From: Paeniglutamicibacter cryotolerans
Lineage (GTDB): Bacteria; Actinomycetota; Actinomycetes; Actinomycetales; Micrococcaceae
Assembly (NCBI RefSeq): GCF_014190875.1
Contig: NZ_JACHVS010000001.1
Coordinates: 310,001-374,000, forward strand
DNA: 64,000 nucleotides
Direction of reading: 5' to 3'
Shown one piece after another: positions 1 to 64,000 of this stretch (positions are counted from its first letter, which is position 1; each line of letters starts with the position of its first letter). Under the pieces are notes generated by a model. The model was not told where the DNA came from. It worked only from the letters and a program-made list of their open reading frames with translations, and did not search any database. The translations under genes were made by a program, and so were the position numbers.

Positions 1-153
1 GCTGGGCACCTCCACCATCGATTTGGCTGTTTCAACCTCGGCGATCGGCTGGTCGATGACCACCGTGTCGCCGACCTTGACCAGCCAGGTGACCAGGTCG
101 GCCTCGGTCAGGCCCTCTCCCAGGTCCGGGAGCAGGAAAGTCCGGATGCTCAT
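1..153 (-). CDS. 2-oxoacid dehydrogenase E2 (dihydrolipoamide acyltransferase), N-terminal part
   Basis: The first 51 codons of an E2 acyltransferase run off the left edge of the window. The visible part is a lipoyl (biotinyl-lipoyl) domain: it opens [18 protein letters not shown] and reaches the lipoylation motif ETAKS, whose lysine carries lipoate. E2 forms the core of the complex, receiving the acyl group from E1 and passing it to CoA. The ATG overlaps the TGA of the upstream E1 beta gene in an ATGA junction, so it is the third gene of a translationally coupled operon. The acyltransferase domain is outside the window, so substrate class (branched-chain or pyruvate) rests on context. Confidence 0.93.
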
Positions 154-1247
154 GCGTTTTCCTCCCACTGCAGCTGGTCCACCGTGTCAAGGATCCTATC
201 GACGCTGGGCAGGTAGTACTTCTCAAGTTTCGGTGCCGGGAACGGCACGTCGAAGCCGGTCACGCGCAGCACGGGTGCCGCCAGCGAGTGGAAGCACCTC
301 TCCTGCACGCGGGCAACGATTTCGCTGGCAACCGAGGCAAAGCCCTGAGCCTCGGCGATGACCACTGCACGGCCGGTACGGCGCACCGAGGCGCAGATGG
401 TTTCGTCGTCGAACGGCACGATGGAGCGCACGTCGATGACCTCCAGGCTGCGCCCCTCGGCCGCAGCAGCCTCGGCGGCAGCCATGGCGGTGGAGACAGA
501 GGGGCCGTAGGCGATCAGCGTCGCGTCGGTGCCGGGGCGGGCGATGGCCGCCTTGCCCTCCATCGACGGGGTGGCCTTGTTCTCGTGCTCCAGGCGCAGT
601 GCCTCGAGATCGACAGTGTCCTTGGACCAGTAGAGCTTCTTCGGCTCGAGGAAGACGACCGGATCCGGGGAGTCGATGGCCTCGCGCAGCATCCGGTATG
701 CGTCGGTGACGGTAGCCGGGGTGTAGACCTTCAGGCCGGGCGTGTGCGCGTAGTAGGCCTCGGAAGAGTCGCAGTGGTGCTCCACGCCGCCGATGCCGCC
801 GGCGTACGGGATGCGGATGACCATCGGCAGCGGCAGCTTGCCCTTGGTGCGGTTGTGCATCTTGGCCACGTGCGAGGCGACCTGCTCGAACGCCGGGTAG
901 GCGAACGCGTCGAACTGCATTTCGATGACCGGGCGCATGCCGTTCATGGCCATGCCCAGCGCCATGCCCACAATGCCGGATTCGGCCAGGGGCGTGTCGA
1001 AGCAGCGGGACTTGCCGAACTCGGCGGTCAGGCCGTCGGTGATGCGGAAGACGCCACCGAGGACTCCGACGTCCTCGCCGAAGATGGTGACTGCGTTGTC
1101 CTGGTTCATGGCGTCGCGCAGGGCGGTGTTCAGCGCCTTGGCGAAGGTCACCGGCTGCGGCGCCGAAGCGGCGGCGCTGGCCGCCGCGCGGGCGGTTGCG
1201 GCGCTGACGTTTCCATTGGCTTCGGACGAGGTGGTCACGATGCTCAT
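150..1247 (-). CDS. 2-oxoacid dehydrogenase E1 component, beta subunit
   Basis: A 365-residue transketolase-like beta subunit of an alpha2-beta2 E1. After an alanine-rich N-terminal stretch of about 30 residues, the family core begins ([14 protein letters not shown]) with the conserved segment [15 protein letters not shown] and later [17 protein letters not shown], typical of the pyrimidine-binding region. With E1 alpha it decarboxylates 2-oxoacids using ThDP and acylates the lipoyl arm of E2. It overlaps E1 alpha upstream and E2 downstream by 4 bp each. The separate alpha and beta chains plus the neighbouring Lrp-type regulator favour a branched-chain (Bkd) complex, though acetoin- or pyruvate-type alpha/beta E1 proteins look similar. 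Confidence 0.93.
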
Positions 1248-2413
1248 TTTCCGTCCTCCTCACGGGAGAGTTCGTCGGCCAGCATGGCGGACTGTTCGAT
1301 CAATTGCGGGGTGGGTGTGGCGTATACCCAGCGGAAGAGGTCCTGCGGATCCGGCGTCTCTTCGCTGTTCATGCCATCGCGCAGGTAGCTTGCCGTTTCC
1401 TCGGCGCGGGCGGCAATGCGCTCCTCGTCGGCCTCGGTGAGCAGGCCCTGACCCTTCAGGAAGCCACGCATCCGGTTGACCGGATCCTTGGCCATCCATG
1501 CTTTGACCTCGTCGTCTTCGCGGTAGCGGGTCGCGTCATCGGCGTTGGTGTGCGCCTGCATGCGGTAGGTGTGCGCCTCGATCAACAGCGGGCCATTGCC
1601 CTCGCGGGCCAGCTTCACCGCGCGGTCGAGCACAGACATCAACGCAACCAGGTCGTTGCCGTCGACGCGTTCGCCGGCCATGCCGTAGCCGACCGCCTTG
1701 TGGGCCAACGACGGGGCAACTGTCTGCGAGGACAACGGAACCGAGATCGCGTACTTGTTGTTCTGTACGAAGAAGATCACCGGAAGGTTGAATACGGCGG
1801 CGAAGTTCAGCGCCTCGTGGAAATCGCCCTCCGAGGTGGCGCCGTCGCCGCACATGGCCAACACGACGGTGTCCTCACCGCGCAGCTTTGCCGCGTGGGC
1901 AACGCCGACCGCGTGCAGCAGCTGCGTGGTCAGCGGGGTGGACTGGATGCCGACCTTGTACTGCGTCGGGTCGTAGCCACCGTGCCAATCACCGCGGAAG
2001 ATCGTCATGACCTCCATCGGGTCGACGCCCTTGGCCATGACGGCGACGGAGTCGCGGTAGGTGGGGAACATCCAGTCGCCCTCGCCCAGGCACAGGGCGG
2101 CTGCCACCTGGCAGGCCTCCTGGCCGTGGCTGGAGGGGTAGACGGCCATGCGACCCTGACGCACGAGGGCCGAGTTCTGGTCGTTGACGCGACGGCCGAT
2201 GACCAGCTGCTCGTAGCCGCGCTGCAGTTCCTCGGCGCCCGGGATCGGGTACGCGTGGCCCGGCTCGGTGCCCTGTTCGGCGGCCGGGCGCAGCGCGCCG
2301 TTGTCGTCGATCATCTGGATCTGGTCGCGGGCCGGAAGCATGTAGTCCTCGACGCTGATGCCGAACTTGCTGCTCACCTCGTCGCTCAGGTGCCGTTGCT
2401 CTGATTGGGTCAC
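1244..2413 (-). CDS. 2-oxoacid dehydrogenase E1 component, alpha subunit (ThDP-binding)
   Basis: A 389-residue E1 alpha subunit. The ThDP motif is clear: AMCGDGATSEGDFHEALN, then VFFVQNNKYAIS, the GDG...NN signature. The region ALVRQGRMAVYPSSHGQEA is typical of the branched-chain E1 alpha N-terminus. The GTG at 2413 (protein VTQSEQRH) is chosen because GGAAAGGGGAAC lies just upstream; the frame remains open to 2473 but the extra residues look non-native. It is first in the operon with E1 beta and E2, and divergent from an Lrp/AsnC gene. Bkd complexes degrade valine, leucine and isoleucine 2-oxoacids and feed anteiso/iso fatty-acid priming; assignment to Bkd is an inference from context. Confidence 0.92.
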   Translation of the reverse strand: MTQSEQRHLSDEVSSKFGISVEDYMLPARDQIQMIDDNGALRPAAEQGTEPGHAYPIPGAEELQRGYEQLVIGRRVNDQNSALVRQGRMAVYPSSHGQEACQVAAALCLGEGDWMFPTYRDSVAVMAKGVDPMEVMTIFRGDWHGGYDPTQYKVGIQSTPLTTQLLHAVGVAHAAKLRGEDTVVLAMCGDGATSEGDFHEALNFAAVFNLPVIFFVQNNKYAISVPLSSQTVAPSLAHKAVGYGMAGERVDGNDLVALMSVLDRAVKLAREGNGPLLIEAHTYRMQAHTNADDATRYREDDEVKAWMAKDPVNRMRGFLKGQGLLTEADEERIAARAEETASYLRDGMNSEETPDPQDLFRWVYATPTPQLIEQSAMLADELSREEDGK

Positions 2414-2513
2414 GGTGTTCCCCTTTCCACTTCGTTGGAATGGCGCTCGAAATCCAGTGCCGCGTAAGGACAACGGATTCCACTTCTTGTCTCTAGTATG
2501 AGTATTGCTGACG

Positions 2514-2545
2514 TTCCGTATCCAGTAGCTCTAAATAATATGGAA
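2514..2545. promoter_or_regulatory. candidate Lrp-family operator in divergent promoter region
   Basis: An AT-rich inverted repeat, TTCCGTAT (2514-2521) and ATATGGAA (2538-2545), with 7 of 8 positions pairing and a 16-bp spacer, lies between the divergent E1 alpha and Lrp/AsnC genes. AT-rich spaced palindromes suit Lrp-family octamers, which usually control the adjacent divergent operon. No binding evidence exists beyond sequence and position. Confidence 0.35.
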
Positions 2546-2634
2546 TAGTGGTATCAGAACAGTTGATTTCGTGGACGAATTGTAGACGTGACACGGACAA
2601 CATGGTTTCCCGTAGACAAAGAAGGTTAAGGCCC

Positions 2635-3084
2635 ATGGATAGCCCATCCGTACGCTTGGACGACGTCGACCGCCGCATCCTCGACGAGCTCACCCGCGAC
2701 GGCCGTCAGTCGGTGACGACGGTGGCCCAAAAGGTCCACGTTTCCCGAGCACATGCCTACTCCAGGATCAACCGGCTTCAGGACGAGGGAGTGATTTCCC
2801 GCTACTCCGCCGTGGTCGATCCGCTGCGCGCAGGACTGCGCGCCTCGGCCTACGTGACGCTGAAACTGCGCCAGCACTCGTGGCGCGAAATGCGTGACCG
2901 CCTCTCGGCGATCCCCGAGGTCCACCACATCGGATTGGTCGGCGGAAACTACGACGTCATCCTGCTGGTGCGCGCCCTGGACAACGTGGACCTGCGCCGG
3001 GTGGTCTTCGACGTACTGCAGTCGATCCCGGGCATCCTGGACACCCAGACGACACTGATCTTCGAGGACCTCGACACCAGGTAG
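2635..3084 (+). CDS. Lrp/AsnC family transcriptional regulator
   Basis: A 149-residue Lrp/AsnC protein. An N-terminal winged helix-turn-helix (LDDVDRRILDELTRDGRQSVTTVA, about residues 7-60, quoted here as overlapping family segments) is followed by a RAM ligand-binding domain (VTLKLRQHSWREM to LIFEDLDTR). The start at 2635 is preferred because GAAGG lies about 9 bp upstream; an in-frame ATG at 2602 would add 11 basic residues but lacks a ribosome site. It is divergent from the 2-oxoacid dehydrogenase operon, the arrangement of BkdR-type regulators, which sense branched-chain amino acids and control the bkd genes. That ligand and target are inferred. Confidence 0.9.
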   Translation: MDSPSVRLDDVDRRILDELTRDGRQSVTTVAQKVHVSRAHAYSRINRLQDEGVISRYSAVVDPLRAGLRASAYVTLKLRQHSWREMRDRLSAIPEVHHIGLVGGNYDVILLVRALDNVDLRRVVFDVLQSIPGILDTQTTLIFEDLDTR

Positions 3085-3489
3085 TCCCCCGGGCCGGAAC
3101 GAGGTCGACAGCCAGGGGGACAACGCATTGGCGTTCATGCCGCCATTTTGCCCGGCGATGAACCCGGAGACAAGACCTCGGACATGACCCGGCCGGGCAT
3201 TCCGCAGCCGGTAGCGTCCGGGCCCTGTCCGTCGGCGATGCCTGGCTGGTGGACCCGAACGAAACGGAGGCCCACCGTGGCCGATGACGACGCCCGGCGC
3301 GGGCCGGCCGAGCGGCCGACATGGAACCAGCCGGGGGAAACTGGTCCGGGAAGCCGCCGTGCACGGGCGATCAGCTGATGGCGTTCCCGGGCCGAAACGG
3401 TAAGTACCGGAGGAAGAATGCGCCACGGTCTTCGGATAACTGGCGCGACAACCTTTGCCTCCAAGGCGGAGCCTTTCCCTCACCATGAA
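3085..3489. other. gene-free stretch between Lrp gene and paaG terminator
   Basis: About 400 bp with no open frame resembling a known protein on either strand. Open frames exist (for example minus 3135-3464) but their translations are arginine/proline/glycine-rich and typical of antisense noise in high-GC DNA. Confidence 0.5.
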
Positions 3490-3548
3490 AAACGGCAGGG
3501 GCCTACAGGTCCGATCACAACGATCGGTCCGGCGGGTCCCTGCCGTTT
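3490..3548 (-). terminator. terminator of the paaABCDE-paaG operon
   Basis: Perfect 11-bp arms AAACGGCAGGG (3490-3500) and CCCTGCCGTTT (3538-3548) enclose a second nested hairpin (CCGATC/GATCGG). It lies 12 bp beyond the paaG stop codon on the minus strand, so it should end the paa transcript. Confidence 0.75.
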
Positions 3549-3560
3549 GGAGTGTTGCAA

Positions 3561-4340
3561 TCAGCCCTTGAAGACCGGCTTGCGCTTTTCTTGGAAGGCC
3601 TTGAAACCCTCGGCGTAGTCCTCGGTGGCGCAGAGGTCGGCCTGGGCCTGGTTCTCCGAGGCCATCGACTCCCACAGCCCGATGCGCTGGTCGCGGATGG
3701 TCGCGACCAGGTCCTTGGAGGCCCGGAACGCGTGGGTGGCGCCGTTGGCGACCTTGGCGACGATGGCGCGGGTGTTATCCAGCAGCTCGTCGGCCGGCAT
3801 GGCGCGGCTGAACAGGCCCGAGGCAACGGCGTCGGCGCCGCTGATCAGCTCGGCCGTGTAGATCATGTCCAGCGTGCGGTGGGCACCGAGCCGCTCGGTG
3901 AAGAGCCAGTGTCCTCCGGAGTCCAGCGTCGCGCCCAAGTTGGCGAACGGGGAACCGATCTTGGCGTTCTCCGCCACGTAGACCACGTCGGTGGCGATGG
4001 CCAGGCCGAGTCCGACACCCAGGCAGGCGCCCTGCACGGCGGCGAACGTCGGGGCCGGGAAGGAAGCCATCTTCTGCAGCAGCGGCTGGACCTTCTCGCC
4101 CAGGTATCCCAGCACGTCATCATCTGCCGGGGTGACGGCCGAGATGTCACGGCCGGCGCAGAAACCGCGGCCTTCGCCGTGCAGCAGCAGTGCTCGCACC
4201 TCTCCGGTGCCGGCCGCCTCGGCTGCCTGGTCGTAGGCCGCCTCGAGCTCGGCCAGTGCAGCCTCGTCCAGCGAGTTCATCTTTTGCGGGGCGTTGAGCA
4301 CGATTTCGGCAACGCCGTCGGTGATGGTCAATTCGATCAT
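3561..4340 (-). CDS. paaG: PaaG: 1,2-epoxyphenylacetyl-CoA isomerase (oxepin-CoA forming)
   Basis: A 259-residue crotonase-family protein. It has the oxyanion-hole motif FCAGRDIS near residue 66 and, in place of the second hydratase glutamate, an aspartate in LGATLDSGGHW, as in isomerase-type PaaG (E. coli PaaG has LGLIPDCGGTW). The first catalytic glutamate of true hydratases is also missing (CLGVGLGLAIATD). The C-terminus DYAEGFKAFQEKRKPVF matches the PaaG tail. It converts ring-1,2-epoxyphenylacetyl-CoA to 2-oxepin-2(3H)-ylideneacetyl-CoA. The ATG at 4340 has AAAGGACC upstream. It is the last gene of the paaABCDE-G unit, after a small intercistronic hairpin. Confidence 0.85.
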   Translation of the reverse strand: MIELTITDGVAEIVLNAPQKMNSLDEAALAELEAAYDQAAEAAGTGEVRALLLHGEGRGFCAGRDISAVTPADDDVLGYLGEKVQPLLQKMASFPAPTFAAVQGACLGVGLGLAIATDVVYVAENAKIGSPFANLGATLDSGGHWLFTERLGAHRTLDMIYTAELISGADAVASGLFSRAMPADELLDNTRAIVAKVANGATHAFRASKDLVATIRDQRIGLWESMASENQAQADLCATEDYAEGFKAFQEKRKPVFKG

Positions 4341-4362
4341 GGTGAGGTCCTTTCGATTGGCA

Positions 4363-4400
4363 GAAGGCCCGCCCTCCCGAATTCCGGGCGGCGGGCCTTC
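4363..4400 (-). terminator. intercistronic hairpin between paaE and paaG
   Basis: Perfect 11-bp arms GAAGGCCCGCC (4363-4373) and GGCGGGCCTTC (4390-4400) with a 16-nt loop, 16 bp after the paaE stop. No T-run follows on the minus strand, so it may attenuate or protect the mRNA rather than fully terminate before paaG. Confidence 0.5.
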
Positions 4401-4416
4401 CATCGTCATGCAATGA

Positions 4417-5613
4417 TCAGGCGTCGTAGTCGACCAGGACGCTGTCACTGGTCGGGCGCGACTGGCAGGTCAGGACGTAGCCCTTCGCCACCTCGTCCGG
4501 CTCCAGCGCGTAGTTCTCGTCCATCTTGACGGTCCCGGTGACGACCTTGGCGCGGCAGGTGCCGCAGACGCCGCCAGCACAGGCGAACGGTACGTCCGGA
4601 CGAACGCGCAATGCGGCGTTCAGGATCGTCTCGTTGGCCTTGACCGGGCTCTTGACCTCGCCCTGCAGGCCGTCGAGCTTGAAGGAGATGTCGAAGGTCT
4701 CATCGGTGTCCTCGATGACGACAGGGCGGCCGATGTTTCCCTCGGGACGGTTCGAATCGCCTGTGGTGAACAGCTCGAAGCGGACCTTCTCGGCAGGAAC
4801 TCCCTGGGCGGCGAGGTTGTCGCGCACCAGCTGGACGAGTTCGAACGGTCCGCAGAGGAACCATTCGTCGACCTGGTCGGTGCGGATGACCGAGCCGAGC
4901 AGCGTGCTCAGCTTCTGGGCATCGATGCGGCCCGAGAGCAGCGGCGAAATGCGCTGTTCACGCGAGAGCACGTGGTGCAGGGCGAAGCGCGCCGGGTAAC
5001 GGTCCTTCAGATCAGCCAATTCCTCGAGGAACATGACGTCCATGGCTGCCTTGTTGGCATACACGAGATCGAAGTTCACGTGTTCGTTGGCTGCCAGCAC
5101 CGTGCGGGCGATGGCCATCACCGGGGTGATGCCGGATCCGGCAGCCACCGCAACGAAGGTGTCCTCGTTCTCGGTGTCGATGGACTCGGGATGGTTCATC
5201 CCGGTCATCTGGTGCTTGGAGATGAAGCCACCGGTTGGACTCATGACGTCCATGGTGTCCCCGGCCTCAAGCGAGCTGTTCGCCCAAGTGGAGAAGATGC
5301 CGCCGATGTCGCGCTTGATGGCGACGCGGATCTCGCCCGGGACCGGCTCGGCGCAAATCGAGTAGCTGCGGCGCAGTTCGAACGAGTTGCCTTCGGCATC
5401 CTCGAGTTCCTTGCGCAGTGCCACGTACTGGCCCGGCAGGTAGTCGTACTGCTCCTGCAGATCAGCGGGGATCTCGAAGGTCACCTCGATCGCGTCGGCG
5501 GTGAGCTTGCGCACCTCGGCCACGGTCAGCGTGTGGAACGTGGTCCGGCGGCGGCCCGGAATTGCGGGGTCGATGCCCTCGGCGTCGGGAAGGGAGGCTG
5601 TCGTTTCTGTCAT
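4417..5613 (-). CDS. paaE: PaaE: phenylacetyl-CoA epoxidase reductase subunit
   Basis: A 398-residue ferredoxin-NADP reductase/plant ferredoxin fusion. FAD-binding motif RRSYSIC, NAD(P) motif AAGSGITPVMAIA, then a C-terminal [2Fe-2S] domain with the cysteine pattern CAGGVCGTC followed by a fourth cysteine in LTCQS. It supplies electrons from NADPH to the di-iron PaaA subunit. The N-terminus has an acidic extension of about 25 residues before the FAD domain. Its ATG overlaps the paaD stop (ATGA at 5610-5613), so translation is coupled. It fits PaaE (also called PaaK in Pseudomonas nomenclature) in length and domain order. Confidence 0.95.
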   Translation of the reverse strand: MTETTASLPDAEGIDPAIPGRRRTTFHTLTVAEVRKLTADAIEVTFEIPADLQEQYDYLPGQYVALRKELEDAEGNSFELRRSYSICAEPVPGEIRVAIKRDIGGIFSTWANSSLEAGDTMDVMSPTGGFISKHQMTGMNHPESIDTENEDTFVAVAAGSGITPVMAIARTVLAANEHVNFDLVYANKAAMDVMFLEELADLKDRYPARFALHHVLSREQRISPLLSGRIDAQKLSTLLGSVIRTDQVDEWFLCGPFELVQLVRDNLAAQGVPAEKVRFELFTTGDSNRPEGNIGRPVVIEDTDETFDISFKLDGLQGEVKSPVKANETILNAALRVRPDVPFACAGGVCGTCRAKVVTGTVKMDENYALEPDEVAKGYVLTCQSRPTSDSVLVDYDA

Positions 5614-6095
5614 GAGAGCACCTTGAAGTAGTCGAACGGCTCCAGGCAGTCCTTGCATTGGTACATGGACTTGCAGGACGTGGAGCCGAATCGGGAGAGT
5701 TCTTGAGTATTCAGCGAATGGCATTGCGGGCACTTCACTGCCATGCCCAGGGTGACACGGCCGCGGTGACCGGTGCCGGTGGGCGGGGCGATGCCGTAGG
5801 CCTCGAGCTTGACCTTGCCGGATTCGGTCATCCAGTCGGTGCTCCAGGCCGGGGCGAGGACCAGGTCGACGCGGACGCTGGAGAATCCGGCTTCGGCGAA
5901 GACGGTGCCCAGGTCCTCACGGATGGCATCCATCGCCGGGCATCCGGAATACGTGGGGGTGATCGTGATAACCACGGTCTCCCCCTGCATTTCGACGTTC
6001 CGCAGGATCCCCAGGTCCTCGATGGTGAGTACGGGGATTTCGGGGTCGGTGACGCGGGACGCGATCTCCCGGAGCTCGGCGATGGAGGCAATCAT
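5610..6095 (-). CDS. paaD: PaaD: phenylacetyl-CoA epoxidase-associated Fe-S maturation protein
   Basis: A 161-residue protein with an N-terminal MIP18/DUF59 domain (ASRVTDPEIPVLTIEDLG, TPTYSGCPAMDAI) and a C-terminal zinc-ribbon with paired cysteines (CPQCHS ... CKSMYQCKDC). PaaD is needed for assembly or insertion of the Fe-S centre in the epoxidase rather than catalysis. The ATG at 6095 has AAGGA about 12 bp upstream and lies 19 bp after the paaC stop. It overlaps paaE by 4 bp. Order A-B-C-D-E matches the standard paa operon. Confidence 0.95.
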   Translation of the reverse strand: MIASIAELREIASRVTDPEIPVLTIEDLGILRNVEMQGETVVITITPTYSGCPAMDAIREDLGTVFAEAGFSSVRVDLVLAPAWSTDWMTESGKVKLEAYGIAPPTGTGHRGRVTLGMAVKCPQCHSLNTQELSRFGSTSCKSMYQCKDCLEPFDYFKVLS

Positions 6096-6114
6096 GTGTT
6101 TCGTTTTCCTTCGG

Positions 6115-6969
6115 TTACCAGGTGGCGCCCGGGTGCTTGCGCGCCAGGACCTGCATCTCGGCCAGGATGAAGCCCAAGTGCTCCGAGTGCTCGCCACGGC
6201 GGCCGCGGGCCATGGCGTAGGGAACTGTCGGCACGGAGAGTTCGGCGTCGGCCAGGACGGCACCGAATTCCTCGTCCCAGGCTGCACGCAGCGTCGACGG
6301 GGCGACGCCGGCGTCGCCGAGCTCGGCGTGCAGTGCCTCGTCCTCGAAGATCTCGCCGACGTAAGGCCACAGGTTATCCAGGGCGTCGCGCATGCGGCGC
6401 GCCGATTCCTCGGTGCCCAGGCCCAGACGCAGGGTCCACATGATGGCGTGGTCGCGGTGGTAGTCGACCTCCTTGACTGCCTTGGCGCTGATCGCTGCGA
6501 TGGTCTCATCGCTGGATTCGAGCAGTGCCGTGTAGAGCAGGTGCTGGTAGATCGAGATGACCAGCTGGCGCACGATGGTCGCGGCGAAGTCGCCGTTGGG
6601 CTGCTCAACCATGTGCAGCGAACGGAATTCCTCTTCCTCGCGGAAGTAGGCCAAATCGTCCTCGGTCTTATCCCACGCCAGGGCGGCGTAGCTGAGGAAC
6701 GAGCGGGCGTGGCCCAGTTGGTCCAGGGCGATGTTGCCCAGGGCAATGTCCTCCTCGAGCTCCGGTCCGCGCGAGATCCAGTGCGAGAGGCGCTGGGCGA
6801 GGATCAGGGCATCGTCACCGAGGCGCACCGCATAGCGGGCTACGGCGTCGTTAGGCTTCTCCTGCTGGATCGCGATATCTTCCGGGCGCAACGCGTTGCC
6901 GGGGGTGACCCGGGTCGCCGATGCCGTGGCATCGCCGAAGCTGTCCAATGAGTGATCGACCGCGCTCAC
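6115..6969 (-). CDS. paaC: PaaC: phenylacetyl-CoA epoxidase structural subunit
   Basis: A 284-residue ferritin-like subunit that scaffolds the di-iron PaaA. Recognisable segments are EEDIALGNIALDQLGHARSF, FREEEEFRSLHMVEQPNGDFA and VKEVDYHRDHAIMWTLRLG. In characterised complexes PaaC forms a heterodimer with PaaA and contributes to substrate binding without its own metal centre. The start is a GTG at 6969 overlapping the paaB TGA (GTGA). The N-terminal 35 residues (SAVDHSLDSFGDATASATR) are a poorly conserved leader before the core. Confidence 0.93.
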   Translation of the reverse strand: MSAVDHSLDSFGDATASATRVTPGNALRPEDIAIQQEKPNDAVARYAVRLGDDALILAQRLSHWISRGPELEEDIALGNIALDQLGHARSFLSYAALAWDKTEDDLAYFREEEEFRSLHMVEQPNGDFAATIVRQLVISIYQHLLYTALLESSDETIAAISAKAVKEVDYHRDHAIMWTLRLGLGTEESARRMRDALDNLWPYVGEIFEDEALHAELGDAGVAPSTLRAAWDEEFGAVLADAELSVPTVPYAMARGRRGEHSEHLGFILAEMQVLARKHPGATW

Positions 6970-7259
6970 AGGTGCTTCACGCCTTCGCTCTTGGTGTAGT
7001 ACGTCGCGTGGCGGTAGTCCTTGCCCTGCGGGGACTCGAAGAACGCGCCTTTCGCATCGGGATCCGAGGCGATGATGTCCGTGCTCTTGACGATCCACAG
7101 CGAGATTCCCTCGTTGCGGCGGGTATAGAGGTCACGGGCGTTGCGCAGTGCCATTTCAGCATCCGGTGCGTGCAACGAACCGGCGTGCACGTGCGAAAGT
7201 CCGCGCGATGAACGGACGAATACTTCCCAGAGCGGCCAGGAGCCTTCATGTGCGGTCAT
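6966..7259 (-). CDS. paaB: PaaB: phenylacetyl-CoA epoxidase small subunit
   Basis: A 97-residue protein typical of PaaB in length and motif (WPLWEVFVRSSRGLSHVHAGS, then ALRNARDLYTRR and SLWIVKSTDI). PaaB bridges PaaAC heterodimers in the active complex. It lies 3 bp after paaA and overlaps the GTG of paaC. Confidence 0.95.
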   Translation of the reverse strand: MTAHEGSWPLWEVFVRSSRGLSHVHAGSLHAPDAEMALRNARDLYTRRNEGISLWIVKSTDIIASDPDAKGAFFESPQGKDYRHATYYTKSEGVKHL

Positions 7260-7262
7260 AAC

Positions 7263-8252
7263 CTAAGCAACCTCAGTCTTTCGAGCCATCTTTGCCGCGT
7301 ATGCCGCGGCAGCTTCGCGCACCCAGGCGCCTTCGTTGTGTGCATCACGGCGGCGCTGCAGGCGCTGCGAGTTGCAGGGTCCGCTGCCGGCGATGACTGC
7401 CTTGAACTCGGTCCAGTCCAGTTCCTTGTGGAGCCAGGTGCCGGTTTCCTCGTCGAAACGCAGTTCGTCATCCGGAAGAGTCAGGCCAAGGATCTTGACC
7501 TGTTCCACGATCATGCCGACGAAGCGCTGGCGCAGTTCGTCGTTCGAGAAGCGCTTGATCTTCCAGGCGGTCGACTGCACCGAGTTCGGTGAATCGCCAT
7601 CCGGCGGGCCGAACATCATCAGGGACGGGGCGTAGAAGTTGTTGACGGCATCCTGCGCCATCTTCTTCTGCGCCGCGGTGCCGTTGGCCAGCTCAAGCAG
7701 GATCTCGAAGCCCTGGCGCTGGTGGAAGGATTCTTCCTTGCAGATGCGCACCATCGCACGGCCATACGGGCCGTAGGAGGCACGGCACAGCGGGACCTGG
7801 TTGGCAATGGCTGCGCCGTCGACCAGCCAGCCAATGGCGCCCATGTCTGCCCAGGAGCGTGCCGGGTAGTTGAAGATCGAGGAGTACTTCGCCTTGCCTG
7901 ACATCAGCTGGTCGTTGAGCACGTCACGCGGCGTACCGAGGGTTTCGGTGCCCGAGTACAGGTACAGGCCATGACCGGCCTCGTCCTGGACCTTGGCCAT
8001 CAGGATGGCCTTGCGCTTCAGCGACGGGGCGCGGGTAATCCAGTTCGCTTCCGGCTGCATCCCGATGATCTCGGAGTGCGCGTGCTGCGACATCTGGCGC
8101 GTCAGCGTCTTGCGGTACGCTTCCGGCATCCAATCGCGGGGCTCGATGCGGGAATCCTCGGCGATGAGCGCGTTGAAGCGCTCCTCGCCTGCCTGCTCCT
8201 CAGGCGACAAAACCGCGGACAAATGCCCTCCGGCGTCGTTCTGTGTAGCCAT
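7263..8252 (-). CDS. paaA: PaaA: phenylacetyl-CoA epoxidase catalytic di-iron subunit
   Basis: A 329-residue ferritin-like oxygenase. The two ExxH motifs for iron are visible: [13 protein letters not shown] and [13 protein letters not shown]. With PaaBCE it converts phenylacetyl-CoA to the ring 1,2-epoxide using O2 and NADPH. The ATG at 8252 is favoured because GAGGTGA lies 4-10 bp upstream; a GTG at 8261 is an alternative. It is the first gene of the operon, and a sigma70-like promoter with an overlapping TetR-type operator precedes it (8285-8330). Confidence 0.96.
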
Positions 8253-8284
8253 AGTGCTCACCTCACTGTGGACGAATGTTTATT

Positions 8285-8330
8285 TACTGACCGTTCGTTC
8301 AGGATATGCGGGAAATCACGAATCCGTCAA
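8285..8330 (-). promoter_or_regulatory. paaA promoter with overlapping PaaR-type operator
   Basis: On the minus strand, TTGACG (8330-8325) and TATCCT (8306-8301) form -35 and -10 boxes with an 18-bp spacer. An imperfect palindrome at 8285-8306, core ACTGACCGTTCGTTCAGG, covers the -10 region. The same core is found before paaZ and related sites before paaI and paaJ. A repressor here would block RNA polymerase directly. Confidence 0.75.
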
Positions 8331-8400
8331 TCGACAACACGCTGTTACATGCCGGGAGTCAATGATTGACACGCTTACTAGCTAGAGACACAATCTAGTT

Positions 8401-8766
8401 ATGCAGGCAAAACAAGAACCCGTCGACTGGCCCAGCGACTGGCTGCGCGCGACGTTGGGCATGTGCGCACTCAGGGCACTGGAATCCGGACCGTCGTATG
8501 GATACGCGATCATCTCGGCGCTGGCCGGCGCCGGGTTGGGCACCATCAAGGGCGGCACGCTCTATCCCCTGCTGACCCGCTTCGAGGCAGCTGGCTGGGT
8601 AGCCACCGAATGGCGTCCGGGCGAGGGTGGCCCGGGTCGGAAATACTTTTCACTTACGGCCGACGGACGCCGGACACTTGCCGAACAACGTGAAGCCTGG
8701 CGGAATTTCACGCACACCACGACGGGTTTCCTGAACTCGCCAGAACACGCCGGACAAGGAGCATGA
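8401..8766 (+). CDS. PadR family transcriptional regulator
   Basis: A 121-residue PadR winged-helix protein: LRALESGPSYGYAIISAL, then GTLYPLLTRFEAAGWV and the wing GPGRKYFSLTADG. PadR proteins are repressors, often of an adjacent membrane protein gene. No good ribosome site precedes the ATG; the sequence TTACTAG...CTAGTT (8375-8400) directly abuts the start and may be an autoregulatory operator or indicate a leaderless mRNA. It overlaps or nearly overlaps the next gene, the usual PadR plus membrane-protein pair. Confidence 0.9.
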   Translation: MQAKQEPVDWPSDWLRATLGMCALRALESGPSYGYAIISALAGAGLGTIKGGTLYPLLTRFEAAGWVATEWRPGEGGPGRKYFSLTADGRRTLAEQREAWRNFTHTTTGFLNSPEHAGQGA

Positions 8767-8768
8767 GC

Positions 8769-9479
8769 ATGGGCACGAAGAACAACATGACCGAGCAGTG
8801 GATCGATGCGTTCATCCTCGAGCTCAGGCTGAGCGACGTCGGTGGCCGGGCCATCGGGGATGCCGTTGCCCAGGTGCGGGAGTTCCTAGCAGACAGCGGG
8901 CAGGAACCGACCGAGGCATTCGGTGAGCCGAGGGACCATGTCTCCCGGCTCGGGCTCCCAGCGGGAGACGGATCTTCGGGGATCATGTCCATCGTCATGG
9001 CCGCGGGCTTGAGCACCCTCGCACTGACCGTTTACATCCCGGCCATCGGCGCCTTCATCTCCGGGGAGCTCGTGGAATTCGCTGCAGCACAACTGGCCCT
9101 ACTGAGCATTCCAGTCCTAGCCATCGTGCTGCTGCCGCTCTACTTCACCACCTTGGTGCGGCACAGGTGGGCACTCATCTCCATCGTCGCCATCACCATC
9201 GGCAGCGCCATGACCGCCGGCTTCCTTGGACGGTCGGCAGCGGGCACCGAGTGGCTGGTGCTCGATGCCGGCCCCCTCGCCCTGGCGATGGCCGCCCTGC
9301 TGCTGATCGGTGCGGTGTGGAGCTTCGTCGAACTCCGGCGCACGCCGGCGGACCACATCGTCGAACCCCTCTCACGGCAACCCGCCTCCCGGAAGAGCCC
9401 CTGGGTCGACCTGCTGCCTTCGGTACTGTTCATTGCCGTGGCCGCCGTGGCCACCCTCGTCGTCTGGTTGGTGAACTAA
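8769..9479 (+). CDS. PadR-linked membrane protein (HAAS/DUF1700-like)
   Basis: A 236-residue protein with a soluble N-terminal region of about 65 residues (WIDAFILELRLSDVGGRAIGDAVAQV, a small helical domain with acidic and hydrophobic heptads) and about six transmembrane segments. The soluble N-terminus followed by membrane helices resembles the HAAS-domain proteins found next to PadR regulators. The ATG at 8769 sits 7 bp after AAGGAG; an ATG at 8763 overlaps the padR stop but would be only 1 bp from the same site. Function unknown; probably an envelope-stress or surface-related membrane partner controlled by the upstream PadR. Confidence 0.75.
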   Translation: MGTKNNMTEQWIDAFILELRLSDVGGRAIGDAVAQVREFLADSGQEPTEAFGEPRDHVSRLGLPAGDGSSGIMSIVMAAGLSTLALTVYIPAIGAFISGELVEFAAAQLALLSIPVLAIVLLPLYFTTLVRHRWALISIVAITIGSAMTAGFLGRSAAGTEWLVLDAGPLALAMAALLLIGAVWSFVELRRTPADHIVEPLSRQPASRKSPWVDLLPSVLFIAVAAVATLVVWLVN

Positions 9480-9738
9480 GCATCCGGGTGACCCCGGAAC
9501 CACGAGGGACCGCACCTGCTCAGGCACGGTCGCAGTCTGCTGCTGAGCCCGCGGCCGCCGTCCTGGCCGCTGTTCTGAAAAGTCCCATGTCCGTAGCACT
9601 TCCTCGGGATCCTCGGCTGTCCCGACAGCTTGGGGTGGGCGAACAGGGAGCAAATATGACGGGCACGCGGAACCCTCCTTTTGTCCGCGCTGGGCGAAGG
9701 AACCACACAGCGGGGTCCGGATCGGATTAGATGGTTCC

Positions 9739-11901
9739 ATGAGCCCAACGAATGCCGCCCCGACCCCTCCGGTCACGGCGAAAATACCCACCGAACGCAC
9801 CCACCACGGGGATACGTTCGTGGATGACTACGAATGGTTGCGCGAGAAGGAGAGCCCGCAGGTCGTCGAGCACCTGAAGGCCGAAAACGCCTACGCCGAG
9901 GCGGTCACCGAACACCAGGCGCCGCTGCGCGATGCGATCTTCACCGAGATCAAGGAACGCACCGAGGAAACCGACCTCTCCGTTCCGGCGCGCAAGCGCG
10001 GCTGGTGGTACTTCGCACGCACCGCAGAGGGCAGCCAGTACGCCATCCACTGCCGCGTCGCCGCCACCGACTCCGGTGATCCGGTCGCCGATTGGACCCC
10101 GCCGGTCATCGAGGCCGGTGTCGCCATCAATGGCGAACAGGTGCTGCTGGACGGCAACGCCGAAGCCGAGGGCAAGCCCTTCTTCGCCCTGGGCGGCCTG
10201 TCCGTCAGCGAGGACGGAAATCTGCTGGCTTACGCGCAGGACAACGCCGGTGACGAGCGCTTCACGCTGCGGATCAAGGACCTGCGCACCGGCGAGCTGT
10301 TCCCCGACGTGATCGAGAACGTCTTCTATGGTCTGGCCTTCTCCCCCGACGCGACCCGCGTCTACTACACGGTGGTCGACGATTCCTGGCGCCCGCACCA
10401 GATCAAGGCGCACGTGCTGGGAACCGATCCAGCCACCGACACGGTGATCATCCAAGAGGACGACCCGGGCATGTGGATGGGCTTCGATCTGTCCCAGGAC
10501 CGCTGCGAACTGCTGATCGGGATCGGCAATTCCGAATACTCCGAGACCCGCTCGCTGGACCTGACCGACGCCGCGGCCGAGCCGCGCATGTTGCTGTCCC
10601 GCGCCGAGCACATCCTGCACTCGATGGACCCGGTGGTGCTTGACGGAGCGCGCGGCTACCTGATCACCCACGACCGCGATGCACCGAACAACATGGTCTC
10701 GCTGCTTCCGGCTGCACAGGTAGCGCTGCCCTACGCGCAGCAGCAGTGGATCACCATCGTCGGGCACGACGAGGCGGTGAAGGTCGAGGGCACGGCAGTG
10801 ACGGCGACGCACCTGATGCTCTCGGTCCGAAAGGACACCACCGAACGCGTGCAGATCATGCCGCTGGCCGGGCTCGGCACGCCCACGCAGGGCGAGGCCG
10901 TGGAGCCGGGCTTCGACGAGGAGCTCTACACCTGCGCGCTGGCCAACGCCGAACTCGATTCCCCCCTCATCCGGCTGACCTACACCAGTGACTTCACCCC
11001 GCCGCGGGTGTACGACTATGCGCTTGCCGACGGGACGCTGACGCTGCGCAAGCAGACCCCGGTACACGGCGGCTATGACCCGGCGAACTACCTGGCCACC
11101 CGCGAATGGGCTGTCGCGGCCGATGGCGCCCGGATCCCGGTCACCGTCATGCGCCGCCGCGAGCTCCAGCCGGATTCGACGAACCCCGTGCTGGTCTACG
11201 GCTACGGAAGCTACGAGGCGAGCATGGACCCGGCGTTCTCCATCGCCCGGCTGAGCCTGCTGGACCGCGGCGTCGTCTTTGCCGTCGCGCACGTGCGCGG
11301 CGGCGGCGAGGTGGGCCGCTCCTGGTACGAAAACGGGAAGAAGCTGGCCAAGAAGAACACCTTCACCGACTTCGTACGGGTCACCGAGCACCTGATCGAG
11401 GCTGGCTGGGCCGACCCGGCACGGATCGCAGCACTCGGCGGGTCCGCCGGTGGCCTGCTCATGGGCGCGGTGGCCAACCTGGCCCCGGCGCTCTATGCGG
11501 GCATCGTCGCCCAGGTCCCGTTCGTCGATGCGCTGACCTCGATCCTGGATCCGGAGCTGCCGCTCTCGGCCCTGGAATGGGAGGAGTGGGGCAACCCGAT
11601 AGAGGACTCCGAGGTCTACGCGTATATGAAGTCATACTCCCCCTATGAGAACATCACCGCCGTCGACTACCCGAAGATCGCCGCCGTTACCTCGCTGAAC
11701 GACACCCGCGTCCTGTACGTGGAGCCAGCCAAATGGGTGGCTAGGCTGCGCGAGTTCAGCACGGGATCCGAACCGATTGTGATGAAGATCGAGATGGACG
11801 GAGGACACGGCGGCGCCTCGGGCCGCTACGAGGGCTGGAAGACCCGGGCCTGGGACTACGCGTTCATCCTCGACACGCTCGGTGCCACGGCGCGCATCTA
11901 G
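9739..11901 (+). CDS. ptrB: oligopeptidase B (prolyl oligopeptidase family S9A)
   Basis: A 720-residue S9A serine peptidase that cleaves small peptides, typically after Arg or Lys. It has an N-terminal beta-propeller (roughly residues 60-430) and a C-terminal alpha/beta hydrolase domain. The triad is visible as Ser569 in GGSAGG, Asp655 in LNDTRV and His690 in GGHGGASG, with spacing matching E. coli protease II. VYGYGSYEASMDP and RGGGEVGRSWYENGK are family motifs. Monocistronic, ended by a long hairpin at 11927-11990. Likely cytoplasmic; no signal peptide. Confidence 0.95.
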   Translation: MSPTNAAPTPPVTAKIPTERTHHGDTFVDDYEWLREKESPQVVEHLKAENAYAEAVTEHQAPLRDAIFTEIKERTEETDLSVPARKRGWWYFARTAEGSQYAIHCRVAATDSGDPVADWTPPVIEAGVAINGEQVLLDGNAEAEGKPFFALGGLSVSEDGNLLAYAQDNAGDERFTLRIKDLRTGELFPDVIENVFYGLAFSPDATRVYYTVVDDSWRPHQIKAHVLGTDPATDTVIIQEDDPGMWMGFDLSQDRCELLIGIGNSEYSETRSLDLTDAAAEPRMLLSRAEHILHSMDPVVLDGARGYLITHDRDAPNNMVSLLPAAQVALPYAQQQWITIVGHDEAVKVEGTAVTATHLMLSVRKDTTERVQIMPLAGLGTPTQGEAVEPGFDEELYTCALANAELDSPLIRLTYTSDFTPPRVYDYALADGTLTLRKQTPVHGGYDPANYLATREWAVAADGARIPVTVMRRRELQPDSTNPVLVYGYGSYEASMDPAFSIARLSLLDRGVVFAVAHVRGGGEVGRSWYENGKKLAKKNTFTDFVRVTEHLIEAGWADPARIAALGGSAGGLLMGAVANLAPALYAGIVAQVPFVDALTSILDPELPLSALEWEEWGNPIEDSEVYAYMKSYSPYENITAVDYPKIAAVTSLNDTRVLYVEPAKWVARLREFSTGSEPIVMKIEMDGGHGGASGRYEGWKTRAWDYAFILDTLGATARI

Positions 11902-11926
11902 CGCCACGGGCAGTGCCCGGATTCGA

Positions 11927-11990
11927 AAAGGGGCCCCGGCTCGGTACCGCGCCGCCAAGGGCGGCCGAAGTACCGACCCGGGGCCCCTTT
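11927..11990 (+). terminator. terminator after oligopeptidase B
   Basis: AAAGGGGCCCCGG (11927-11939) pairs with CCGGGGCCCCTTT (11978-11990), and TCGGTAC/GTACCGA extends the stem inside. It lies between convergent genes and can serve both strands. Confidence 0.85.
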
Positions 11991-12006
11991 CATGGGCCGG
12001 GGTCGT

Positions 12007-12372
12007 TCAGGTCCGGCGCATCTCGAAATAGTGGTCATGCGAGGCGTTGATGCTCGGCCGCATGGCCAGCGCCGTCACCACCAGTGACACTCCGCCGGCA
12101 GCCCATGCTGTGATGGCCGGGACGTTAGCGCCAGCGAAGCCGCCGAGCCCCGGAATGATGATCGCCACGACGGAGGCCAGCAGCGCTCCGATCTCGATCC
12201 CGTAGAGGTTCGGTCCGCCCAGGTTCACCAGGCCCACTAGCACTAGCAGCGAGCCGGAGGTGATCATCATCGGGACCGAACTGCCCAGGTGCGCCGCCCA
12301 AATCGGCGTCAGGGCCATGACCAAGCCCATGGCCACGACCGTCCAGTCTTCCCAACGCTTCCAAGTACGCAT
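12007..12372 (-). CDS. SPW-repeat membrane protein
   Basis: A 121-residue protein with four hydrophobic segments. The start MRTWKRWEDWTVVAMGLVMA and the segment LTPIWA fit the SPW repeat, found in small actinobacterial integral membrane proteins of unknown function. The ATG at 12372 has GGAGGTG 7 bp upstream, which rules out the longer frame to 12405. Confidence 0.8.
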   Translation of the reverse strand: MRTWKRWEDWTVVAMGLVMALTPIWAAHLGSSVPMMITSGSLLVLVGLVNLGGPNLYGIEIGALLASVVAIIIPGLGGFAGANVPAITAWAAGGVSLVVTALAMRPSINASHDHYFEMRRT

Positions 12373-12498
12373 GAAAAACACCTCCATACCGGGTTTTCGC
12401 CACACAGGGCGGCTCTTAGATCCCAGTCTGGACCGCGGCCAACCGGACCGGTAGGGGCTTTCGTCCCGGCCGGCCCGGAGTGTGCCCGGAGCATCCGG

Positions 12499-13497
12499 TC
12501 AGTAGCCGAATCCCAGCCTTCTCATCACGCCCGACACGCGGTCGCCGACCTCGCGCCCTATCAGCAGACTTCCAACACCCCAGAGAAGGGCCAGCCCGAA
12601 GACCAGCATGTGCAGGTGGGCCTCGAACCAGGCGAACAGTCCGATCCTGGCGGCCATGCTCACGGGTATCAGCTGACCCGCGTCATGCGGGTCAACGACG
12701 ACCTTCACCGCGTCCCCCAGCTCTTGGCCCTCTCCCGAAACCAGGTCGTAGGCCAGCTCCGTGCGGGTGTTCTGGTAGCGAACTATCGGCGGAAAGTCAT
12801 CGTTTGCGTACTCGAGAAGCGCCACATCGACGGGCTGCCCTGAGCGCACGATGGCCCGGTCCGTACTCATTTCCCGGCTTGTACCCACGGAGGTCGAAAC
12901 CACGATCCAGAAGACAGCGATGACTACCAAGCTCATCAGCGAACCACGCAGGCGGATATCCGACTCGGCGAAGCGCTCCAGGCGGTGTCCCACAGACGCC
13001 TTGAACCCCTCCCATCCGGCCTCGGCATCCACCAGGAAGGACTCGTCCCGATCCGGACCGGCACGGCAGGGTAACCCGTCGGCCAGTGTCCGCGGTTTGA
13101 CCGGCCCGCCGGCACTGGGCGCATCACGCCGAAGCAGGCCCCGATACCCGCCGGCCAGGGCTGCAAGGCCCAGTCCCAGCCCCAAGGCAACGCCGAGGGC
13201 CCGGTCCACGGCATCGGGCTCGAACCACCCCTCCCCGGCAACCACTACGAGGAACCGTGCCGGCTCGGCCGGATCGCGGGCCACCCACACGGTATCACCG
13301 GACGCGAAGGAGGACGGCCCGCAGGAGGTCACAGCCTCATGCTCGGACCCGGCGAGCTCGATGAGCGCCCCGCAGCCGGAGGCATCCTCCCTGAGCATCG
13401 TGGCCTGTACGACGGGTCGAGTGGAGCTGACCAGTGCATCATGCGCATCGCCATCCAAGACGGCAGTGGAAATGAGGATCACCAAGGCCGCTTCCAA
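12499..13497 (-). CDS. membrane protein with two DUF3592-like halves
   Basis: Up to 332 residues, built as two similar halves: helix, extracytoplasmic domain, helix, each with a GDxVxVxxDP segment (GDTVWVARDPAEPARFLVVV; GDAVKVVVDPHDAGQLIPV). A cytoplasmic linker of about 60 residues joins the halves, rich in charged residues. This is the layout of Rv1733c/DUF3592-type proteins. The start is uncertain: the frame opens with TTG at 13497 after an in-frame TGA, GTG at 13482 is possible, and the first helix is short, so the gene may be 5'-truncated. Function unknown. Confidence 0.6.
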   Translation of the reverse strand: MEAALVILISTAVLDGDAHDALVSSTRPVVQATMLREDASGCGALIELAGSEHEAVTSCGPSSFASGDTVWVARDPAEPARFLVVVAGEGWFEPDAVDRALGVALGLGLGLAALAGGYRGLLRRDAPSAGGPVKPRTLADGLPCRAGPDRDESFLVDAEAGWEGFKASVGHRLERFAESDIRLRGSLMSLVVIAVFWIVVSTSVGTSREMSTDRAIVRSGQPVDVALLEYANDDFPPIVRYQNTRTELAYDLVSGEGQELGDAVKVVVDPHDAGQLIPVSMAARIGLFAWFEAHLHMLVFGLALLWGVGSLLIGREVGDRVSGVMRRLGFGY

Positions 13498-13782
13498 GCG
13501 TCATGACTGCTACGGCCGCTTTGCGGCGGTAGCTTTTGATACCGTGGATTTTCCGGTCTATTGCCTCGGCGGAGCATTCCCGCCTTCCCCGGCATGGCGC
13601 CCGGACCGATCAGCTCCCACGTACATCCCGTCGATTTCAATACCGTGGTTTTCCCCCTACCAGAAGACCGGAGGGGTGGCGGCGAACCCGGGGTTCCCAG
13701 CACGAGTCAGCGCCCCTATCCTCGGGGTATGTCCGCACGATGGCATGTGGGCCACTTTTGAGGGCATGGGACGGAGGGCTTC

Positions 13783-14703
13783 ATGCGTGTTCTGGTTTTC
13801 GGGGCTGGAGTCATCGGGAGGATCTATGCCGCACGACTGGCGGCAACCGGTCACCAGGTATCGATCTTGGCCCGCGGAGCAAAAGCCGAACAGCTGCGGG
13901 AATCCGGCATCACCCTGCAGCGGGGCCATACGGCAGCCGAGGCGATATACCCGGCAGTCCTCGAAACCCCGCAGGAAGCCGGGGAGTTCGATGTCGCATT
14001 CGTGGCGATCCGCCGAGATCAGGTAGGGGACGCACTTGCTGATATCGCCACCGTCCGGGCCCGCATCATCGTCAGCCTCGTCAACCTTCCCCTCGGGCTC
14101 GCCGGGTTCGGCGCCGCCGTCGGGTCGGAACGCTTCATCCCGGGGTTCCCGGGCGTCGCCGGCTCCCTGGACCGGAAGGGAACGCTGCATTATCTGGAGC
14201 TCGCCCAGCAACCGACCATTCTCGGCAACGTCGGTGGCCCTGCCGGAGGCGTCGAAGAAGTCGGCGGGCTGCTGCGATCAGCCGGGATGAAATTCCGCAC
14301 CGCAGAAGACATGGCCACCTGGATGCAGTCCCATGCCGTGTTCATTTCGGCCTTCGAATCGGCCATCGTTGCCACGCCCGGCGGGGTGGTGTCCCTTGCC
14401 GCCGACCGTAAAGCGACACGCAACGCAGTGGCAGCGGTCCGGGAGGGCCTGCGTGCCCTCGAGGCGCGCGGCACCAGGGCGGCTCCGGCTGCGGTGCGGC
14501 TTATTTTCCTGAGCCTGCCGTTGTGGTTCGCAACCGCCTATTGGCGCCGCCAGCTGGCCGGAGATTTGGGGCGCCTGGGCCTCGAGCCACATGCTGTAGC
14601 CACGCGCCACACGGAACTGACCCAACTACAGGACGACGTGCTCCAACTGATGGCCGGCACGCCGACGCCGCGGCTCGACGCACTCTTCAATGCCGCACGC
14701 TAG
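13783..14703 (+). CDS. ketopantoate reductase family (ApbA/PanE-like) oxidoreductase
   Basis: A 306-residue protein with an N-terminal Rossmann fold (VLVFGAGVIGRIYAARL, GxGxxG) typical of ApbA/PanE, and a helical C-terminal domain. True PanE reduces ketopantoate to pantoate for CoA synthesis, but this protein lacks the strong C-terminal PanE signatures (for example a clear KxxxN/NP...E motif) and many actinobacterial paralogues act on other substrates. AGGG lies 5-8 bp upstream of the ATG. No operon partners. Specific substrate not assignable. Confidence 0.75.
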   Translation: MRVLVFGAGVIGRIYAARLAATGHQVSILARGAKAEQLRESGITLQRGHTAAEAIYPAVLETPQEAGEFDVAFVAIRRDQVGDALADIATVRARIIVSLVNLPLGLAGFGAAVGSERFIPGFPGVAGSLDRKGTLHYLELAQQPTILGNVGGPAGGVEEVGGLLRSAGMKFRTAEDMATWMQSHAVFISAFESAIVATPGGVVSLAADRKATRNAVAAVREGLRALEARGTRAAPAAVRLIFLSLPLWFATAYWRRQLAGDLGRLGLEPHAVATRHTELTQLQDDVLQLMAGTPTPRLDALFNAAR

Positions 14704-14811
14704 GCAATTCGCCGGCACACGACGAGACCGCCGCGTCGGGCATAGGATCAGATGGGAAAACCGTTACCGCAGTGGTGACACCCGTCGACGTCGAACCATC
14801 AGGAGTGCTCC

Positions 14812-15669
14812 ATCGCCAACGGATACGGCCAGCCCAGAACGAACCCACTGTGGGCTGTGTTCGCGCTCGTCGCAGGAATCGGCGCGCTGCTGCTCGCGCG
14901 TTTCGGCATCCTGGCCAACGCCTTCCGTCCGGGGCAGGGCAAGGACCCCGGCGAGGGCTGCCTCTACACGCCCTGCATTCCAGCGACCACGGCCGAGCAG
15001 GCTGCGCAGCTGCCCTGGGTGCGGCAGTTCTTCTCCCCGGACAGATCCACCGGGGGCCTGCTGCGCACTGCTCCCGCCGAGCAGCTCACCGAGATGGAGT
15101 GGATCCTCCCCCTTGGTTTGGCTCTGTTCCTCTTGGGCTTTGCCGGGCTTGTCGTCATGGCGCTGCGGCCCGGCGGCCGGGAGACCACTTTCGGTTTTGT
15201 CGCTGGCGCGAAGATCGGCCGCCGGCAGGGTGCAGGGTGGGCGGTGGCCCTTGGCGGGCTCTGGTCGCTGACACCCTCGATCGGTGTGTTTGTTGCCATA
15301 GGCCGGTGGGAGGCGGCACTTGGCTATTCCGGCTCGTTGCTCCTCGGCACCCTAGGCATTCTCCTTCTCGTTGAATTCCGGCCTCCGGGTTTCGGCACGG
15401 CGTGGGCGACGCGGGCCTTTGCACTGAACCTTGCCGCAAGCGCCGTCCTTGCAGCACTGCTCGCCTACCCGGGGCTCGAGCTGGTCCCGATGCTCGGGCT
15501 GATGTTTGCTTTCCCGCCGTTCCTTGCCACTGTCCCGGCCTTCGTGCTCGCCGGGCTCCTGGCCTGGAGGTACCGTGCCCGGGTTACAGCACGTCTTCTT
15601 GCCGAGCCGATGGAGGGGGCCGGCGGCCCTTCGGACGATGGCCGAGACCCCTCACGGGAGCCCCTGTAG
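14812..15669 (+). CDS. multipass membrane protein, possible AUC start
   Basis: A membrane protein of 270-285 residues with about six hydrophobic segments and a proline/glycine-rich cytoplasmic tail. No family recognised. The frame has GTG at 14857, but AGGAG at 14801-14805 is placed 6 bp before an in-frame ATC at 14812, giving (M)ANGYGQPRTNPLWAVFALVAG, a natural-looking N-terminus that keeps the first helix complete. Starting at 14857 would cut into that helix. Either a rare AUC initiation codon or a single-base change from ATG explains this. A periplasmic loop carries two cysteines (EGCLYTPC). Confidence 0.65.
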   Translation: MANGYGQPRTNPLWAVFALVAGIGALLLARFGILANAFRPGQGKDPGEGCLYTPCIPATTAEQAAQLPWVRQFFSPDRSTGGLLRTAPAEQLTEMEWILPLGLALFLLGFAGLVVMALRPGGRETTFGFVAGAKIGRRQGAGWAVALGGLWSLTPSIGVFVAIGRWEAALGYSGSLLLGTLGILLLVEFRPPGFGTAWATRAFALNLAASAVLAALLAYPGLELVPMLGLMFAFPPFLATVPAFVLAGLLAWRYRARVTARLLAEPMEGAGGPSDDGRDPSREPL

Positions 15670-15741
15670 ACACAAGCCTTCGAAAAGGCAAGAATCAGGC
15701 CGTCACGGCGGCTGGATGACGCTCTTTGGCCCCGTCCCGTC

Positions 15742-15787
15742 TTGACATATTCGTGGATTCGGGATTACCTAATGAACATTCGGTAAA
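15742..15787 (+). promoter_or_regulatory. paaIKR promoter with PaaR-type operator
   Basis: TTGACA at 15742-15747 and a weak -10 (TTACCT, 15765-15770) are 17 bp apart. The 22-bp palindrome at 15765-15786 begins TTACC, has AATG and CATT inner arms, and ends GGTAA; only two symmetric positions and the central pair fail to match. It covers the -10, consistent with repression. It is the most symmetric of the four sites in the window. Confidence 0.75.
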
Positions 15788-15806
15788 TAACGGTGAGAGG
15801 TATCAC

Positions 15807-16289
15807 ATGAGCGAAACCAACGTCGACGCGGCCCACGCGGGCACCGGGTCCGAAGCAACCCCGACCCCGGAAAAGGCCTTGGCCCACCCGATTCTGGCCA
15901 ACGATCCAGCCTCCGAATGGATGGGCATCGAAGTCATCCAAGTCGACGACGGCCACGCCACCATCACCATGAAGCTGCGTCCCGAAATGCTCAACGGTTT
16001 CGGCATCGCCCACGGCGGCATGCTCTTCGCCTTCGCCGACACTGCCTTCGCGCTGGCCTGCAACCCGCACACCGGCTCGGAAGACACCATCACCGTCGCC
16101 TCCGGTGTCGACATCAACTTCATGCGCCCGGGTATCCCCGGCCGCCTGCTCACCGCCGTGGCCGACCGCCGCGCCCAGACCGGGCGCAGCGGCATCTTCG
16201 ACATCCAGGTGCTGCAAACCGTTCCCGGCGCCCCGGACGAGGTCCTTGCCGAATTCCGCGGCCGTTCCCGCACCATTCCCAAGCGCTAA
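15807..16289 (+). CDS. paaI: PaaI: phenylacetate-pathway hotdog thioesterase
   Basis: A 160-residue hotdog-fold thioesterase. The PaaI/acyl-CoA thioesterase motif is HGGMLFAFADTAFALACN, followed by SGVDINFMRPG. PaaI hydrolyses dead-end CoA thioesters of the phenylacetate pathway and recovers CoA. The start at 15807 follows GAGAGG by 6 bp. The first 40 residues are a hydrophilic leader. It is first in the paaI-paaK-paaR unit and directly downstream of an operator-promoter. Confidence 0.9.
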   Translation: MSETNVDAAHAGTGSEATPTPEKALAHPILANDPASEWMGIEVIQVDDGHATITMKLRPEMLNGFGIAHGGMLFAFADTAFALACNPHTGSEDTITVASGVDINFMRPGIPGRLLTAVADRRAQTGRSGIFDIQVLQTVPGAPDEVLAEFRGRSRTIPKR

Positions 16290-16334
16290 CGACTCCTCCC
16301 CCACCACCTCCCAAACACACAGTAAGGCCCACAA

Positions 16335-17654
16335 ATGAGCGAAAACTCGTCCAACGTCGAGCTTCCGAATCCGTTGGATCCAGAAGAAACCATGAGCCGC
16401 GACCAGATCGAATCGATCCAGCTCGCGCGCCTGCAGGAAACGCTGGCCTACGCCTACGACCGAGTTCCGCTCTACAAGGAGAAGTACGATACCGCCGGTG
16501 TGCACCCGAGCGACCTGAAAGAACTCCCCGACCTGGCGAAGTTCCCCTTCACGGAGAAGGAGGACCTGCGCAAGACCTACCCGTTCGGCATGTTTGCCGT
16601 GCCGCAGCACGAGGTCGCCCGCATCCACGCTTCCTCCGGCACCACCGGCCGCGCCACCGTCGTCGGCTACACCCAGTCCGACCTGGACGACTGGGCCAAG
16701 CTCGGCGCCCGCTGCCTACGCCTCTCCGGCGTCAAGCCCGGCTGGAAGGTCCACAACGCCTACGGCTACGGCCTGTTCACTGGCGGACTCGGTGCCCACG
16801 CGGCTGCCGAGCGCCTGGGCACCACTGTCATTCCGATGTCCGGCGGCCAGACCGACAAGCAAATCACGCTGATCCAGGACTTCGCGCCCCACGCCATCCT
16901 GTGTACCCCGACCTATCTGCTGACCATCGGCGATGCCATGCAGAAGCGCGGCATCGACCCGGCGTCCACCTCCTTGAAGGTCGCCGTGCTGGGTGCCGAG
17001 CCGTGGACCGAGGAAATGCGCCACGAACTGGAAACCATGTTCCAGATCGACGCCTGCGACATCTACGGCCTGTCCGAGGTCATGGGCCCGGGAGTCGCCG
17101 GCGAATCCAACGTCACCAAGGACGGCAGCCACATCTGGGAGGACCACTTCCGCCCGGAGATCGTCGACGCGTTCGACGAGACCAAGGTACTAGGCGACGG
17201 CGAACCGGGCGAACTCGTGTTCACCTCGCTGACCAAGAAGGCCCTGCCCATCATCCGCTACCGCACGCACGACCTGACCCGGCTGCTTCCGGGTACGGCC
17301 CGGCCCGGCCACCGCCGCATGGGCAGGATCACCGGACGCAGCGATGACATGATCATCATGCGCGGCGTGAACCTGTTCCCGTCGCAGATCGAGGAAATCG
17401 CCCTGCGCGTGCCCGGCCTGTCCCCGCACTTCCGCCTCGAGATCACCCGGCCGGGCCGCATGGACCAGCTGGCGGTGCTCATCGAACGCCGCGAGGATTG
17501 CACCTCCGACCGTGCCGATGCAGCGGCCCGCGAACTGCAGCGTGAAATCAAGATCCATGTCGGTTCGTCCTGCGAGATCCGGGTCGTGGATCCGGGCTCG
17601 CTTGAGCGTTCCTCCGGCAAGCTCAAGCGCATCTACGACCTGCGCAACAAGTAA
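16335..17654 (+). CDS. paaK: PaaK: phenylacetate-CoA ligase
   Basis: A 439-residue adenylate-forming enzyme of the PaaK type. ATP-binding P-loop HASSGTTGRATVVGYT near residue 100, YGLSEVMGPG, YRTHDLTRL, and the hinge RMGRITGRSDDMIIMRGVN, then FPSQIEE of the C-terminal AMP-binding domain. It activates phenylacetate to phenylacetyl-CoA with ATP, the entry step of the pathway. It lies 45 bp after paaI and is followed by the TetR regulator, forming one unit. Confidence 0.96.
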   Translation: MSENSSNVELPNPLDPEETMSRDQIESIQLARLQETLAYAYDRVPLYKEKYDTAGVHPSDLKELPDLAKFPFTEKEDLRKTYPFGMFAVPQHEVARIHASSGTTGRATVVGYTQSDLDDWAKLGARCLRLSGVKPGWKVHNAYGYGLFTGGLGAHAAAERLGTTVIPMSGGQTDKQITLIQDFAPHAILCTPTYLLTIGDAMQKRGIDPASTSLKVAVLGAEPWTEEMRHELETMFQIDACDIYGLSEVMGPGVAGESNVTKDGSHIWEDHFRPEIVDAFDETKVLGDGEPGELVFTSLTKKALPIIRYRTHDLTRLLPGTARPGHRRMGRITGRSDDMIIMRGVNLFPSQIEEIALRVPGLSPHFRLEITRPGRMDQLAVLIERREDCTSDRADAAARELQREIKIHVGSSCEIRVVDPGSLERSSGKLKRIYDLRNK

Positions 17655-17741
17655 GGGCCAACGCCCCGCTGCTGCCCAGTGGCCCCTTCCCGCATCAGGA
17701 ACGGCCATCGGGCAGCACCGTTTGTGAAAGAATCAAGAACT

Positions 17742-18359
17742 ATGCCCACTAGCACTGCCAAGTCCCCCGCCACCAAGCGCGGACGCCCCGGTTACGACCA
17801 GGAATCCGTCTTGAGCATTGCCGTCTCCGTTTTCAACAAGCACGGATACGACGCCACCTCGATGGGGACCCTGGCCGAGAACCTGGGCATCAGCAAATCG
17901 GCGATCTACCATCACGTCCCCTCCAAGGGCGACCTGCTGCGCCTGGCCCTGGACGAGGCCCTCATCCCGCTCGAAGCCATCGTCGAAGACGAACGCGCCA
18001 CCATCGGCACCGCCGAACAACGCCTCGAGTTCTTCCTGCGCTCCACCATCCAGGTCCTGGTCAAACGCCAACAGTACGTCACGCTGCTGCTGCGCCTGCG
18101 TGGCAACACCGAGATCGAACGCGATGCACTGGACCGGCGGCGCGCCGTGGACCGCCGCGTCTCCGACCTGGTCGTCGAGGCCCAACAGGAGGGCTCGCTG
18201 CGCGCCGACATCGATCCGCGTACGGCGACCCGTCTGCTTTTCGGCACCATCAACTCCCTGGTCGAATGGTTCCGGGAGGGTGGTCCTGTTTCGGCCGAAC
18301 AGGTCGAGGAACACGCCATCACGATGATGTTCGACGGGTTGCACGGCGGCAAGCGATAG
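17742..18359 (+). CDS. paaR: PaaR: TetR family repressor of the phenylacetate regulon
   Basis: A 205-residue TetR protein. DNA-binding domain at residues 15-62 (GYDQESVLSIAVSVFNKHGYDATSM, with the recognition helix in LGISKSAIYHHVPSKGDLL), then a helical ligand domain. The basic, lysine-rich N-terminus (ATKRGRPG) is usual for this group. In actinobacteria such as Corynebacterium and Thermus-type systems a TetR PaaR represses paa genes and is released by phenylacetyl-CoA. Its position after paaK and the presence of four related palindromes before paa units in this window support the same role. The operator before paaI implies autoregulation. Confidence 0.85.
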   Translation: MPTSTAKSPATKRGRPGYDQESVLSIAVSVFNKHGYDATSMGTLAENLGISKSAIYHHVPSKGDLLRLALDEALIPLEAIVEDERATIGTAEQRLEFFLRSTIQVLVKRQQYVTLLLRLRGNTEIERDALDRRRAVDRRVSDLVVEAQQEGSLRADIDPRTATRLLFGTINSLVEWFREGGPVSAEQVEEHAITMMFDGLHGGKR

Positions 18360-18441
18360 GGCCCTTCGTACCCCCACCGGCTAGGATCGAGATGGCTCTC
18401 GCACCGCCATTCCGCCCCACTGTTTGATAGGCACATTTTTC

Positions 18442-19137
18442 GTGGACGAACTCTTTTTCAATCTCTTCGGCCAGCCGTTGGGCACCGATACCGGCACGCA
18501 GGTCTCCCTGTATGCCGTCTCAACGCTACTGACCTGTTTTGCCCTGCTGCTACTGGCACGGCGCAACGACCTGGGCTGGTGGGCCCAGATCCTCGCTGTC
18601 TTCGCCGGCCCGCTGGCCATCGCCCTGCAGTACGACTACGCCATGCTGCTGCTGGCAGCCCCCGCCATGGGCACCGCTGCCTTCGGACTCTGGAAGTTCA
18701 GCAAGTCCCCCAACGTCGGCCGCTTCGGCCGCGCCGTTCCGGTCCACGGCTTTTCCGTGAAGTCGCTGATCTGGGGTGCTGTGCTGACTCTCGTGTTCAC
18801 TGCGCTGAAGCTGGGTCCGATGCTCACCACCGGGTTCGCCTTCTCGCAGAACGTGCTGAACATCTGGATTCTTGCGGCGCTCGAGGCAGTCGTACTCGCT
18901 GCCCTGATCGGCATCGCGAACGGGCTGCGCTGGGCCTGGCTGGCCATCACCATCTCGGCCGTTGCCTACGTGGCAATCCTGTTCACCAACGCCCCTGCCC
19001 TGGCCACACTGGGCCTGCTGGTCTTCCAGTTCCTGGCATCGCTTTACGGCTGGTTCTGTTGGCGCCAGTCCCCTGCCGACGCCGAGCCGGCCGAAGCCGA
19101 GTCGAACGAATACCCGCCGAGCCCCTACAACGCGTAG
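18442..19137 (+). CDS. multipass membrane protein, PnuC-like appearance
   Basis: About 231 residues with six to seven hydrophobic segments in two similar halves. Each half ends with an aromatic motif: LWKFSKSP near residue 90 and SLYGWFCWRQ near residue 210. The second resembles the end of PnuC vitamin transporters (YGWxxW), but the WxxW substrate motif is not clear, so transport of nicotinamide riboside is only a possibility. The GTG at 18442 is preferred; TTG at 18424 is the alternative. The tail is acidic and proline-rich. A strong hairpin follows at 19147-19181. Confidence 0.6.
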   Translation: MDELFFNLFGQPLGTDTGTQVSLYAVSTLLTCFALLLLARRNDLGWWAQILAVFAGPLAIALQYDYAMLLLAAPAMGTAAFGLWKFSKSPNVGRFGRAVPVHGFSVKSLIWGAVLTLVFTALKLGPMLTTGFAFSQNVLNIWILAALEAVVLAALIGIANGLRWAWLAITISAVAYVAILFTNAPALATLGLLVFQFLASLYGWFCWRQSPADAEPAEAESNEYPPSPYNA

Positions 19138-19146
19138 GTCGGTTCG

Positions 19147-19181
19147 AATTGCTCCCCTGCTACTTCGGCCGGGGAGCAATT
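19147..19181. terminator. bidirectional terminator
   Basis: Perfect arms AATTGCTCCCC (19147-19157) and GGGGAGCAATT (19171-19181), 13-nt loop, followed by TT. It separates the plus-strand membrane gene from the minus-strand DUF6924 gene. Confidence 0.85.
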
Positions 19182-19278
19182 TTGCTTCACGGGCGGACTG
19201 TGGTCCGCAGGCACTGTGAACCATCGTGAGGTCCAGCCCTAACCCAAGCAGCTGGTTCGCGTACCCGAAAAATCCCTC

Positions 19279-19691
19279 TTACTCGAACCCACGGAGGACC
19301 CCGGCGGCCCCGGCGTTCTCGGAGAAAGCTTCCCAGTCCATGTTTGCGATGTTGAGGTTTTTCCCACCGCCCACAGCTCGGAGACTGCGCAACGGAACGC
19401 AGTGGGGTCCTCCCCCAGCGCGATCACGATGACCGGGCTCCCTTCCTCTGTCAGCGTGCGCAGGTCGGCGGCGAAGAGCACCGAAGCCCCATATTCATTG
19501 GTGGGAACAGCTGCCCGCAAACGTGGGGCCGCAGCGTCGATGAATGCCGGATCGTCGATCATGTCGAGATGGGCCATGCAACCGTCCTCGTTTTCAGCTT
19601 CTGCCTCGACCGCCAGGAGCTGCCAGGCCGCCTGGTCGGAGAAATCGGTGCGAACCAAGAGTGACTGACCGGATTTCGGAAGCATTTTCAT
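19279..19691 (-). pseudogene. DUF6924-like protein with single-base frameshift
   Basis: The first part reads MKMLPKSGQSLLVRTDFSD and runs to VSELWAV, matching DUF6924-type small actinobacterial proteins (LVRTDFSD, then IDDPAF and SELWAV). At 19358-19366 one base is missing next to an A5 run on the coding strand. The +1 frame continues naturally as KNLNIANMDWEAFSENAG and ends GFE at a TAA (19279). The total of 413 bp is one base short of 138 codons. A genuine recent mutation or a sequencing error would look the same. Without correction the frame runs on to 19239 with unrelated residues. Confidence 0.75.
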
Positions 19692-20456
19692 GGTCCCCGC
19701 ATGGCATGGGCTCCGACGGCAGGCCGCTTGACACGCCCCGGGCGAGCATCCCGAGGCTATTTCGGTGGGATCCGCCACCGGTGGGGAAGGCAGGGCGTGT
19801 TGGCCGGCAACCGACCGAGCTGTTAGGAGGAGAGTTCACATGCTGGCAGGCCTTGGCCACGGCGATGCCCCCTCCCCAGTCGGGGCCATCGATCCGGCCT
19901 GCTAGCAGCCTCGACGCCGGCTTGCTGCGGAAGCCTGCCCCCGCCGTATCGCTGGCGTCCAGGCCGCCTTGGTTGCGCTTGTTGGCCCCCCAGTTCGCCA
20001 TCCAGAGGCCGCCCCGGCCGAGCTGCCACAACAGCAATCCGGATCCAGGATCAAGTAGGAGCCCAGCACCAGGAACGCTACCGCTCAAGCCAGCGCACAG
20101 GGGCCAACCGCTGTTCCCACGACGTCCCGGTCCAGCGTTGTCACTCGGTGGTTGGCCAACGAGGAATTGCCCGAGCCCGACCGGCCCATGGCCGCTGCGA
20201 ATTCGCCAGCGTCCATGTACAGGCCGACCGCGCGCAGCGCGGCAACGGCCGTTTGGCCGGTGCCAATGACCTTGGAAATCACATTGAGTTTCAGGATCTG
20301 GCAACCCGGGAATCCGCCACTCATGCGCGGGCGCCCCGTCCGGCCTTGGCCTCAGGGAACGATACCGTCTGGGCGAGGCAAGGCAAATTTCACCCACAGG
20401 ATGCCTCGGAGCAAACCCTCGCTATCAGCATCTACCAGAAACCGCGGCCTACGGCG
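19692..20456. other. decayed intergenic stretch
   Basis: 765 bp without an intact gene. Apart from the ABC ATPase scrap at 20150-20291, open frames on both strands give low-complexity, non-recognisable translations. It has the look of a graveyard next to the broken DUF6924 gene. Confidence 0.5.
20150..20291 (-). pseudogene. remnant of MacB/LolD-type ABC transporter ATPase
   Basis: About 47 codons resemble the N-terminus of LolD/MacB ATPases: GTGQTAVAALRAVGL, then AGEFAAAMGRSGSGNSSL. The Walker A lysine is replaced (GSGNSS instead of GSGKST) and everything after Walker A is gone. Flanking residues do not match the family. It is a non-functional scrap. Confidence 0.6.
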
Positions 20457-21476
20457 CTAGATGGCCGAAATGTCCAGCATCGGCGCGATATGCATCAGGT
20501 GCGCGCCCACGTCCACGAGCGTGGGTCGGCGCATGATCGCCACGACCCCATCAACCCGGGCAGCATATGTGCGAGGTTCGCGGTCCAGCTCGTCAATGAA
20601 ATGCACTTGGGCCACCGGGTCGCCGGCCGTCACCCAGTCGCCCAGATCAACCAGTGGCTCGAAGAGTCCCACAGCGGTTGAGGTCACCGGGGATTCACCG
20701 GTGAGCTCAATCCATACCGGCTCTACTGGTTCCGGATCCGCAGGACCACCGGCCTCCGGCCCGGAGCGAAGCACGCCAAGGCTCCGCAACAACTCATCGA
20801 CACCACGGCGCATGTTCTTCAGCGTGCGACGGTCCATGGTGCCCGAACCGGCAAGCTCGGTCGAAATCGTCGGAATTCCTGCTCGATCAGCGGCATTGCT
20901 AATGGAACCGATCTCCAGCAATGGGGCGGCAACCATGGCGTACGGCAAGCCCAAGGCTCGGACCGCCGCGAGCTTTGCCTTCCACCGCTCCGCATCAGGT
21001 CCACGGGAGATGGAGGTGATGGGCAGATAGGTCGAATTCACCCCGCCAGAATGCATGTCAATGACGAAGTCCGCACGCGGTAGAAGCGACCCGGCGATCA
21101 TATCCGCCACCTGTTCGGTGGGGCCTCCCCGGGCGTCGCCCGGATAGGATCGGTTCAGGTTTCCGCCGTCGATTGGCGAGACCCTCATTCCGGCACGCAC
21201 TGCCGCCGAGTTCGCCGCGGGCACGATGATCAACGTTCCGGCCAGGTCCTCCGGTTCGATGATGCGGATGAGCTCATGGAGCAGGACCTGCCCCTCGTAT
21301 TCGTCACCGTGTGTCCCCGCGACGAGCAGGGTGGTGGGGCCCGGCCCCGATGAGATGACGGCAATCGGCACCGGAATCACCGATCCGTCATGCACCTGGT
21401 CGGAATGCACCACGTGCCCGTACCCGATCTGCTTACCCGTGGACTCGAAGTCGATGCCGCTGAAGACCGCGCTCAT
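20457..21476 (-). CDS. succinylglutamate desuccinylase/aspartoacylase family (DoeB-like) hydrolase
   Basis: A 339-residue M14-related zinc amidohydrolase. Zinc motif GTHGDEYEG near residue 56, substrate-binding GNLNRSYPG, and the third zinc ligand in DMHSGG. The C-terminal 90 residues form a beta-rich domain (ESPVTSTAVGLFEPLVDLGD). Length and motifs resemble DoeB, which deacetylates N-alpha-acetyl-diaminobutyrate in ectoine breakdown, but no other ectoine genes are adjacent, so the substrate is open. The ATG at 21476 is preferred with GGGAG 8 bp upstream. Confidence 0.75.
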   Translation of the reverse strand: MSAVFSGIDFESTGKQIGYGHVVHSDQVHDGSVIPVPIAVISSGPGPTTLLVAGTHGDEYEGQVLLHELIRIIEPEDLAGTLIIVPAANSAAVRAGMRVSPIDGGNLNRSYPGDARGGPTEQVADMIAGSLLPRADFVIDMHSGGVNSTYLPITSISRGPDAERWKAKLAAVRALGLPYAMVAAPLLEIGSISNAADRAGIPTISTELAGSGTMDRRTLKNMRRGVDELLRSLGVLRSGPEAGGPADPEPVEPVWIELTGESPVTSTAVGLFEPLVDLGDWVTAGDPVAQVHFIDELDREPRTYAARVDGVVAIMRRPTLVDVGAHLMHIAPMLDISAI

Positions 21477-21987
21477 CGAACCGACTCCCGCATGGCGGTG
21501 CACCCATGTTCAGGGGAGACTCCATAGGGCCATTCCGCCACGCGCCAGATATTCAATTCCTGCCTCATCTTCAAGTGGACCGCCTTGGATTAGAGCCACC
21601 GCATTCAGCGATGAACCGAGGGGCAATGATTCCGCTTGCCCTCAGTCACATTTAACCATTGAACGCCGAGGGCCGCGGGCGCCGGTAAATAGGAGGGCCT
21701 GGACAATAAACCCCGCCGCGGGCCTTCGCTGATGCCTGGATCCCAAATCGGCAGCGGCCATTCCCGGAAGACACTTCCACCGGGACAGCCACCGGCACTC
21801 ACGTGGCGGACCACGCCCATGCTCAGGAGGAGCATCAGCGCCGCCATCTGCCAAATCCTGCCGGTCTACGTAGTGCAACACGCTGACCGGTTCAGACAGG
21901 AAGACTCCCACCCTTTGCCAAGGAGCCCCCTGGGCAACGTCTCAGCTGCACGGGCACTTGGCCCGCTTCACTTCGGAAATATCCCGG
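21477..21987. other. gene-free stretch
   Basis: About 510 bp between two minus-strand genes. No recognisable protein, RNA gene or strong hairpin was found. Base composition is slightly less GC-rich near 21540-21660. It may hold the promoter for the aspartoacylase-family gene. Confidence 0.4.
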
Positions 21988-23178
21988 TTAGACGAAAGCC
22001 GCAATGCCCGTAATCGCTCGGCCGGCCACCAATGTGTTGATTTCATAAGTGCCCTCATAGGTGTAGATGGCTTCCGCGTCGCAGAAGATCTTGGCCATCT
22101 CGTAGTCCACGTGGACCCCGTTACCGCCGAGGATGCCGCGTCCCATCGCCACCGTCTCACGCATGCATTTGGTGACAAAGGCCTTGGCCAAGGCCGAGTG
22201 CTCGTTGCGGCTGGTTCCGGCATCCTCCATCTGGGCCAGGCGGACCATCATGCCCATGGACGCCTGGGCATTGGAAAGCATGGTGACCAGTTGTTCCTGA
22301 ATGAGCTGGAAGCTGGCGATCGGCTTACCGAACTGATGGCGCTCTACGGCATATTTTCTTGCTACGTCGAAGGCCGCCATCTGCATCCCGACGGCCTGCC
22401 AGCCCACCGTGGCACGCGTGGTCTTCAGGACTTTGTTGGTATCGCGGAAGCTGTTCGCCCCGGCCAGCTTGTGCGAATCCGGGACCACCAGGTTGGTCAT
22501 GACGATGTCGGCATTCTGCACGGCACGCAGTGAGATGCGGTTTTCGATCAGCGTTGCATGGAAGCCCGGGCTGGAGGTCTCCACGAGGAAGCCCTTGACC
22601 TGGCTGTCCTCGACGTCCTTGGCCCAGACAAGCACGTAATCGGAGAAGGTGGAGTTTCCGATCCAACGCTTTTCGCCATTGAGGACCCAGTTGTCGCCGT
22701 CACGCACCGCCGTGGTGGTCGTGCCGCCGGCAACATCGGATCCGGCCAGCGGCTCGGTGATGGCAAAGACCCCGGTCTTCTTCAGCGCATAGATGTCGGG
22801 AAGCCACATCGCCTTCTGCTCCTCGGAGGCGAGCAGTTCAATGGATCCGGTAAACAGGCCGTCATGGCCGCTGAAGAAGGTGCCGAAGGATGCGTCAACT
22901 CGGTGAACGGCGGCCGTGACCATGCCCGCAAAGAGGTGCGACCTGCCCTGACGGCGGACCGGGCTGATCATGTCCAGCTCGGCGACTTTCGGAATCAGGT
23001 GTTTAGGAAATTCGCTGCGATTCCAGAAATCTCGCGAGATAGGGCGGACCTCGGCTTCCATCCAATCGCGGATGACATTGAGCCGCTCCAGCTCCTCGGC
23101 CGGCAACAGGCTTTCAAAATGGAAGAAGTCACCGTCCAGATAGGGCAGGGTGGTCGCGGAAACTGTGTGGTCGCTCAT
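21988..23178 (-). CDS. acyl-CoA dehydrogenase, glutaryl-CoA dehydrogenase-like
   Basis: A 396-residue flavoprotein of the acyl-CoA dehydrogenase family. FAITEPLAGSDVAGG and GEKRWIGNSTF are FAD/substrate motifs; TYEGTYEINTLVAGRAITG carries the catalytic Glu and resembles the glutaryl-CoA dehydrogenase end. N-terminal RDWMEAEVRPISRDFWNRSEFP also fits the GCDH/ACX4 branch. GCDH oxidises and decarboxylates glutaryl-CoA to crotonyl-CoA. The nearby CaiB/BaiF transferase and IclR regulator suit a dicarboxylate CoA route, but whether the glutarate-binding Arg is present was not checked. Confidence 0.8.
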   Translation of the reverse strand: MSDHTVSATTLPYLDGDFFHFESLLPAEELERLNVIRDWMEAEVRPISRDFWNRSEFPKHLIPKVAELDMISPVRRQGRSHLFAGMVTAAVHRVDASFGTFFSGHDGLFTGSIELLASEEQKAMWLPDIYALKKTGVFAITEPLAGSDVAGGTTTTAVRDGDNWVLNGEKRWIGNSTFSDYVLVWAKDVEDSQVKGFLVETSSPGFHATLIENRISLRAVQNADIVMTNLVVPDSHKLAGANSFRDTNKVLKTTRATVGWQAVGMQMAAFDVARKYAVERHQFGKPIASFQLIQEQLVTMLSNAQASMGMMVRLAQMEDAGTSRNEHSALAKAFVTKCMRETVAMGRGILGGNGVHVDYEMAKIFCDAEAIYTYEGTYEINTLVAGRAITGIAAFV

Positions 23179-23484
23179 GGAAACCTTCTCTCATGGGGCG
23201 CGCATACTGGTGCGCGAGTTCTAAGCTGGGATGTCGAAAACTCCCTGTGGAGTCCCCAGGCCGCGCCTTCCGACTCCTGAGGGGCAGGATCCCCGGGCTA
23301 TTCCGAACATAGCCCGACATCCACTCAGGAATAGCCCAGATCACTGAAATTTCATCAACATCTGTAATCCCAGACAGCACTAGTGACAAGCGTCATATTT
23401 ATGACGGTTCAATGGACTCGGATGAATACATTGAAATTTGAACGCCTTGCTCATTCACCAAACGGGTAAGGCGTTCATGTCCCC
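23179..23484. other. intergenic region, divergent promoters
   Basis: 306 bp between the minus-strand acyl-CoA dehydrogenase and the plus-strand NCS1 permease pseudogene. AT-rich around 23335-23460 compared with its surroundings, as expected for promoters in both directions; no convincing boxes assigned. Confidence 0.35.
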
Positions 23485-24960
23485 TTGGGGGAATGCCTGC
23501 CAGAAACAGAAGCAGCAAATAACGTGGCACCACTGTTTGAGCGTAGATCCATCGATTTTCTCCCGCACAACGAGCGTCAGGGCAAGCCCTTTGGCCAGTT
23601 CACCCTTCGGCTCGGAGAAAACATTCAGGTCACGGCTATCGTGACCGGCTCATTTGCCGTCCTCTTCAAAGCAAACGCGTCCTGGGGAATGTTCGGCTTC
23701 TTCCTAGGAGACCTTCTCGCTCACACAGTCATGGCATTACACACCGCTCAGGGTCCCCGATCGGGGCTTTCCGCAAATGATCTCCAGCCGCGCTCAGGTC
23801 GGCGTATACGGCGCCGCGCTGTTCCTGGTCATGGCGGTCCAGATGTTTTTGGGCTTCGCCGCAACCGGTGCCGTGCTGGCTGGACAGGCGGTTGACCAGA
23901 TCATCCCTACCGGTAACCCGACCGAGGGCGTTGTTGTCTTCGGCGCCCTGATGATCCTCGTGGCGGCCATGGGGTACAAGTACATCCATATTCTGGGCCG
24001 GGCTTCCACCATTGTGGGCGCTCTAGGATTCTCTTACCTTGGTATCCGACGGCTCCTATCAGGAAGACCTTGCTTCCGCCCTCGGCACGGAGGGGTGTAC
24101 CCTGCCGACGTTCCTCTTGTCCATCTCGCTGAGCGCCGGGTGGCAGATGCCATATGGTCCGTATGGCGCCGACTATTCCCGCTATCTTCTCGCTGACACA
24201 CCGGAGCGCAGGACCTTCTTCGCTTGCTTTTGCGGCTCGGTCACCGGTGCACAGTGGGCCATGACCCTTGGAGCCCTTTTTGCCGCCATCGCCATGCCGG
24301 CAGGCCAGTCGTTCCTCGAAAACCAGGTCGGGTTCGTCGGAAATCTGGCTGACCGAGGCGCCCTCGCCATCCTGACGTACATCGTGATCATGGTCCGCGA
24401 GCTCACCGTAAACACGCTGAATTCCTAAGCTAGCAACATGACGATCCTGACGCCGGTCAGTGGCTTCACCAACCAGGTGTGCGTTGTGCCTACCTCATGG
24501 GATTCATTACGGGTCCAGTCATCATCGCCCTTGTCGCAACCGAGAACTTCCTCGCCGACTTCAAGAACTTCGCCTTGCGGCTGCCGATGGTCTCCATCCC
24601 GTGGAGCTCCATCAACCTCATGGGCTGCTACCTCATCTCCAAGGAAAAAGTTGATATTCCGGCACTGCACGACCCCAAGAGACGCTATGGCGCCTGGAAT
24701 GTTCCTACGCTGCCCACCTACCTTGATAGGCGTCTCGTGCAGATCCCCTTCCTCGCCCAAACCATATACACCGGGCCGATGACCGCGCTCCCGGATGGTG
24801 CCGACATTTCTTGGATCGTGGGCCCGATTGTCACCGCGTTCGCCTACTACCCAGTGGCGAAGCGGTTCCAGAACCCGCCGTCGGAAATGATCTACCCGGT
24901 GGACCTGCAGGCCACCCGCCCGCACAACCTGGGTGCTCACCACAAGCCCCTAAGCCTGGG
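23485..24960 (+). pseudogene. NCS1 family purine/cytosine permease, multiple frameshifts
   Basis: A 12-helix NCS1 (nucleobase/allantoin/hydantoin-type) transporter broken into at least four frames. Frame pieces in order: FERRSIDFLPHNERQGKPFG to HTVMALHTAQGPRSGL (23538-23770); MISSRAQVGVYGAALFLVM to LGFSYLG (23777-24045); LPTFLLSISLSAGWQMPYG to VRELTVN (24100-24415); MGFITGPVIIALVATENFL to EMIYPVDLQ (24497-24912). Each piece is still clearly NCS1, so decay is recent. A terminator hairpin remains at 25048. The substrate cannot be deduced. It lies between the GCDH-like gene and the IclR/CaiB pair, suggesting it once imported a substrate for that pathway. Confidence 0.85.
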
Positions 24961-25047
24961 TACCGCCAACACCCGGGCAAGATGGCGGCGGCCGGCTGGC
25001 CGACAATCATGGGATCACGCGCCGCGTGAAGTGCCGTTCCTCCTGGG

Positions 25048-25088
25048 AACCCTGTTTGGACACGCCCCATGCGCGCCCAAACAGGGTT
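25048..25088 (+). terminator. terminator of the NCS1 pseudogene
   Basis: Perfect 12-bp arms AACCCTGTTTGG (25048-25059) and CCAAACAGGGTT (25077-25088) followed by TCATTTCTT. It has survived although the upstream gene is broken. Confidence 0.8.
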
Positions 25089-25253
25089 TCATTTCTTGCC
25101 TGGATCGCGGGGATGAAAATCCCACAACCGCCTTCCTCGTGTGCCCGGGCCATCACCGGGCAGGGAGCTGCTGCGTTCACTCCCGAAGCCGGAAAGCCAT
25201 CCCTTCAACTCAACGTGGATGGAAGCATCCGAAGTTGATGCCCGCCGTAGGGG

Positions 25254-26096
25254 CTAGTCCGACGGGCTCAGCCGCCGGGAGATCTCGGCCGCACACCGCG
25301 TCACATCCGGAAGCCACCGCTCGGCAAGCTCGTCCACACCGATCGCGCGCGCTGGAGCGGACCCCTGCCGGGCATTGCCCATGGCCGCAGCCGGCGTCAC
25401 CACCTTTCGGTTCGAAACGGTGAGCGTCACGCTTGCCACGGCGTAACCGCTGCGATCCAGCACCGGCACGGCCAGGCTGGAGAACCCCTCGGAGATCTCG
25501 TCCTGTTCCCAGGAAAACCCCCTGGCCCGGACCCGTTCCAGCAGTCCGTTCAGCGCCGGGGCCGAATGGACGCCCTGTTCGAACCGGGCAGGAAAAGCCT
25601 CGGGGCCCGGATAGAGCGACGCCACCTGGGCGGCGGTCATCGATGCCAGCATGGCCCGCCCGCTGGCAGTCAAATGGGCGGGCAACCGGACCCCTGGTTT
25701 CGTGACCAGCTCGGTCTGCCGCTTTGCCTGTTCCTCGATCACGTAGACAACCTCCCTGCCGTGCATGACCGCCAAGTGCGCCGTACGCATGGTCCTGGCG
25801 ACGAGCCGCGAGATCGGAAACTTGGCGATTCGTTGCAACGGCGCCTGACGTGAATACCCCGTACCGAGCTCGTGAGCAGTGACTCCCAAGGCGTATTTGC
25901 GCTCTTCGGCAAGGTGCAGGACGAATCCGTCTTCGACGAGGGCCGTCAGCAGGTGATATGTGGTCGAGCGAGGCAGCCCGACGTCACGGGCAATTGCTGC
26001 GGCGCCCACCGGGCCAGCCTGCATGGCCACGTAGCGCAGGACCGACAACACGTTCTTGGCTGCAGGAACCTGAGGAGCAATGCGTGATGCATTCAT
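25254..26096 (-). CDS. IclR family transcriptional regulator
   Basis: A 280-residue IclR protein. N-terminal winged HTH (KNVLSVLRYVAMQAGPVGAAAIARDVGLPRS, overlapping windows; recognition in PRSTTYHLLTALVEDGF) and a C-terminal GAF-like effector domain (KPGVRLPAHLTASGRAML, then EISEGFSSLAVPVLDRSGY). IclR proteins repress or activate adjacent catabolic genes in response to small acids. It is divergent from the CaiB/BaiF CoA-transferase, 142 bp apart, and is its likely regulator. Confidence 0.92.
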   Translation of the reverse strand: MNASRIAPQVPAAKNVLSVLRYVAMQAGPVGAAAIARDVGLPRSTTYHLLTALVEDGFVLHLAEERKYALGVTAHELGTGYSRQAPLQRIAKFPISRLVARTMRTAHLAVMHGREVVYVIEEQAKRQTELVTKPGVRLPAHLTASGRAMLASMTAAQVASLYPGPEAFPARFEQGVHSAPALNGLLERVRARGFSWEQDEISEGFSSLAVPVLDRSGYAVASVTLTVSNRKVVTPAAAMGNARQGSAPARAIGVDELAERWLPDVTRCAAEISRRLSPSD

Positions 26097-26238
26097 GCGT
26101 ACACCCTATCGATCTAATGTCTGCCATCACAGACTGTTACTTCGAAGAAGGCTTCGTTCATCAGCTGTCCGATGGTGTGATGGATTGCATAGCTCCGCAT
26201 CGACATAGCAAGACCTCCAGCTCGAAGGAAAACCAACC

Positions 26239-27444
26239 ATGTCATCCAAGATCCAGTACGAGAACGATTCATCGGGTACCGGCATTGGCCGCGCCGGCTC
26301 CCTCGAAGGTCTGCGCGTCTTGGACCTGTCCCGGGTCTTGGCAGGACCGTTCTGCGCCATGATCCTGGCCGATCTCGGTGCCGAAGTCATCAAGGTCGAA
26401 AGCCCGGAGGGTGACGACTCCCGCCAATTCGGCCCGTGGTTCAACGGCGACTCGGCCTACTACCGCTTGTTCAACCGCAGCAAGTACGGCGTCACCATGG
26501 ACCTGAAGATCGAGGAGGAGCGCGACAACCTGCTCGAGCTGGTCCGCCGCTCCGACGTTGTGATCGAGAACTTCCGCCCGGGCGTCATGGCCCGGTTGGG
26601 ACTATCCGCCCAGCGCCTCCTGGAAGAGAACCCCCGTCTGATCATCGTCAGCATCTCCGGCTTTGGGCAGGAAGGCCCGCTACAACAAGCCCCTGCCTAC
26701 GACCTGATCGCCCAGGCCATGAGTGGACTGATGTCAGTGACCGGCTGGCCCGGGGGCCAGCCGACCCGCGTTGGCATCAGCCTCGGAGACCTTGTCCCCG
26801 GCCTATACGGTGCCATCGCCGCCCTGGCTGCCCTCAACGAGCGCCACCACACCGGTCTGGGTCAGCATATCGACGTATCGATGCTGGACAGCCTGACCTC
26901 GGTCCTGGAGTCCGTGGGGATGCGGGCCCTGCATGGCGAAAACCCAGTCGCGTGTGGAAACGACCATGCAATGTCCACCCCGTTCAGCACCTATCAGACC
27001 GGCAACGGTGCCATCGCCATAGCGATCGCCGGAGACCGCCTTTTCCCGAGGCTGACCGATGCCCTCGACCGGCCCGAGTGGCTGGCGGATGAGCGTTTCA
27101 ACGAGCAGGCCCGCCGAAACGAGTTCCCCGTTGAATTCCGGGCTGCGTTGGAGGAGGCATTGCGGCCCTTCAACGCCGAGCAGGCCATCGAGCTCCTGTC
27201 CAAGCACCAGGTCCCCACTTCCAAGGTCTACTCAGTGAACGAGGCGCTGACCAGCGAACACGCAATCCACCGTGGCCTGGTGGCCACGGAGGCCGACGGC
27301 TTCAAGACCCTCGCCTCGCCACTGCGGCTCACCGGTTCCGTTGCGCCGGAACCGGCGCCGAAGCTCGGCCAACACAACAGCCTCATGTCCGAGTGGCTCG
27401 CCGGACCGGTCCGTTCAGGAGCTGCTCCGGTACACGCCTCATAG
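26239..27444 (+). CDS. CaiB/BaiF (class III) CoA-transferase
   Basis: A 401-residue class III CoA-transferase. The family start LEGLRVLDLSRVLAGPFCAM and the catalytic region MILADLGAEVIKVE, then ENFRPGVMARLGL are visible; the catalytic Asp of this family lies in the segment corresponding to AYDLIAQAMSG. It moves CoA between carboxylic acids, for example succinyl-CoA to glutarate or itaconate. Divergent IclR and a GCDH-like dehydrogenase 3 kb away suggest a dicarboxylate (glutarate-type) route. AAGG lies about 10 bp before the ATG. Confidence 0.9.
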   Translation: MSSKIQYENDSSGTGIGRAGSLEGLRVLDLSRVLAGPFCAMILADLGAEVIKVESPEGDDSRQFGPWFNGDSAYYRLFNRSKYGVTMDLKIEEERDNLLELVRRSDVVIENFRPGVMARLGLSAQRLLEENPRLIIVSISGFGQEGPLQQAPAYDLIAQAMSGLMSVTGWPGGQPTRVGISLGDLVPGLYGAIAALAALNERHHTGLGQHIDVSMLDSLTSVLESVGMRALHGENPVACGNDHAMSTPFSTYQTGNGAIAIAIAGDRLFPRLTDALDRPEWLADERFNEQARRNEFPVEFRAALEEALRPFNAEQAIELLSKHQVPTSKVYSVNEALTSEHAIHRGLVATEADGFKTLASPLRLTGSVAPEPAPKLGQHNSLMSEWLAGPVRSGAAPVHAS

Positions 27445-27800
27445 GACGGGCGCAGCAATGCCGCGGCGGGCATAGCACCCGTCGCGGCACTCCTGCTGCC
27501 CGGGCAATCGGGCATTCCTCCGAGCCGGAAGGATCCTGCCGGGTATCCCTTGTTCACCCCGCTCCATGTATCGATGCGGGAAATGGCCTCGGATTCCGAA
27601 CCCGCAATGTTCAACATTTCTCCAAAGGCAAGTCAATGTGACCATTGACGCATTCATTACCGAGGCATTTCGCCAGAGACTTCTCGAAAACAGGGAAACT
27701 CATGTACGTTTGCTCGAAATACACTGCCGGAATTCATGCAATCGCACCATAGGCCGGCCCCTAGACACTTTCAATGGCGAAAGAGACAAGGAATCACTCC
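27445..27800. other. intergenic region before ThDP enzyme
   Basis: 356 bp without a gene. The second half (27600-27740) is AT-richer and probably carries the promoter of the ThDP enzyme; TTGACG at about 27643 is a candidate -35 but no good -10 was found at standard spacing. Confidence 0.35.
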
Positions 27801-29480
27801 ATGACCCTCCTGGACACCACACCACTGGAATCGGCCCCTGCGGCACCAGCGCTGAAGTCGGCCGGACACATCATCGTCGACGCGCTCGTGGCGCACGGCG
27901 TCGAGCGCACCTACGTGATCCCGGGCGAAAGCTACCTCGAAGTCCTCGACGGGCTGCACAACTCCCCCATCGAGACGATCGTCTGCCGCCATGAGGGCGG
28001 CGCCGCCTACATGGCCGAGGCCGATGGCAAGATGCACCAGCGCCCCGGCATCGCCATGGTCACCCGTGGACCGGGTGCGGCAAACGCCCATGTCGGCCTG
28101 CACACCGCTTGGCAGGACTCGACCCCGATGGTGCTCTTCGTCGGGCTGATCCCCTTCGCCCACCGCGACCGCGAGGCCTTCCAGGAATTCGACATCAAGG
28201 CCTGGTTCGACACCGGCGCCAAGCGCGTGATGGTCCTGGACCACCCCGAGCGCGCCTCAGAAATCGTCGCCGAGGCCATGTTCGCCGCCATGAGCGGACG
28301 GCCGGGCCCGGTCGTGGTCGGCCTGCCCGAAGACATCATCCGCGAGATGGTCGACGCCACCGCGCACCCGATCATCCCGGTCGCCGACGGCGGCATGACT
28401 GTCACCGATTGGAAGGCGCTGCAGTCCGCACTGAAGGCCTCCGAGAAGCCGCTGTTCGTCGTGGGCGGCAACGACTGGACTCAAGAAGGCGCCACCGCGC
28501 TGACCGTCTGGCTCGAAGAGCACCAGATCCCCGCCGCTGTGGAATGGCGGTGCGAGGGCACCATCCCGTTCAGCTCGCCCTCCTACGTCGGTCCCATCGG
28601 CTATGGCCGCCCCAAGCCGACCTACGACCTGCTCGAGGAGACCGATCTGCTGGTCTTCGTCGGCACGGTCCCCGGCGACGTCATCACCGACGGCTTCCTG
28701 GTCCGCCAGGACTGGGACAAGAAGAACTTCCTGGTCACCATCGACCCGTCGCTGCGCGGCCGCTCCGGCGCCGTTTCGCACCAGATCGTCTCCAAGCCCG
28801 ATGTCTTCGTGCGTGACCTGATCATGATGGATCTTGCGGTGCGTCCCGCATGGCAGTCATGGACCGAGCGCATGCGCGGTGAACAGCTGAAGTTCGCTGC
28901 CCTTCCCTCTGCCACCCCGTCGGCGGGTCCGGCCCGCATGGACACCATGATGGCCAACCTCTGCGCCGGGCTGCCGCAGGACGCCATGATCACCCTCGGC
29001 GCCGGCGAGCACACCAACTGGGCCCACCGCTACTTCCCCACCGAGCGCTATGCCTCGATGGTCAGCGCCCGCAATGGCTCCATGGGCTACTCCGTACCCT
29101 CCGCCATCGCCGCCTCGCTGAACTTCCCGGGCCGCCGCGTGGTGACCATCGCCGGCGACGGCGAGTTCCTGATGAACGGCCAGGAACTGGCCACGGCGGC
29201 CCAGTACGGTGCGACCCCGCTGGTCATCGTGATGGACAACCAGGAATACGGCACGATCCGCACACACCAGGAGCGTCACTACCCGCAGCGCATCTCCGGC
29301 ACCCAGCTGAAGAACCCGGACTTCGCCCTGATGGCCCAGGCCTTCGGTGGATTCGGCATTCGCGTCGAAAACGACGCCGATGTCCCCGCTGCACTCGAGG
29401 CGGCGCTGGAAGCCATCGACGAGCAGGGCCAGTTCGCCCTGATCCACCTGATCGTCGAACAGCGCGTCAAGGCCTACTAA
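27801..29480 (+). CDS. ThDP-dependent enzyme, acetolactate synthase/decarboxylase superfamily
   Basis: A 559-residue three-domain ThDP enzyme. Catalytic Glu in CRHEGGAAYMAEADGK near residue 60, central domain with KPLFVVGGND, and the C-terminal ThDP signature GDGEFLMNGQELATA ... MDNQEYGTIR. Such proteins include acetolactate synthase, oxalyl-CoA and benzoylformate decarboxylases and others; no small ALS subunit follows, and the specific product cannot be named. The ATG at 27801 has AAGGA 8 bp upstream; an ATG at 27774 lacks one. It is 356 bp after the CoA-transferase, same strand, possibly its own unit. A 17-bp-stem terminator follows. Confidence 0.85.
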   Translation: MTLLDTTPLESAPAAPALKSAGHIIVDALVAHGVERTYVIPGESYLEVLDGLHNSPIETIVCRHEGGAAYMAEADGKMHQRPGIAMVTRGPGAANAHVGLHTAWQDSTPMVLFVGLIPFAHRDREAFQEFDIKAWFDTGAKRVMVLDHPERASEIVAEAMFAAMSGRPGPVVVGLPEDIIREMVDATAHPIIPVADGGMTVTDWKALQSALKASEKPLFVVGGNDWTQEGATALTVWLEEHQIPAAVEWRCEGTIPFSSPSYVGPIGYGRPKPTYDLLEETDLLVFVGTVPGDVITDGFLVRQDWDKKNFLVTIDPSLRGRSGAVSHQIVSKPDVFVRDLIMMDLAVRPAWQSWTERMRGEQLKFAALPSATPSAGPARMDTMMANLCAGLPQDAMITLGAGEHTNWAHRYFPTERYASMVSARNGSMGYSVPSAIAASLNFPGRRVVTIAGDGEFLMNGQELATAAQYGATPLVIVMDNQEYGTIRTHQERHYPQRISGTQLKNPDFALMAQAFGGFGIRVENDADVPAALEAALEAIDEQGQFALIHLIVEQRVKAY

Positions 29481-29500
29481 CAGCCACCGACATGCACCGG

Positions 29501-29542
29501 GCTGGTGCCGGTTCCATTCCAGGGGATGGAACCGGCACCAGC
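29501..29542. terminator. strong bidirectional terminator
   Basis: A perfect 17-bp stem, GCTGGTGCCGGTTCCAT (29501-29517) with ATGGAACCGGCACCAGC (29526-29542), and an 8-nt loop. It lies between the plus-strand ThDP gene and the convergent SGNH hydrolase. Confidence 0.9.
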
Positions 29543-29548
29543 TTGTCG

Positions 29549-30304
29549 TTAATGCCGATCGCGTTCCAGCTCATCGAGCAGGAAGGACGCCCAGTGACCG
29601 TATCCGGCGACCGAGGGATGGAAGTGGTCGGAGGCATAGAAATCATCGCCCAATGGAGGGTCCCCGGCGAATCCCACGAACCCGATGCCCAACTCGGCGC
29701 AGATCCGTGCCGAAACCGCATCCAGGCGCCGGGCCCGGCGTTCGAGGAATTCATTCAGCGGCACCGGCAGCGCCGGGAAGTTCCGGAACGGAGGCACGCC
29801 GGCGACCACGATTTCCCGGGACCGAACCGGTTCGATGAAGACGTCGATCACCAAGCGCAGGTCCCTGCCCCAGTGTCCCGGCAGCCGGCCGATCATGGCA
29901 TCGTTTGCACCGGCGGCCAAAAAGACGATATCCGGGTCGTGCTCCTGTATCAGGCCCAGCACTTCGCGCCTGATGCGCTCCATGGTGGCGCCGTTGGAGC
30001 CCTCGGCCTCCCAGGCCACGGGGCGGCTCCGGCGGGTCGACAGTCCCATGGCCAATTGCCCGGTCAACGCGACATCGTGGGTCGGGGCCCCGGTCCCCGC
30101 AACGGTGGATTCCCCGATCACCAGCAGCCGCAGCGGCACCCCGCCCGTTCCAGCGGCATCGGCCACGCCGCGCTTGGGTCCGGCAGCCTCGCCGAGCAAG
30201 GGGACCACCTTCTTGACATGCCGGCCCTGAAAATAAGCGGGTGCTGCCTGCACCGCATCCAGCCAGCCGTTGCGCATCATCTCGGTGGTCGGGAATGTCG
30301 TCAT
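29549..30304 (-). CDS. SGNH/GDSL-type hydrolase
   Basis: A 251-residue SGNH hydrolase. Block I is VIGESTVAG (Ser nucleophile, GES in place of GDS), block III AAGANDAM (Asn), and block V SDHFHPSVAGY (Asp and His). Members are esterases, lipases or carbohydrate deacetylases. No signal peptide, so probably cytoplasmic. The ATG at 30304 follows GGAGAGG by about 8 bp. It runs up to the shared terminator at 29501-29542. Confidence 0.88.
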   Translation of the reverse strand: MTTFPTTEMMRNGWLDAVQAAPAYFQGRHVKKVVPLLGEAAGPKRGVADAAGTGGVPLRLLVIGESTVAGTGAPTHDVALTGQLAMGLSTRRSRPVAWEAEGSNGATMERIRREVLGLIQEHDPDIVFLAAGANDAMIGRLPGHWGRDLRLVIDVFIEPVRSREIVVAGVPPFRNFPALPVPLNEFLERRARRLDAVSARICAELGIGFVGFAGDPPLGDDFYASDHFHPSVAGYGHWASFLLDELERDRH

Positions 30305-30412
30305 CGCCGGGCCTCTCCCCATTATGCTTTCCCTTTGCCGGCCTGCACCTTCGTCACCTATGCGGTTCCGGTGGGGCCCACCCTTTCAGGCTCGACCCAT
30401 CTGCGGCCACTG

Positions 30413-31240
30413 TCAACGCATCGATGCAGCCAGCGTCGCGGCAACCTCAAACCGCGGTTCGCCCTCCGCACGAATGAGCAGCGTCGTGGCTGCCGGGTCC
30501 GGTACGCCGGGGAAACTGACCTGCAGCACGTCATCCAGTGGCGGGAGGGCCCATTGGGCGACCGGGATGCCGAAGTCGGTGCCCCGACCGTCATCCAGCC
30601 GCAATACGGGCTGCCTCCCGCCCCGCCAGAAACCGGCCGCCTCCGGAACCCGGAAGCGCAACGTCGTATGGCCCCGGTCAATGTCGATGAGGTTCAACAA
30701 GAGGGGTTGCTCGATGCCGATGTCGATTTCCAGCGACAGCGGGATCATCCGCGCCGCGTCCGGGCCGGGCTTGACGCTGGCGGCCAACCGGGCGATGCCA
30801 GCGCTGTTGATGGTCTCCACGGTGAAACCGAGCTCGGGAACGGAGTCGAAGTAGGCGTAGGCCACCCCGGCGCCCACGGCTGAATCCCCCGCCTGCGCCA
30901 CCGCCATGCCCTGGTCCGCCAGTTCCAGCATGGCGGCGGTCTGGTCTTCGACTTGGAAGCGCAGGTGGTGGATGCCCTCGCCGCGCTGCTGCAGGAAGTC
31001 ATCCCAGACGTTCTCGCTGCCCAACGGGGCAATGAACTGAAGTTCGATGCCGAAGTGGCTGTAGACCAGCGACTCCATCGCCGTGTCGACGATTTCCCCG
31101 CGGTAGCTGACTCCCTCGTAGTTGTTCACGGAGGTCGCCGTGGGCAGGATGCCGAAGATCGCCTCCATGGATTCGCGGACCCTCTCCAGGTGCCGCACGA
31201 CGATCCCGATCTGGTCCAGGGCCCCGAAATTCCGATTCAT
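30413..31240 (-). CDS. VOC family protein (methylmalonyl-CoA epimerase-like N-terminal half)
   Basis: A 275-residue protein. The N-terminal 140 residues look like a vicinal-oxygen-chelate domain (LDQIGIVVRHLERVRESM; GIHHLRFQVED with a metal-ligand His; ELQFIAPLG with a Glu), similar to methylmalonyl-CoA epimerase or glyoxalase. The second half may be a divergent VOC domain. Start at 31240 preferred over 31300 because GGAG lies upstream. No operon partner suggests the substrate. Confidence 0.7.
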   Translation of the reverse strand: MNRNFGALDQIGIVVRHLERVRESMEAIFGILPTATSVNNYEGVSYRGEIVDTAMESLVYSHFGIELQFIAPLGSENVWDDFLQQRGEGIHHLRFQVEDQTAAMLELADQGMAVAQAGDSAVGAGVAYAYFDSVPELGFTVETINSAGIARLAASVKPGPDAARMIPLSLEIDIGIEQPLLLNLIDIDRGHTTLRFRVPEAAGFWRGGRQPVLRLDDGRGTDFGIPVAQWALPPLDDVLQVSFPGVPDPAATTLLIRAEGEPRFEVAATLAASMR

Positions 31241-31434
31241 GCTCAGCTCCGTCTCCTCCACGGCTCCCATCGTGGATTCCGCCGGTTCAAGCCTACCCAC
31301 CGGCGCACGACCCGTTGGTTCCAGCCCCCCCCATTCTTAACCCGAAGTGCTCCGTGGGGCCACCCGGGTCCCCGATCGCCGGGTGGCCCCGGGAGAATCT
31401 ACTTCTCAGCTGCGGCCCGTCTGCGCTGAACATA

Positions 31435-31686
31435 ATGTTCTCCCTGGGCCCGGTCAGGACTCGACGCATCGCAGTGGCGCTGACGGTCCTCCTGGTGCCG
31501 GCGGCCGGAGTCACTTGGATGATTCGGCAAGCGGCCACCCCGCCCTCCGTGGATCTGGGCCCGGGTATCGTGCTTGGCAAAGGGCCCCTCACCCCCGTTC
31601 CCACACCGCCCGGCGCCGGTGAAGCCACTGCCTCGGCGGGTCCTTTGCTGGTGCCTATCCATACCCAGCAGGGAGGTTCCAGGTGA
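31435..31686 (+). CDS. small membrane-anchored exported protein
   Basis: An 83-residue protein: short basic N-terminus (MFSLGPVRTRRIAVALTVLL) forming a single helix or signal anchor, then a proline/threonine-rich external tail (PTPPGAGEATASAGP). No family function known. It lacks a convincing ribosome site but the translation is typical of small actinobacterial exported proteins. It is convergent with the phosphotransferase gene at 31717. Confidence 0.5.
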   Translation: MFSLGPVRTRRIAVALTVLLVPAAGVTWMIRQAATPPSVDLGPGIVLGKGPLTPVPTPPGAGEATASAGPLLVPIHTQQGGSR

Positions 31687-31716
31687 AACAACGAGGAGAG
31701 CCCGACGGGAAGGCTC

Positions 31717-32943
31717 TCATGCTCGGCGCAGCAGCTCCTCGGCAATGACAATCCGGTCCAAGGCCAGGGTTTCCCAGTCGGGGTCCTCCTCGTCCCGGGC
31801 CCCGGCCACGAGCGAGAGCACCACTGCGGCGGACCGCGCGTAGAAGCCGGCCGGATCGGTGTCCCGGCGTTCCAGTTCGGAGGCAAAAGCCCGCGCGTAG
31901 TCGTTCAGGTACCCGTCGACATCGACATAGCGGCCGTCGATTCCGGGCAGCACTGCTAGATGCCCGATGAAACAGGCCAGGTCGTCCACCAGGTATCCGG
32001 GGCCGGCCGAATCGATGTCCAGCAGCCCGGTGATCTTCCCCCCGGCCACGAAGATGTTCGCCTCATAGAAATCACCGTGGCTGGGAACCAGCGGTCCTCG
32101 GCGCGCCGAATCCAGTACGACGTCAATCCTGCTGCCCAGAGCGCGGATCCTTTGCTCGGCGGCGGGCAGGGCGGTGACTGCCGCCAGCACGTACCATTCG
32201 AGCCTGTCGCTCCAGGATTCACGCACCGGAACATCCATGAGACCCTGCGGCAGCGAGTCGAGCAGGGCAACGATGCGTTCGGGTGAAAGCGGCAGCACAC
32301 CGGAATGCATCAGGTCCTCAGCCAGCGGCATTCCCGCAACCCGGCGCAGGGCCAGCACCTCCGCAACGGGGAGACCCGCCGGCACCGGAGCCGGAATGCC
32401 CACCGCCAGCAGCATCTCGTGCTTGGCGTGCATGACAGCGGCATCCCTGCGCAACACCTTCAGGAAGAGCTCTTCCCCGTCGTCGAAACGCGCCAGCATC
32501 ACGGCCCGCCGCAGCGGTCGATAGGTCAGGGTCCGCAGGTCCTCGAGCCGGCGCCCGCCACCCCAGGTTTCGCCGACGGCCTCCGGGGTGGTGGCCAGGC
32601 CGAGCCCCGGCAGCATCGGATCCGCCGGATGCAGCCAGACCACAACGCGTCCGTTGGGGCCTTCCAGCGTGACGGTTCCCTCCGGTACCCGGGGCAGCTT
32701 CTCCGCCGTGGCCCCAAGATAGATGGTTTCGGCGTCCCCCACGACCTCGAAGACGCCGGAAACCCCCGCGCCTGGACGGTGGTGGACCTCCACGAGGCTC
32801 ACATCGGGATCGCCCCCGATCACACCCGAGGACACCTCCGACAACAACGCGAGGAGCTCACCGGAGGAGAAGAAGTCCAGTTGTTCACGTTCGGACCAGC
32901 CGACGACGCTCTCAGCAGCTGCGGATTCAGGCAAGGGGCTCAT
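31717..32943 (-). CDS. aminoglycoside phosphotransferase-family kinase
   Basis: A 408-residue kinase-like protein. The APH catalytic loop is SHGDFYEANIF near residue 285 and the metal-binding loop LLDIDSAGPG follows 15 residues later. An N-terminal region of about 150 residues precedes the kinase fold. Many such proteins phosphorylate small metabolites (for example choline, homoserine, maltose) rather than antibiotics, so resistance should not be assumed. No neighbouring gene points to a substrate. Confidence 0.8.
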   Translation of the reverse strand: MSPLPESAAAESVVGWSEREQLDFFSSGELLALLSEVSSGVIGGDPDVSLVEVHHRPGAGVSGVFEVVGDAETIYLGATAEKLPRVPEGTVTLEGPNGRVVVWLHPADPMLPGLGLATTPEAVGETWGGGRRLEDLRTLTYRPLRRAVMLARFDDGEELFLKVLRRDAAVMHAKHEMLLAVGIPAPVPAGLPVAEVLALRRVAGMPLAEDLMHSGVLPLSPERIVALLDSLPQGLMDVPVRESWSDRLEWYVLAAVTALPAAEQRIRALGSRIDVVLDSARRGPLVPSHGDFYEANIFVAGGKITGLLDIDSAGPGYLVDDLACFIGHLAVLPGIDGRYVDVDGYLNDYARAFASELERRDTDPAGFYARSAAVVLSLVAGARDEEDPDWETLALDRIVIAEELLRRA

Positions 32944-33032
32944 GCCGTTCAGTATTACAGCTTCCCCCCCCCATGACCCGTTGCATGTCCCCCATTGGTC
33001 GAGTATCGGTGCAGATGGGTTAGCGTTTCCTT

Positions 33033-33617
33033 ATGAACAAGCCCGACCCGCCAACGCCCCACGACCACCAGCCCGATGGTGATTCGTTGGCTGGACGGTA
33101 TGGAAGCAGGCCGGTTCCCGGGCACTTCCGCGTGACTTTCGGGCTGTTTGCCTTCGCCAAGGGCTGGGCGGTCACCTACATCGCCTGGGCCGCCCTGACC
33201 CTGCTGATCAGCATCGCCAGCTCGCTGGCCGCGGGCGACGACTCGGCGGTGGACTTCTGGGGCCTGGTGCTGGCGTTCAGCTTGTTCATTGCCGTCTTCA
33301 TCGGCACCCCGGTGGCCCTGGTCTTCGGCCTGCTGCTGCGCGTGGTCCGCCGCCAATGGGTACATGTCGCTGCCTTCTTCTTCGGGTTTGCCATCCTGAC
33401 CTTCGCCGTCATGCAACTGACCATTCCCTGGACCTCGCTGCGCATGCCCTTCCTTTATGCGGTGTCGGTCGGGTTCTGCGCGGCCGTGGGGCGGGCTTCG
33501 GTGATCAAGGACGTGAACGTGCATCCGGTTCCGGACCTGCACCTGCCCGGGCCACCGCCGGCAACCGGACAGATCGGCAAGACCCGGCAACCCCGCCAGG
33601 GACCGCTCCCCCACTGA
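33033..33617 (+). CDS. small multipass membrane protein
   Basis: A 194-residue protein with four hydrophobic helices (roughly residues 45-160), a hydrophilic N-terminus rich in Pro, His and Asp, and a basic proline-rich C-terminus. No family recognised. It stands alone; a terminator at 33655-33700 separates it from convergent paaZ. Confidence 0.65.
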   Translation: MNKPDPPTPHDHQPDGDSLAGRYGSRPVPGHFRVTFGLFAFAKGWAVTYIAWAALTLLISIASSLAAGDDSAVDFWGLVLAFSLFIAVFIGTPVALVFGLLLRVVRRQWVHVAAFFFGFAILTFAVMQLTIPWTSLRMPFLYAVSVGFCAAVGRASVIKDVNVHPVPDLHLPGPPPATGQIGKTRQPRQGPLPH

Positions 33618-33654
33618 CTGGGCGATCCCCGCTCCAATCACCCCCGAGAACGAC

Positions 33655-33700
33655 AAGGCGTCGGCCGCTGCACCCTTTCGGGAGCTGCTGCCGACGCCTT
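33655..33700. terminator. bidirectional terminator between membrane gene and paaZ
   Basis: Perfect 11-bp arms AAGGCGTCGGC (33655-33665) and GCCGACGCCTT (33690-33700), with extra GC-rich pairing in the loop. Followed by TCTC on the plus strand. Confidence 0.75.
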
Positions 33701-33728
33701 CTCTGGGGACGAACCAGAACCTGAAGGA

Positions 33729-35855
33729 CTACTTCCAGTTCTTGTAGGTCACGTCTTCCTTTTCCACCAGGGTCAGCACATCGTAGGTTGCCACGATTTC
33801 GCCGTCCTGGTTGTTGATGACAGCATCCCAGGCAACCTCTCCGTATTCGTCCGTCACGCGCGGGGTGATCTTCTTCGCCGTCAGCGTGACGCGGATCGAA
33901 TCGCCGGCAGGGACCGGGGTGATGAAGCGCAGGTTCTCCAGGCCGTAGTTGGCCAGGACCGGGCCCGGGGCCGGCTGGACGAAGAGTCCGGCGGCCCAGG
34001 AGACCAGCAGGTAGCCGTGCGCGACGATGCCCGGGAAGAACGGGTTGGCTTCCGCTGCCGCATTGTCGACGTGCGCGTAGAAGGTATCACCGGTTTCGTG
34101 GGCGAAGGCAGTGATTTCCTCCAGCGAGACCCGGCGCAGCGGCGAGGCGAAGGCATCGCCGATGTTCAGCTCGGCCAGCGACTTGCGGAACGGGTGGATC
34201 GCACCTTCCACTGCCCCGAATTCGGCAGCACCGGCGATGACGCGGTCCGCGCCGGTGTGCCAGACGCCGGTCACGGCCGTCAGCAGGTTCGGGGAACCCT
34301 GGATGGCCGTACGCTGCATGTGGTGCTTCACGGCGCGGATGCCTCCCAGCTCTTCGCCGCCGCCGGCGCGGCCCGGTCCACCGTGGACCAGGTGCGGAAC
34401 CGGGGAGCCGTGGCCCGTGGAGGAACGCGCGGTTTCGCGGTTGAGCATGTGCACGCGACCGTGGTGGGCTGCGATGCCGGTGGTCAGCACGCGGGCGGTT
34501 TCGCCGTCGTTGGTGCAGACAGTGGCCACCAGCGAGCCGGAGCCCATGGCCGCCAGTTCGATGGCCTCATCCAGGTCGGCGTAACCGATCACGGAACTGA
34601 CCGGGCCGAAGGCCTCGAGCCCGTGTACCGCCTGGTTGCGGACATCGTCCCAGGTGAGTAGCAACGGGGACATGAAGGCACCGGCGTCGACCACGGAATC
34701 CTCGCCCGAAGTGCTGCGCACCACCGGTGCATCAAGTGTGCCGTAAGCCAGCTCGCCGCCGGCGGCGATCATCTCTTCCACCGCGCCGCGCACGTCGCGC
34801 AGCTGCTCCAGGGAGGCCAGGGCTCCCATGGTGACGCCCTCGGCGCGCGGGTCGCCCACCACGATGCGCGCATCCAGGCGGGCGCCGACTGCTGCGACCA
34901 CATCCGGGACCATGCCCTGCGGCACGATGGCCCGGCGGATGGCGGTGCACTTCTGGCCGGCCTTGACCGTCATCTCGGTGACCATCGACTTGACGAAGGC
35001 GTCGAACTCGGGGGTGCCGGGGACGGCATCCGGGCCGAGGATCGCGGCGTTCAGCGAGTCGGTTTCGCAAGTGAAGCGCACGCCGCCCTCGACGACGTTC
35101 ACGTGGGCCTTCAGCGAGTTGGCCGTGGAGGCCGAACCGGTGAACGCGAGCACGTCGCGGTAGTCCAGTTCGTCCAGCAGGGTGCGGGCCGAGCCGGAGA
35201 TCAGCTGCAGCGAGCCCTCGGGCAGCAACCCGGATTCGACCATCAGGCGCACGGCCGCCTCGGCGACGTAGCCGGTCGGGGTGGCGGGCTTGGCGATGGT
35301 CGGAACGCCGGCGATGAAGGCCGGGGCGAACTTCTCCAGCATGCCCCACACCGGGAAGTTGAAGGCGTTGATCTGGGCGGCGACGCCCGGGATGCGGGTG
35401 TAGATGTGCTCGCCGGCGAACGAACCGTCCTTGGAGAGCACCTCCATCGGCCCGTCGAGGATGACGTTCGAGTTCGGCAGTTCGCGGCGTCCCTTGGAGG
35501 AGTATGTGAACAGCACGCCAATGCCGCCGTCGATGTCGACCATCGAGTCGATCTTCGTGGCACCTGTCTGGAAGGACAGCGCGTAGAGCTCCTCGCGGCG
35601 GGCGTTGAGGTACTGGGCCAGTTCCTTCAGCACCAGGGCACGCTCGTGCAGGCTCAGCTTGCCAAGCTCACGCTGGCCGACGGTGCGGCCGTAGTTGACC
35701 ATGCCGGCCAGGTCCAGTCCGTCCGAATTAACGCGGGCGAGCAGTTCGCCGGTGTTGGCATCGAGCACCTGGGTGCCTGCGGGATCGCCCGCAGGGGTCC
35801 ACCATTGCCCTTGTGCATAGCTGGGAACTAGCTGGGCCATTGGAGAAGTCGTCAT
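33729..35855 (-). CDS. paaZ: PaaZ: bifunctional oxepin-CoA hydrolase / 3-oxo-5,6-dehydrosuberyl-CoA semialdehyde dehydrogenase
   Basis: A 708-residue fusion. Residues about 1-520 are an aldehyde dehydrogenase (INAFNFPVWGMLEKFAPA; CETDSLNAAILGP with the catalytic Glu; AGQKCTAIRRA with the nucleophilic Cys). Residues about 555-700 are a MaoC-like (R)-hydratase (FASPLRRVSLEEITAFA; FFPGIVAHGYLLVSWAAGL) that opens the oxepin ring. Both halves are intact, so the protein can make 3-oxo-5,6-dehydrosuberyl-CoA without releasing the reactive aldehyde. The ATG at 35855 has AAGGA 7 bp upstream, and a PaaR-type operator overlaps the region just upstream. Confidence 0.95.
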   Translation of the reverse strand: MTTSPMAQLVPSYAQGQWWTPAGDPAGTQVLDANTGELLARVNSDGLDLAGMVNYGRTVGQRELGKLSLHERALVLKELAQYLNARREELYALSFQTGATKIDSMVDIDGGIGVLFTYSSKGRRELPNSNVILDGPMEVLSKDGSFAGEHIYTRIPGVAAQINAFNFPVWGMLEKFAPAFIAGVPTIAKPATPTGYVAEAAVRLMVESGLLPEGSLQLISGSARTLLDELDYRDVLAFTGSASTANSLKAHVNVVEGGVRFTCETDSLNAAILGPDAVPGTPEFDAFVKSMVTEMTVKAGQKCTAIRRAIVPQGMVPDVVAAVGARLDARIVVGDPRAEGVTMGALASLEQLRDVRGAVEEMIAAGGELAYGTLDAPVVRSTSGEDSVVDAGAFMSPLLLTWDDVRNQAVHGLEAFGPVSSVIGYADLDEAIELAAMGSGSLVATVCTNDGETARVLTTGIAAHHGRVHMLNRETARSSTGHGSPVPHLVHGGPGRAGGGEELGGIRAVKHHMQRTAIQGSPNLLTAVTGVWHTGADRVIAGAAEFGAVEGAIHPFRKSLAELNIGDAFASPLRRVSLEEITAFAHETGDTFYAHVDNAAAEANPFFPGIVAHGYLLVSWAAGLFVQPAPGPVLANYGLENLRFITPVPAGDSIRVTLTAKKITPRVTDEYGEVAWDAVINNQDGEIVATYDVLTLVEKEDVTYKNWK

Positions 35856-35865
35856 CGACGGGTCC

Positions 35866-35887
35866 TTCCTGAACGATCGGTCAGTAT
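35866..35887. promoter_or_regulatory. PaaR-type operator between paaZ and a divergent thioesterase
   Basis: On the minus strand the core reads ACTGACCGATCGTTCAGG, one base different from the paaA operator. It lies 11 bp upstream of the paaZ start and 80 bp upstream of the divergent thioesterase start, so one site could control both. Confidence 0.75.
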
Positions 35888-35967
35888 TAGCATCCACAGT
35901 ACAGTATGGGGCAGTACCAGTCACCGGCCCGGGACCCGTTAGCCCCGGATGACAAGGAGTATGACGC

Positions 35968-36408
35968 ATGAGCGAGCAGCGCCCGACAGCCCCCACGCCC
36001 GAGTCGATGACCGACGGGACATGGATGATCGCCCTGGGCGAACTGGACCTCAAGATGGGCATCAAAATCGTCGAAGAATCGGTGCAAAAGGTCGTTGCCA
36101 CCATGCCGGTCGAGGGGAACCGGCAGTCCTTCGGGCTGTTGCACGGCGGCGCATCGCTGGCGGTCGGTGAGGCCGTCGGCTCCTGGGCGGCAGTCAAGCA
36201 CGCCTCCACCATGGGCAAGTCCGCCGTCGGAGTCGATGTCTCGGCCACCCACCACAAGGGCGCCCGCGAGGGGACGATCACCATCACTGCCACCCCGATC
36301 AGCCTGGGCCGGCGCATGACCAGCCACCAGGTAGTGCTTCAGAACGAGGCCGGCGAGCGCCTATGCACGATGCGGATCACCAACCTGGTCATCGACATCA
36401 GGAAGTAG
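35968..36408 (+). CDS. hotdog-fold thioesterase (PaaI/YdiI-like)
   Basis: A 146-residue hotdog thioesterase: SFGLLHGGASLAVGEAVGS (catalytic region) and VGVDVSATHHKGAREG. The pattern is nearer to YdiI/MenI-type 1,4-dihydroxy-2-naphthoyl-CoA or entH-type enzymes than to the PaaI at 15807. Divergent from paaZ with a PaaR-type operator in between, so a role in clearing phenylacetate-pathway CoA esters is plausible. Its last 16 codons are duplicated 727 bp downstream (see repeats). Confidence 0.85.
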   Translation: MSEQRPTAPTPESMTDGTWMIALGELDLKMGIKIVEESVQKVVATMPVEGNRQSFGLLHGGASLAVGEAVGSWAAVKHASTMGKSAVGVDVSATHHKGAREGTITITATPISLGRRMTSHQVVLQNEAGERLCTMRITNLVIDIRK

Positions 36409-36412
36409 GCCG
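36363..36412. repeat. 50-bp direct repeat, copy 1 (3' end of thioesterase)
   Basis: Matches 37090-37139 with one mismatch (position 5) and 45 identical bases in a row. Copy 1 includes the stop codon of the thioesterase gene. Core begins CGATGCGGATCACC and ends GGAAGTAGGCCG. Confidence 0.9.
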
Positions 36413-36541
36413 ACCGCGTTGTCCTACAGCGGCCGGGGAGCCCACGTGAAACGCCGCCCGGTGCGCCACGCCTCGACATGCATCGTTTTCGTGGGAGCCT
36501 ATGAACACCTTGGTACGATGCCGACGCGGAACGGATGACTC

Positions 36542-36955
36542 ATGGCTTGGGGTAAAAGCGAGGAACAGAAGGCAGAAGAACAAGCGGCAAGAAATGCCCG
36601 CGAAACGGAGCAGCGAGAAGCCGAAGAGGCCGCCGAATTCGCGGCAAGTCCCCTGGGACTTGCGATTGCCGCCCACACGAACGGCGACGCCTTCTTTCAA
36701 GTTCAAATCGAAGTGAGCTCCCTGACGGGAACAGCCTCGTTTTTTGGATCCTCCGAAAACGATGTGCATCACTCGGGGAAATCAACTGACACCTTGGGCC
36801 AGATCGAAAAAGTAGGTTGGCGGCTGGAACATGTCGGATACGTTTTCATCGAAACCGGGTCAACCTCAACGAACCGGGTGATGTCCACCGGTCAGGGAGT
36901 GGTGACGAGGGGAAACGTCACGGGCATCTACCTGTTCCGCAGAACGTCCGGGTGA
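36542..36955 (+). CDS. conserved hypothetical protein
   Basis: A 137-residue protein. A charged, Glu/Ala/Arg-rich N-terminal helix (residues 5-40, likely coiled coil) precedes a compact domain ending EKVGWRLEHVGYVFIET, then a glycine/threonine segment and GIYLFRR. The C-terminal segment is typical of small actinobacterial proteins of unknown function. It lies inside the 677-bp segment bounded by the 50-bp direct repeats. Confidence 0.65.
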   Translation: MAWGKSEEQKAEEQAARNARETEQREAEEAAEFAASPLGLAIAAHTNGDAFFQVQIEVSSLTGTASFFGSSENDVHHSGKSTDTLGQIEKVGWRLEHVGYVFIETGSTSTNRVMSTGQGVVTRGNVTGIYLFRRTSG

Positions 36956-37089
36956 TTCCCCGACAGCAGGGGCCGTTTTCCTCTGTCGGCAGCGTGACCG
37001 CCGGCCCGTCGCCTGGGGGTCTGTCCAGCCGACCGGGGTGCGGTTGGATCATGAGATCCAGGAGATGGCATCAGGGCATCGGCTGACGC

Positions 37090-37139
37090 ATGCCCGATGC
37101 GGATCACCAACCTGGTCATCGACATCAGGAAGTAGGCCG
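37090..37139. repeat. 50-bp direct repeat, copy 2
   Basis: Second copy of the thioesterase 3' end, without any upstream coding sequence. The pair brackets one small gene, a layout left by site-specific integration at a gene's 3' end or by segmental duplication. Confidence 0.9.
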
Positions 37140-37259
37140 CCGCAGCCCCCCGCCCGGCACCGACCAGCAGCTAAGACGCCCTTCCCCCGTCGGGTGTTCC
37201 ACGATAGCCTCCCGGAAACGGACGATGGCTCCGATAAGGATGCTGGACAAGGGGGAACG

Positions 37260-37691
37260 ATGAAAATTGGACGGGCATCGGCACTGGGCGCGACACTGTT
37301 GGCACTGGGCCTGCTGTCCACCGGCTGCAACTAGTCGGCGTCCGGCATGGCCATCATGGACACCGCGGCCTCCGCCATCGCACCGCCGTCGGTACTGACC
37401 CAGAACGAGTCCCTGGCCGCCGACTCGATCCGCTCGCTCGGTGAGTTCGATGGCCTGCAGTACTTCGTGGCGAAGTCCGCCGAATCCTCCGGCTATTGCC
37501 TTGCCCAATACGAAACAGCCGAGCAGACGTCTTCCATCGGCTGCGGTGCTGGCGCCATCGGCAGCATCGTGGAGCTTTATGTGGCACCAAATCCAGTGGT
37601 CGCCCTGACCCAAGACGGCCACACGATGGCACCCGATGAGCAGGGCGAGTGGGTCAAACTGACCGGGAACCTCTGGAAGCACGCCGGCTAG
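37260..37691 (+). pseudogene. lipoprotein gene with in-frame TAG after the lipobox
   Basis: MKIGRASALGATLLALGLLS leads into the lipobox LSTGC at residues 19-23, then Asn and a TAG (37332-37334). The same frame continues with SASGMAIMDTAASAIAPP to WVKLTGNLWKHAG and stops at 37691. GGGGGAA lies 3 bp before the start. CAG (Gln) to TAG is a single C-to-T change. As read, only a 24-residue signal peptide would be made; readthrough or reinitiation at the ATG of 37347 would give an unexported protein. Confidence 0.8.
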
Positions 37692-37709
37692 GACCGGCAC
37701 GCCTCCTGC

Positions 37710-38222
37710 CTACGCGTCGGCGTACTCCGGCGGCCACACAACGGTGAAGCGCTCGAAGACGATCTCCTCGTCCTGCCTCCATTTGGCACCCCGTGCAGCG
37801 CACCCCCGCTGCCAGTACCTGCGGTGCTCGGTCCGCCAGCGTTCCAGGGACCTATCGTCCTCGCCCTCGTCGTAGGCAAAGGCGGCATCGGCCGAGGCGA
37901 AGTCGCCGAGCCGTAGTTCGATGCTGCGCAACACCACCGTCGGCACCCCGGCGCCGTCGCAGGCGATCCAGTGCGACCCGACGCGGGGAATCGATTCGCC
38001 GGCGGCCAGGTATTCGGCCGCCAGCTCGGAAGTGGCGCGCTTGAGCCCATGGGTGACCGCATGCAGCAGCTGATCGGCGAGCGCAGCTGAATCCCCGAAA
38101 TGCTCGACAGTGTAGTCGGGGCACAGCCGTACCGCCTCCGGCTGGGCTGCCGCGTAGTCCGACCACATCAGTGCCGCCGCCGCCTTGTCCACAGCCGCGG
38201 CCTGAACCCGTTCAAACGTCAT
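37710..38222 (-). CDS. ASCH domain protein
   Basis: A 170-residue protein resembling ASCH-domain proteins (PUA-like fold): FGDSAALADQLLHAVTHG, KRATSEL, then SHWIACDGAGVPTVVLR and a C-terminal EEIVFERFTVVW. The GxKxAT signature (GLKRATSE) is present. These proteins probably bind RNA or nucleotides, and some hydrolyse modified nucleosides (N4-acetylcytidine amidohydrolase YqfB type). Role here is unknown. Confidence 0.8.
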   Translation of the reverse strand: MTFERVQAAAVDKAAAALMWSDYAAAQPEAVRLCPDYTVEHFGDSAALADQLLHAVTHGLKRATSELAAEYLAAGESIPRVGSHWIACDGAGVPTVVLRSIELRLGDFASADAAFAYDEGEDDRSLERWRTEHRRYWQRGCAARGAKWRQDEEIVFERFTVVWPPEYADA

Positions 38223-38256
38223 CGGCCCATCATGCCACGGCCGTGCCGCGCCGCGC

Positions 38257-38739
38257 TCAACGTGGCAGATTGGCTTCGATCAGCCCCACGATGGCCGGAT
38301 CGTCCGGTTCGGTCCGCGGACTGAAGCAGCGGGTCTGCCCGTTGGGCAGGATGAGAAACTTCTCGAAGTTCCAGCGGATCCGCCCGGCCTTGCCGCCATC
38401 GTCCTTCGTCTTCTTCAGCTCGCTGTAGAGCGGGTGCGTGTGGCGGCCGTTGACCCGGATCTTGTCGAACACCGGGAAGGTGACCCCGTAGGTCGTCGAG
38501 CAGAATTCCTGGATCGCTTCTTTGCTCGATAGTTCCTGAAGGAACTGGTTGCTGGGGAAGCCCAACACGCTGAAGCCGCGGTTGCCGTACTCGCGCTGGA
38601 GCTCCTCGAGCTTGGCGTACTGCGGGGCCAGACCGCACCGCGATGCCACGTTCACCACCAGCACCACGTCGCCGGCGTACTCGTTCAACGACGTCTTGGT
38701 GCCATCCATCTTGTCGATGGGAATGTTCCTGATCTCCAT
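38257..38739 (-). CDS. glutathione peroxidase family thiol peroxidase
   Basis: A 160-residue Gpx-family protein. Peroxidatic Cys35 in NVASRCGLAPQY, Gln in PSNQFLQE and the WN pair in IRWNFEKFLI complete the catalytic tetrad. No selenocysteine. Actinobacteria of this type lack glutathione, so thioredoxin is the likely electron donor. The ATG at 38739 gives the standard N-terminus; TTG/GTG alternatives exist just upstream. Confidence 0.92.
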   Translation of the reverse strand: MEIRNIPIDKMDGTKTSLNEYAGDVVLVVNVASRCGLAPQYAKLEELQREYGNRGFSVLGFPSNQFLQELSSKEAIQEFCSTTYGVTFPVFDKIRVNGRHTHPLYSELKKTKDDGGKAGRIRWNFEKFLILPNGQTRCFSPRTEPDDPAIVGLIEANLPR

Positions 38740-38767
38740 GCTGCTCACAACCGCCCGCAAGAAGCCG

Positions 38768-39445
38768 TTATTCCCCCTGCCCTCGCTGTTCCCATCCGCA
38801 ATTGGCTGCCATGGAGAAAACGGTGCCGATCATTGCGTAGGAACCACCCCCGTGCAGGATCTCCCCGGGCAGCCCCAACGCCGAGACCTTCAGCCGGGGC
38901 GCATCATCGACGGTCATTGATCCACCCTCCTCGATGCAGCCGTCCTGCCAGGCCAGCAGCGCCGAGATCCGCAGGTCCTCACCGCCTTCGAGCACCGTGG
39001 GGTACCCCCGGGGGAACACGAAACGCGCATCCAAACCGCCATCATCGACCCGGTTCAGCATGAATGAATCAAGCATCATCGCCTGCAGCCCGGTTCCACC
39101 GTTCGATCCCATGAAGGGGATGATCAGTTCGTTCAAGACCACCTTTCGTCCGCCGGTGTTCCGGAGCACGAATTCGAACCTGCAAGCCAATCCAGGGGAC
39201 AGCACTAGGGCGGGAACGTTGAGCGTCGCGCCGTTGCCTGATCCCACCAGCGCTTCCTTGCTGGTCACGTCACCGCTGGACTCACAGCTAAAGGCCTCCG
39301 CATCGATCAGGACCTGGACCTTGTGGCGCGCGGTGGCGGCCCACGCATTCCATCCCACGCATCCCGCGGCCACTACCGCGACGACCATGGCTGCCTCAGC
39401 CCGGAGCGTGAACGCCAGGGGGCTGCGGCGATGGCTTCCCGACAT
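38768..39445 (-). CDS. secreted or membrane-anchored hypothetical protein
   Basis: A 225-residue protein with a single N-terminal helix (about residues 18-38, AAMVVAVVAAGCVGWNAWA) and an extracytoplasmic domain of beta character with four spaced cysteines (FSCESS, LACRFEF, DGCIEEG, AANCGW), which could form two disulfides. No family recognised. The alternate motif TLNVPALVLSPGLACRFEF recalls bacterial immunoglobulin-like folds. Located 8 bp upstream of the Gpx start region. Confidence 0.55.
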   Translation of the reverse strand: MSGSHRRSPLAFTLRAEAAMVVAVVAAGCVGWNAWAATARHKVQVLIDAEAFSCESSGDVTSKEALVGSGNGATLNVPALVLSPGLACRFEFVLRNTGGRKVVLNELIIPFMGSNGGTGLQAMMLDSFMLNRVDDGGLDARFVFPRGYPTVLEGGEDLRISALLAWQDGCIEEGGSMTVDDAPRLKVSALGLPGEILHGGGSYAMIGTVFSMAANCGWEQRGQGE

Positions 39446-39448
39446 GGT

Positions 39449-39805
39449 TTAGGCCAGCCCGGGATGTTCAGCGAGTTCATGGAAGATCCTCATCAGGTTT
39501 CCGGCGGGGTCCCGGAATGCGGCACACCGGATCGGCGGCAGGTCGGCCGGGGGCTCTACGCAGGTGACCGGATCCCGGCGGGCGGCGTGGAACGCGTCGA
39601 CGTCGGCCACCTGGTAGAAACCATTGGGGCCGGCAGCGCTTGAACCGCTCGCGTCGAGCATCAGCTGGACCTCGGTTCCGGGCAAGGAAAAGACGACCGT
39701 GTCAGTTCCTTCGCGCCAGTCCGCATCCAAACCGAGCACGTCGTGCTGGAAGGCCACCGCAGCCCCCGGATCGGCCACAGGATGGTACATGAACGTCAGG
39801 TTCAT
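39449..39805 (-). CDS. VOC (glyoxalase/bleomycin-resistance) family protein
   Basis: A 118-residue single VOC domain: YHPVADPGAAVAFQHDVLGL at the start, QLMLDASG in the middle and FRDPAGNLMRIFHE at the end, the usual metal-site end of the fold. Substrate unknown; many such small proteins bind or break down small toxic molecules. It ends 3 bp from the adjacent minus-strand gene. Confidence 0.8.
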   Translation of the reverse strand: MNLTFMYHPVADPGAAVAFQHDVLGLDADWREGTDTVVFSLPGTEVQLMLDASGSSAAGPNGFYQVADVDAFHAARRDPVTCVEPPADLPPIRCAAFRDPAGNLMRIFHELAEHPGLA

Positions 39806-39818
39806 GAAGCGATACTAG

Positions 39819-40031
39819 TCAAGGTCGCTTCAAGGAATCCAGCCCGGCATCGGCTACTTCGTGCCCCCGGGAAGCAGCTCCCCCCTCGCAGCCCAGCGCA
39901 TCGCAGATCAGGAGCAGTGTCGAATAGCGGATCGCTTGGGCCCGGCTATGCTTCAGCACCGAAAGGTTCACCACGCTGATCCCGGTGAGTTCGCTGAACC
40001 TCGACAGTGTCATGCCGCGGGCTTCGGGCAA
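39819..40031 (-). CDS. small Xre-type HTH protein
   Basis: Up to 70 residues. RGMTLSRFSELTGISVVNLS, then VLKHSRAQAIRYSTLLLICDALGC, is a Cro/C1-type HTH of the YozG-like small-regulator group. The start is a TTG (40031) or the ATG six codons later; relatives usually begin about 10 residues further upstream, so the 5' end may be eroded. The C-terminal 20 residues (GHEVADAGLDSLKRP) do not match the family. Confidence 0.55.
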   Translation of the reverse strand: MPEARGMTLSRFSELTGISVVNLSVLKHSRAQAIRYSTLLLICDALGCEGGAASRGHEVADAGLDSLKRP

Positions 40032-40721
40032 CCCACCGAGCCGGCAGCCGATCCCGGTTTACTCGTCCTCCTTCGAGCGGCACTAGATGAGGCGCGCAGT
40101 TCCCCGCTGCAGCTTCTGCCCGTTTTCAACACCAGGGCGGTGGCATGCCCAGTATCTGCGACGGCCCCTGCCAACCGGCGATGTCCTCATTCCACGGCCC
40201 ACCGTCACGCCCCAGCGCCTGCTGGGAGGCCATCGAACGTCCCCATCCGCCCAGCAACTGCCGGCACAGGCCGCAGATAATGGTTGCCGCACCGGTGATC
40301 CGTACCCGGCGCCCGGCGATCGGAGTCAAGGCAAGCTGTCGAATCAGACCGGCGCAGATGGCGGCAGTTCGGGCCAGGGCGCTTGGACGGGCACAGTCAC
40401 CTGCACCGCCGGCGCCTCCAGCCTCCAGCCTCCAGCCTCCAGCCTCCAGCCTCCAGCCCAGATGACTCTGCTGCCGGAAACCACGGCATCATTGACGGCG
40501 ACCAGGCGCGTGCCCCGCACGCTCACGGGAACCCAGGCCGAAAAGCAACCACCAGGGTGCACTCAGCGGGCAGCGCTCCCGCGATGAAGCATCTCGTGCC
40601 GTCCCCTGGAGCCCACCGCTACCCGATGATTATCGATATGTTTTGGCGGCCATCACAGTCAGACGCCACGGGTTGGCTGGCCTTGGACCCTACCCGCCCC
40701 GTTCAGGTAAGGGAGGAGAAG
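40032..40721. other. gene-free stretch with a 7-bp tandem repeat
   Basis: 690 bp without a recognised gene. A minus-strand frame, 40344-40562, contains the tandem repeat in phase (GGWRLEA twice) and a fairly protein-like segment (RGTRLVAVNDAVVSG), so an unrecognised or decayed gene is possible. Confidence 0.45.
40414..40458. repeat. 7-bp tandem repeat, about 6.4 copies
   Basis: GCCTCCA repeated six times without error plus GCC (40414-40458). Copy number is likely variable between strains through slippage. Confidence 0.95.
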
Positions 40722-41141
40722 CTATTTCGGATTCTTGCCGAAAAGCCCGACGATCCCCGCCGAACCCATGAACACGGCCGCAGCAAAGCCGGCAACGATC
40801 ATAAAACCGCGCGAATATCGCTTCGGAAAGGAGGGGTCCGGCTCACCCAAGGCAAAGAGCGCGAGCAGCAGCCCCGCAAGTCCGAAGACCAACCCCGCCA
40901 CCGCCACGATACGCCGGTAGGCCAGCGGCCCCAGCCGCTTTGGCAACCCGCGCAGCATCACCAGTCCGGTCGCCGTGAAGAGGATGCCCATCAGTATCAG
41001 GGCGCCGGACAAGAGCGGGTTCATCGGAGTCGAGGTAAACGGCGAAATCGCACCCACCAACAGCATGATGATATTGCCGGCCGTCACGAACCGCCATTTC
41101 CATCTTTCGGCCCGGGAAAGGCTGCTTGGAGGCAGCAGCAT
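40722..41141 (-). CDS. four-helix membrane protein
   Basis: A 139-residue protein with four hydrophobic helices and short loops. Start at 41141 chosen because GGAGGGA lies 7 bp upstream. Helix 1 follows RAERWKWRFVTAGN, and the C-terminus is the short basic FGKNPK. No family function recognised. Confidence 0.7.
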   Translation of the reverse strand: MLLPPSSLSRAERWKWRFVTAGNIIMLLVGAISPFTSTPMNPLLSGALILMGILFTATGLVMLRGLPKRLGPLAYRRIVAVAGLVFGLAGLLLALFALGEPDPSFPKRYSRGFMIVAGFAAAVFMGSAGIVGLFGKNPK

Positions 41142-41270
41142 CGTCGTCTCCCTCCGGTGTTCGATCGGTGAGGAACCTGGCATGCGGTCATGCCGGACCC
41201 TGCAACCCTGTCCAGTGCACCATTCTCGCACCATCCGCGCCGCGGGCCCCGGCAGCCTGGGGGAACCTCC

Positions 41271-41918
41271 TCAGGCCGCGGCCTTGCTGGCCAGCAGGTA
41301 GGCCTGGGGCGTCGATTCCCCATAGCCCGGTTCCCTGACCGTCGTGGATTCAACGGTGAGGCCGGCATCAGCCAACAGCGCGGCGATGTTCCCTGGATCC
41401 AGCCGGTAACCGTCGAAGTCGACCTCATGGCCATAGGCGCGTTTGATGTCCACCCGTGCATCTCCGGCCTGGAAGGCCAGCAACAGGCACCCTCCCGGGA
41501 TCAGGGTCCGGTGGAACTCGGCGAAGATGCCCGGCAGCGCGTGGGGTGGAGCGTGGATGATCGAATACCAGGCGACGATTCCGGAAAGCGTGGCATCGTC
41601 CAGATCCAGCGACTCCATCGAACCGACTCCGAAGCGCAGGTCCGGATAGGTGTTCCGGGCAACCTCGACCATCTTCGGGGAGAGGTCCATCCCGAAGACG
41701 TCGGCCCCCAAGTTGGATAGGAACCGTGTCACCCGACCGGGCCCACAGCCCAGGTCGGCGATCCGCCCCGGCAGCTGCCCGGCCTGCTCGGCGAATACCG
41801 CGAGCAGGGCCCGGTCAAGCGACTTGCCGTCGAGCTCGTGGAGCAGCAACTGGGCATAGTCGATGGCGACGGTGTCGTAGGCCGAACGCGTGGCGGTGAT
41901 CCAGCGGGTTTCAGTCAT
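41271..41918 (-). CDS. SAM-dependent class I methyltransferase
   Basis: A 215-residue methyltransferase with the Rossmann-fold motif I IADLGCGPGRVTRFL, acidic motif II FGMDLSPKMVEVAR, and motif IV-like SGIVAWYSIIHAPP. Substrate unknown. The ATG at 41918 is preferred over upstream options. It is divergent from the RIO-type kinase unit, with an inverted repeat in the gap. Confidence 0.88.
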   Translation of the reverse strand: MTETRWITATRSAYDTVAIDYAQLLLHELDGKSLDRALLAVFAEQAGQLPGRIADLGCGPGRVTRFLSNLGADVFGMDLSPKMVEVARNTYPDLRFGVGSMESLDLDDATLSGIVAWYSIIHAPPHALPGIFAEFHRTLIPGGCLLLAFQAGDARVDIKRAYGHEVDFDGYRLDPGNIAALLADAGLTVESTTVREPGYGESTPQAYLLASKAAA

Positions 41919-41975
41919 GTGCCCAGCATAGGGAGAGCACTGGTCAGCGCGGCATCGCCACGCCATTCGAAAAGT

Positions 41976-41993
41976 GATTGACAAGTATCAATC
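41976..41993. promoter_or_regulatory. inverted repeat in divergent promoter region
   Basis: GATTGA (41976-41981) and TCAATC (41988-41993) are perfect arms around a 6-bp spacer, in the gap between the methyltransferase and the kinase unit. A dimeric repressor site is likely; no candidate regulator is adjacent. Confidence 0.45.
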
Positions 41994-42050
41994 GCACGTG
42001 TTTTCATGAAAGGACAAGCATCGGTCACCCAGAGCGAGGAGGAACGCACC

Positions 42051-42158
42051 ATGACTGCCATCCAGCAGCCAACAGCAGTCCCCTCCGATCCCCATGGGAG
42101 CCGCAACCACCATGAAAAAACATCCCCCAACCCGTCACGGCGAGAACCCCGGCACTGA
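42051..42158 (+). CDS. small ORF overlapping the start of the RIO-type kinase gene
   Basis: A 35-codon frame starting at an ATG with a strong GAGGAGG 8 bp upstream; an in-frame ATG at 42006 would give 50 codons. It ends at a TGA (42156-42158), 47 bp inside the kinase gene in another frame. The kinase ATG at 42112 has only a distant GGGAG, so the short frame may be a translated leader coupling ribosomes into the kinase. The peptide (MTAIQQPTAVPSDPHGS) has no known family. Confidence 0.4.
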   Translation: MTAIQQPTAVPSDPHGSRNHHEKTSPNPSRREPRH

Positions 42159-42999
42159 ATCGATCCGCCGCCGGCAGCCCCGTCCGGACCGCGGCGCCGA
42201 CTGGAACATGCTCGACGTCGGGCTCGCCGTCAACCAGCGCTTCTCCACCTGGCCGGACGCCGGAAAACTGATGCGCGGCCCGCGTCCCTACCCCGAGTTC
42301 GTCATCGAGGATGCGGCGGCCATCGACACCGACCTGGGCGTCCTGAAAACGGGCAAGGAGGCCGATGTCATCCTGCTCGAACGCGCCGTCCCCGGCAACC
42401 GGGCGCTCCTCGCCTCCAAACGCTACCGTTCCGAGACACTGCGCCTCTTCCACCGCTCGGCCGCCTACACCGAGGGGCGCAGCGTCCGCCGTTCACGCGA
42501 TGCCCGCGCCCTGGAAAAGGGAAGCGGCTTCGGCCGCTCCGTCGAGGCCGCCGGCTGGGCCGCCTCCGAATGGACCTGCCTGCGCCAATGCTTCGAGGCC
42601 GGGGTCCCGGTCCCCTACCCGGTGCAGCTGGACGGGACCGAGGTCCTGATGGAATTCATCGGGGATCCCGAACATCCCGGTATCGCCGCGCCCCGCCTGC
42701 AGCAGCTCCATCCCGCACCGGACAGGCTGGAGGGCTACTGGCGGCAACTCCTCCGGGCGATGGAGGCCATGGCCCGACTCGGGTACGCCCACGGGGACCT
42801 GTCCCCCTATAACGTGCTCGGCGCCGGGGACCGGCTGGTCATCATCGATCTGCCCCAAATGGTGGATCTTGCCGGAAACAGCGGCGCGATGGAACTGCTG
42901 AAGCGCGACTGCGCAAACATGTGCCACTGGTTCACGGCGCACGGCCATGACGCGGATCCCGAAGAACTGTTCTCCACCATGGCAGCCGCGGCCCGGTAG
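42112..42999 (+). CDS. RIO1-family protein kinase-like
   Basis: A 295-residue protein with a RIO-type kinase fold. The nucleotide-binding region includes LGVLKTGKEADVILLER, the catalytic loop is YAHGDLSPYNVL and the metal-binding loop VIIDLPQMVDL. RIO kinases in bacteria are poorly characterised; some archaeal and eukaryotic members act in ribosome assembly. The loops match functional kinases. The 50-residue hydrophilic N-terminus is rich in Arg and Pro. Start chosen at 42112 rather than 42094 because the latter has no ribosome site. Confidence 0.8.
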   Translation: MKKHPPTRHGENPGTESIRRRQPRPDRGADWNMLDVGLAVNQRFSTWPDAGKLMRGPRPYPEFVIEDAAAIDTDLGVLKTGKEADVILLERAVPGNRALLASKRYRSETLRLFHRSAAYTEGRSVRRSRDARALEKGSGFGRSVEAAGWAASEWTCLRQCFEAGVPVPYPVQLDGTEVLMEFIGDPEHPGIAAPRLQQLHPAPDRLEGYWRQLLRAMEAMARLGYAHGDLSPYNVLGAGDRLVIIDLPQMVDLAGNSGAMELLKRDCANMCHWFTAHGHDADPEELFSTMAAAAR

Positions 43000-43167
43000 C
43001 ACCCGGAAACCGGCATCCTTCCATGCTGTTCCGCGGCCCGGACCAGGTCGACGCCCCGTCATCTCCGGGGCTCCGATGGCCCGGAGATGACACGCTGCCC
43101 AGACCGGACGGTCGCAGCGGTCATCACCCGACACAGCATTCGTACCGCCGCTGCCAAGGAACACACC

Positions 43168-43397
43168 ATGCGCAAGGCCTGCAAAATTGCCGTCCCTCTC
43201 ATCGCGGCGAAGGTGGTCCCTCAGGCAGCAACCGCGGCCTGGAGCATGATCGCGGCCATCGCCACCCTCCATCTCCGGCCAGTGCGTTCCCGAACCGCCG
43301 GCCGGGCGGCGGCCCACGGCATCACCGCCTTTGCCATCCTCGCCCTCGCAGACACAGCTGCACGCTCCATGGTTCCGGCCGGGGCCGGGGCACTTAC
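43168..43397 (+). pseudogene. small membrane-like ORF split by the IS1380 element
   Basis: MRKACKIAVPLIAAKVVPQ begins at 43168 with AAGGA 7 bp upstream and continues through two hydrophobic stretches to the IS1380 left end. Removing 43398-46595 and one 5-bp duplication rejoins the frame to 46601-46631, giving 86 residues ending RRSTMHPAL and TAG. The short product and absence of a recognised family make it uncertain that it was a real gene before insertion. Confidence 0.45.
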
Positions 43398-43703
43398 CCT
43401 CGATCCATCGATGAATTTTCGGTGCCATCGGCGGTTTAAATACGAAATGCCCGTCATTCAGGGGAAAATGGAGCTTATCTAGAGCACATTGACCACCGAA
43501 ATCGGAGCACTTCGCAGATGCAAGTTTCCCACACTCTCCCCGCGCTGTCAGTTTCCTTCGACGATGTGAATTTGGTCGGCGCCGCAGGCCTGGTCCCGGT
43601 GATGGCTCTGGCCCGCGAGGCCAACCTGGTGGAACTGGTCGACGAGGCAGTGAAACTGCCCACCGACAAAGGCGCAAACCCCGGACTGAAGCTCTCGGCC
43701 CTG

Positions 43704-45223
43704 GGGCCTGTCAAGTTGTCTGTGTAAATGAACTAGTCAGATAGTGTTTCTTGCTCTAATCCTTGAGGCCCTTTAAGGCGAAGATTCGATTCTAATCCAG
43801 GTAGGCTTCCACGCGTTCGGGATAGGTCAGGCACAGGTACTGCAGGGCCTGGTTCCAACCGGTGGTCTTGGCCCCCTCCAGGAGGCGTCCGCTGGAGGCC
43901 CGGGTGCCGGCCCGGACCTTGGCACGTTCGATGGCGCGCTTGTCCTCGATGTTGCAGATCGCCAACCACAGCAGCTTCACCGCGGCCGCGTCGTTAGGGA
44001 AGTGACCACGGTTCTTGGTGACTTTTCGAAGTTGGAAATTCAACGACTCGATGGCATTGGTCGTATAAATGACCTTCCTCAAGGCAGGGGGAAACGCGAG
44101 GAACGGGGTGAAACGCTCCCAGGCGCTCTGCCACGTCTTCACCGCCGCCGGATACCTGGTGCCCCACTCGCCGTCGCTGAACTCCTTCAGGGCCGCACCG
44201 GCGGCTTCCTCGTTCGGGGCCGTGTAGATGAGCCGCAGCTGGGCGGCGACCTTCTGCCGGTCTGCGTAGGAAACGAAACGCATCGAAGAACGGATCAGGT
44301 GCACCACGCAGGTCTGCACCGTCGCGTGGGGCCACGTCGCCTCGATGGCCTCGGGGAAACCGGTGAGCCCGTCGCAGCAGACGATCAGCACGTCCTTCAC
44401 CCCGCGGTTGGCCAGCTCGGAGCAGACCTGCGCCCAGAACTTCGCGCCCTCGGCCGCGGCGATCCAGATCCCCAGCACGTGCTTGATCCCGTCCATGTCC
44501 ACGCCCACGGCGATGTGCGCGGCCTTGTTCTTCACGTGCGCGCCGTCGCGGACCTTGATCACGATCGCATCCAGGTACATGATCGGGTAGATCGGATCCA
44601 AGGGGCGGTTCTGCCAGGCGATGACCTCGTCAAGGATCTCGTCGGTGATCTTCGAGATCGTCTCGCGCGAGAGTTCGGTGCCCAGGGTGGAGGCCAGGTG
44701 GTGTTCGATGTCCCGCACCGTCATGCCCCCGGCATAGAGGCTCACGATCATGTCCGCCAGCTGCCCGGTATGCCGGGTGCCCTTGGGAACCAGGCGCGGG
44801 ACGAAGGTCCCGGCCCGGTCCCGCGGTACTGCCAGGTCGATGTCCCCGGCGCTGGTGGACACCGTCTTGGGGTAGGAACCGTTGCGGGAGTTCGTGACCT
44901 CGCGGCCGGCGTACTCGTGCTTCTCGTAGCCCAGGTGCTCGGTCAATTCGGTCTTCAGGCCCCGTTCCAGACCGGCCCGGATCAGGTGCTGGATGAACCC
45001 GTCCTTGCCATCGAGTTCGATCTCGCCGCGGTCGATCTGGCCCATCAGCTCATCGAAGGCCCCCGAGGCCTTGAGTTCTTCCATGTTCCCGACGGCGGCC
45101 ATGCGCTCGGCCGCTGCCGAGGCGTCTACTTTCCCTGCCGGTTTTTTGCGTTCTATCACGGTCATAATTGTCCTCTGAATCAGATGGTGACTAGGTCATT
45201 TACACACTCCATCTGACAGGCTC
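43704..45223 (-). mobile_element. IS256-family insertion sequence, intact
   Basis: 1520 bp with 28-bp imperfect terminal repeats: left GGGCCTGTCAAGTTG, right read inward GAGCCTGTCAGATGG; both continue to TGTGTAAATGA. The 8-bp duplication CGGCCCTG is at 43696-43703 and 45224-45231. One transposase gene fills it on the minus strand. Ends and gene are intact, so it is probably active. Confidence 0.97.
43792..45165 (-). CDS. IS256-family transposase
   Basis: A 457-residue mutator-type (IS256) transposase. The DDE triad is visible as Asp in YLDAIVIKVRDG, Asp in VCCDGLTGFPEAI and Glu in TTNAIESLN, with the C/H signature CVVHLIRSSMRF between. The N-terminal 70 residues form a helical DNA-binding region. 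Full length with no frameshift. The ATG at 45165 lies 58 bp inside the right terminal repeat. Confidence 0.97.
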   Translation of the reverse strand: MTVIERKKPAGKVDASAAAERMAAVGNMEELKASGAFDELMGQIDRGEIELDGKDGFIQHLIRAGLERGLKTELTEHLGYEKHEYAGREVTNSRNGSYPKTVSTSAGDIDLAVPRDRAGTFVPRLVPKGTRHTGQLADMIVSLYAGGMTVRDIEHHLASTLGTELSRETISKITDEILDEVIAWQNRPLDPIYPIMYLDAIVIKVRDGAHVKNKAAHIAVGVDMDGIKHVLGIWIAAAEGAKFWAQVCSELANRGVKDVLIVCCDGLTGFPEAIEATWPHATVQTCVVHLIRSSMRFVSYADRQKVAAQLRLIYTAPNEEAAGAALKEFSDGEWGTRYPAAVKTWQSAWERFTPFLAFPPALRKVIYTTNAIESLNFQLRKVTKNRGHFPNDAAAVKLLWLAICNIEDKRAIERAKVRAGTRASSGRLLEGAKTTGWNQALQYLCLTYPERVEAYLD

Positions 45224-46795
45224 CGGCCCTGGTCGCCGGGATGATCGCCGGGGCCGACAGCATCGATGACATGAGCCTGCTACGCCATGGAGCAATGAAC
45301 AAGCTCTTCGCTGGCTGCTACGCACCCTCCACCCTCGGCTCCTACCTGCGGACCTTCACCTTCGGGCACGTACGCCAACTGCAATCCGCCGCCCGCGCCT
45401 TCTTGGGGAACCTCTCAGCGCAGGTTCCCCTGATCGGCACCCCGGCAGCCGGGGACTTCGTGTATGTCGACGTCGATGACACGATCATCGAGGTCTTCGG
45501 GCACCAGAAACAAGGCGCCGGATTCGGCTACTCCGGGGTCCGGGGACTGAACGCCCTGATCGGCATTGCCTCGAGCCCCGGGCACGCACCGGTGATCGTG
45601 GCCCAGCGCCTACGCAAGGGCTCGGCGTCCTCGGCTCGCGGGGCAGCGAGCTTCATTGCCGCGTCCCTGGCCACCAGCCGTTCACTGGGCACCCACGGGC
45701 GGTTTTTGGTACGTGCCGACTCGGCGTACTACAACCAATCCGCGGTCGCCCGGGCCCTGAAACACGGGGCTGACATGTCGGTGACAGTGCGGATGAACCC
45801 CTCCATCAAGAAGGCCATCACCGCGATCCCCGAAGAGAAGTGGGAAACCATCAAATATCCCCAGGCCATCTTCGATGAAGACAGTCGGACCTGGATCTCC
45901 AAAGCCGAGGTCGCCGAGGCGGACTACACCGCGTTCTCCTCCAAGAAAAAGACCGAAAGGATCCCCGGCCGGTTGATCGTGCGCCGCATCCCCGAGCTGA
46001 ACAAGGCCAAGATCATCTCCGGACAGCAGGAAGCCTTCAAGCTCCACCGGTACCACGGGGTATTTAGCACCGTTTCCAAGGACCTGTTGGGCACCGTGGA
46101 CATGGACAAGACCCACCGCCAACACGCCGTCATCGAGGCCGTGAACGCCGAGCTGAAGGACGGGCCCCTGGCCCATCTACCTTCCGGGAATTTCAGTGCC
46201 AACGCGGCATGGCTCCATGCCGCGACCATCGCCTACAACCTCACTCGGGCCGCCGGAATCCTCGCCGCCGGGTCCTTCACCCGGGCCAAGATGGGGACCC
46301 TGCGCAGCAAACTCATCTTGGTTCCGGCCCGGATTGCTTCCAGCGCCCGGAAAATCAAATTACATCTTCCGCAAAACTGGCCCTGGGCCGAACCTTGGGA
46401 CCGGCTCTTCACCAGCGTTCAGGGCCCTCCGCAAGCAGCCTGAACCACCGGTCCAGCCAGCCTTCACGGCGCAATCAGGAATCCACGATGGAACACCCCC
46501 GGCAGCGAGGCCGGCACGCTTCGCGTGCCACAAACGAAACCGCCCCCGAATCCGGGATTCATTCCCGGACCCGAAAGCAGATCGGTGGATCGAGGCTTAC
46601 CCGACGGAGCACTATGCACCCAGCCCTGTAGCGGTCCACCGCTGACCTGGGAGCCGACGTGTTGTCCGGTCGTTGCCGATGTTCCAGGCGACGGCCGGCC
46701 GGCTCCATGCCCTGCCCCAGGCGGGCTCCCCCGGCGCCACGAATCCACAGTATCTTTCCGGGCCCCGAAGCACCGATCGGCCCTACACTAAACCC

Positions 46796-47344
46796 ATGTT
46801 TCGCATGCGCGGCACATACGCAACGGCCTTGGCCCTCGTATTGGCCCTGACCGGATGCACCAACCTCGTGGACAGCGACCCTCAGCTTCCGGCGGACGCC
46901 TCGAAAACGGCAGCGCCAGCGGTCGGAAATTCAGACGTCCTGCTGTTCTACCCGCGAGTCGACCCCGGCCCAAAGAATACGGATACCCGGTCCCCGGCCG
47001 AACTGGTTCGAGCCGGCGAGCATCCCCTCCAGGACGCCAAGCCCGGAACGGAGAAGGTGCTCGTCTCCAAGAAGTTCACCGGATCGGGTCATTTCGGCTT
47101 TGCCCGGCCCGGCCCCGACACCTACCTGTGGATCCTGATCAGTTGCTCACGTTCCACCCCCACAGATATCCAGACCTTCGACGAACAGGGCTCGATCACG
47201 GCGAGGTACGCCTACCCGAGCTGCAGCTCCGTCCCCAGCGGCGGCGCCACGCTCGATTCCTCCGGGGTCCGCGGCACCATCTCCGTCGACTCGGGCGTCG
47301 ATGTCACCCTGAGCGTCATCTCGGCACGTCGAACCCGACACTGA
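46796..47344 (+). CDS. lipoprotein, tandem family member 1
   Basis: A 182-residue lipoprotein: signal peptide MFRMRGTYATALALVLAL and lipobox LTGC (Cys23), then TNLVDSD. After a Pro/Ala-rich linker comes a beta-rich domain with the shared family pattern EHPLQD, PGTEKVLVSKKFTG, SGHFGF and a cysteine pair (LISCSRS ... PSCSSV). No known family recognised. It starts a set of three related lipoproteins on the same strand. The gap to the next gene is 37 bp. Confidence 0.75.
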   Translation: MFRMRGTYATALALVLALTGCTNLVDSDPQLPADASKTAAPAVGNSDVLLFYPRVDPGPKNTDTRSPAELVRAGEHPLQDAKPGTEKVLVSKKFTGSGHFGFARPGPDTYLWILISCSRSTPTDIQTFDEQGSITARYAYPSCSSVPSGGATLDSSGVRGTISVDSGVDVTLSVISARRTRH

Positions 47345-47381
47345 CCTGTGCTTTGAGACACAACTACCCTAGGCTGACAGC

Positions 47382-47963
47382 ATGATCGGTCCATCGCGCT
47401 CAGCCGCCCTCGGCGTCGCTGTCCTGCTTTGCCTGACCGGTTGCACGACCCTGGTCGATGCCCATCCGAACCCGGAGCCCACTGCCAGCACCGAGGTACA
47501 ACCGGTGCCCGAGGCGCCGAAGAACACGTTCACTCCGCTGGTCCCGGATCCGGCCCGAAGCACCCGAAGCACCCGAAGCACCGATGTTGCGCTCGAATCA
47601 CCGGCCGGCAGGTTCACGAAAGGCGCCGAGCCGCTCGATTCGATCGTCCCGGGAACCGGAAGCATGGTCTTGGAAGAGCGCTTCACCGGCCCCGTCGAAT
47701 TCGACCTGCCCCGGGCTCCACTCCCCGCTGGCTCCACCCTCATGATCGCCGTCAGTTGCTTCCCCGAGGGGTCCCGGTTCACCGCGGCCACGCGCGATGA
47801 TGAGCTGAACGTGTACAACGCTTCTTCCGGGTCCTGCGGCAAGGCCATCACGCTGGGCAGCGGCGGGGAGAACGGGAAGGCAACGAGCATCCGGGTCGTC
47901 GTCGATGACGACGTCGAGGCCCTCCTCGGCGTGGCCCGCGGCGAAACCGCCGATCGCGAATGA
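47382..47963 (+). CDS. lipoprotein, tandem family member 2
   Basis: A 193-residue lipoprotein with lipobox LTGC near residue 21 and the same TTLVDA start after the cysteine. A Pro-rich linker contains three in-frame copies of RST (47554-47580). The external domain shares AEPLDS, PGTGSMVLEERFTG, PVEFDLP and the pair VSCFPEG ... GSCGKA with members 1 and 3. Its stop overlaps the ATG of member 3 (ATGA at 47960-47963), so the two are co-translated. Confidence 0.75.
   Translation: MIGPSRSAALGVAVLLCLTGCTTLVDAHPNPEPTASTEVQPVPEAPKNTFTPLVPDPARSTRSTRSTDVALESPAGRFTKGAEPLDSIVPGTGSMVLEERFTGPVEFDLPRAPLPAGSTLMIAVSCFPEGSRFTAATRDDELNVYNASSGSCGKAITLGSGGENGKATSIRVVVDDDVEALLGVARGETADRE
47554..47580 (+). repeat. 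9-bp tandem repeat x3 within lipoprotein 2
   Basis: CCCGAAGCA three times without error, giving an Arg-Ser-Thr repeat in the linker between lipid anchor and domain. In-frame length changes would alter only the linker. Confidence 0.9.
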
Positions 47964-48895
47964 GTAGAATTCTTGCGGGACTGGGTGCCGCGGCACTGCT
48001 GACGGCCATGCTGAGCGGTTGTACACAGCTGGTCACGGACTCCGGCGCGTCCACGCCCGAACCGGCGTCCGAGCCCGTTGACGCACTCCCCGCCGTCAAA
48101 CCCACACCCGTCCCGGCGCCCTTCACCACCTATCCGGCACGGCCCACCAGCAAGGCCAAGATGGAGTCGATCGCAGCCGAGCTGAAGGCTGGCCGGCATC
48201 CGGTGGACCGCGCAGTACCCGGCAGCGAACGCGTGGTGCTGAGCAAGCGTTTCGTCGGCCCGCACCAATTCGATCTCCCCGCCCTCAACCCCGGCGAAGC
48301 AATCACCTGGTCAGTCAGCTGCCTCGGCGCCGGACAAGTCAGCCTGGAGATCTCCGATGCCGGCCCCTTCACCAGCGGCAGCATCATCTCCTGTTCCCCG
48401 AACCGGGCAGGAGGCAGCAGCCCCGCCTCGTCCGGGGCCGGCACGGTCAGAATCCATGTCGAGCCCGATGCCGAGGTCACGTTCGAGCTGATCGCGTTCA
48501 AGGAAAAATCCCTGTTCGATGACGAGGAGGAAATGATCGCGTTGCTGGGGCGGATGGACTCAGTCGAGCCCAACAGCGTCCGGGCCATCGCCGACGCCGC
48601 GTTCATCGGACCCGACGAACTCGTCCTGCCCCAGGCACGCACCGGCACCCATCTGGCAGCCGTGTTCGGCTGCCCCACAAAGGCACTGGTGCCGCTCCGC
48701 CTAGCCGATTCAGGCGGTCCAATCCCCCGTACTGAATACCTCGGCGACTGCATGTCCAGCGAGGCGGCCGGAACGGCGACATGGGAGGACCCGGATCCTT
48801 TAGGGGAACTCAAGCTGGTGGCCGACCTCGAGCCGGACAGGGTGATGCGGATGCGGGTCTTCAGCTATCGCATGGAGGCGGGGGCGGGCGGCTGA
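47960..48895 (+). CDS. lipoprotein, tandem family member 3 (two-domain)
   Basis: A 311-residue lipoprotein with lipobox LSGC near residue 21 and TQLVTD after it. The first domain carries RHPVDR, PGSERVVLSKRFVG, PHQFDLP and the pair VSCLGAG ... ISCSPN as in members 1 and 2. After an acidic hinge (KEKSLFDDEEEMI) a second, similar domain follows: AAFIGPDELVLPQ, VFGCPTK and YLGDCMS, so the domain appears duplicated within this member. Function unknown; surface-anchored binding or sensing is a guess. Confidence 0.75.
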   Translation: MSRILAGLGAAALLTAMLSGCTQLVTDSGASTPEPASEPVDALPAVKPTPVPAPFTTYPARPTSKAKMESIAAELKAGRHPVDRAVPGSERVVLSKRFVGPHQFDLPALNPGEAITWSVSCLGAGQVSLEISDAGPFTSGSIISCSPNRAGGSSPASSGAGTVRIHVEPDAEVTFELIAFKEKSLFDDEEEMIALLGRMDSVEPNSVRAIADAAFIGPDELVLPQARTGTHLAAVFGCPTKALVPLRLADSGGPIPRTEYLGDCMSSEAAGTATWEDPDPLGELKLVADLEPDRVMRMRVFSYRMEAGAGG

Positions 48896-48902
48896 TCCGC
48901 AC

Positions 48903-49499
48903 CTAAGCGATGTGCTTGCGCAGCCGGTGCACCAGCCCCGAACGCACTCCCGGCCATTCGCTGGCGATGATCGAGTAGACGACGGTGTCGCGCAGCGAGC
49001 CGTCGGCCATGCGCAGGTGCGAACGCAGTATCCCGTCCATTTTTGCGCCCAGCCGTTCGATGGCCGCGCGCGATGGGCCATTGAGCCAGTGCGTGCGGAA
49101 CTCCACTGCCGGGCAGCCCAGCCCCTCGAACGCGTGGGTGAGCAGCAGCAGCTTCGCATCCACGTTCGTCCCGGTACCCGAGGCCGATGCCCGGTTCCAG
49201 GTCGACCCGATCTCCACCCGCGGCAGGGCGGCGTCGATACCCATATAGGTGGTCATGCCCAGCACGAGTCCATCGGCGTTGCGCCGTGCCACGAACGGGA
49301 GCATGCTTCCCGCCTCGGCAAGCGCCAACCGCCGGTCGATCTCCGCGGCCATCGTTTCCGGCGAGGGAACGGCGGTGTACCAGAGCTGGTGCACGTCCCC
49401 GTCGCGCACAGCATCGACGAGTTCGTCGTGGTGCGCGTGGCCCAGCGGTTCGAGCGTGACCAGGGTGCCGGTGAGCGTGACCGGTGCGATGACTGTCAT
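48903..49499 (-). CDS. GNAT family N-acetyltransferase (RimJ/RimL-like)
   Basis: A 198-residue GNAT protein. It has VTLEPLGHAHHDELVDAV at the start and the acetyl-CoA region in EIGSTWNRASASGTGTN, KLLLLTHAFEGLGCPAVEFRTHWLN, typical of the RimJ/RimL group that acetylates protein N-termini or small amines. The ATG at 49499 is preferred to the frame extension at 49577. It is convergent with the lipoprotein trio, only 7 bp from the stop of member 3. Confidence 0.85.
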   Translation of the reverse strand: MTVIAPVTLTGTLVTLEPLGHAHHDELVDAVRDGDVHQLWYTAVPSPETMAAEIDRRLALAEAGSMLPFVARRNADGLVLGMTTYMGIDAALPRVEIGSTWNRASASGTGTNVDAKLLLLTHAFEGLGCPAVEFRTHWLNGPSRAAIERLGAKMDGILRSHLRMADGSLRDTVVYSIIASEWPGVRSGLVHRLRKHIA

Positions 49500-49580
49500 G
49501 GTTTCAGCGTACGAGAATCCAGGCGGCAGATGCTGGCCAAGGGGGCTTTGCCGGTCGATTATGTCGTTGCTCCGCATTTC

Positions 49581-50267
49581 CTACCCGCGCAGCTTGTCCT
49601 TCACGGCCTCCAGCTCGGCGGAGCTCAGCCCGTGTTCCAGCAGGAATTCCTCCACCGCCAGCGCGTCGATGAACCGGCCCAGGGCGCAGAGCCGTTCGGC
49701 GATCTGCGGGGCCAGGGCCTCCTCCTCCTGGTAGCTCTCGTAGGGGTGCCGGGTCGGGCTGATCCGGTGCCAGTGGTTGATGCCGCGCACCGAGGCCTCA
49801 TACTGCGCCGCCACCAGGTCCCGCCGCCCGGCCAGCTCCAACAGCATCGTGACGATCAGCCCGGTCCGGTCCCGCCCGGCCGAGCAATGCAGCACCACGC
49901 CGCCCTGCGCGGTTGCCAGCGCGCGGAAGACGGCGACAATACGTTCCGGGAAGAACCGGAGGTTCGCTGGGTACTGGCGCGGATGGTTCATATAGGGGGT
50001 GGCCACCGCCTCGAACCCGGCGTGCCCGCCCTCCTCGGTGGGAGCGTTCACTATCTCGATGCCGGCTAGCACCGAGGGGCCCACGGCGGGATCGGTGGGC
50101 CGGCGGACGCGCTCATCGGGGTTGCGCAGATCGATCACCGTGCCGATGCCCTGCGCATGCAGCGCCCGCCACCCGGCCTCGGTCAGCCACTCGGAACGCC
50201 CCATCCGATAGACCTGTCCCAGCACGGCCCGCGCATTGACGGCGCCCTCCCAATGAACCTCTTCCAT
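49581..50267 (-). CDS. tyrosine-type protein phosphatase (PTP/DSP-like)
   Basis: A 228-residue phosphatase with the signature loop LHCSAGRDRTGLI near residue 126: Cys nucleophile and Arg of CX5R. The upstream GTVIDLRNPDERVRRP segment matches actinobacterial PtpB-like lipid/tyrosine phosphatases. Substrate is unknown, protein phosphotyrosine or a lipid. The ATG at 50267 is weakly supported by a ribosome site. It is divergent from the GntR gene. Confidence 0.88.
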   Translation of the reverse strand: MEEVHWEGAVNARAVLGQVYRMGRSEWLTEAGWRALHAQGIGTVIDLRNPDERVRRPTDPAVGPSVLAGIEIVNAPTEEGGHAGFEAVATPYMNHPRQYPANLRFFPERIVAVFRALATAQGGVVLHCSAGRDRTGLIVTMLLELAGRRDLVAAQYEASVRGINHWHRISPTRHPYESYQEEEALAPQIAERLCALGRFIDALAVEEFLLEHGLSSAELEAVKDKLRG

Positions 50268-50374
50268 GGCACCAAGACTGCCATACCCGGGCCGGCACCA
50301 CTGCCGGGTTACGATGGCAGCAGGCGGTCCAAGCTCCACCGCCGCTTGATTCATGAACCCGGGAGGGGCCTTCC

Positions 50375-51079
50375 ATGGCTCGAACAACGCTTGGCGATTC
50401 CGTCGCGGACCAGCTATTGGAACGCATCATCGAGGGCATTTACGCGGTGGGGACGGCACTTCCGGCCGAGGCCTCGATCGGCGAGGAACTGAACGTCAGC
50501 CGACTGACGGTACGCGAGGCGATGAAGTCGCTGCGCGCCAAGAACGTGGTGGAGGCCCGAAGGGGCTCGGGAACGTTCGTGAACCCGCCGAGCATCTGGA
50601 CCTCGCTGGAGGCGGTGGTGCAGGCGATGAGCGCCGGCGGTGCCGCAGAGACATCGATCCAGCTGCTTGAGGTGCGGCGCATGATCGAGGTCGGTTCGGC
50701 CCAGCTGGCGGCCGGCCGGCGCACCGAGGCCGACCTGCTGGCCATGGCCGGGCACCTCAGCACCATGCGCGGGGCTCATGCCGGGGGCGACCTGGACGGA
50801 TTCGTCGCCGCGGACCTGGCCTTCCACGACGTGATTTTGAAGGCCACCGGCAATATCATGGTTGCCGCGCTCTATGACCCGCTGGACCGGCTGCTGGCCC
50901 GCGGCCGGCGCGAGACATCGGCTGTTGCCGACATCCAGGCACACGCCATCGCCATGCACGAGGACATCCTGACGGCGCTGGCCGCGGGAAACCCCGAGGC
51001 TTCCCGCGATGCGATGGAGGCCCACATGGTCCAGACCCGTGACGACCTGTTGCATTACGTGCTCGACGGCAACAGCTAG
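50375..51079 (+). CDS. FadR/GntR family transcriptional regulator
   Basis: A 234-residue GntR protein of the FadR subfamily. N-terminal winged HTH (ERIIEGIYAVGTALPAEAS; NVSRLTVREAMKSLRA; RRGSGTFV, about residues 5-70) and a C-terminal all-helical FCD ligand domain with metal-binding Asp/His positions (LAFHDVILKATGN). It sits 117 bp upstream of the acid-sugar operon on the same strand. A perfect-armed palindrome at 51161-51175 just before the first enzyme gene is its likely operator. Confidence 0.9.
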   Translation: MARTTLGDSVADQLLERIIEGIYAVGTALPAEASIGEELNVSRLTVREAMKSLRAKNVVEARRGSGTFVNPPSIWTSLEAVVQAMSAGGAAETSIQLLEVRRMIEVGSAQLAAGRRTEADLLAMAGHLSTMRGAHAGGDLDGFVAADLAFHDVILKATGNIMVAALYDPLDRLLARGRRETSAVADIQAHAIAMHEDILTALAAGNPEASRDAMEAHMVQTRDDLLHYVLDGNS

Positions 51080-51160
51080 GCATGGCGCCGGGGTCCGCTG
51101 AGCCGAGGCCCGGCCGGATTTCCCCGTAGGGGGGTTGCCATGCCCTGTGCCACACCCATA

Positions 51161-51175
51161 AGATGTCAGACATCT
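51161..51175. promoter_or_regulatory. GntR operator palindrome before the acid-sugar operon
   Basis: AGATGTC-A-GACATCT, with 7-bp arms and one central base, contains TGT...ACA spacing typical of GntR/FadR operators. It lies 20 bp before the GTG start of the kinase gene, overlapping where the promoter or leader must be. Confidence 0.7.
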
Positions 51176-51195
51176 GACTTATTGGAGGATTCAAC

Positions 51196-52674
51196 GTGGC
51201 ATCTCTCAATTCCCGGGCGCTCCCAGCCCAGGAGCTGCTCTCGACCCTGCCCGCGGCACCGATGCTTGATGCGGCAACGGTCCGCGCGGCACGCGCCCTG
51301 GCGCGGCCCCCGGTGCTGATCGTGCTCGACGACGACCCGACCGGCACCCAGTCCGTGTCAAACCTTCCGGTGCTCACCCGCTGGGATGTCGAGGACCTCG
51401 AATGGGGCCTGCGCCAAGAAACCGGCGGCGAACCGGTCCCGGCCCTCTACGTACTGACCAACACCCGCAGCCTGGGCGAGGCCGAGGCCGCCACCCGGAA
51501 CACCGAGATCGCCACCGCTGCCCTGCAGGCAGCCGAAAACCTCGGCGTGCGGGTCGGATTCGTCTCCCGCGGGGACTCCACCCTGCGCGGACACTACCCG
51601 CTGGAACCGGACACGCTTGCCGCGGCCATCACCGCCCACGGCGGCGCGCCGATCGACGGCGTGCTGATCGCCCCCGGGTTCCCCGACGCCGGGCGCATCA
51701 CCGTGAACTCCACCCACTACTGCGTCATCGACGGGATGGCCATCCCGGCCGCTGAAACCGAGTTCGCCGCCGACGCCACGTTCGGCTACGCCAGCTCCCA
51801 CCTGGCCCAGTACGTCCAGGAGAAGTCCGGCGGACGGATCAGCGCCTCCGACGTACTGGCCGTGACGCTGGATACGATCAGGAACGGCGGCCCCGAGGCC
51901 GTCGCGGCCGTGCTGCTCCAGGCCAGCAACGCCACCCCTATCGTCATCGACTTCGTCGTCGAGGAGGACCTGCGCGTCGTGGCGCTGGGGCTGCTGCTCG
52001 CCCAGGACCGGGGACGCACGTTCCTGCACCGCGTCGGACCGCCGTTCGTGCGCGCCATCGTCGGCCAGGATCAGGCACCCCCGCTCACCGGGACCGATGT
52101 CTACGCCGGACTGACCCCCTCCGCCAACGGCGGGCTCATCGTCGTCGGGTCCCACGTCGGAGTCACCACCCGGCAGCTGGCCCGGCTCAAGGAAGCCAGT
52201 CCCGAGACCACCACGGTCGAGCTCGACGTACCCTCCCTGGTTACGCAGGACGGCACCGATCACCCGGACCGCGCCGCCCACCTGGCAAACGCCGTCGCGG
52301 CGATCTGCGCTGCGCTGGCCACCGGCAATGTCATCCTGCAGACCTCCCGCGCGCTTCTCACCACAGCCGACGCGCAGTCCTCGCTGGCGCTCTCGCGCTC
52401 GGTCTCGGCCGCCGTGGTCACCGCCGTGCAGCAGGTCCTGGCTGCCACCGCACCGCGCTTCGTCATCGCCAAGGGGGGCATCACCTCCTCCGATGTCGCC
52501 GCGTTCGGGCTGGGAATCCGCCATGCCATAGTGCGCGGCCCGATGCTGCCCGGCATCGTCTCGCTCTGGGAACCCCAGGACGGTCCGGCCACCGGCATCC
52601 CCTACGTGGTCTTCGCCGGCAACGTCGGCACCGACGATTCGCTTGCAGAGGTGGCGGCCAAGCTCTCCGCCTGA
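51196..52674 (+). CDS. four-carbon acid sugar kinase (DUF1537 family)
   Basis: A 492-residue two-domain kinase. The N-terminal substrate domain begins VLIVLDDDPTGTQSV near residue 35 and holds RGDSTLRGHYPLEPD; the C-terminal nucleotide domain has FVIAKGGITSSDVAAFG. DUF1537 kinases phosphorylate 3-oxo-tetronates made by the adjacent dehydrogenase. The start is a GTG at 51196 with GGAGG 7 bp upstream. It opens a four-gene unit with dehydrogenase, GntP permease and class II aldolase. Exact substrate (erythronate, threonate or another) not decidable. Confidence 0.9.
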   Translation: MASLNSRALPAQELLSTLPAAPMLDAATVRAARALARPPVLIVLDDDPTGTQSVSNLPVLTRWDVEDLEWGLRQETGGEPVPALYVLTNTRSLGEAEAATRNTEIATAALQAAENLGVRVGFVSRGDSTLRGHYPLEPDTLAAAITAHGGAPIDGVLIAPGFPDAGRITVNSTHYCVIDGMAIPAAETEFAADATFGYASSHLAQYVQEKSGGRISASDVLAVTLDTIRNGGPEAVAAVLLQASNATPIVIDFVVEEDLRVVALGLLLAQDRGRTFLHRVGPPFVRAIVGQDQAPPLTGTDVYAGLTPSANGGLIVVGSHVGVTTRQLARLKEASPETTTVELDVPSLVTQDGTDHPDRAAHLANAVAAICAALATGNVILQTSRALLTTADAQSSLALSRSVSAAVVTAVQQVLAATAPRFVIAKGGITSSDVAAFGLGIRHAIVRGPMLPGIVSLWEPQDGPATGIPYVVFAGNVGTDDSLAEVAAKLSA

Positions 52675-52726
52675 GCCAGGTCCGACCACCATCACCTCCC
52701 GTTCCACAGCCCCGAAGGAAAACACC

Positions 52727-53629
52727 ATGTCTGAAAACAGCTACACCGTCGCCGTCCTCGGCCTGGGCGCCATGGGCCTGCCGATGGCCACCCGGCTCGC
52801 CAGCGGCGTGCGCGTCAACGGCTTCGACATCGCACAGCCCCGCCTGGAGCTCGCCCGCACCGCCGGCATCGAAACCTTCGACTCGGCCGCCGCCGCCGTC
52901 ACCGGTGCCGACGCCGTGCTGCTGGCCGTGCGCAACGGCGAACAGCTCAACGACGTGCTCTTCGGCCAGCACGGCATCGCCGGGTCCCTGGCCGCCGGCG
53001 CCGTGGTGATCATGACCTCCACCGTGGGCATCAATGCCGTCACCGAGGTCGCCGCCAAGCTCGCGCCGCTGGGCGTGGAACTGGTCGACGCACCGCTCTC
53101 CGGCGGCCCGGTCCGCGCCGGCGAAGGCGACCTGCTGATCGTCGTCGGCGCCACCCCGGCAGCCCGCGAAGCGGCCGCACCGGTACTGGACCTGCTCGCC
53201 TCCACGCTGAGCGTCGTCGGCGACAAGCCTGGCGACGGCCAGGCCCTGAAGACCGTGAACCAGCTGCTCTGCGGCGTGCACATCGCCGCCGCGGCCGAGG
53301 CACTCGCGCTGGCACAGGCACTGGGACTCGACGCGGAAAAGACGCTCGACGCGCTGCAGAGCGGCGCCGCGGCATCCTTCATGCTCGGCAACCGCGGACC
53401 GCGGACCCTGCAGGCCTACGACGAGGGCGGCGCCGAGGTGCTCAGCCGCCTGGACATCTTCGTCAAGGACCTGGGCATCGTCTCCAAGGCCGCCCGCGAG
53501 GTCGGGCTGCCCACCCCGGTGGCCTCGGCGGCCGAACAGCTCTTCGCCCTGGGCGCCGCACAGGGACTGGGCGCCGAGGACGACTCGGCCGTCATCCGGG
53601 TCCTGGCACCGGCCAAGCCGCAGCACTAG
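52727..53629 (+). CDS. NAD-binding beta-hydroxyacid dehydrogenase family protein
   Basis: A 300-residue member of the 3-hydroxyisobutyrate/tartronate-semialdehyde reductase family. The Rossmann motif is VAVLGLGAMGLPMATRLA, the substrate motif DAPLSGGPVRAGEGDL, and the catalytic-Lys region GDGQALKTVNQLL. Within DUF1537 clusters such enzymes (LtnD/DtnD type) oxidise tetronates at C2 or C3 to give the kinase substrate. GAAGG lies 9 bp before the ATG. The gap to the kinase gene is 52 bp. Confidence 0.9.
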   Translation: MSENSYTVAVLGLGAMGLPMATRLASGVRVNGFDIAQPRLELARTAGIETFDSAAAAVTGADAVLLAVRNGEQLNDVLFGQHGIAGSLAAGAVVIMTSTVGINAVTEVAAKLAPLGVELVDAPLSGGPVRAGEGDLLIVVGATPAAREAAAPVLDLLASTLSVVGDKPGDGQALKTVNQLLCGVHIAAAAEALALAQALGLDAEKTLDALQSGAAASFMLGNRGPRTLQAYDEGGAEVLSRLDIFVKDLGIVSKAAREVGLPTPVASAAEQLFALGAAQGLGAEDDSAVIRVLAPAKPQH

Positions 53630-53685
53630 GGACACCTCCGCTCCACCCCGCAACACTCCATACCGTAGTCAAAGGAGACCCCGAC

Positions 53686-55128
53686 ATGAGTGCACTCGCA
53701 TTACTCGCCATCGCCGTAGCCGGCGTGGCCCTGCTGCTCCTGGCAGTCATCAAGTTCAAGATGCCGGCCTTCCTGGTCCTGCTCGCCGTGAGCGTGCTCG
53801 TGGCGCTGGCCGCAGGCATCCCGATCGGCGACATCGTCAAGACGGTCCAGGACGGCATGGGCGGAACGCTCGGCAACGTCGCGATCCTCGTCGGACTCGG
53901 CGCCATGCTCGGCAAGATGATCGAAATCTCCGGCGGCGCGCAGTCCTTGGCGGTGCGCTTCACCGGCTGGTTCGGACCCAAGCGGATCACCGCCGCGCTG
54001 ACGGCCACCGCGTTCCTGCTGGCCATCCCGGTGTTCTTCGACGTCGGCTTCATCATCCTGGTGCCGATCATCTATGGCTTCGCCAAAGCGGCCGGGGTCA
54101 ACCCGGTCAAGGTCGGCCTGCCCGTGGGTGCCATCATGCTGGCCATCCACGTGGTGGTACCGCCGCACCCCGGCGTAGTCGGCGGAGCCGCCGTCATCGG
54201 CGCCGACATCGGCTGGATCACCATCTTCGGCCTGGCCATCTGCGTCCCGGTCGGCGTCGCCGGCTACTTCATCGCCAAGTGGATCAACCGCCGCGACTAC
54301 GGCATGCTGCCCGACACGGCGGAGCAGTTCCGGCTCTTCGGCACCGGCCGCTCCCAGGTGGAGCGCGACTCCGGCACCGGCGGCACAGCTACGAAGACCA
54401 AGACCAAGACCACCCCGACCGGCCTGCTCGTGCCCGAGGACGCACCGAGCTGGGGCATGGTGCTCTCGCTGATCGTGCTGCCGATCGTGATGATCATGTT
54501 CGGTACGGTCGGCTCGGTCACGCTGCCCGAGGGAAGCGAACTGCGAGACGTGTTCGGCTTCATCGGTTCCCCGCTGATGGCCCTGATGGTCACCTTGTTC
54601 CTTGCCTACTACTTCCTGGGCATCCGCCGCGGTTGGACCTCGGCCCACACCGGCGAGGTCATGGACTCGGCCTTGGCCCCCACGGCCATCGTCATCCTGG
54701 TCACGGGCGCCGGCGGCGTCTTCGGCAAGGTCCTCACCGTCTCGGGCATCGGCACCGCACTGGCGGAAACACTCGCCAGTGCCGGCCTGCCGCTGCTGCT
54801 CATGGGCTTCGTGCTGGCGGCCGTGCTGCGCGCCTCGCAGGGCTCGGCCACCGTCGCCATCATCACCACCTCGGGCCTGCTGGCCGCCGCCATCGGCGCC
54901 GCCGGATACAGCCCGGCCCAGCTGGCCCTGGTCTCCGTCGCCATCGGCTTCGGCGCCTTCGGCCTGTCCCACGTGAACGACTCCGGTTTCTGGATCGTCA
55001 CCCGCTTCCTGGGCCTCTCGGTCGCCGACGGCCTGCGCACCTGGACGCTGCTGACCACCCTCTTGGGCGTGATCGGCTTCGCGCTGACCGTGCTGGCGTG
55101 GGCCATCGTGTCCCCGCTGGGCATCTAG
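53686..55128 (+). CDS. GntP family permease (gluconate/acid-sugar:H+ symporter)
   Basis: A 480-residue GntP-family transporter with about 12-13 hydrophobic helices. Family segments: VGLGAMLGKMIEISGGAQSLA, VFFDVGFIILVPIIYGFAK, VPPHPGVVGGAAVIG and ASQGSATVAIITTSGLLAA, then GFGAFGLSHVNDSGFWIV. The middle loop carries a lysine/threonine run (KTKTKTTPTG). It most likely imports the acid sugar used by the flanking enzymes. AAAGGAG is 8 bp before the ATG. Confidence 0.93.
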   Translation: MSALALLAIAVAGVALLLLAVIKFKMPAFLVLLAVSVLVALAAGIPIGDIVKTVQDGMGGTLGNVAILVGLGAMLGKMIEISGGAQSLAVRFTGWFGPKRITAALTATAFLLAIPVFFDVGFIILVPIIYGFAKAAGVNPVKVGLPVGAIMLAIHVVVPPHPGVVGGAAVIGADIGWITIFGLAICVPVGVAGYFIAKWINRRDYGMLPDTAEQFRLFGTGRSQVERDSGTGGTATKTKTKTTPTGLLVPEDAPSWGMVLSLIVLPIVMIMFGTVGSVTLPEGSELRDVFGFIGSPLMALMVTLFLAYYFLGIRRGWTSAHTGEVMDSALAPTAIVILVTGAGGVFGKVLTVSGIGTALAETLASAGLPLLLMGFVLAAVLRASQGSATVAIITTSGLLAAAIGAAGYSPAQLALVSVAIGFGAFGLSHVNDSGFWIVTRFLGLSVADGLRTWTLLTTLLGVIGFALTVLAWAIVSPLGI

Positions 55129-55138
55129 GGGTCCGGCG

Positions 55139-55996
55139 ATGGCCCGGATCATCGACCTCGCCGCGGTTCTCCGCGACCGGCTCGCCGACGGTGCCGCCGT
55201 ACCGGCGCTGACCTGCTACGACTTCACCACTGCCCAGGCAGTGGTGGGTGCGGCCGAAGCAGCCGGCTCCCCCGTGGTGCTGTTGGTGGCCCCGGCCAGC
55301 GCAGCCGGGGTCCCGGGCCTGCGCTTCATCACCGCCCTGCGCACCCTGGCCGACGCGGCAACGGTACCGGTGATCGTGCAGCTGGACCACGCGCGGGACC
55401 GGGAGCTGATCCGGGCCGCCGTATCGGCCGGGGCCAGCGCCGTGCTGGCCGACGGATCACACCTGCCCGAGGCCCGGAACGCCGCTTTCGTGGCCGCAGT
55501 GGTGGCCGATGTCGGACATCTGGTTGCGGTGGAAGCCGAGCTCGGCGCCCTGCCCGGGGATGAGGACGATGCCACCGCAGCCGAATCCTCCGCCCCCGCG
55601 GGCATGACCGATCCGGCCCGGGTCGCCCGTTTCCTTGCCGCCTCCGGCGCGGACCTGCTGGCGGTATCCATCGGCAACGTCCACGGTTTCTACACCGGGG
55701 ACCCGCAGCTGGACTGGAAGCTGCTGGCCGCGCTGCGCACCGCAGCCGGGGACGTGCCGCTGGTGCTCCACGGGGCATCGGGCATACCGGAAACCGACCT
55801 GGCCCGCGCCGGTACCGTCGGGATCGGCAAGGTGAACATCAACACCGAGCTGCGCACCAGGACCCTGGCCGATCTCGCCGACGCGCTGCCGGCCATCCGG
55901 GAGGCCGGGCAGAACATGCTCAAGCTCCAGGGCATCTGGACCGGCTCGGTCACGCTCACCACCACCTGGGCACTGAAACTGCTCTCGGGCGGCTGA
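55139..55996 (+). CDS. class II (fructose-bisphosphate type) aldolase
   Basis: A 285-residue class II aldolase. Zinc and catalytic residues are visible: Asp/His in VQLDHARD, Glu in VEAELGALPGDED, His in GNVHGFYTG and His in LVLHGASGI; the phosphate site is NINTELR. It is shorter and more divergent than glycolytic FBA. In the operon it would split the phosphorylated acid-sugar product to DHAP or a related triose phosphate. Most described DUF1537 pathways use OtnC/OtnI or PdxA2 instead, so the pathway may be a variant. It lies 10 bp after the permease. Confidence 0.85.
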   Translation: MARIIDLAAVLRDRLADGAAVPALTCYDFTTAQAVVGAAEAAGSPVVLLVAPASAAGVPGLRFITALRTLADAATVPVIVQLDHARDRELIRAAVSAGASAVLADGSHLPEARNAAFVAAVVADVGHLVAVEAELGALPGDEDDATAAESSAPAGMTDPARVARFLAASGADLLAVSIGNVHGFYTGDPQLDWKLLAALRTAAGDVPLVLHGASGIPETDLARAGTVGIGKVNINTELRTRTLADLADALPAIREAGQNMLKLQGIWTGSVTLTTTWALKLLSGG

Positions 55997-56189
55997 TCCC
56001 GCCCGCCTGGCTCGGCGCCCGCGCGCATCTGCACCCGCATGAATCTGCGCCGTCGGCCTCGCTCCCTCACCCGGGATGACGATGCCGGCGGCGCTTTTCC
56101 ATGCCCGCCCGGCTTATCCACACCCTCCTTATCCACACCCCGACGCGGCCGCCTTCCCGGCCCGTGCGGCACCGGCACACCATGGGGTC

Positions 56190-57965
56190 ATGGAAACAGC
56201 CACCCCCGCGACCCGCAGGTCCCTCGACGCACGGCCGCTCGCCGAGCAGCTGGCCGTCGCGCTGGCTTCCGTTTGTGCGGCCTTGGACCGGCTGAGAACA
56301 GAGGAACCCTCGGCCTGCGCGGCAGCAGAAATCGCCCATCTGGTCGAGCTCGGGGTCCGGGACCTGGAATACGGGCAGCTGCTGGCCGCCCGGCAGGCCG
56401 ACCGGGCCAGCGTCGCCGACCTGGGTTCGGCCGATCTGGTCCGCGTCCGCGAGAACGTCGCACGCGCCACAGCTGCCATCCACGGCACCACCGGAAACCC
56501 CGCGGAGCAACCCTCCACCAACAAGGCAACCGGCACGTCCGGCACCCCCACGCCCACCGGAGGCCGCGGACTGTTCCGCAACACGGCCGAATTCCTGTGC
56601 GAACAGCTGCACATCAACTACTCGGAGGCCGCGGCCCGCATCAACGGCGGGGCACTGCTGCTGCCCGCGAGCCCCGCCGTCTCCCCCACCGCCTCCGCCA
56701 ACGGAGCGAGATTCGCCGTGCCACCGGCCCCGGGGCCCCGCTTCCCGAAACTCGCCCGGGCCGTCTCCAGCGGCAGGGCCAGTTCCCGCGAGGCCCGCCA
56801 GATCGCCCACCGGCTGAAGAAGCTGGAAGCGAAGGCCGAACAGCTGCCCGATGGCGACCGGATCCTCGCCAACGCCGATGCCGAATTGGCCGAACTGCTG
56901 ACCACCCACGACGCGCGAACCACGCACAAGGCCCTGGACCTGCTCACCGGGGCGTTGCAGCAGACCGCCACCGAGCCCACGGCCAAGCTGCTCGCCGCCC
57001 AGCAGGGAGTGTTCTACCAGGGCCGGCAGTTCGGCCTGGAAAGCTACCTGATCCGATGCGCCCCCGAACAAGCCGAGGTGCTGCGCTCCATCTTCGAGCC
57101 GGTCCTCAATCCACGCGTCCCGTCCAATGCCACCCGTACGCCGTTCACCCGCACCGAACCCGCATCCCGGCCCGAAGCACAGCCTGAACAGCCCCCGGCC
57201 GATTGGATGACCGGTCCCGATGTCCCCATCGAAGAACGCGTGAACGCCCTGCTGGCCTCCGGTGACTTCGTCCAGGCCGAAGAATTCGATGACCGCACCC
57301 GTCAGCAGAAGCTGCTCGACGCCCTCATCGATGCGGCCCGCAGCGCGTTGGCCTCCGGCGGTGTCCCGGATTCCGGTGGCAACCGGCCCCAGGTCATCGT
57401 CACCATCGACTACCGGCAGCTGCTGGAGGAGCTCGACGGTTCCACCACGGCTCCCGCCACGGCATCGGCATCCAGCCCCGCGCCCACTTCCGCCTTCATG
57501 GCCCGCCGGCCCCCGGGCATCGGATTCGGTACCGGCGAGCAGGGCTCGTTGCTCGGCATGGCAACCGTCCGGCGTCTGGCCTGCGACGCGGGAATCATTC
57601 CGATGGTGCTCGGCAGCGATTCGGTCCCGTTGGACCTCGGACGCACGCGCCGCTATTTCAGCCGGAAACAACGCCGCGCACTCGCGGCCCGCGACCGCGG
57701 CTGCATCGTCCCGGGATGTACCGCCACCCCGGGGCACTGCGAAGCACACCACGTCACCCCATGGAGCACCGGCGGCCGGACCGACCTGGCTGGCGGCTGC
57801 CTGCTCTGCGCCCACCACCACACGCTGGTGCACCTTGGCACTTTCAGCCTCGGCGTGATCCACGGACTACCGTTCGTCATTCCCCCGCCCCACAAGGATC
57901 CGGAACAACGACCCGTGCGCAACGCCTACTTCCACCCCGAGGCGGGTCCTCCTGCGCTCTTCTGA
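56190..57965 (+). CDS. DUF222/HNH endonuclease domain protein (13E12 family)
   Basis: About 591 residues. The N-terminal half is the DUF222 domain (FLCEQLHINYSEAAARINGG) with Ala/Pro-rich insertions; the C-terminus is an HNH nuclease: RGCIVPGCTATPGHCEAHH, then PWSTGGRTDLAGGCLLC and AHHHTLVH with zinc cysteines and catalytic histidine. These genes are common and multi-copy in actinobacteria, function unclear. The ATG at 56190 is preferred to one at 56076, whose extra residues are low-complexity. No frameshift seen. Confidence 0.85.
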   Translation: METATPATRRSLDARPLAEQLAVALASVCAALDRLRTEEPSACAAAEIAHLVELGVRDLEYGQLLAARQADRASVADLGSADLVRVRENVARATAAIHGTTGNPAEQPSTNKATGTSGTPTPTGGRGLFRNTAEFLCEQLHINYSEAAARINGGALLLPASPAVSPTASANGARFAVPPAPGPRFPKLARAVSSGRASSREARQIAHRLKKLEAKAEQLPDGDRILANADAELAELLTTHDARTTHKALDLLTGALQQTATEPTAKLLAAQQGVFYQGRQFGLESYLIRCAPEQAEVLRSIFEPVLNPRVPSNATRTPFTRTEPASRPEAQPEQPPADWMTGPDVPIEERVNALLASGDFVQAEEFDDRTRQQKLLDALIDAARSALASGGVPDSGGNRPQVIVTIDYRQLLEELDGSTTAPATASASSPAPTSAFMARRPPGIGFGTGEQGSLLGMATVRRLACDAGIIPMVLGSDSVPLDLGRTRRYFSRKQRRALAARDRGCIVPGCTATPGHCEAHHVTPWSTGGRTDLAGGCLLCAHHHTLVHLGTFSLGVIHGLPFVIPPPHKDPEQRPVRNAYFHPEAGPPALF

Positions 57966-58031
57966 GTGTCGCCCCCCTATGCCGGCAGAGAACACCGTTA
58001 CACGGTCCACAGGAAACTGTTGGCTTCTTGA

Positions 58032-58250
58032 ATGAGACAAATCCTGATCCTGGGTGGTACCGGGTGGCTCGGCCGCACCCTAGCCACCCACCTGATCGCC
58101 GACGGGGCGGACGTCACGGGTGTGGCCCGCGGCATCTCCGGACAGATCCCAGACGGTCACGGGCGTCGTCCCGGCGGACAGGACGACGCCCGTGACCTAC
58201 GCCCCAGTCTCGGGCTGGGACTGGAACGAGGTCATCGAACTTTCCTACGC
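58032..58250 (+). pseudogene. NAD-dependent epimerase/dehydratase remnant
   Basis: MRQILILGGTGWLGRTLATH is a clean Rossmann start of an SDR-type epimerase, and DGADVTGVARGISGQIPDG follows. Near 58155 a frameshift leads into VTGVVPADRTTPVTYAPVSG, then WDWNEVIELSYA. Match to the family ends there, about 70 residues into a protein that should have about 300. The rest is missing and the sequence enters an opposite-strand remnant. Confidence 0.75.
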
Positions 58251-58895
58251 AATGCGCGGATCGCCCGGTCCCTCAGCGTCCGGGAACGGACCCCGTTCAC
58301 GTATTCAAGTCCGTGGCCCGTGGGCGGCACGGCGAAGGAAATCATCACGTCATCCCAGCGGCTGGGATACTCGCTACGCCCGGCGCCCTCGAGCGTCTGC
58401 TGCCGAATCCGATCCTGACCCCGGCCCCGGGGCAGCCCCAGCCGCAGCCCCTTCCGCGGCAGTCCGGATAGGGCCAAGACGACGTTTCCGCTCGTGAAGT
58501 ATTGCAAGGCCCAGCAGGCCACCATCTGCGGCGTGTTCCGCTCGAGGTAAGTCGAGTCGACGGCTGACTGCCCCAGCCACACCGACCCGAAGCAAGCATC
58601 GAGCATCTCGACGAGCGACGGCGGGACGACGCCGGTGGCTTCGGCCCGCAGGACCCTGACCTCGTTCTCGATTTCCGCGTTGCCCACCCTGCCGGCGGCG
58701 ATATCCGAGATGGCCCGGCCGATCCCGGACAGCGCCGCCACCATCTGGTCGTTGTTGCCCTCCAAGGTCAGCCCGGTGTAGAAGAGCCCCACTGTGCCGT
58801 TGTGCTCGTGGTGCAGCACCGGCATCCTGGATGTAAATCAAATGCGCGATCAGGTGGGTGATGCCCACCCGAAACGTCAAGGGGGGGCCTTCAGC
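58232..58895 (-). pseudogene. M16 (insulinase-like) metallopeptidase remnant
   Basis: PPLTFRVGITHLIAHLIYIQ resembles the M16 zinc site region (family HLVEH; here HLIAH with Glu lost). A frameshift near 58825 joins it to VLHHEHNGTVGLFYTGLTLE and the fold continues to ALQYFTSGNVVLALSGLPRKG and RLGLPRG. The N-terminus is shortened, the catalytic Glu is replaced and the C-terminus is cut. It abuts the epimerase remnant tail to tail. Confidence 0.6.
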
Positions 58896-59005
58896 GGCCC
58901 CGGGCATGCGCCCAGAACGTTCCGCTGCCGTCGACGGTTGCCTGTTGTGGTTCCATGCCCCCTGAACGCGCGGAAATATCCGATTCACCGCTGGTCAAAC
59001 AGGAA

Positions 59006-59041
59006 TGCCGCATCCCTTCCGGTTCGGGAAGGGATGCGGCA
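59006..59041 (-). terminator. terminator of the paaJ-paaF-paaH operon
   Basis: A perfect 15-bp stem, TGCCGCATCCCTTCC (59006-59020) with GGAAGGGATGCGGCA (59027-59041), and a 6-nt loop, 20 bp past the paaH stop. Confidence 0.9.
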
Positions 59042-59061
59042 CCAATGCTCAAGCCGGAGGC

Positions 59062-59925
59062 TTAGGACCAGTCGTAGAAGCCCTTGCCGGTCTTGCGACC
59101 CAGCTCGCCACGCGCAACCATGTCGCGCATGATCTGTGGCGGGGCAAAGCGCTCACCCAGCGTGGATTCCAGGTACTCGGCAATGCCCAGGCGCACGTCC
59201 AACCCGACGATGTCGGTGGTCTTCAACGGGCCGGTCGGGTGCTTGTAGCCCAGGACCATCGCGTTGTCGATATCCTCGGCGCTGGCCACGCCCTCTTCGA
59301 CCATGCGCATGGCCTCAAGCGCAATGGCAACACCCAGACGAGACGAGGCGAAACCGGGGGCGTCGTTGACCACGACGGCCGTCTTGCCCAGGCCGGCCAC
59401 CCAATCGCGGGCGGTGGCGACCAGCTCGGGGGCGGTCTCCTTGGCGATGACCACCTCGATCAGCGTGGAGGCCGGAACCGGGTTGAAGAAGTGAAGACCC
59501 AGGAAGTCGGCAGGGCGTTCCAGATTCTCCGCGAGCCCGCTCATGGACAGCGAGGAGGTGTTGGAGGCCAGGATGGCACCCGGCGTCAGCGCCGCCTCGA
59601 CTGCCTTGAGCGAGGAGACCTTCAGGTCCCAGATTTCCGGAACCGCCTCGATGACCAGTTCGCGGTCGCCGAAGTCGGCGTAGTTGGTGCTGACGCTCAG
59701 CTTGGCCGAGTAGTCGGCCAGGGTTCCCTCGAGCCCGCGGGCCAGCGACTTCTCCACGGCCGATTCCACGCGTTCGCGGGCGCCCTGTGCGCTAGTCTCG
59801 TCGCGCTCGACAACAAGCACGTCGACGCCCTTGATCAGGAACGCGTGGGCGATGCCCGCGCCCATGCGGCCGCCGCCGAGCACGCCCATGCGTGCGGGAA
59901 GTGCTACCTGGTTGGTTTCGGTCAT
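59062..59925 (-). CDS. paaH: PaaH: 3-hydroxyadipyl-CoA dehydrogenase
   Basis: A 287-residue 3-hydroxyacyl-CoA dehydrogenase. Rossmann motif MGVLGGGRMGAGIAHAF, catalytic SNTSSLS, GLHFFNPVPAS (catalytic His) and NDAPGFASSRLG, ending RKTGKGFYDWS. It oxidises (3S)-hydroxyadipyl-CoA to 3-oxoadipyl-CoA in the phenylacetate pathway. On sequence alone it could be 3-hydroxybutyryl-CoA dehydrogenase; paaF and paaJ next door decide it. It starts 2 bp from the paaF stop. Confidence 0.85.
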   Translation of the reverse strand: MTETNQVALPARMGVLGGGRMGAGIAHAFLIKGVDVLVVERDETSAQGARERVESAVEKSLARGLEGTLADYSAKLSVSTNYADFGDRELVIEAVPEIWDLKVSSLKAVEAALTPGAILASNTSSLSMSGLAENLERPADFLGLHFFNPVPASTLIEVVIAKETAPELVATARDWVAGLGKTAVVVNDAPGFASSRLGVAIALEAMRMVEEGVASAEDIDNAMVLGYKHPTGPLKTTDIVGLDVRLGIAEYLESTLGERFAPPQIMRDMVARGELGRKTGKGFYDWS

Positions 59926-59927
59926 CT

Positions 59928-60725
59928 CTACTTCTTCTTCCGGTCGAGGAACTCGGCCATGCGGTCGAACTTCGCCTGCGATTCGAACAGCATGCCCTGC
60001 GCCAGGGTGTCGATCATCGGGTGCGCCTCGCGCGGGGCGTGGAACACCGCCTTGGAAATGCGCACCGCCAGCGGATCCTGGGCACCGATGCGGTCCGCCA
60101 GCGCGTGGGCGGCGGGCATCAGTTCGGCCGGCTCCACCAGTTCGGTGATGAGCCCGACGCGTAGGCAGTCGTCGCCGCGCAGGACCTTGCCGGCCAGCAG
60201 GATCTCCTTGGCGAGGGGTTCGCCGACGAGTTCCTTCAGGCGCCAGGTGGCACCGGCGGCGGCCATGATGCCGAGGTTGGTTTCCGGGTTGCCCATGCGC
60301 AGGTCGGCCGTGCCGATCCTGAAGTCGGCGGCGTAGGCCAGTTCGGCCCCGCCACCGAGCGCGTACCCGTCGAGGGCCGCGATGACCGGCATCGGCAGCT
60401 TCGCGATGCGGTTGAAGATGCCCGAGTTGATCCCGGCCAGCGCGTCGTCGCGCCGGCGCATCCGCAGCTGGGCGATGTCGGCGCCGGAGGCGAAGATGCC
60501 CTTGGCGCGGTTCTCCGGATCCCCGGGGGTCCCCGAGAGGATGAGGATCTTCGGCGTGGATTCCAGGTACGTGCAGACGGCGTGCAGTTCATCGACCATC
60601 TGCTGGTCGATGGCGTTCTTCACCTCGGGGCGGTGCAGCTGCACCGAGAGCCGGTCAGCGGACTCGGTGACCTTCAGCGTGAGGAATCCGGTGGTGTCCA
60701 GGTGTGCCAGGTTCTCGCCCGCCAT
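59928..60725 (-). CDS. paaF: PaaF: 2,3-dehydroadipyl-CoA hydratase
   Basis: A 265-residue crotonase-family hydratase. Unlike PaaG it retains both catalytic glutamates: YALGGGAELAYAADF and GNPETNLGI, with the oxyanion region FASGADIAQL. It hydrates 2,3-dehydroadipyl-CoA. The N-terminus has an extra stretch of about 20 residues (GENLAHLDTTGFLTLKV). It lies 3 bp from paaJ and 2 bp from paaH, so the three genes are one transcript. Confidence 0.85.
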   Translation of the reverse strand: MAGENLAHLDTTGFLTLKVTESADRLSVQLHRPEVKNAIDQQMVDELHAVCTYLESTPKILILSGTPGDPENRAKGIFASGADIAQLRMRRRDDALAGINSGIFNRIAKLPMPVIAALDGYALGGGAELAYAADFRIGTADLRMGNPETNLGIMAAAGATWRLKELVGEPLAKEILLAGKVLRGDDCLRVGLITELVEPAELMPAAHALADRIGAQDPLAVRISKAVFHAPREAHPMIDTLAQGMLFESQAKFDRMAEFLDRKKK

Positions 60726-60728
60726 GCC

Positions 60729-61949
60729 CTAAATGCCTTCCAGAAGCAGGGCCGAGCCCTGGCCGACGCCGACGCACATGGTGGCCAGGCCGAGCTTGCG
60801 CCCGGATCCGGCTTCACGCTCGAGCCGGCCCAGCAGGGTGATGGCGATGCGGGAGCCGGAGGAGCCCAGCGGGTGGCCCAGGGCGATGGCGCCGCCGTCG
60901 TTGTTCACGATGTCGGGGTTGATGCCCAGTTCGCGCATGGAGGCCAGCGACTGCGATGCGAAGGCCTCATTCAGTTCGACGGCCGCCAGTTCGGACACGT
61001 CGATACCGGAGCGTTCCAGGATCTTGCGGCTGGAGGGGACCGGGCCCATGCCCATGATCTCCTGGGCCAGGCCGGCGGAGGCTCCGTCGATGATGCGCGC
61101 ACGCGGGATCAGCCCGTATTTCTTGATGGCCCGTTCGGAGGCGACGATGATCGCCGAGGCGCCGTCGTTCAGGGTGGAGGCGTTGCCTGCGGTGACCACG
61201 GAACCGCCCTTGACCACGGGACGCAGCCCGGCAAGGACCTCCAGCGTGGTGCCGGCGCGCGGTCCTTCGTCGGTGTCGACGATGGTTTCGCCCTTGCGGT
61301 GCTTGACGGTCACCGGGACGATTTCATCGGCGAAGCGGCCGGCGGCGATGGCTGCCAGGGCGCGTTCGTGGGAGCGCACGGCAAACGCATCGCAGTCTTC
61401 GCGGGAGGTGCCGTAGACACGGGCGACTTCCTCGGCGGTTTCCGGCATCGAGTAGGTGGCCTTGCCGTCGCGGGAGAGCTCCCCGGAGAGGAATGCCGGG
61501 TTCGGGAAACGCCAGCCGATGGAGGTGTCATGGGTTTCCCCGGGCTTGGCGAAGGCCTTGTCCGGCTTGGCCATGACCCACGGGGCACGCGACATGGATT
61601 CCACGCCGCCGGCGACCACGATGTCCGCGGCACCGGCCTTGATCATGTGGCTGGCCATGGTGATGGCGCTCATGCCAGAGGCGCAGAGGCGGTTCACGGT
61701 GATACCCGGGACGGTGTCCGGGAAACCGGCCAGCAGCCAGGCCATGCGGGCCACGTTGCGGTTTTCCTCGCCGGCGCCGTTGGCGTTGCCGAAGATGACT
61801 TCTTCCACCAACGACGGGTCGATGCCTGCGCGTTCCACGGCGGCCTTGATGGCCAGTGCCGCCAAGTCATCGGGACGCACCGAACTCAGTGCCCCTCCGT
61901 AGCGTCCTACCGGGGTGCGGGCCCCGCCTACGAGGAAAGCCTCGGTCAT
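60729..61949 (-). CDS. paaJ: PaaJ: 3-oxoadipyl-CoA/3-oxo-5,6-dehydrosuberyl-CoA thiolase
   Basis: A 406-residue thiolase. Nucleophilic Cys in TVNRLCASGMSAI near residue 91, His in GHPLGSSGSR and second Cys in MCVGVGQGSA. Consistent with PaaJ/PcaF thiolases, which cleave both 3-oxo-5,6-dehydrosuberyl-CoA and 3-oxoadipyl-CoA in this pathway. First gene of the paaJFH unit; a PaaR-type palindrome lies 105 bp upstream. Confidence 0.88.
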   Translation of the reverse strand: MTEAFLVGGARTPVGRYGGALSSVRPDDLAALAIKAAVERAGIDPSLVEEVIFGNANGAGEENRNVARMAWLLAGFPDTVPGITVNRLCASGMSAITMASHMIKAGAADIVVAGGVESMSRAPWVMAKPDKAFAKPGETHDTSIGWRFPNPAFLSGELSRDGKATYSMPETAEEVARVYGTSREDCDAFAVRSHERALAAIAAGRFADEIVPVTVKHRKGETIVDTDEGPRAGTTLEVLAGLRPVVKGGSVVTAGNASTLNDGASAIIVASERAIKKYGLIPRARIIDGASAGLAQEIMGMGPVPSSRKILERSGIDVSELAAVELNEAFASQSLASMRELGINPDIVNNDGGAIALGHPLGSSGSRIAITLLGRLEREAGSGRKLGLATMCVGVGQGSALLLEGI

Positions 61950-62053
61950 AACAACTCCTCAATCATCGGTGCAGCGGATGTGGCCGGCGGGTTGCTGCCA
62001 CGGCAGGCGGTCTTTGCGCCGCGCCGTCCCTCGGGCGCGGCACAGCCACGCAT

Positions 62054-62075
62054 TTACCGACCAATCGTTCACTTA
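62054..62075. promoter_or_regulatory. PaaR-type operator upstream of paaJ
   Basis: TTACCGACCAATCGTTCAC begins at 62054. It aligns with the paaA and paaZ sites (TTACTGACC ... TCGTTCA) and shares TTACC with the paaI site. TATAAG on the minus strand (62077-62072) could be a -10 box, but no -35 sits at the right distance. It is the weakest of the four as a palindrome. Confidence 0.6.
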
Positions 62076-62185
62076 TAGATTCGCACCCCGACCCGTGCAT
62101 GGTCAACTAAGTCGCTCCCGGGCATCGTTCGCGAACACGTCCCGGTGGCCTCCCGAGGCCCCATCCGGCGGAGCGGAGGGGAATG

Positions 62186-62632
62186 TCAGGGGCTGGCTGC
62201 GGGCAACCCGGCCCGGCGCTCCACCGCCGCCTTCAGCCCGGCGGCCGTCCTCTCCAGCCACCCGCGCTGCTCATCGGGCCCGTCGCCGAGCAGGCGCTCC
62301 AGTGATCCGCCGATGCCGCGTTCGATCTCCACCACGCATCCGTACCGGGCCTCCGGTTCAGTGAGAATGAAGGTGCAGCGCTCGCTGAGCATGCCCAGCG
62401 GCGCACCGGACTCCCAGCGCAGCAAACGCCGGTCGGCAGAGGCGGTGACGTGCAGCATGAGGTCGCGGTCGGTCCCGGGCCGGTGCAGGGTGATCCATTG
62501 TCCGTGGGAGACCTCCCCGTCGACGCCGGTCACCTCCGGCACCCACTCGCGATAGCCATCGGCATCGGTCATCACGTCCCAGGCCTGCGCCGCGGTGGCC
62601 CGGGGTTCGATCCGCACGCTCAACGGTTCCAT
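62186..62632 (-). CDS. SRPBCC (polyketide cyclase/START-like) family protein
   Basis: A 148-residue START-like protein: VRIEPRATAAQAWDVMTDAD, EWVPEVTGVDG and TLHRPGTDRDLMLHV fit the SRPBCC group of small-ligand or lipid-binding cyclase-like proteins. Function unknown. It is divergent from the thioesterase at 62666 by 33 bp, so the two may share a promoter region. Confidence 0.8.
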   Translation of the reverse strand: MEPLSVRIEPRATAAQAWDVMTDADGYREWVPEVTGVDGEVSHGQWITLHRPGTDRDLMLHVTASADRRLLRWESGAPLGMLSERCTFILTEPEARYGCVVEIERGIGGSLERLLGDGPDEQRGWLERTAAGLKAAVERRAGLPAASP

Positions 62633-62665
62633 GCCCGGAGCCTATCCCCGGTTAGGATGCAGTGC

Positions 62666-63163
62666 ATGGAACCACGCTGCGAACCGCCGTCCCTCGACGC
62701 CACGTCCCGACTGCTGCGCGAGGAGGTACAGGGCCGCGACGGCCTGGATTTCCTGCGCGCCATGCTGGCCGGGGAGCTGCCGATCTCACCACTGCTCGAT
62801 GCCCTGGGCATCGCCCTGGTATCGGCCGAACGCGGCGGGGCAGGAGTCGCCGCCACACCGCTTCCGATCCATTTCAATGCCAAGGGCACCGGCCACGGCG
62901 GGTTCATCTCGACGCTGCTCGACGCGGCACTGGGGTTCGCCGTCGAGTCGATGAGCGATGCCGGAACCATGTGGACCACCACCGACCTGCAGGTGCGCTT
63001 CCTTCGGCCGATGACGGCGTCCTCGGGACTGGTCACGGCAACCGGCACCGTCGGACACTACGGCCGGGCCACCGCCACGGCCAGCGGCGAGGTCAGGGAT
63101 GCCGGCGGCAGGATTCTGGCCACGGCCACGGCCGGCCTGTTCGCCCTGCGCAACGGCGCCTGA
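62666..63163 (+). CDS. PaaI-family hotdog thioesterase
   Basis: A 165-residue hotdog thioesterase: LPIHFNAKGTGHGGFISTLLD, then GTMWTTTDLQVRFLRPM. The HGG motif and following Asp of the PaaI type are present. It may act on the same CoA pool as the paa genes nearby, but no operator of the paa type was seen. Start at 62666 chosen because AGGA lies about 9 bp upstream; an ATG at 62657 is possible. Confidence 0.8.
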   Translation: MEPRCEPPSLDATSRLLREEVQGRDGLDFLRAMLAGELPISPLLDALGIALVSAERGGAGVAATPLPIHFNAKGTGHGGFISTLLDAALGFAVESMSDAGTMWTTTDLQVRFLRPMTASSGLVTATGTVGHYGRATATASGEVRDAGGRILATATAGLFALRNGA

Positions 63164-63204
63164 ACCGCTGAAAATCGGGTGACGGCCGCGGCCCGGAACA
63201 GCTC

Positions 63205-63442
63205 GCCCACAGCGGGGACCCAAAGAAATAGGTGAAGTACAGCCAGATCGCCATGACTACGGCGATCCCGGTCATGGCCCAGTTCAGCACGTACATCCAG
63301 CCCGAAAGGAAAGCGCCCTTCGAACCGAACAGCTCACCGGAGCAGGAGGCGAACGAGCCGGTCCGGTGGAGGCCAATCGCCCGCCGGCTCCCATGAACAG
63401 CCCCACGCCGATGGCCCCTCGGTGGAAGAGGTGGCGGGCCTT
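63205..63442 (-). pseudogene. amino acid permease (APC family, AnsP-like) remnant
   Basis: Two pieces of an APC permease remain. GAIGVGLFMGAGGRLASTGP is the first helix, typical of AnsP/GABA-permease proteins; after a deletion of about one helix comes ASCSGELFGSKGAFLSGW, then MYVLNWAMTGIAVVMAIWLY in another frame. The rest of the transporter (about 400 residues) is absent. Region 63164-63563 holds no intact gene. Confidence 0.65.
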
Positions 63443-63563
63443 GCCGTTTCGGGTCTGCGGGGTGGCTGCGGCCGACGATATATTCCAGACCTCCCGGGGC
63501 TCCGGCGGCTGCCCTCCCGCCGTCCCACTGTCCCTAGCCGCGGCCTGCGGGCACCTTGTCTGC

Positions 63564-63964
63564 ATGGCACTGGATGTTCAATTCACCATCGACAGCATCA
63601 ACCCGCACACACAAGTGCACTGGTGGGCACAGACATTGGAGTGGGGGTGGAGCCCTCCGACGAGGATTTCATCCGGCGGATGCTCGTGCAGGGGTTCGCC
63701 GTGCAGGAAGAAACGATGATTTTCGACGGAGTCCTGGTGCGGAGGCAGGGAGCTGCCATCAGCCCGGGCGGGGAACCAATCCACCCCGGACGCCAACGCA
63801 TCCTCTTCCAGCTGGTTCCGGAGCCGAAGACGGTGAAGAACCGCGCGCACCTGGATGTGCGCCTTGCGGTCGACGGCGCAATCTACCTGCACACCGGGAG
63901 CCAGGGACCGCATTCCTGGTTCACGATGGCCGATCCCGAGGGCAATGAGTTCTGCATCGGCTGA
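63564..63964 (+). pseudogene. VOC family protein with frameshift in a G5 run
   Basis: MALDVQFTIDSINPHTQVHW to TLEWG (63564-63647) continues in another frame as VEPSDEDFIRRMLVQGF through RILFQLVPEPKTVKNRAHLD to MADPEGNEFCIG and TGA. One base is missing in GGGGG at 63643-63647, and the total of 401 bp is one short of 134 codons. The two parts form one complete VOC domain. A recent mutation or sequencing error in the homopolymer is likely. Confidence 0.8.
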
Positions 63965-64000
63965 CCGGGCGCCCGGAAGCGGCCCGCCGCCGCAAAGGCG

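Follow-up and report, generated by a model that had tools for sequence, protein, structure and literature searches.

paa units and a shared palindromic motif

The 64,000-nucleotide stretch of the Paeniglutamicibacter cryotolerans genome analysed here (the window; 65.6% G+C) carries four paa transcription units, headed by paaA, paaI, paaZ and paaJ, and a TetR-family gene that is the last of the paaI-paaK-tetR unit (Table 1). The promoters of all four hold a single motif, the 18-bp palindrome ACYGAMCG-NN-CGKTCRGT. An earlier note on this DNA had described related 22-bp palindromes. The four related sequences are present, at the positions it gave except at paaA, where the centred 22-mer occupies 8284-8305 and not 8285-8306, but the symmetric unit is 18 bp long with a 2-bp spacer. 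It was right that a single base separates the paaA and paaZ cores; because the unit is this spaced 18-mer, the right arm that it saw as varying shows ordinary degeneracy. Matching pairs within the 18-mer number 6 of 9 at paaA, 7 of 9 at both paaI and paaZ, and 5 of 9 at paaJ, so that the paaJ site is recognised through its likeness to the other sites rather than through symmetry. A two-register model, in which the arms are either separated by 2 bp or share 2 bp, was dropped after the flanks were read by eye. It had arisen from a scan of 163 upstream regions, whose 70 best sites divided into 54 and 16 of the two spacings, respectively; since the half-site (ACYG-AMCG) is internally repetitive, the 16 sites of odd spacing also give an approximate fit to the 18-mer. 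The Corynebacterium PaaR motif of Chen et al. 2012 is reportedly ACTNACCGNNCGNNCGGTNAGT, 22 bp in length and thus 4 bp longer than the 18-mer found here.

Table 1. Genes, predicted core promoters and putative operators of the paa units in the window.
Feature	Position	Strand	Basis or remark
Enoyl-CoA hydratase/isomerase gene, after the paaE-like gene	3561..4448	-	PF00378, 166 bits
paaE-like oxidoreductase gene	4417..5733	-	Fer2, NAD_binding_1, FAD_binding_6
paaC-like gene, second PaaA_PaaC-type subunit	6115..7098	-	PF05138, 291 bits
paaA, first gene of the monooxygenase unit	7263..8252	-	PF05138, 298 bits
Putative PaaR-type operator ACTGACCGTTCGTTCAGG	8286..8303	+	Before paaA (leftward transcription); held-out matrix and conservation
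Predicted paaA core promoter	8301..8330	-	-35 TTGACG (8325-8330), 18 bp, -10 TATCCT (8301-8306)
Predicted paaI core promoter	15742..15770	+	-35 TTGACA (15742-15747), 17 bp, -10 TTACCT (15765-15770)
Putative variant PaaR-type operator ACCGAATGTTCATTAGGT	15767..15784	-	Before paaI-paaK-tetR; conservation only, not significant from own genome
paaI, hotdog thioesterase	15807..16289	+	TIGR02286, 117.7 bits, just below cut-off 118.9 (scan begun at upstream in-frame start 15726)
paaK, phenylacetate-CoA ligase	16335..17654	+	TIGR02155, 625 bits, just below cut-off 646.3
tetR, TetR-family repressor, 205 aa	17742..18359	+	PaaR orthologue by context; TetR_N 46.7 bits (cut-off 24), TetR_C_24 80.7 bits (cut-off 26.4); Pfam scan begun at upstream in-frame start 17679
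paaZ, bifunctional aldehyde dehydrogenase / hydratase	33729..35855	-	TIGR02278, 1014 bits, cut-off 562.8
Putative PaaR-type operator ACTGACCGATCGTTCAGG	35868..35885	-	Between paaZ and the divergent thioesterase gene; held-out matrix and conservation
4HBT thioesterase gene, divergent from paaZ	35968..36408	+	PF03061
3-hydroxyacyl-CoA dehydrogenase gene, after paaJ	59062-59925	-	PF00378, PF02737, PF00725 for the pair 59062-60725
Enoyl-CoA hydratase gene, after paaJ	59928-60725	-	As above, for the pair
paaJ, 3-oxoadipyl-CoA thiolase	60729..61949	-	TIGR02430, 518.9 bits, below cut-off 597
Putative PaaR-type operator ACCGACCAATCGTTCACT	62056..62073	+	Before paaJ (leftward transcription); held-out matrix and conservation

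The putative operators at paaA and paaI overlap the predicted -10 boxes, in agreement with the earlier proposal that two sites do so, and a -35 TTGAC recurs at a fixed offset in 26 of 28 paaA and 24 of 26 paaI promoters. Covering the -10 is the placement expected of a repressor. The promoter tool itself gave no promoter at the paaI position. The paaJ operator lies just behind a candidate -10, and the start codon of paaZ is 12 bp beyond its operator; no promoter was identified for paaZ.

Chance expectation and conservation of the sites

Each site was held out in turn and scored with a symmetrised matrix made solely from the remaining three in the window, with 400 kb of the same genome as the background sample. 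The paaA, paaZ and paaJ sites had no equals in the sample or elsewhere in the window, whereas for the paaI site there were 21 in the 400 kb and 3 within the window, so that it is not significant from its own genome alone. Searching the whole genome (4.14 Mb) with the pattern WWACYGAMCRNNCRKTMRGK at up to one mismatch returned the four paa sites and two other places, which the refined matrix scored at 3.5 and 14.4, compared with 20.0-34.1 for the paa sites. A first pattern, TACYGAMCRWTCGTTCAGG, with up to three mismatches ranked paaA, paaZ and paaJ as the top three among 7 places (control, 9). An open-frame test on the pattern places flagged the four true paa sites too and therefore does not discriminate. 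No enrichment over the reversed control was seen in this genome at up to two mismatches (16 + 16 places versus 20 + 17) or with the loose pattern at up to three (220 per strand versus 252), and we therefore relied on matrices, the 400-kb background and conservation. The abundance of these loose versions in a G+C-rich setting, together with the paaI result, is what could be said for the sites being chance look-alikes; we give that reading almost no credence, because three held-out scores are without equal in 400 kb and the sites are conserved in orthologous promoters.

With leave-one-class-out matrices, again made from three window sites, the motif was found in all 28 paaA, all 30 paaZ and all 26 paaI promoters scored, the paaI set comprising only loci with an alignment starting within the first 24 residues, and in 29 of 30 paaJ promoters, that of locus L198 being without a site. 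The 28 paaA promoters belong to a set of 30, all of which were scored with a later matrix, and paaI was matched in 77 of 80 loci, all 77 being scored with a later matrix that includes relatives' sites. In these sets the site is present in 30/30 paaA, 30/30 paaZ, 29/30 paaJ and 77/77 paaI promoters. The matrices behind the consensus, site-identity, distant-locus, permease, 30-paaA and 77-paaI scorings contain relatives' sites and these scorings are therefore not independent; the held-out tests are the leave-one-class-out comparison and the 400-kb scan. Across orthologous promoters, identity is 0.77-0.93 within the site and 0.29-0.39 in its flanks, and outside the genus the paaA site stands at 0.93 against 0.30-0.35. 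This conservation confirms that all four sites are real, paaI included.

A TetR gene that tracks the motif

Of 44 genomes with paaA, 43 have a TetR orthologue scoring at least 140 bits, as against none of 15 without paaA; the one exception, a draft in 450 contigs (G051), has paaA and no clear orthologue. The pattern at up to one mismatch matched 347 places in the 43 TetR-bearing genomes (reversed control, 78) and 23 in 16 genomes lacking the gene (control, 15). The tetR gene directly follows paaK in 72 of 80 loci, and in the genome analysed here a site stands at the promoter of the unit that contains it. Among 40 distant loci, whose orthologues are 43-57% identical, paa genes are present in 37, and in 34 a site falls no more than 450 bp from the start of a paa or tetR gene; in 6 of the 40, no site scoring at least 17 lies beside such a gene. 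Of 163 distant upstream regions, only 70 passed the site scan. In six distant loci (L339, L349, L352, L358, L364 and L367) the tetR gene is itself preceded by a site, shared in L358 and L364 with a divergent paa gene. Identity at residues 47-57 of the protein, which we take to be the recognition helix, is 98% among 101 near orthologues and 71% among 35 distant ones, compared with 65% and 45%, respectively, for residues 68-205. The common conserved motif, its co-occurrence with the gene and its presence before tetR make a single dispersed regulon under this TetR gene the best reading, as the earlier note had proposed.

The regulator could instead be another protein, such as the PadR-like product of a gene divergent from paaA (8401-8766), with the palindromes as its sites. 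That gene adjoins the paaA operator and has a good predicted promoter at 8366-8394. A PadR relative is nevertheless found in only 4 of the 30 paaA loci (this one included), all of which carry the site, and the motif both resembles TetR-type PaaR operators and tracks the TetR gene across genomes; we ruled PadR out, and regard control by another regulator as very improbable. A GntR-FCD regulator (50375-51079) was also set aside, its neighbours being sugar-acid-type genes.

A variant site (C1:2787974-2787993) lies before an MFS permease gene on the same chromosome, 2.4 Mb from the paa genes of the window, so that the regulon extends beyond the four sites. All 30 orthologous permease promoters scored carry the site, compared with 1 of 600 shuffled controls; six of the 30 are those that had led to the permease, and the 24 independent ones all have it (24/24). 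Five further orthologues, 63-66% identical (G025-G028 and G035), were left out of this count, and a permease at least 63% identical is missing from 8 of the 43 genomes with the TetR gene. Eight extra pattern places in relatives, picked among the matches listed, fall before the permease gene (six), an enoyl-CoA hydratase gene (one) and an alpha/beta hydrolase gene (one). The recurrence of the site in all 30 promoters suggests that the permease is probably a phenylacetate importer, and probably under the same repressor.

A proposed PaaR-type repression model and its precedents

We consider it highly probable that the four sites are PaaR-type operators for a repressor released by phenylacetyl-CoA, which would govern the paa units and probably the permease gene. 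The TetR protein, encoded at the end of the paaI-paaK-tetR unit, would bind the 18-bp palindrome as a dimer, lying over the -10 at paaA and paaI, behind the candidate -10 at paaJ and near the start codon at paaZ, and would thus keep RNA polymerase from starting or proceeding. Phenylacetate entering the cell, for which the remote permease is the likely importer, would be converted by PaaK to phenylacetyl-CoA, the expected inducer; release of the repressor would then open all paa units together, its own included. The divergent thioesterase gene neighbours paaZ in 23 of 30 loci and is possibly controlled jointly with it.

The operator of the paaI-paaK-tetR unit has a special arm, ATTAGGT, which overlaps the -10 and recurs in 72 of 77 loci scored with the relatives-inclusive matrix. 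It may be a weakened operator, placed on the unit that gives rise to both inducer and repressor. Tentatively, and at somewhat less than even chances, we propose a graded feedback in which strong catabolic operators would be combined with this weakened one and with a permease operator for a dedicated Micrococcaceae phenylacetate importer.

In Thermus thermophilus HB8, PaaR (TTHA0973) is likewise a TetR repressor encoded among its paa genes, and its operator, CNAACGNNCGTTNG, matches YGAMCG-NN-CGKTCR by eye in half-site and 2-bp spacer (excerpts of PMC9493321 and PMC6651687); the likeness is drawn through operator and gene context, not protein sequence. A Thermus site selected in vitro, AACnAACGTTnGTT, differs in that it is 14 bp long and its arms abut. 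In Burkholderia cenocepacia, PaaR is also a TetR repressor; it acts at three separate paa promoters and is released by phenylacetyl-CoA. Its operator, ACCGACCGGTCGGTT, like that of Thermus, matches the motif described here, but is 15 bp long without the 2-bp spacer (excerpt of PMC9493321). Corynebacterium glutamicum PaaR, for which regulons have been reconstructed, resembles the present case in being a TetR repressor from an actinobacterium that acts on paa genes through palindromic operators. RegPrecise 3.0 cites Chen et al. 2012 for PaaR (PMC3840689).

The TetR protein might bind these sites and yet respond to a different ligand, for example a later CoA intermediate. The ligand is unreadable from sequence, and a TetR relative, MbdR (52.7 bits), senses 3-methylbenzoyl-CoA (excerpt of PMC4424350). 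However, phenylacetyl-CoA (pathway compound II) releases PaaR in both Thermus and Burkholderia (excerpt of PMC9493321), and the stretch YVTLLLRxRGNTExERxAL is a consensus common to near and distant orthologues, and we therefore think a different ligand unlikely and favour phenylacetyl-CoA as the signal.

PaaR regulons and their mechanism are already known; the permease link and the ATTAGGT arm are additions. Among the papers listed in our literature search, none dealt with PaaR operators in Micrococcaceae or with a PaaR-controlled MFS permease, and an earlier mention of either is possible. The motif supplies an operator code with which PaaR regulons can be predicted in the genomes of Micrococcaceae (Arthrobacter and its kin), and the permease names a candidate phenylacetate importer for the family. 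The best solved relative of the window TetR protein is SCO3833 (PDB 2IAI, 'putative transcriptional regulator'; 176.6 bits), for which the entry name gives no function and a search by that name found no match in the papers covered. SCO3833 is close to the TetR protein of locus L355 (324.6 bits), encoded about 8 kb from paaA, suggesting a likely PaaR-like function for the 2IAI structure.

Probable operators and predicted promoters of the phenylacetate genes

The phenylacetate genes of the window, which comes from a Micrococcaceae genome, form four putative transcription units, and one PaaR-type operator lies upstream of each (4/4). The earlier note had described these as four related 22-bp palindromes; the arrangement of one per unit holds, and alignment shortens the palindrome to 18 bp. 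PaaZ scores over its own NCBI equivalog cut-off, PaaI and PaaK fall just under theirs, and PaaJ is clearly under the cut-off for PcaF. The closest named relatives of the TetR protein encoded in the paaI unit are from Paeniglutamicibacter (86-89% identity) and Arthrobacter sp. C2 (88%).

Operators, promoter elements, units and neighbouring genes (C1, own contig outside the window)
Feature	Position	Direction	Sequence	Remark
paaA, paaC-like, paaE-like and enoyl-CoA hydratase genes	3561-8252	leftward		putative unit
paaI-paaK-tetR	15807-18359	rightward		putative unit
paaZ	33729-35855	leftward		putative unit, divergent from thioesterase gene
paaJ, hydratase and dehydrogenase genes	59062-61949	leftward		putative unit
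paaA operator			ACTGACCGTTCGTTCAGG	6/9 pairs match
paaZ operator			ACTGACCGATCGTTCAGG	7/9 pairs match
paaJ operator			ACCGACCAATCGTTCACT	5/9 pairs match
paaI operator			ACCGAATGTTCATTAGGT	7/9 pairs match
paaA predicted -10	8301-8306		TATCCT	overlaps operator
paaI predicted -10	15765-15770		TTACCT	overlaps operator
MFS permease gene	C1:2788055-2789395			446 codons
Permease PaaR-type site	C1:2787974-2787993		TTTCCGTCCGAACGGTCGGT	61 bp before permease ATG
PadR-like regulator gene	8401-8766			divergent from paaA; good sigma-70-type promoter ends just before its ATG (region 8366-9479)
Gene overlapping the PadR-like gene, downstream	8763-9479			no Pfam match; resembles a membrane protein
Two transposase genes (Mutator family, DDE group 1)	43792-46443			between paaZ and paaJ
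Tyrosine-phosphatase-like gene	49581-50387			adjoins same-strand GNAT acetyltransferase gene, beside GntR/GntP sugar-acid-type cluster

Each site was scored with a symmetrised matrix built from the other three window sites only, against 400 kb of the same genome sampled as 20 stretches. The paaA, paaZ and paaJ sites (21.9, 23.4 and 17.1) had no equals in the sample or elsewhere in the window; the paaI site (9.6) was equalled 21 times in the sample and three times in the window. Across the whole genome, the pattern WWACYGAMCRNNCRKTMRGK with at most one mismatch picks out, besides the four paa sites, two other places; on a refined matrix these two score 3.5 and 14.4, as against 20.0-34.1 for the paa sites. 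Looser patterns showed no enrichment in this genome.

The suggestion that two of the sites cover a likely -10 box gains support from the spacing of the upstream -35 element. Of 28 paaA promoters, 26 have TTGAC 26-27 bp ahead of the 18-mer, and 24 of 26 paaI promoters have it 25-26 bp ahead; shuffled sequences are expected to give at most 0.15 per offset. At paaJ, 21 of 29 promoters show TTGAC at a distance of 30-34 bp, which puts the site directly after a candidate -10; at paaZ it occurs within the 60 bp preceding the site in only 1 of 30. At the paa units, a promoter tool returned predictions only for paaA and the divergent PadR gene. The predicted promoter positions at paaA, paaI and paaJ suit a repressor that blocks initiation. 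A CTCACA stretch, which we take to resemble a CRP/GlxR half-site, follows the -35 TTGAC upstream of paaI in three relatives' loci (L008, L066, L083) and of paaJ in one (L202); the paaI promoter of the window itself lacks it at this position.

One arm of the paaI site, ATTAGGT (ACCTAAT on the other strand), is kept in 72 of 77 loci and overlaps the -10. Judged from sequence, it may be a compromise with the -10 or a weakened operator, and the two are not mutually exclusive. If weakened, the operator sits on the unit that encodes both the inducer-making ligase and the repressor itself.

Conservation of the proposed repressor and its probable operator

Among 59 genomes (this one and related ones), PaaA is present in 44, and a TetR orthologue (at least 140 bits) occurs in 43 of these and in none of the 15 that lack PaaA. 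This co-occurrence supports the earlier proposal that a single TetR gene goes with a dispersed paa regulon. The one-mismatch pattern occurs at 347 places in the 43 genomes that carry the TetR gene, versus 78 for a reversed control, and at 23 versus 15 in the 16 genomes without it. Three-site held-out matrices found upstream matches in all paaA (28/28), paaZ (30/30) and paaI (26/26) promoters and in 29 of 30 paaJ promoters scored, the only miss being that of locus L198. A wider scan, with a matrix that includes relatives' sites, placed a site in 30/30 paaA and 77/77 paaI promoters and in 0/535 shuffles for both together. Outside the genus, mean pairwise identity of the 18-mer is 0.93 for paaA, 0.81 for paaZ and 0.77 for paaJ; for paaI it is 0.91 over 26 loci, five of them from the same genus (L008-L012). 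Flanks reach 0.29-0.39. The 43 distinct site sequences from 113 promoters give the consensus TT-ACYGAMCG-NN-CGKTCRGT.

A conserved permease with a PaaR-type site

Eight extra sites in relatives were chosen by hand among the matches listed for the one-mismatch pattern, and six precede orthologous MFS transporters that are 58-73% identical to one another. At E 1e-100 the permease is matched in 36 of the 59 genomes. For 35 of them the identity is at least 63%, and every one of these belongs to the 43 TetR genomes, eight of which lack the permease. The 36th genome (G038), without the TetR gene, holds a 54% relative. All 30 permease promoters fetched (L379-L381, L383-L385, L387-L416) carry a site scoring at least 12, and 15 carry one of at least 17; 24 of the 30 are independent of the six that led to the permease. 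At the threshold of 12, controls gave 1/600 shuffles and one place in the 400-kb background. In the present genome, 2.4 Mb of the contig separate the permease gene from the paa cluster, and the permease site has the lowest score among the 30 (13.6, read in a shifted register). Its predicted regulation, from which the substrate is deduced, makes the permease a likely phenylacetate importer. The remaining two extra sites precede an enoyl-CoA hydratase gene (L382:2041, genome G056) and an alpha/beta hydrolase gene (L386:1904, genome G045), possible further regulon members.

Distant relatives and known PaaR systems

The TetR protein is matched at E 1e-20 or better in 42 of 148 genomes of the class. 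Forty stretches, hand-chosen and non-random, were compared: 20 around such matches and a further 20, chiefly from the order and family. Of the 40, 37 hold clear paa genes, and in 34 a site scoring at least 17 lies no more than 450 bp from the start of a paa gene or tetR; the 400-kb background holds no place scoring 14 or more. A site precedes tetR itself in six loci (L339, L349, L352, L358, L364, L367), and two of these, L349 and L352, have no paa gene in the fetched stretch; the motif is thereby linked with the repressor gene and not just with the pathway. Over TetR residues 47-57, our presumed recognition helix, identity to the window protein is 98% in 101 near sequences and 71% in 35 distant ones; over residues 68-205 it is 65% and 45%, respectively. 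In L371, two operators separate paaA from its divergent neighbour paaI, and in L339, L367 and L368 the two genes share one. The window's paaA and paaI are still divergent, with operators about 7.5 kb apart and other genes between; we infer that the units drifted apart, each keeping an operator.

Chen et al. (2012) reportedly reconstructed PaaR regulons in 57 species. PaaR-type regulation itself is already known, since TetR-family PaaR repressors with phenylacetyl-CoA as effector are described for Thermus, Burkholderia and Corynebacterium in passages of PMC9493321. A 2026 survey has PaaR predominating in actinobacterial groups including Arthrobacter (PMC13186573), and RegPrecise 3.0 cites Chen et al. 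for PaaR comparative genomics (PMC3840689). The Thermus operator, CNAACGNNCGTTNG, agrees with the window operators in both half-site and spacer; a putative site in Streptomyces pristinaespiralis is given as AACGA-N4-TCGGT (PMC10933834). The closest solved structure to the window TetR is 2IAI (SCO3833), which is without assigned function. SCO3833 is probably a PaaR, because it is close to the TetR of L355 (L355:9977-10552), which is encoded about 8 kb from paaA.
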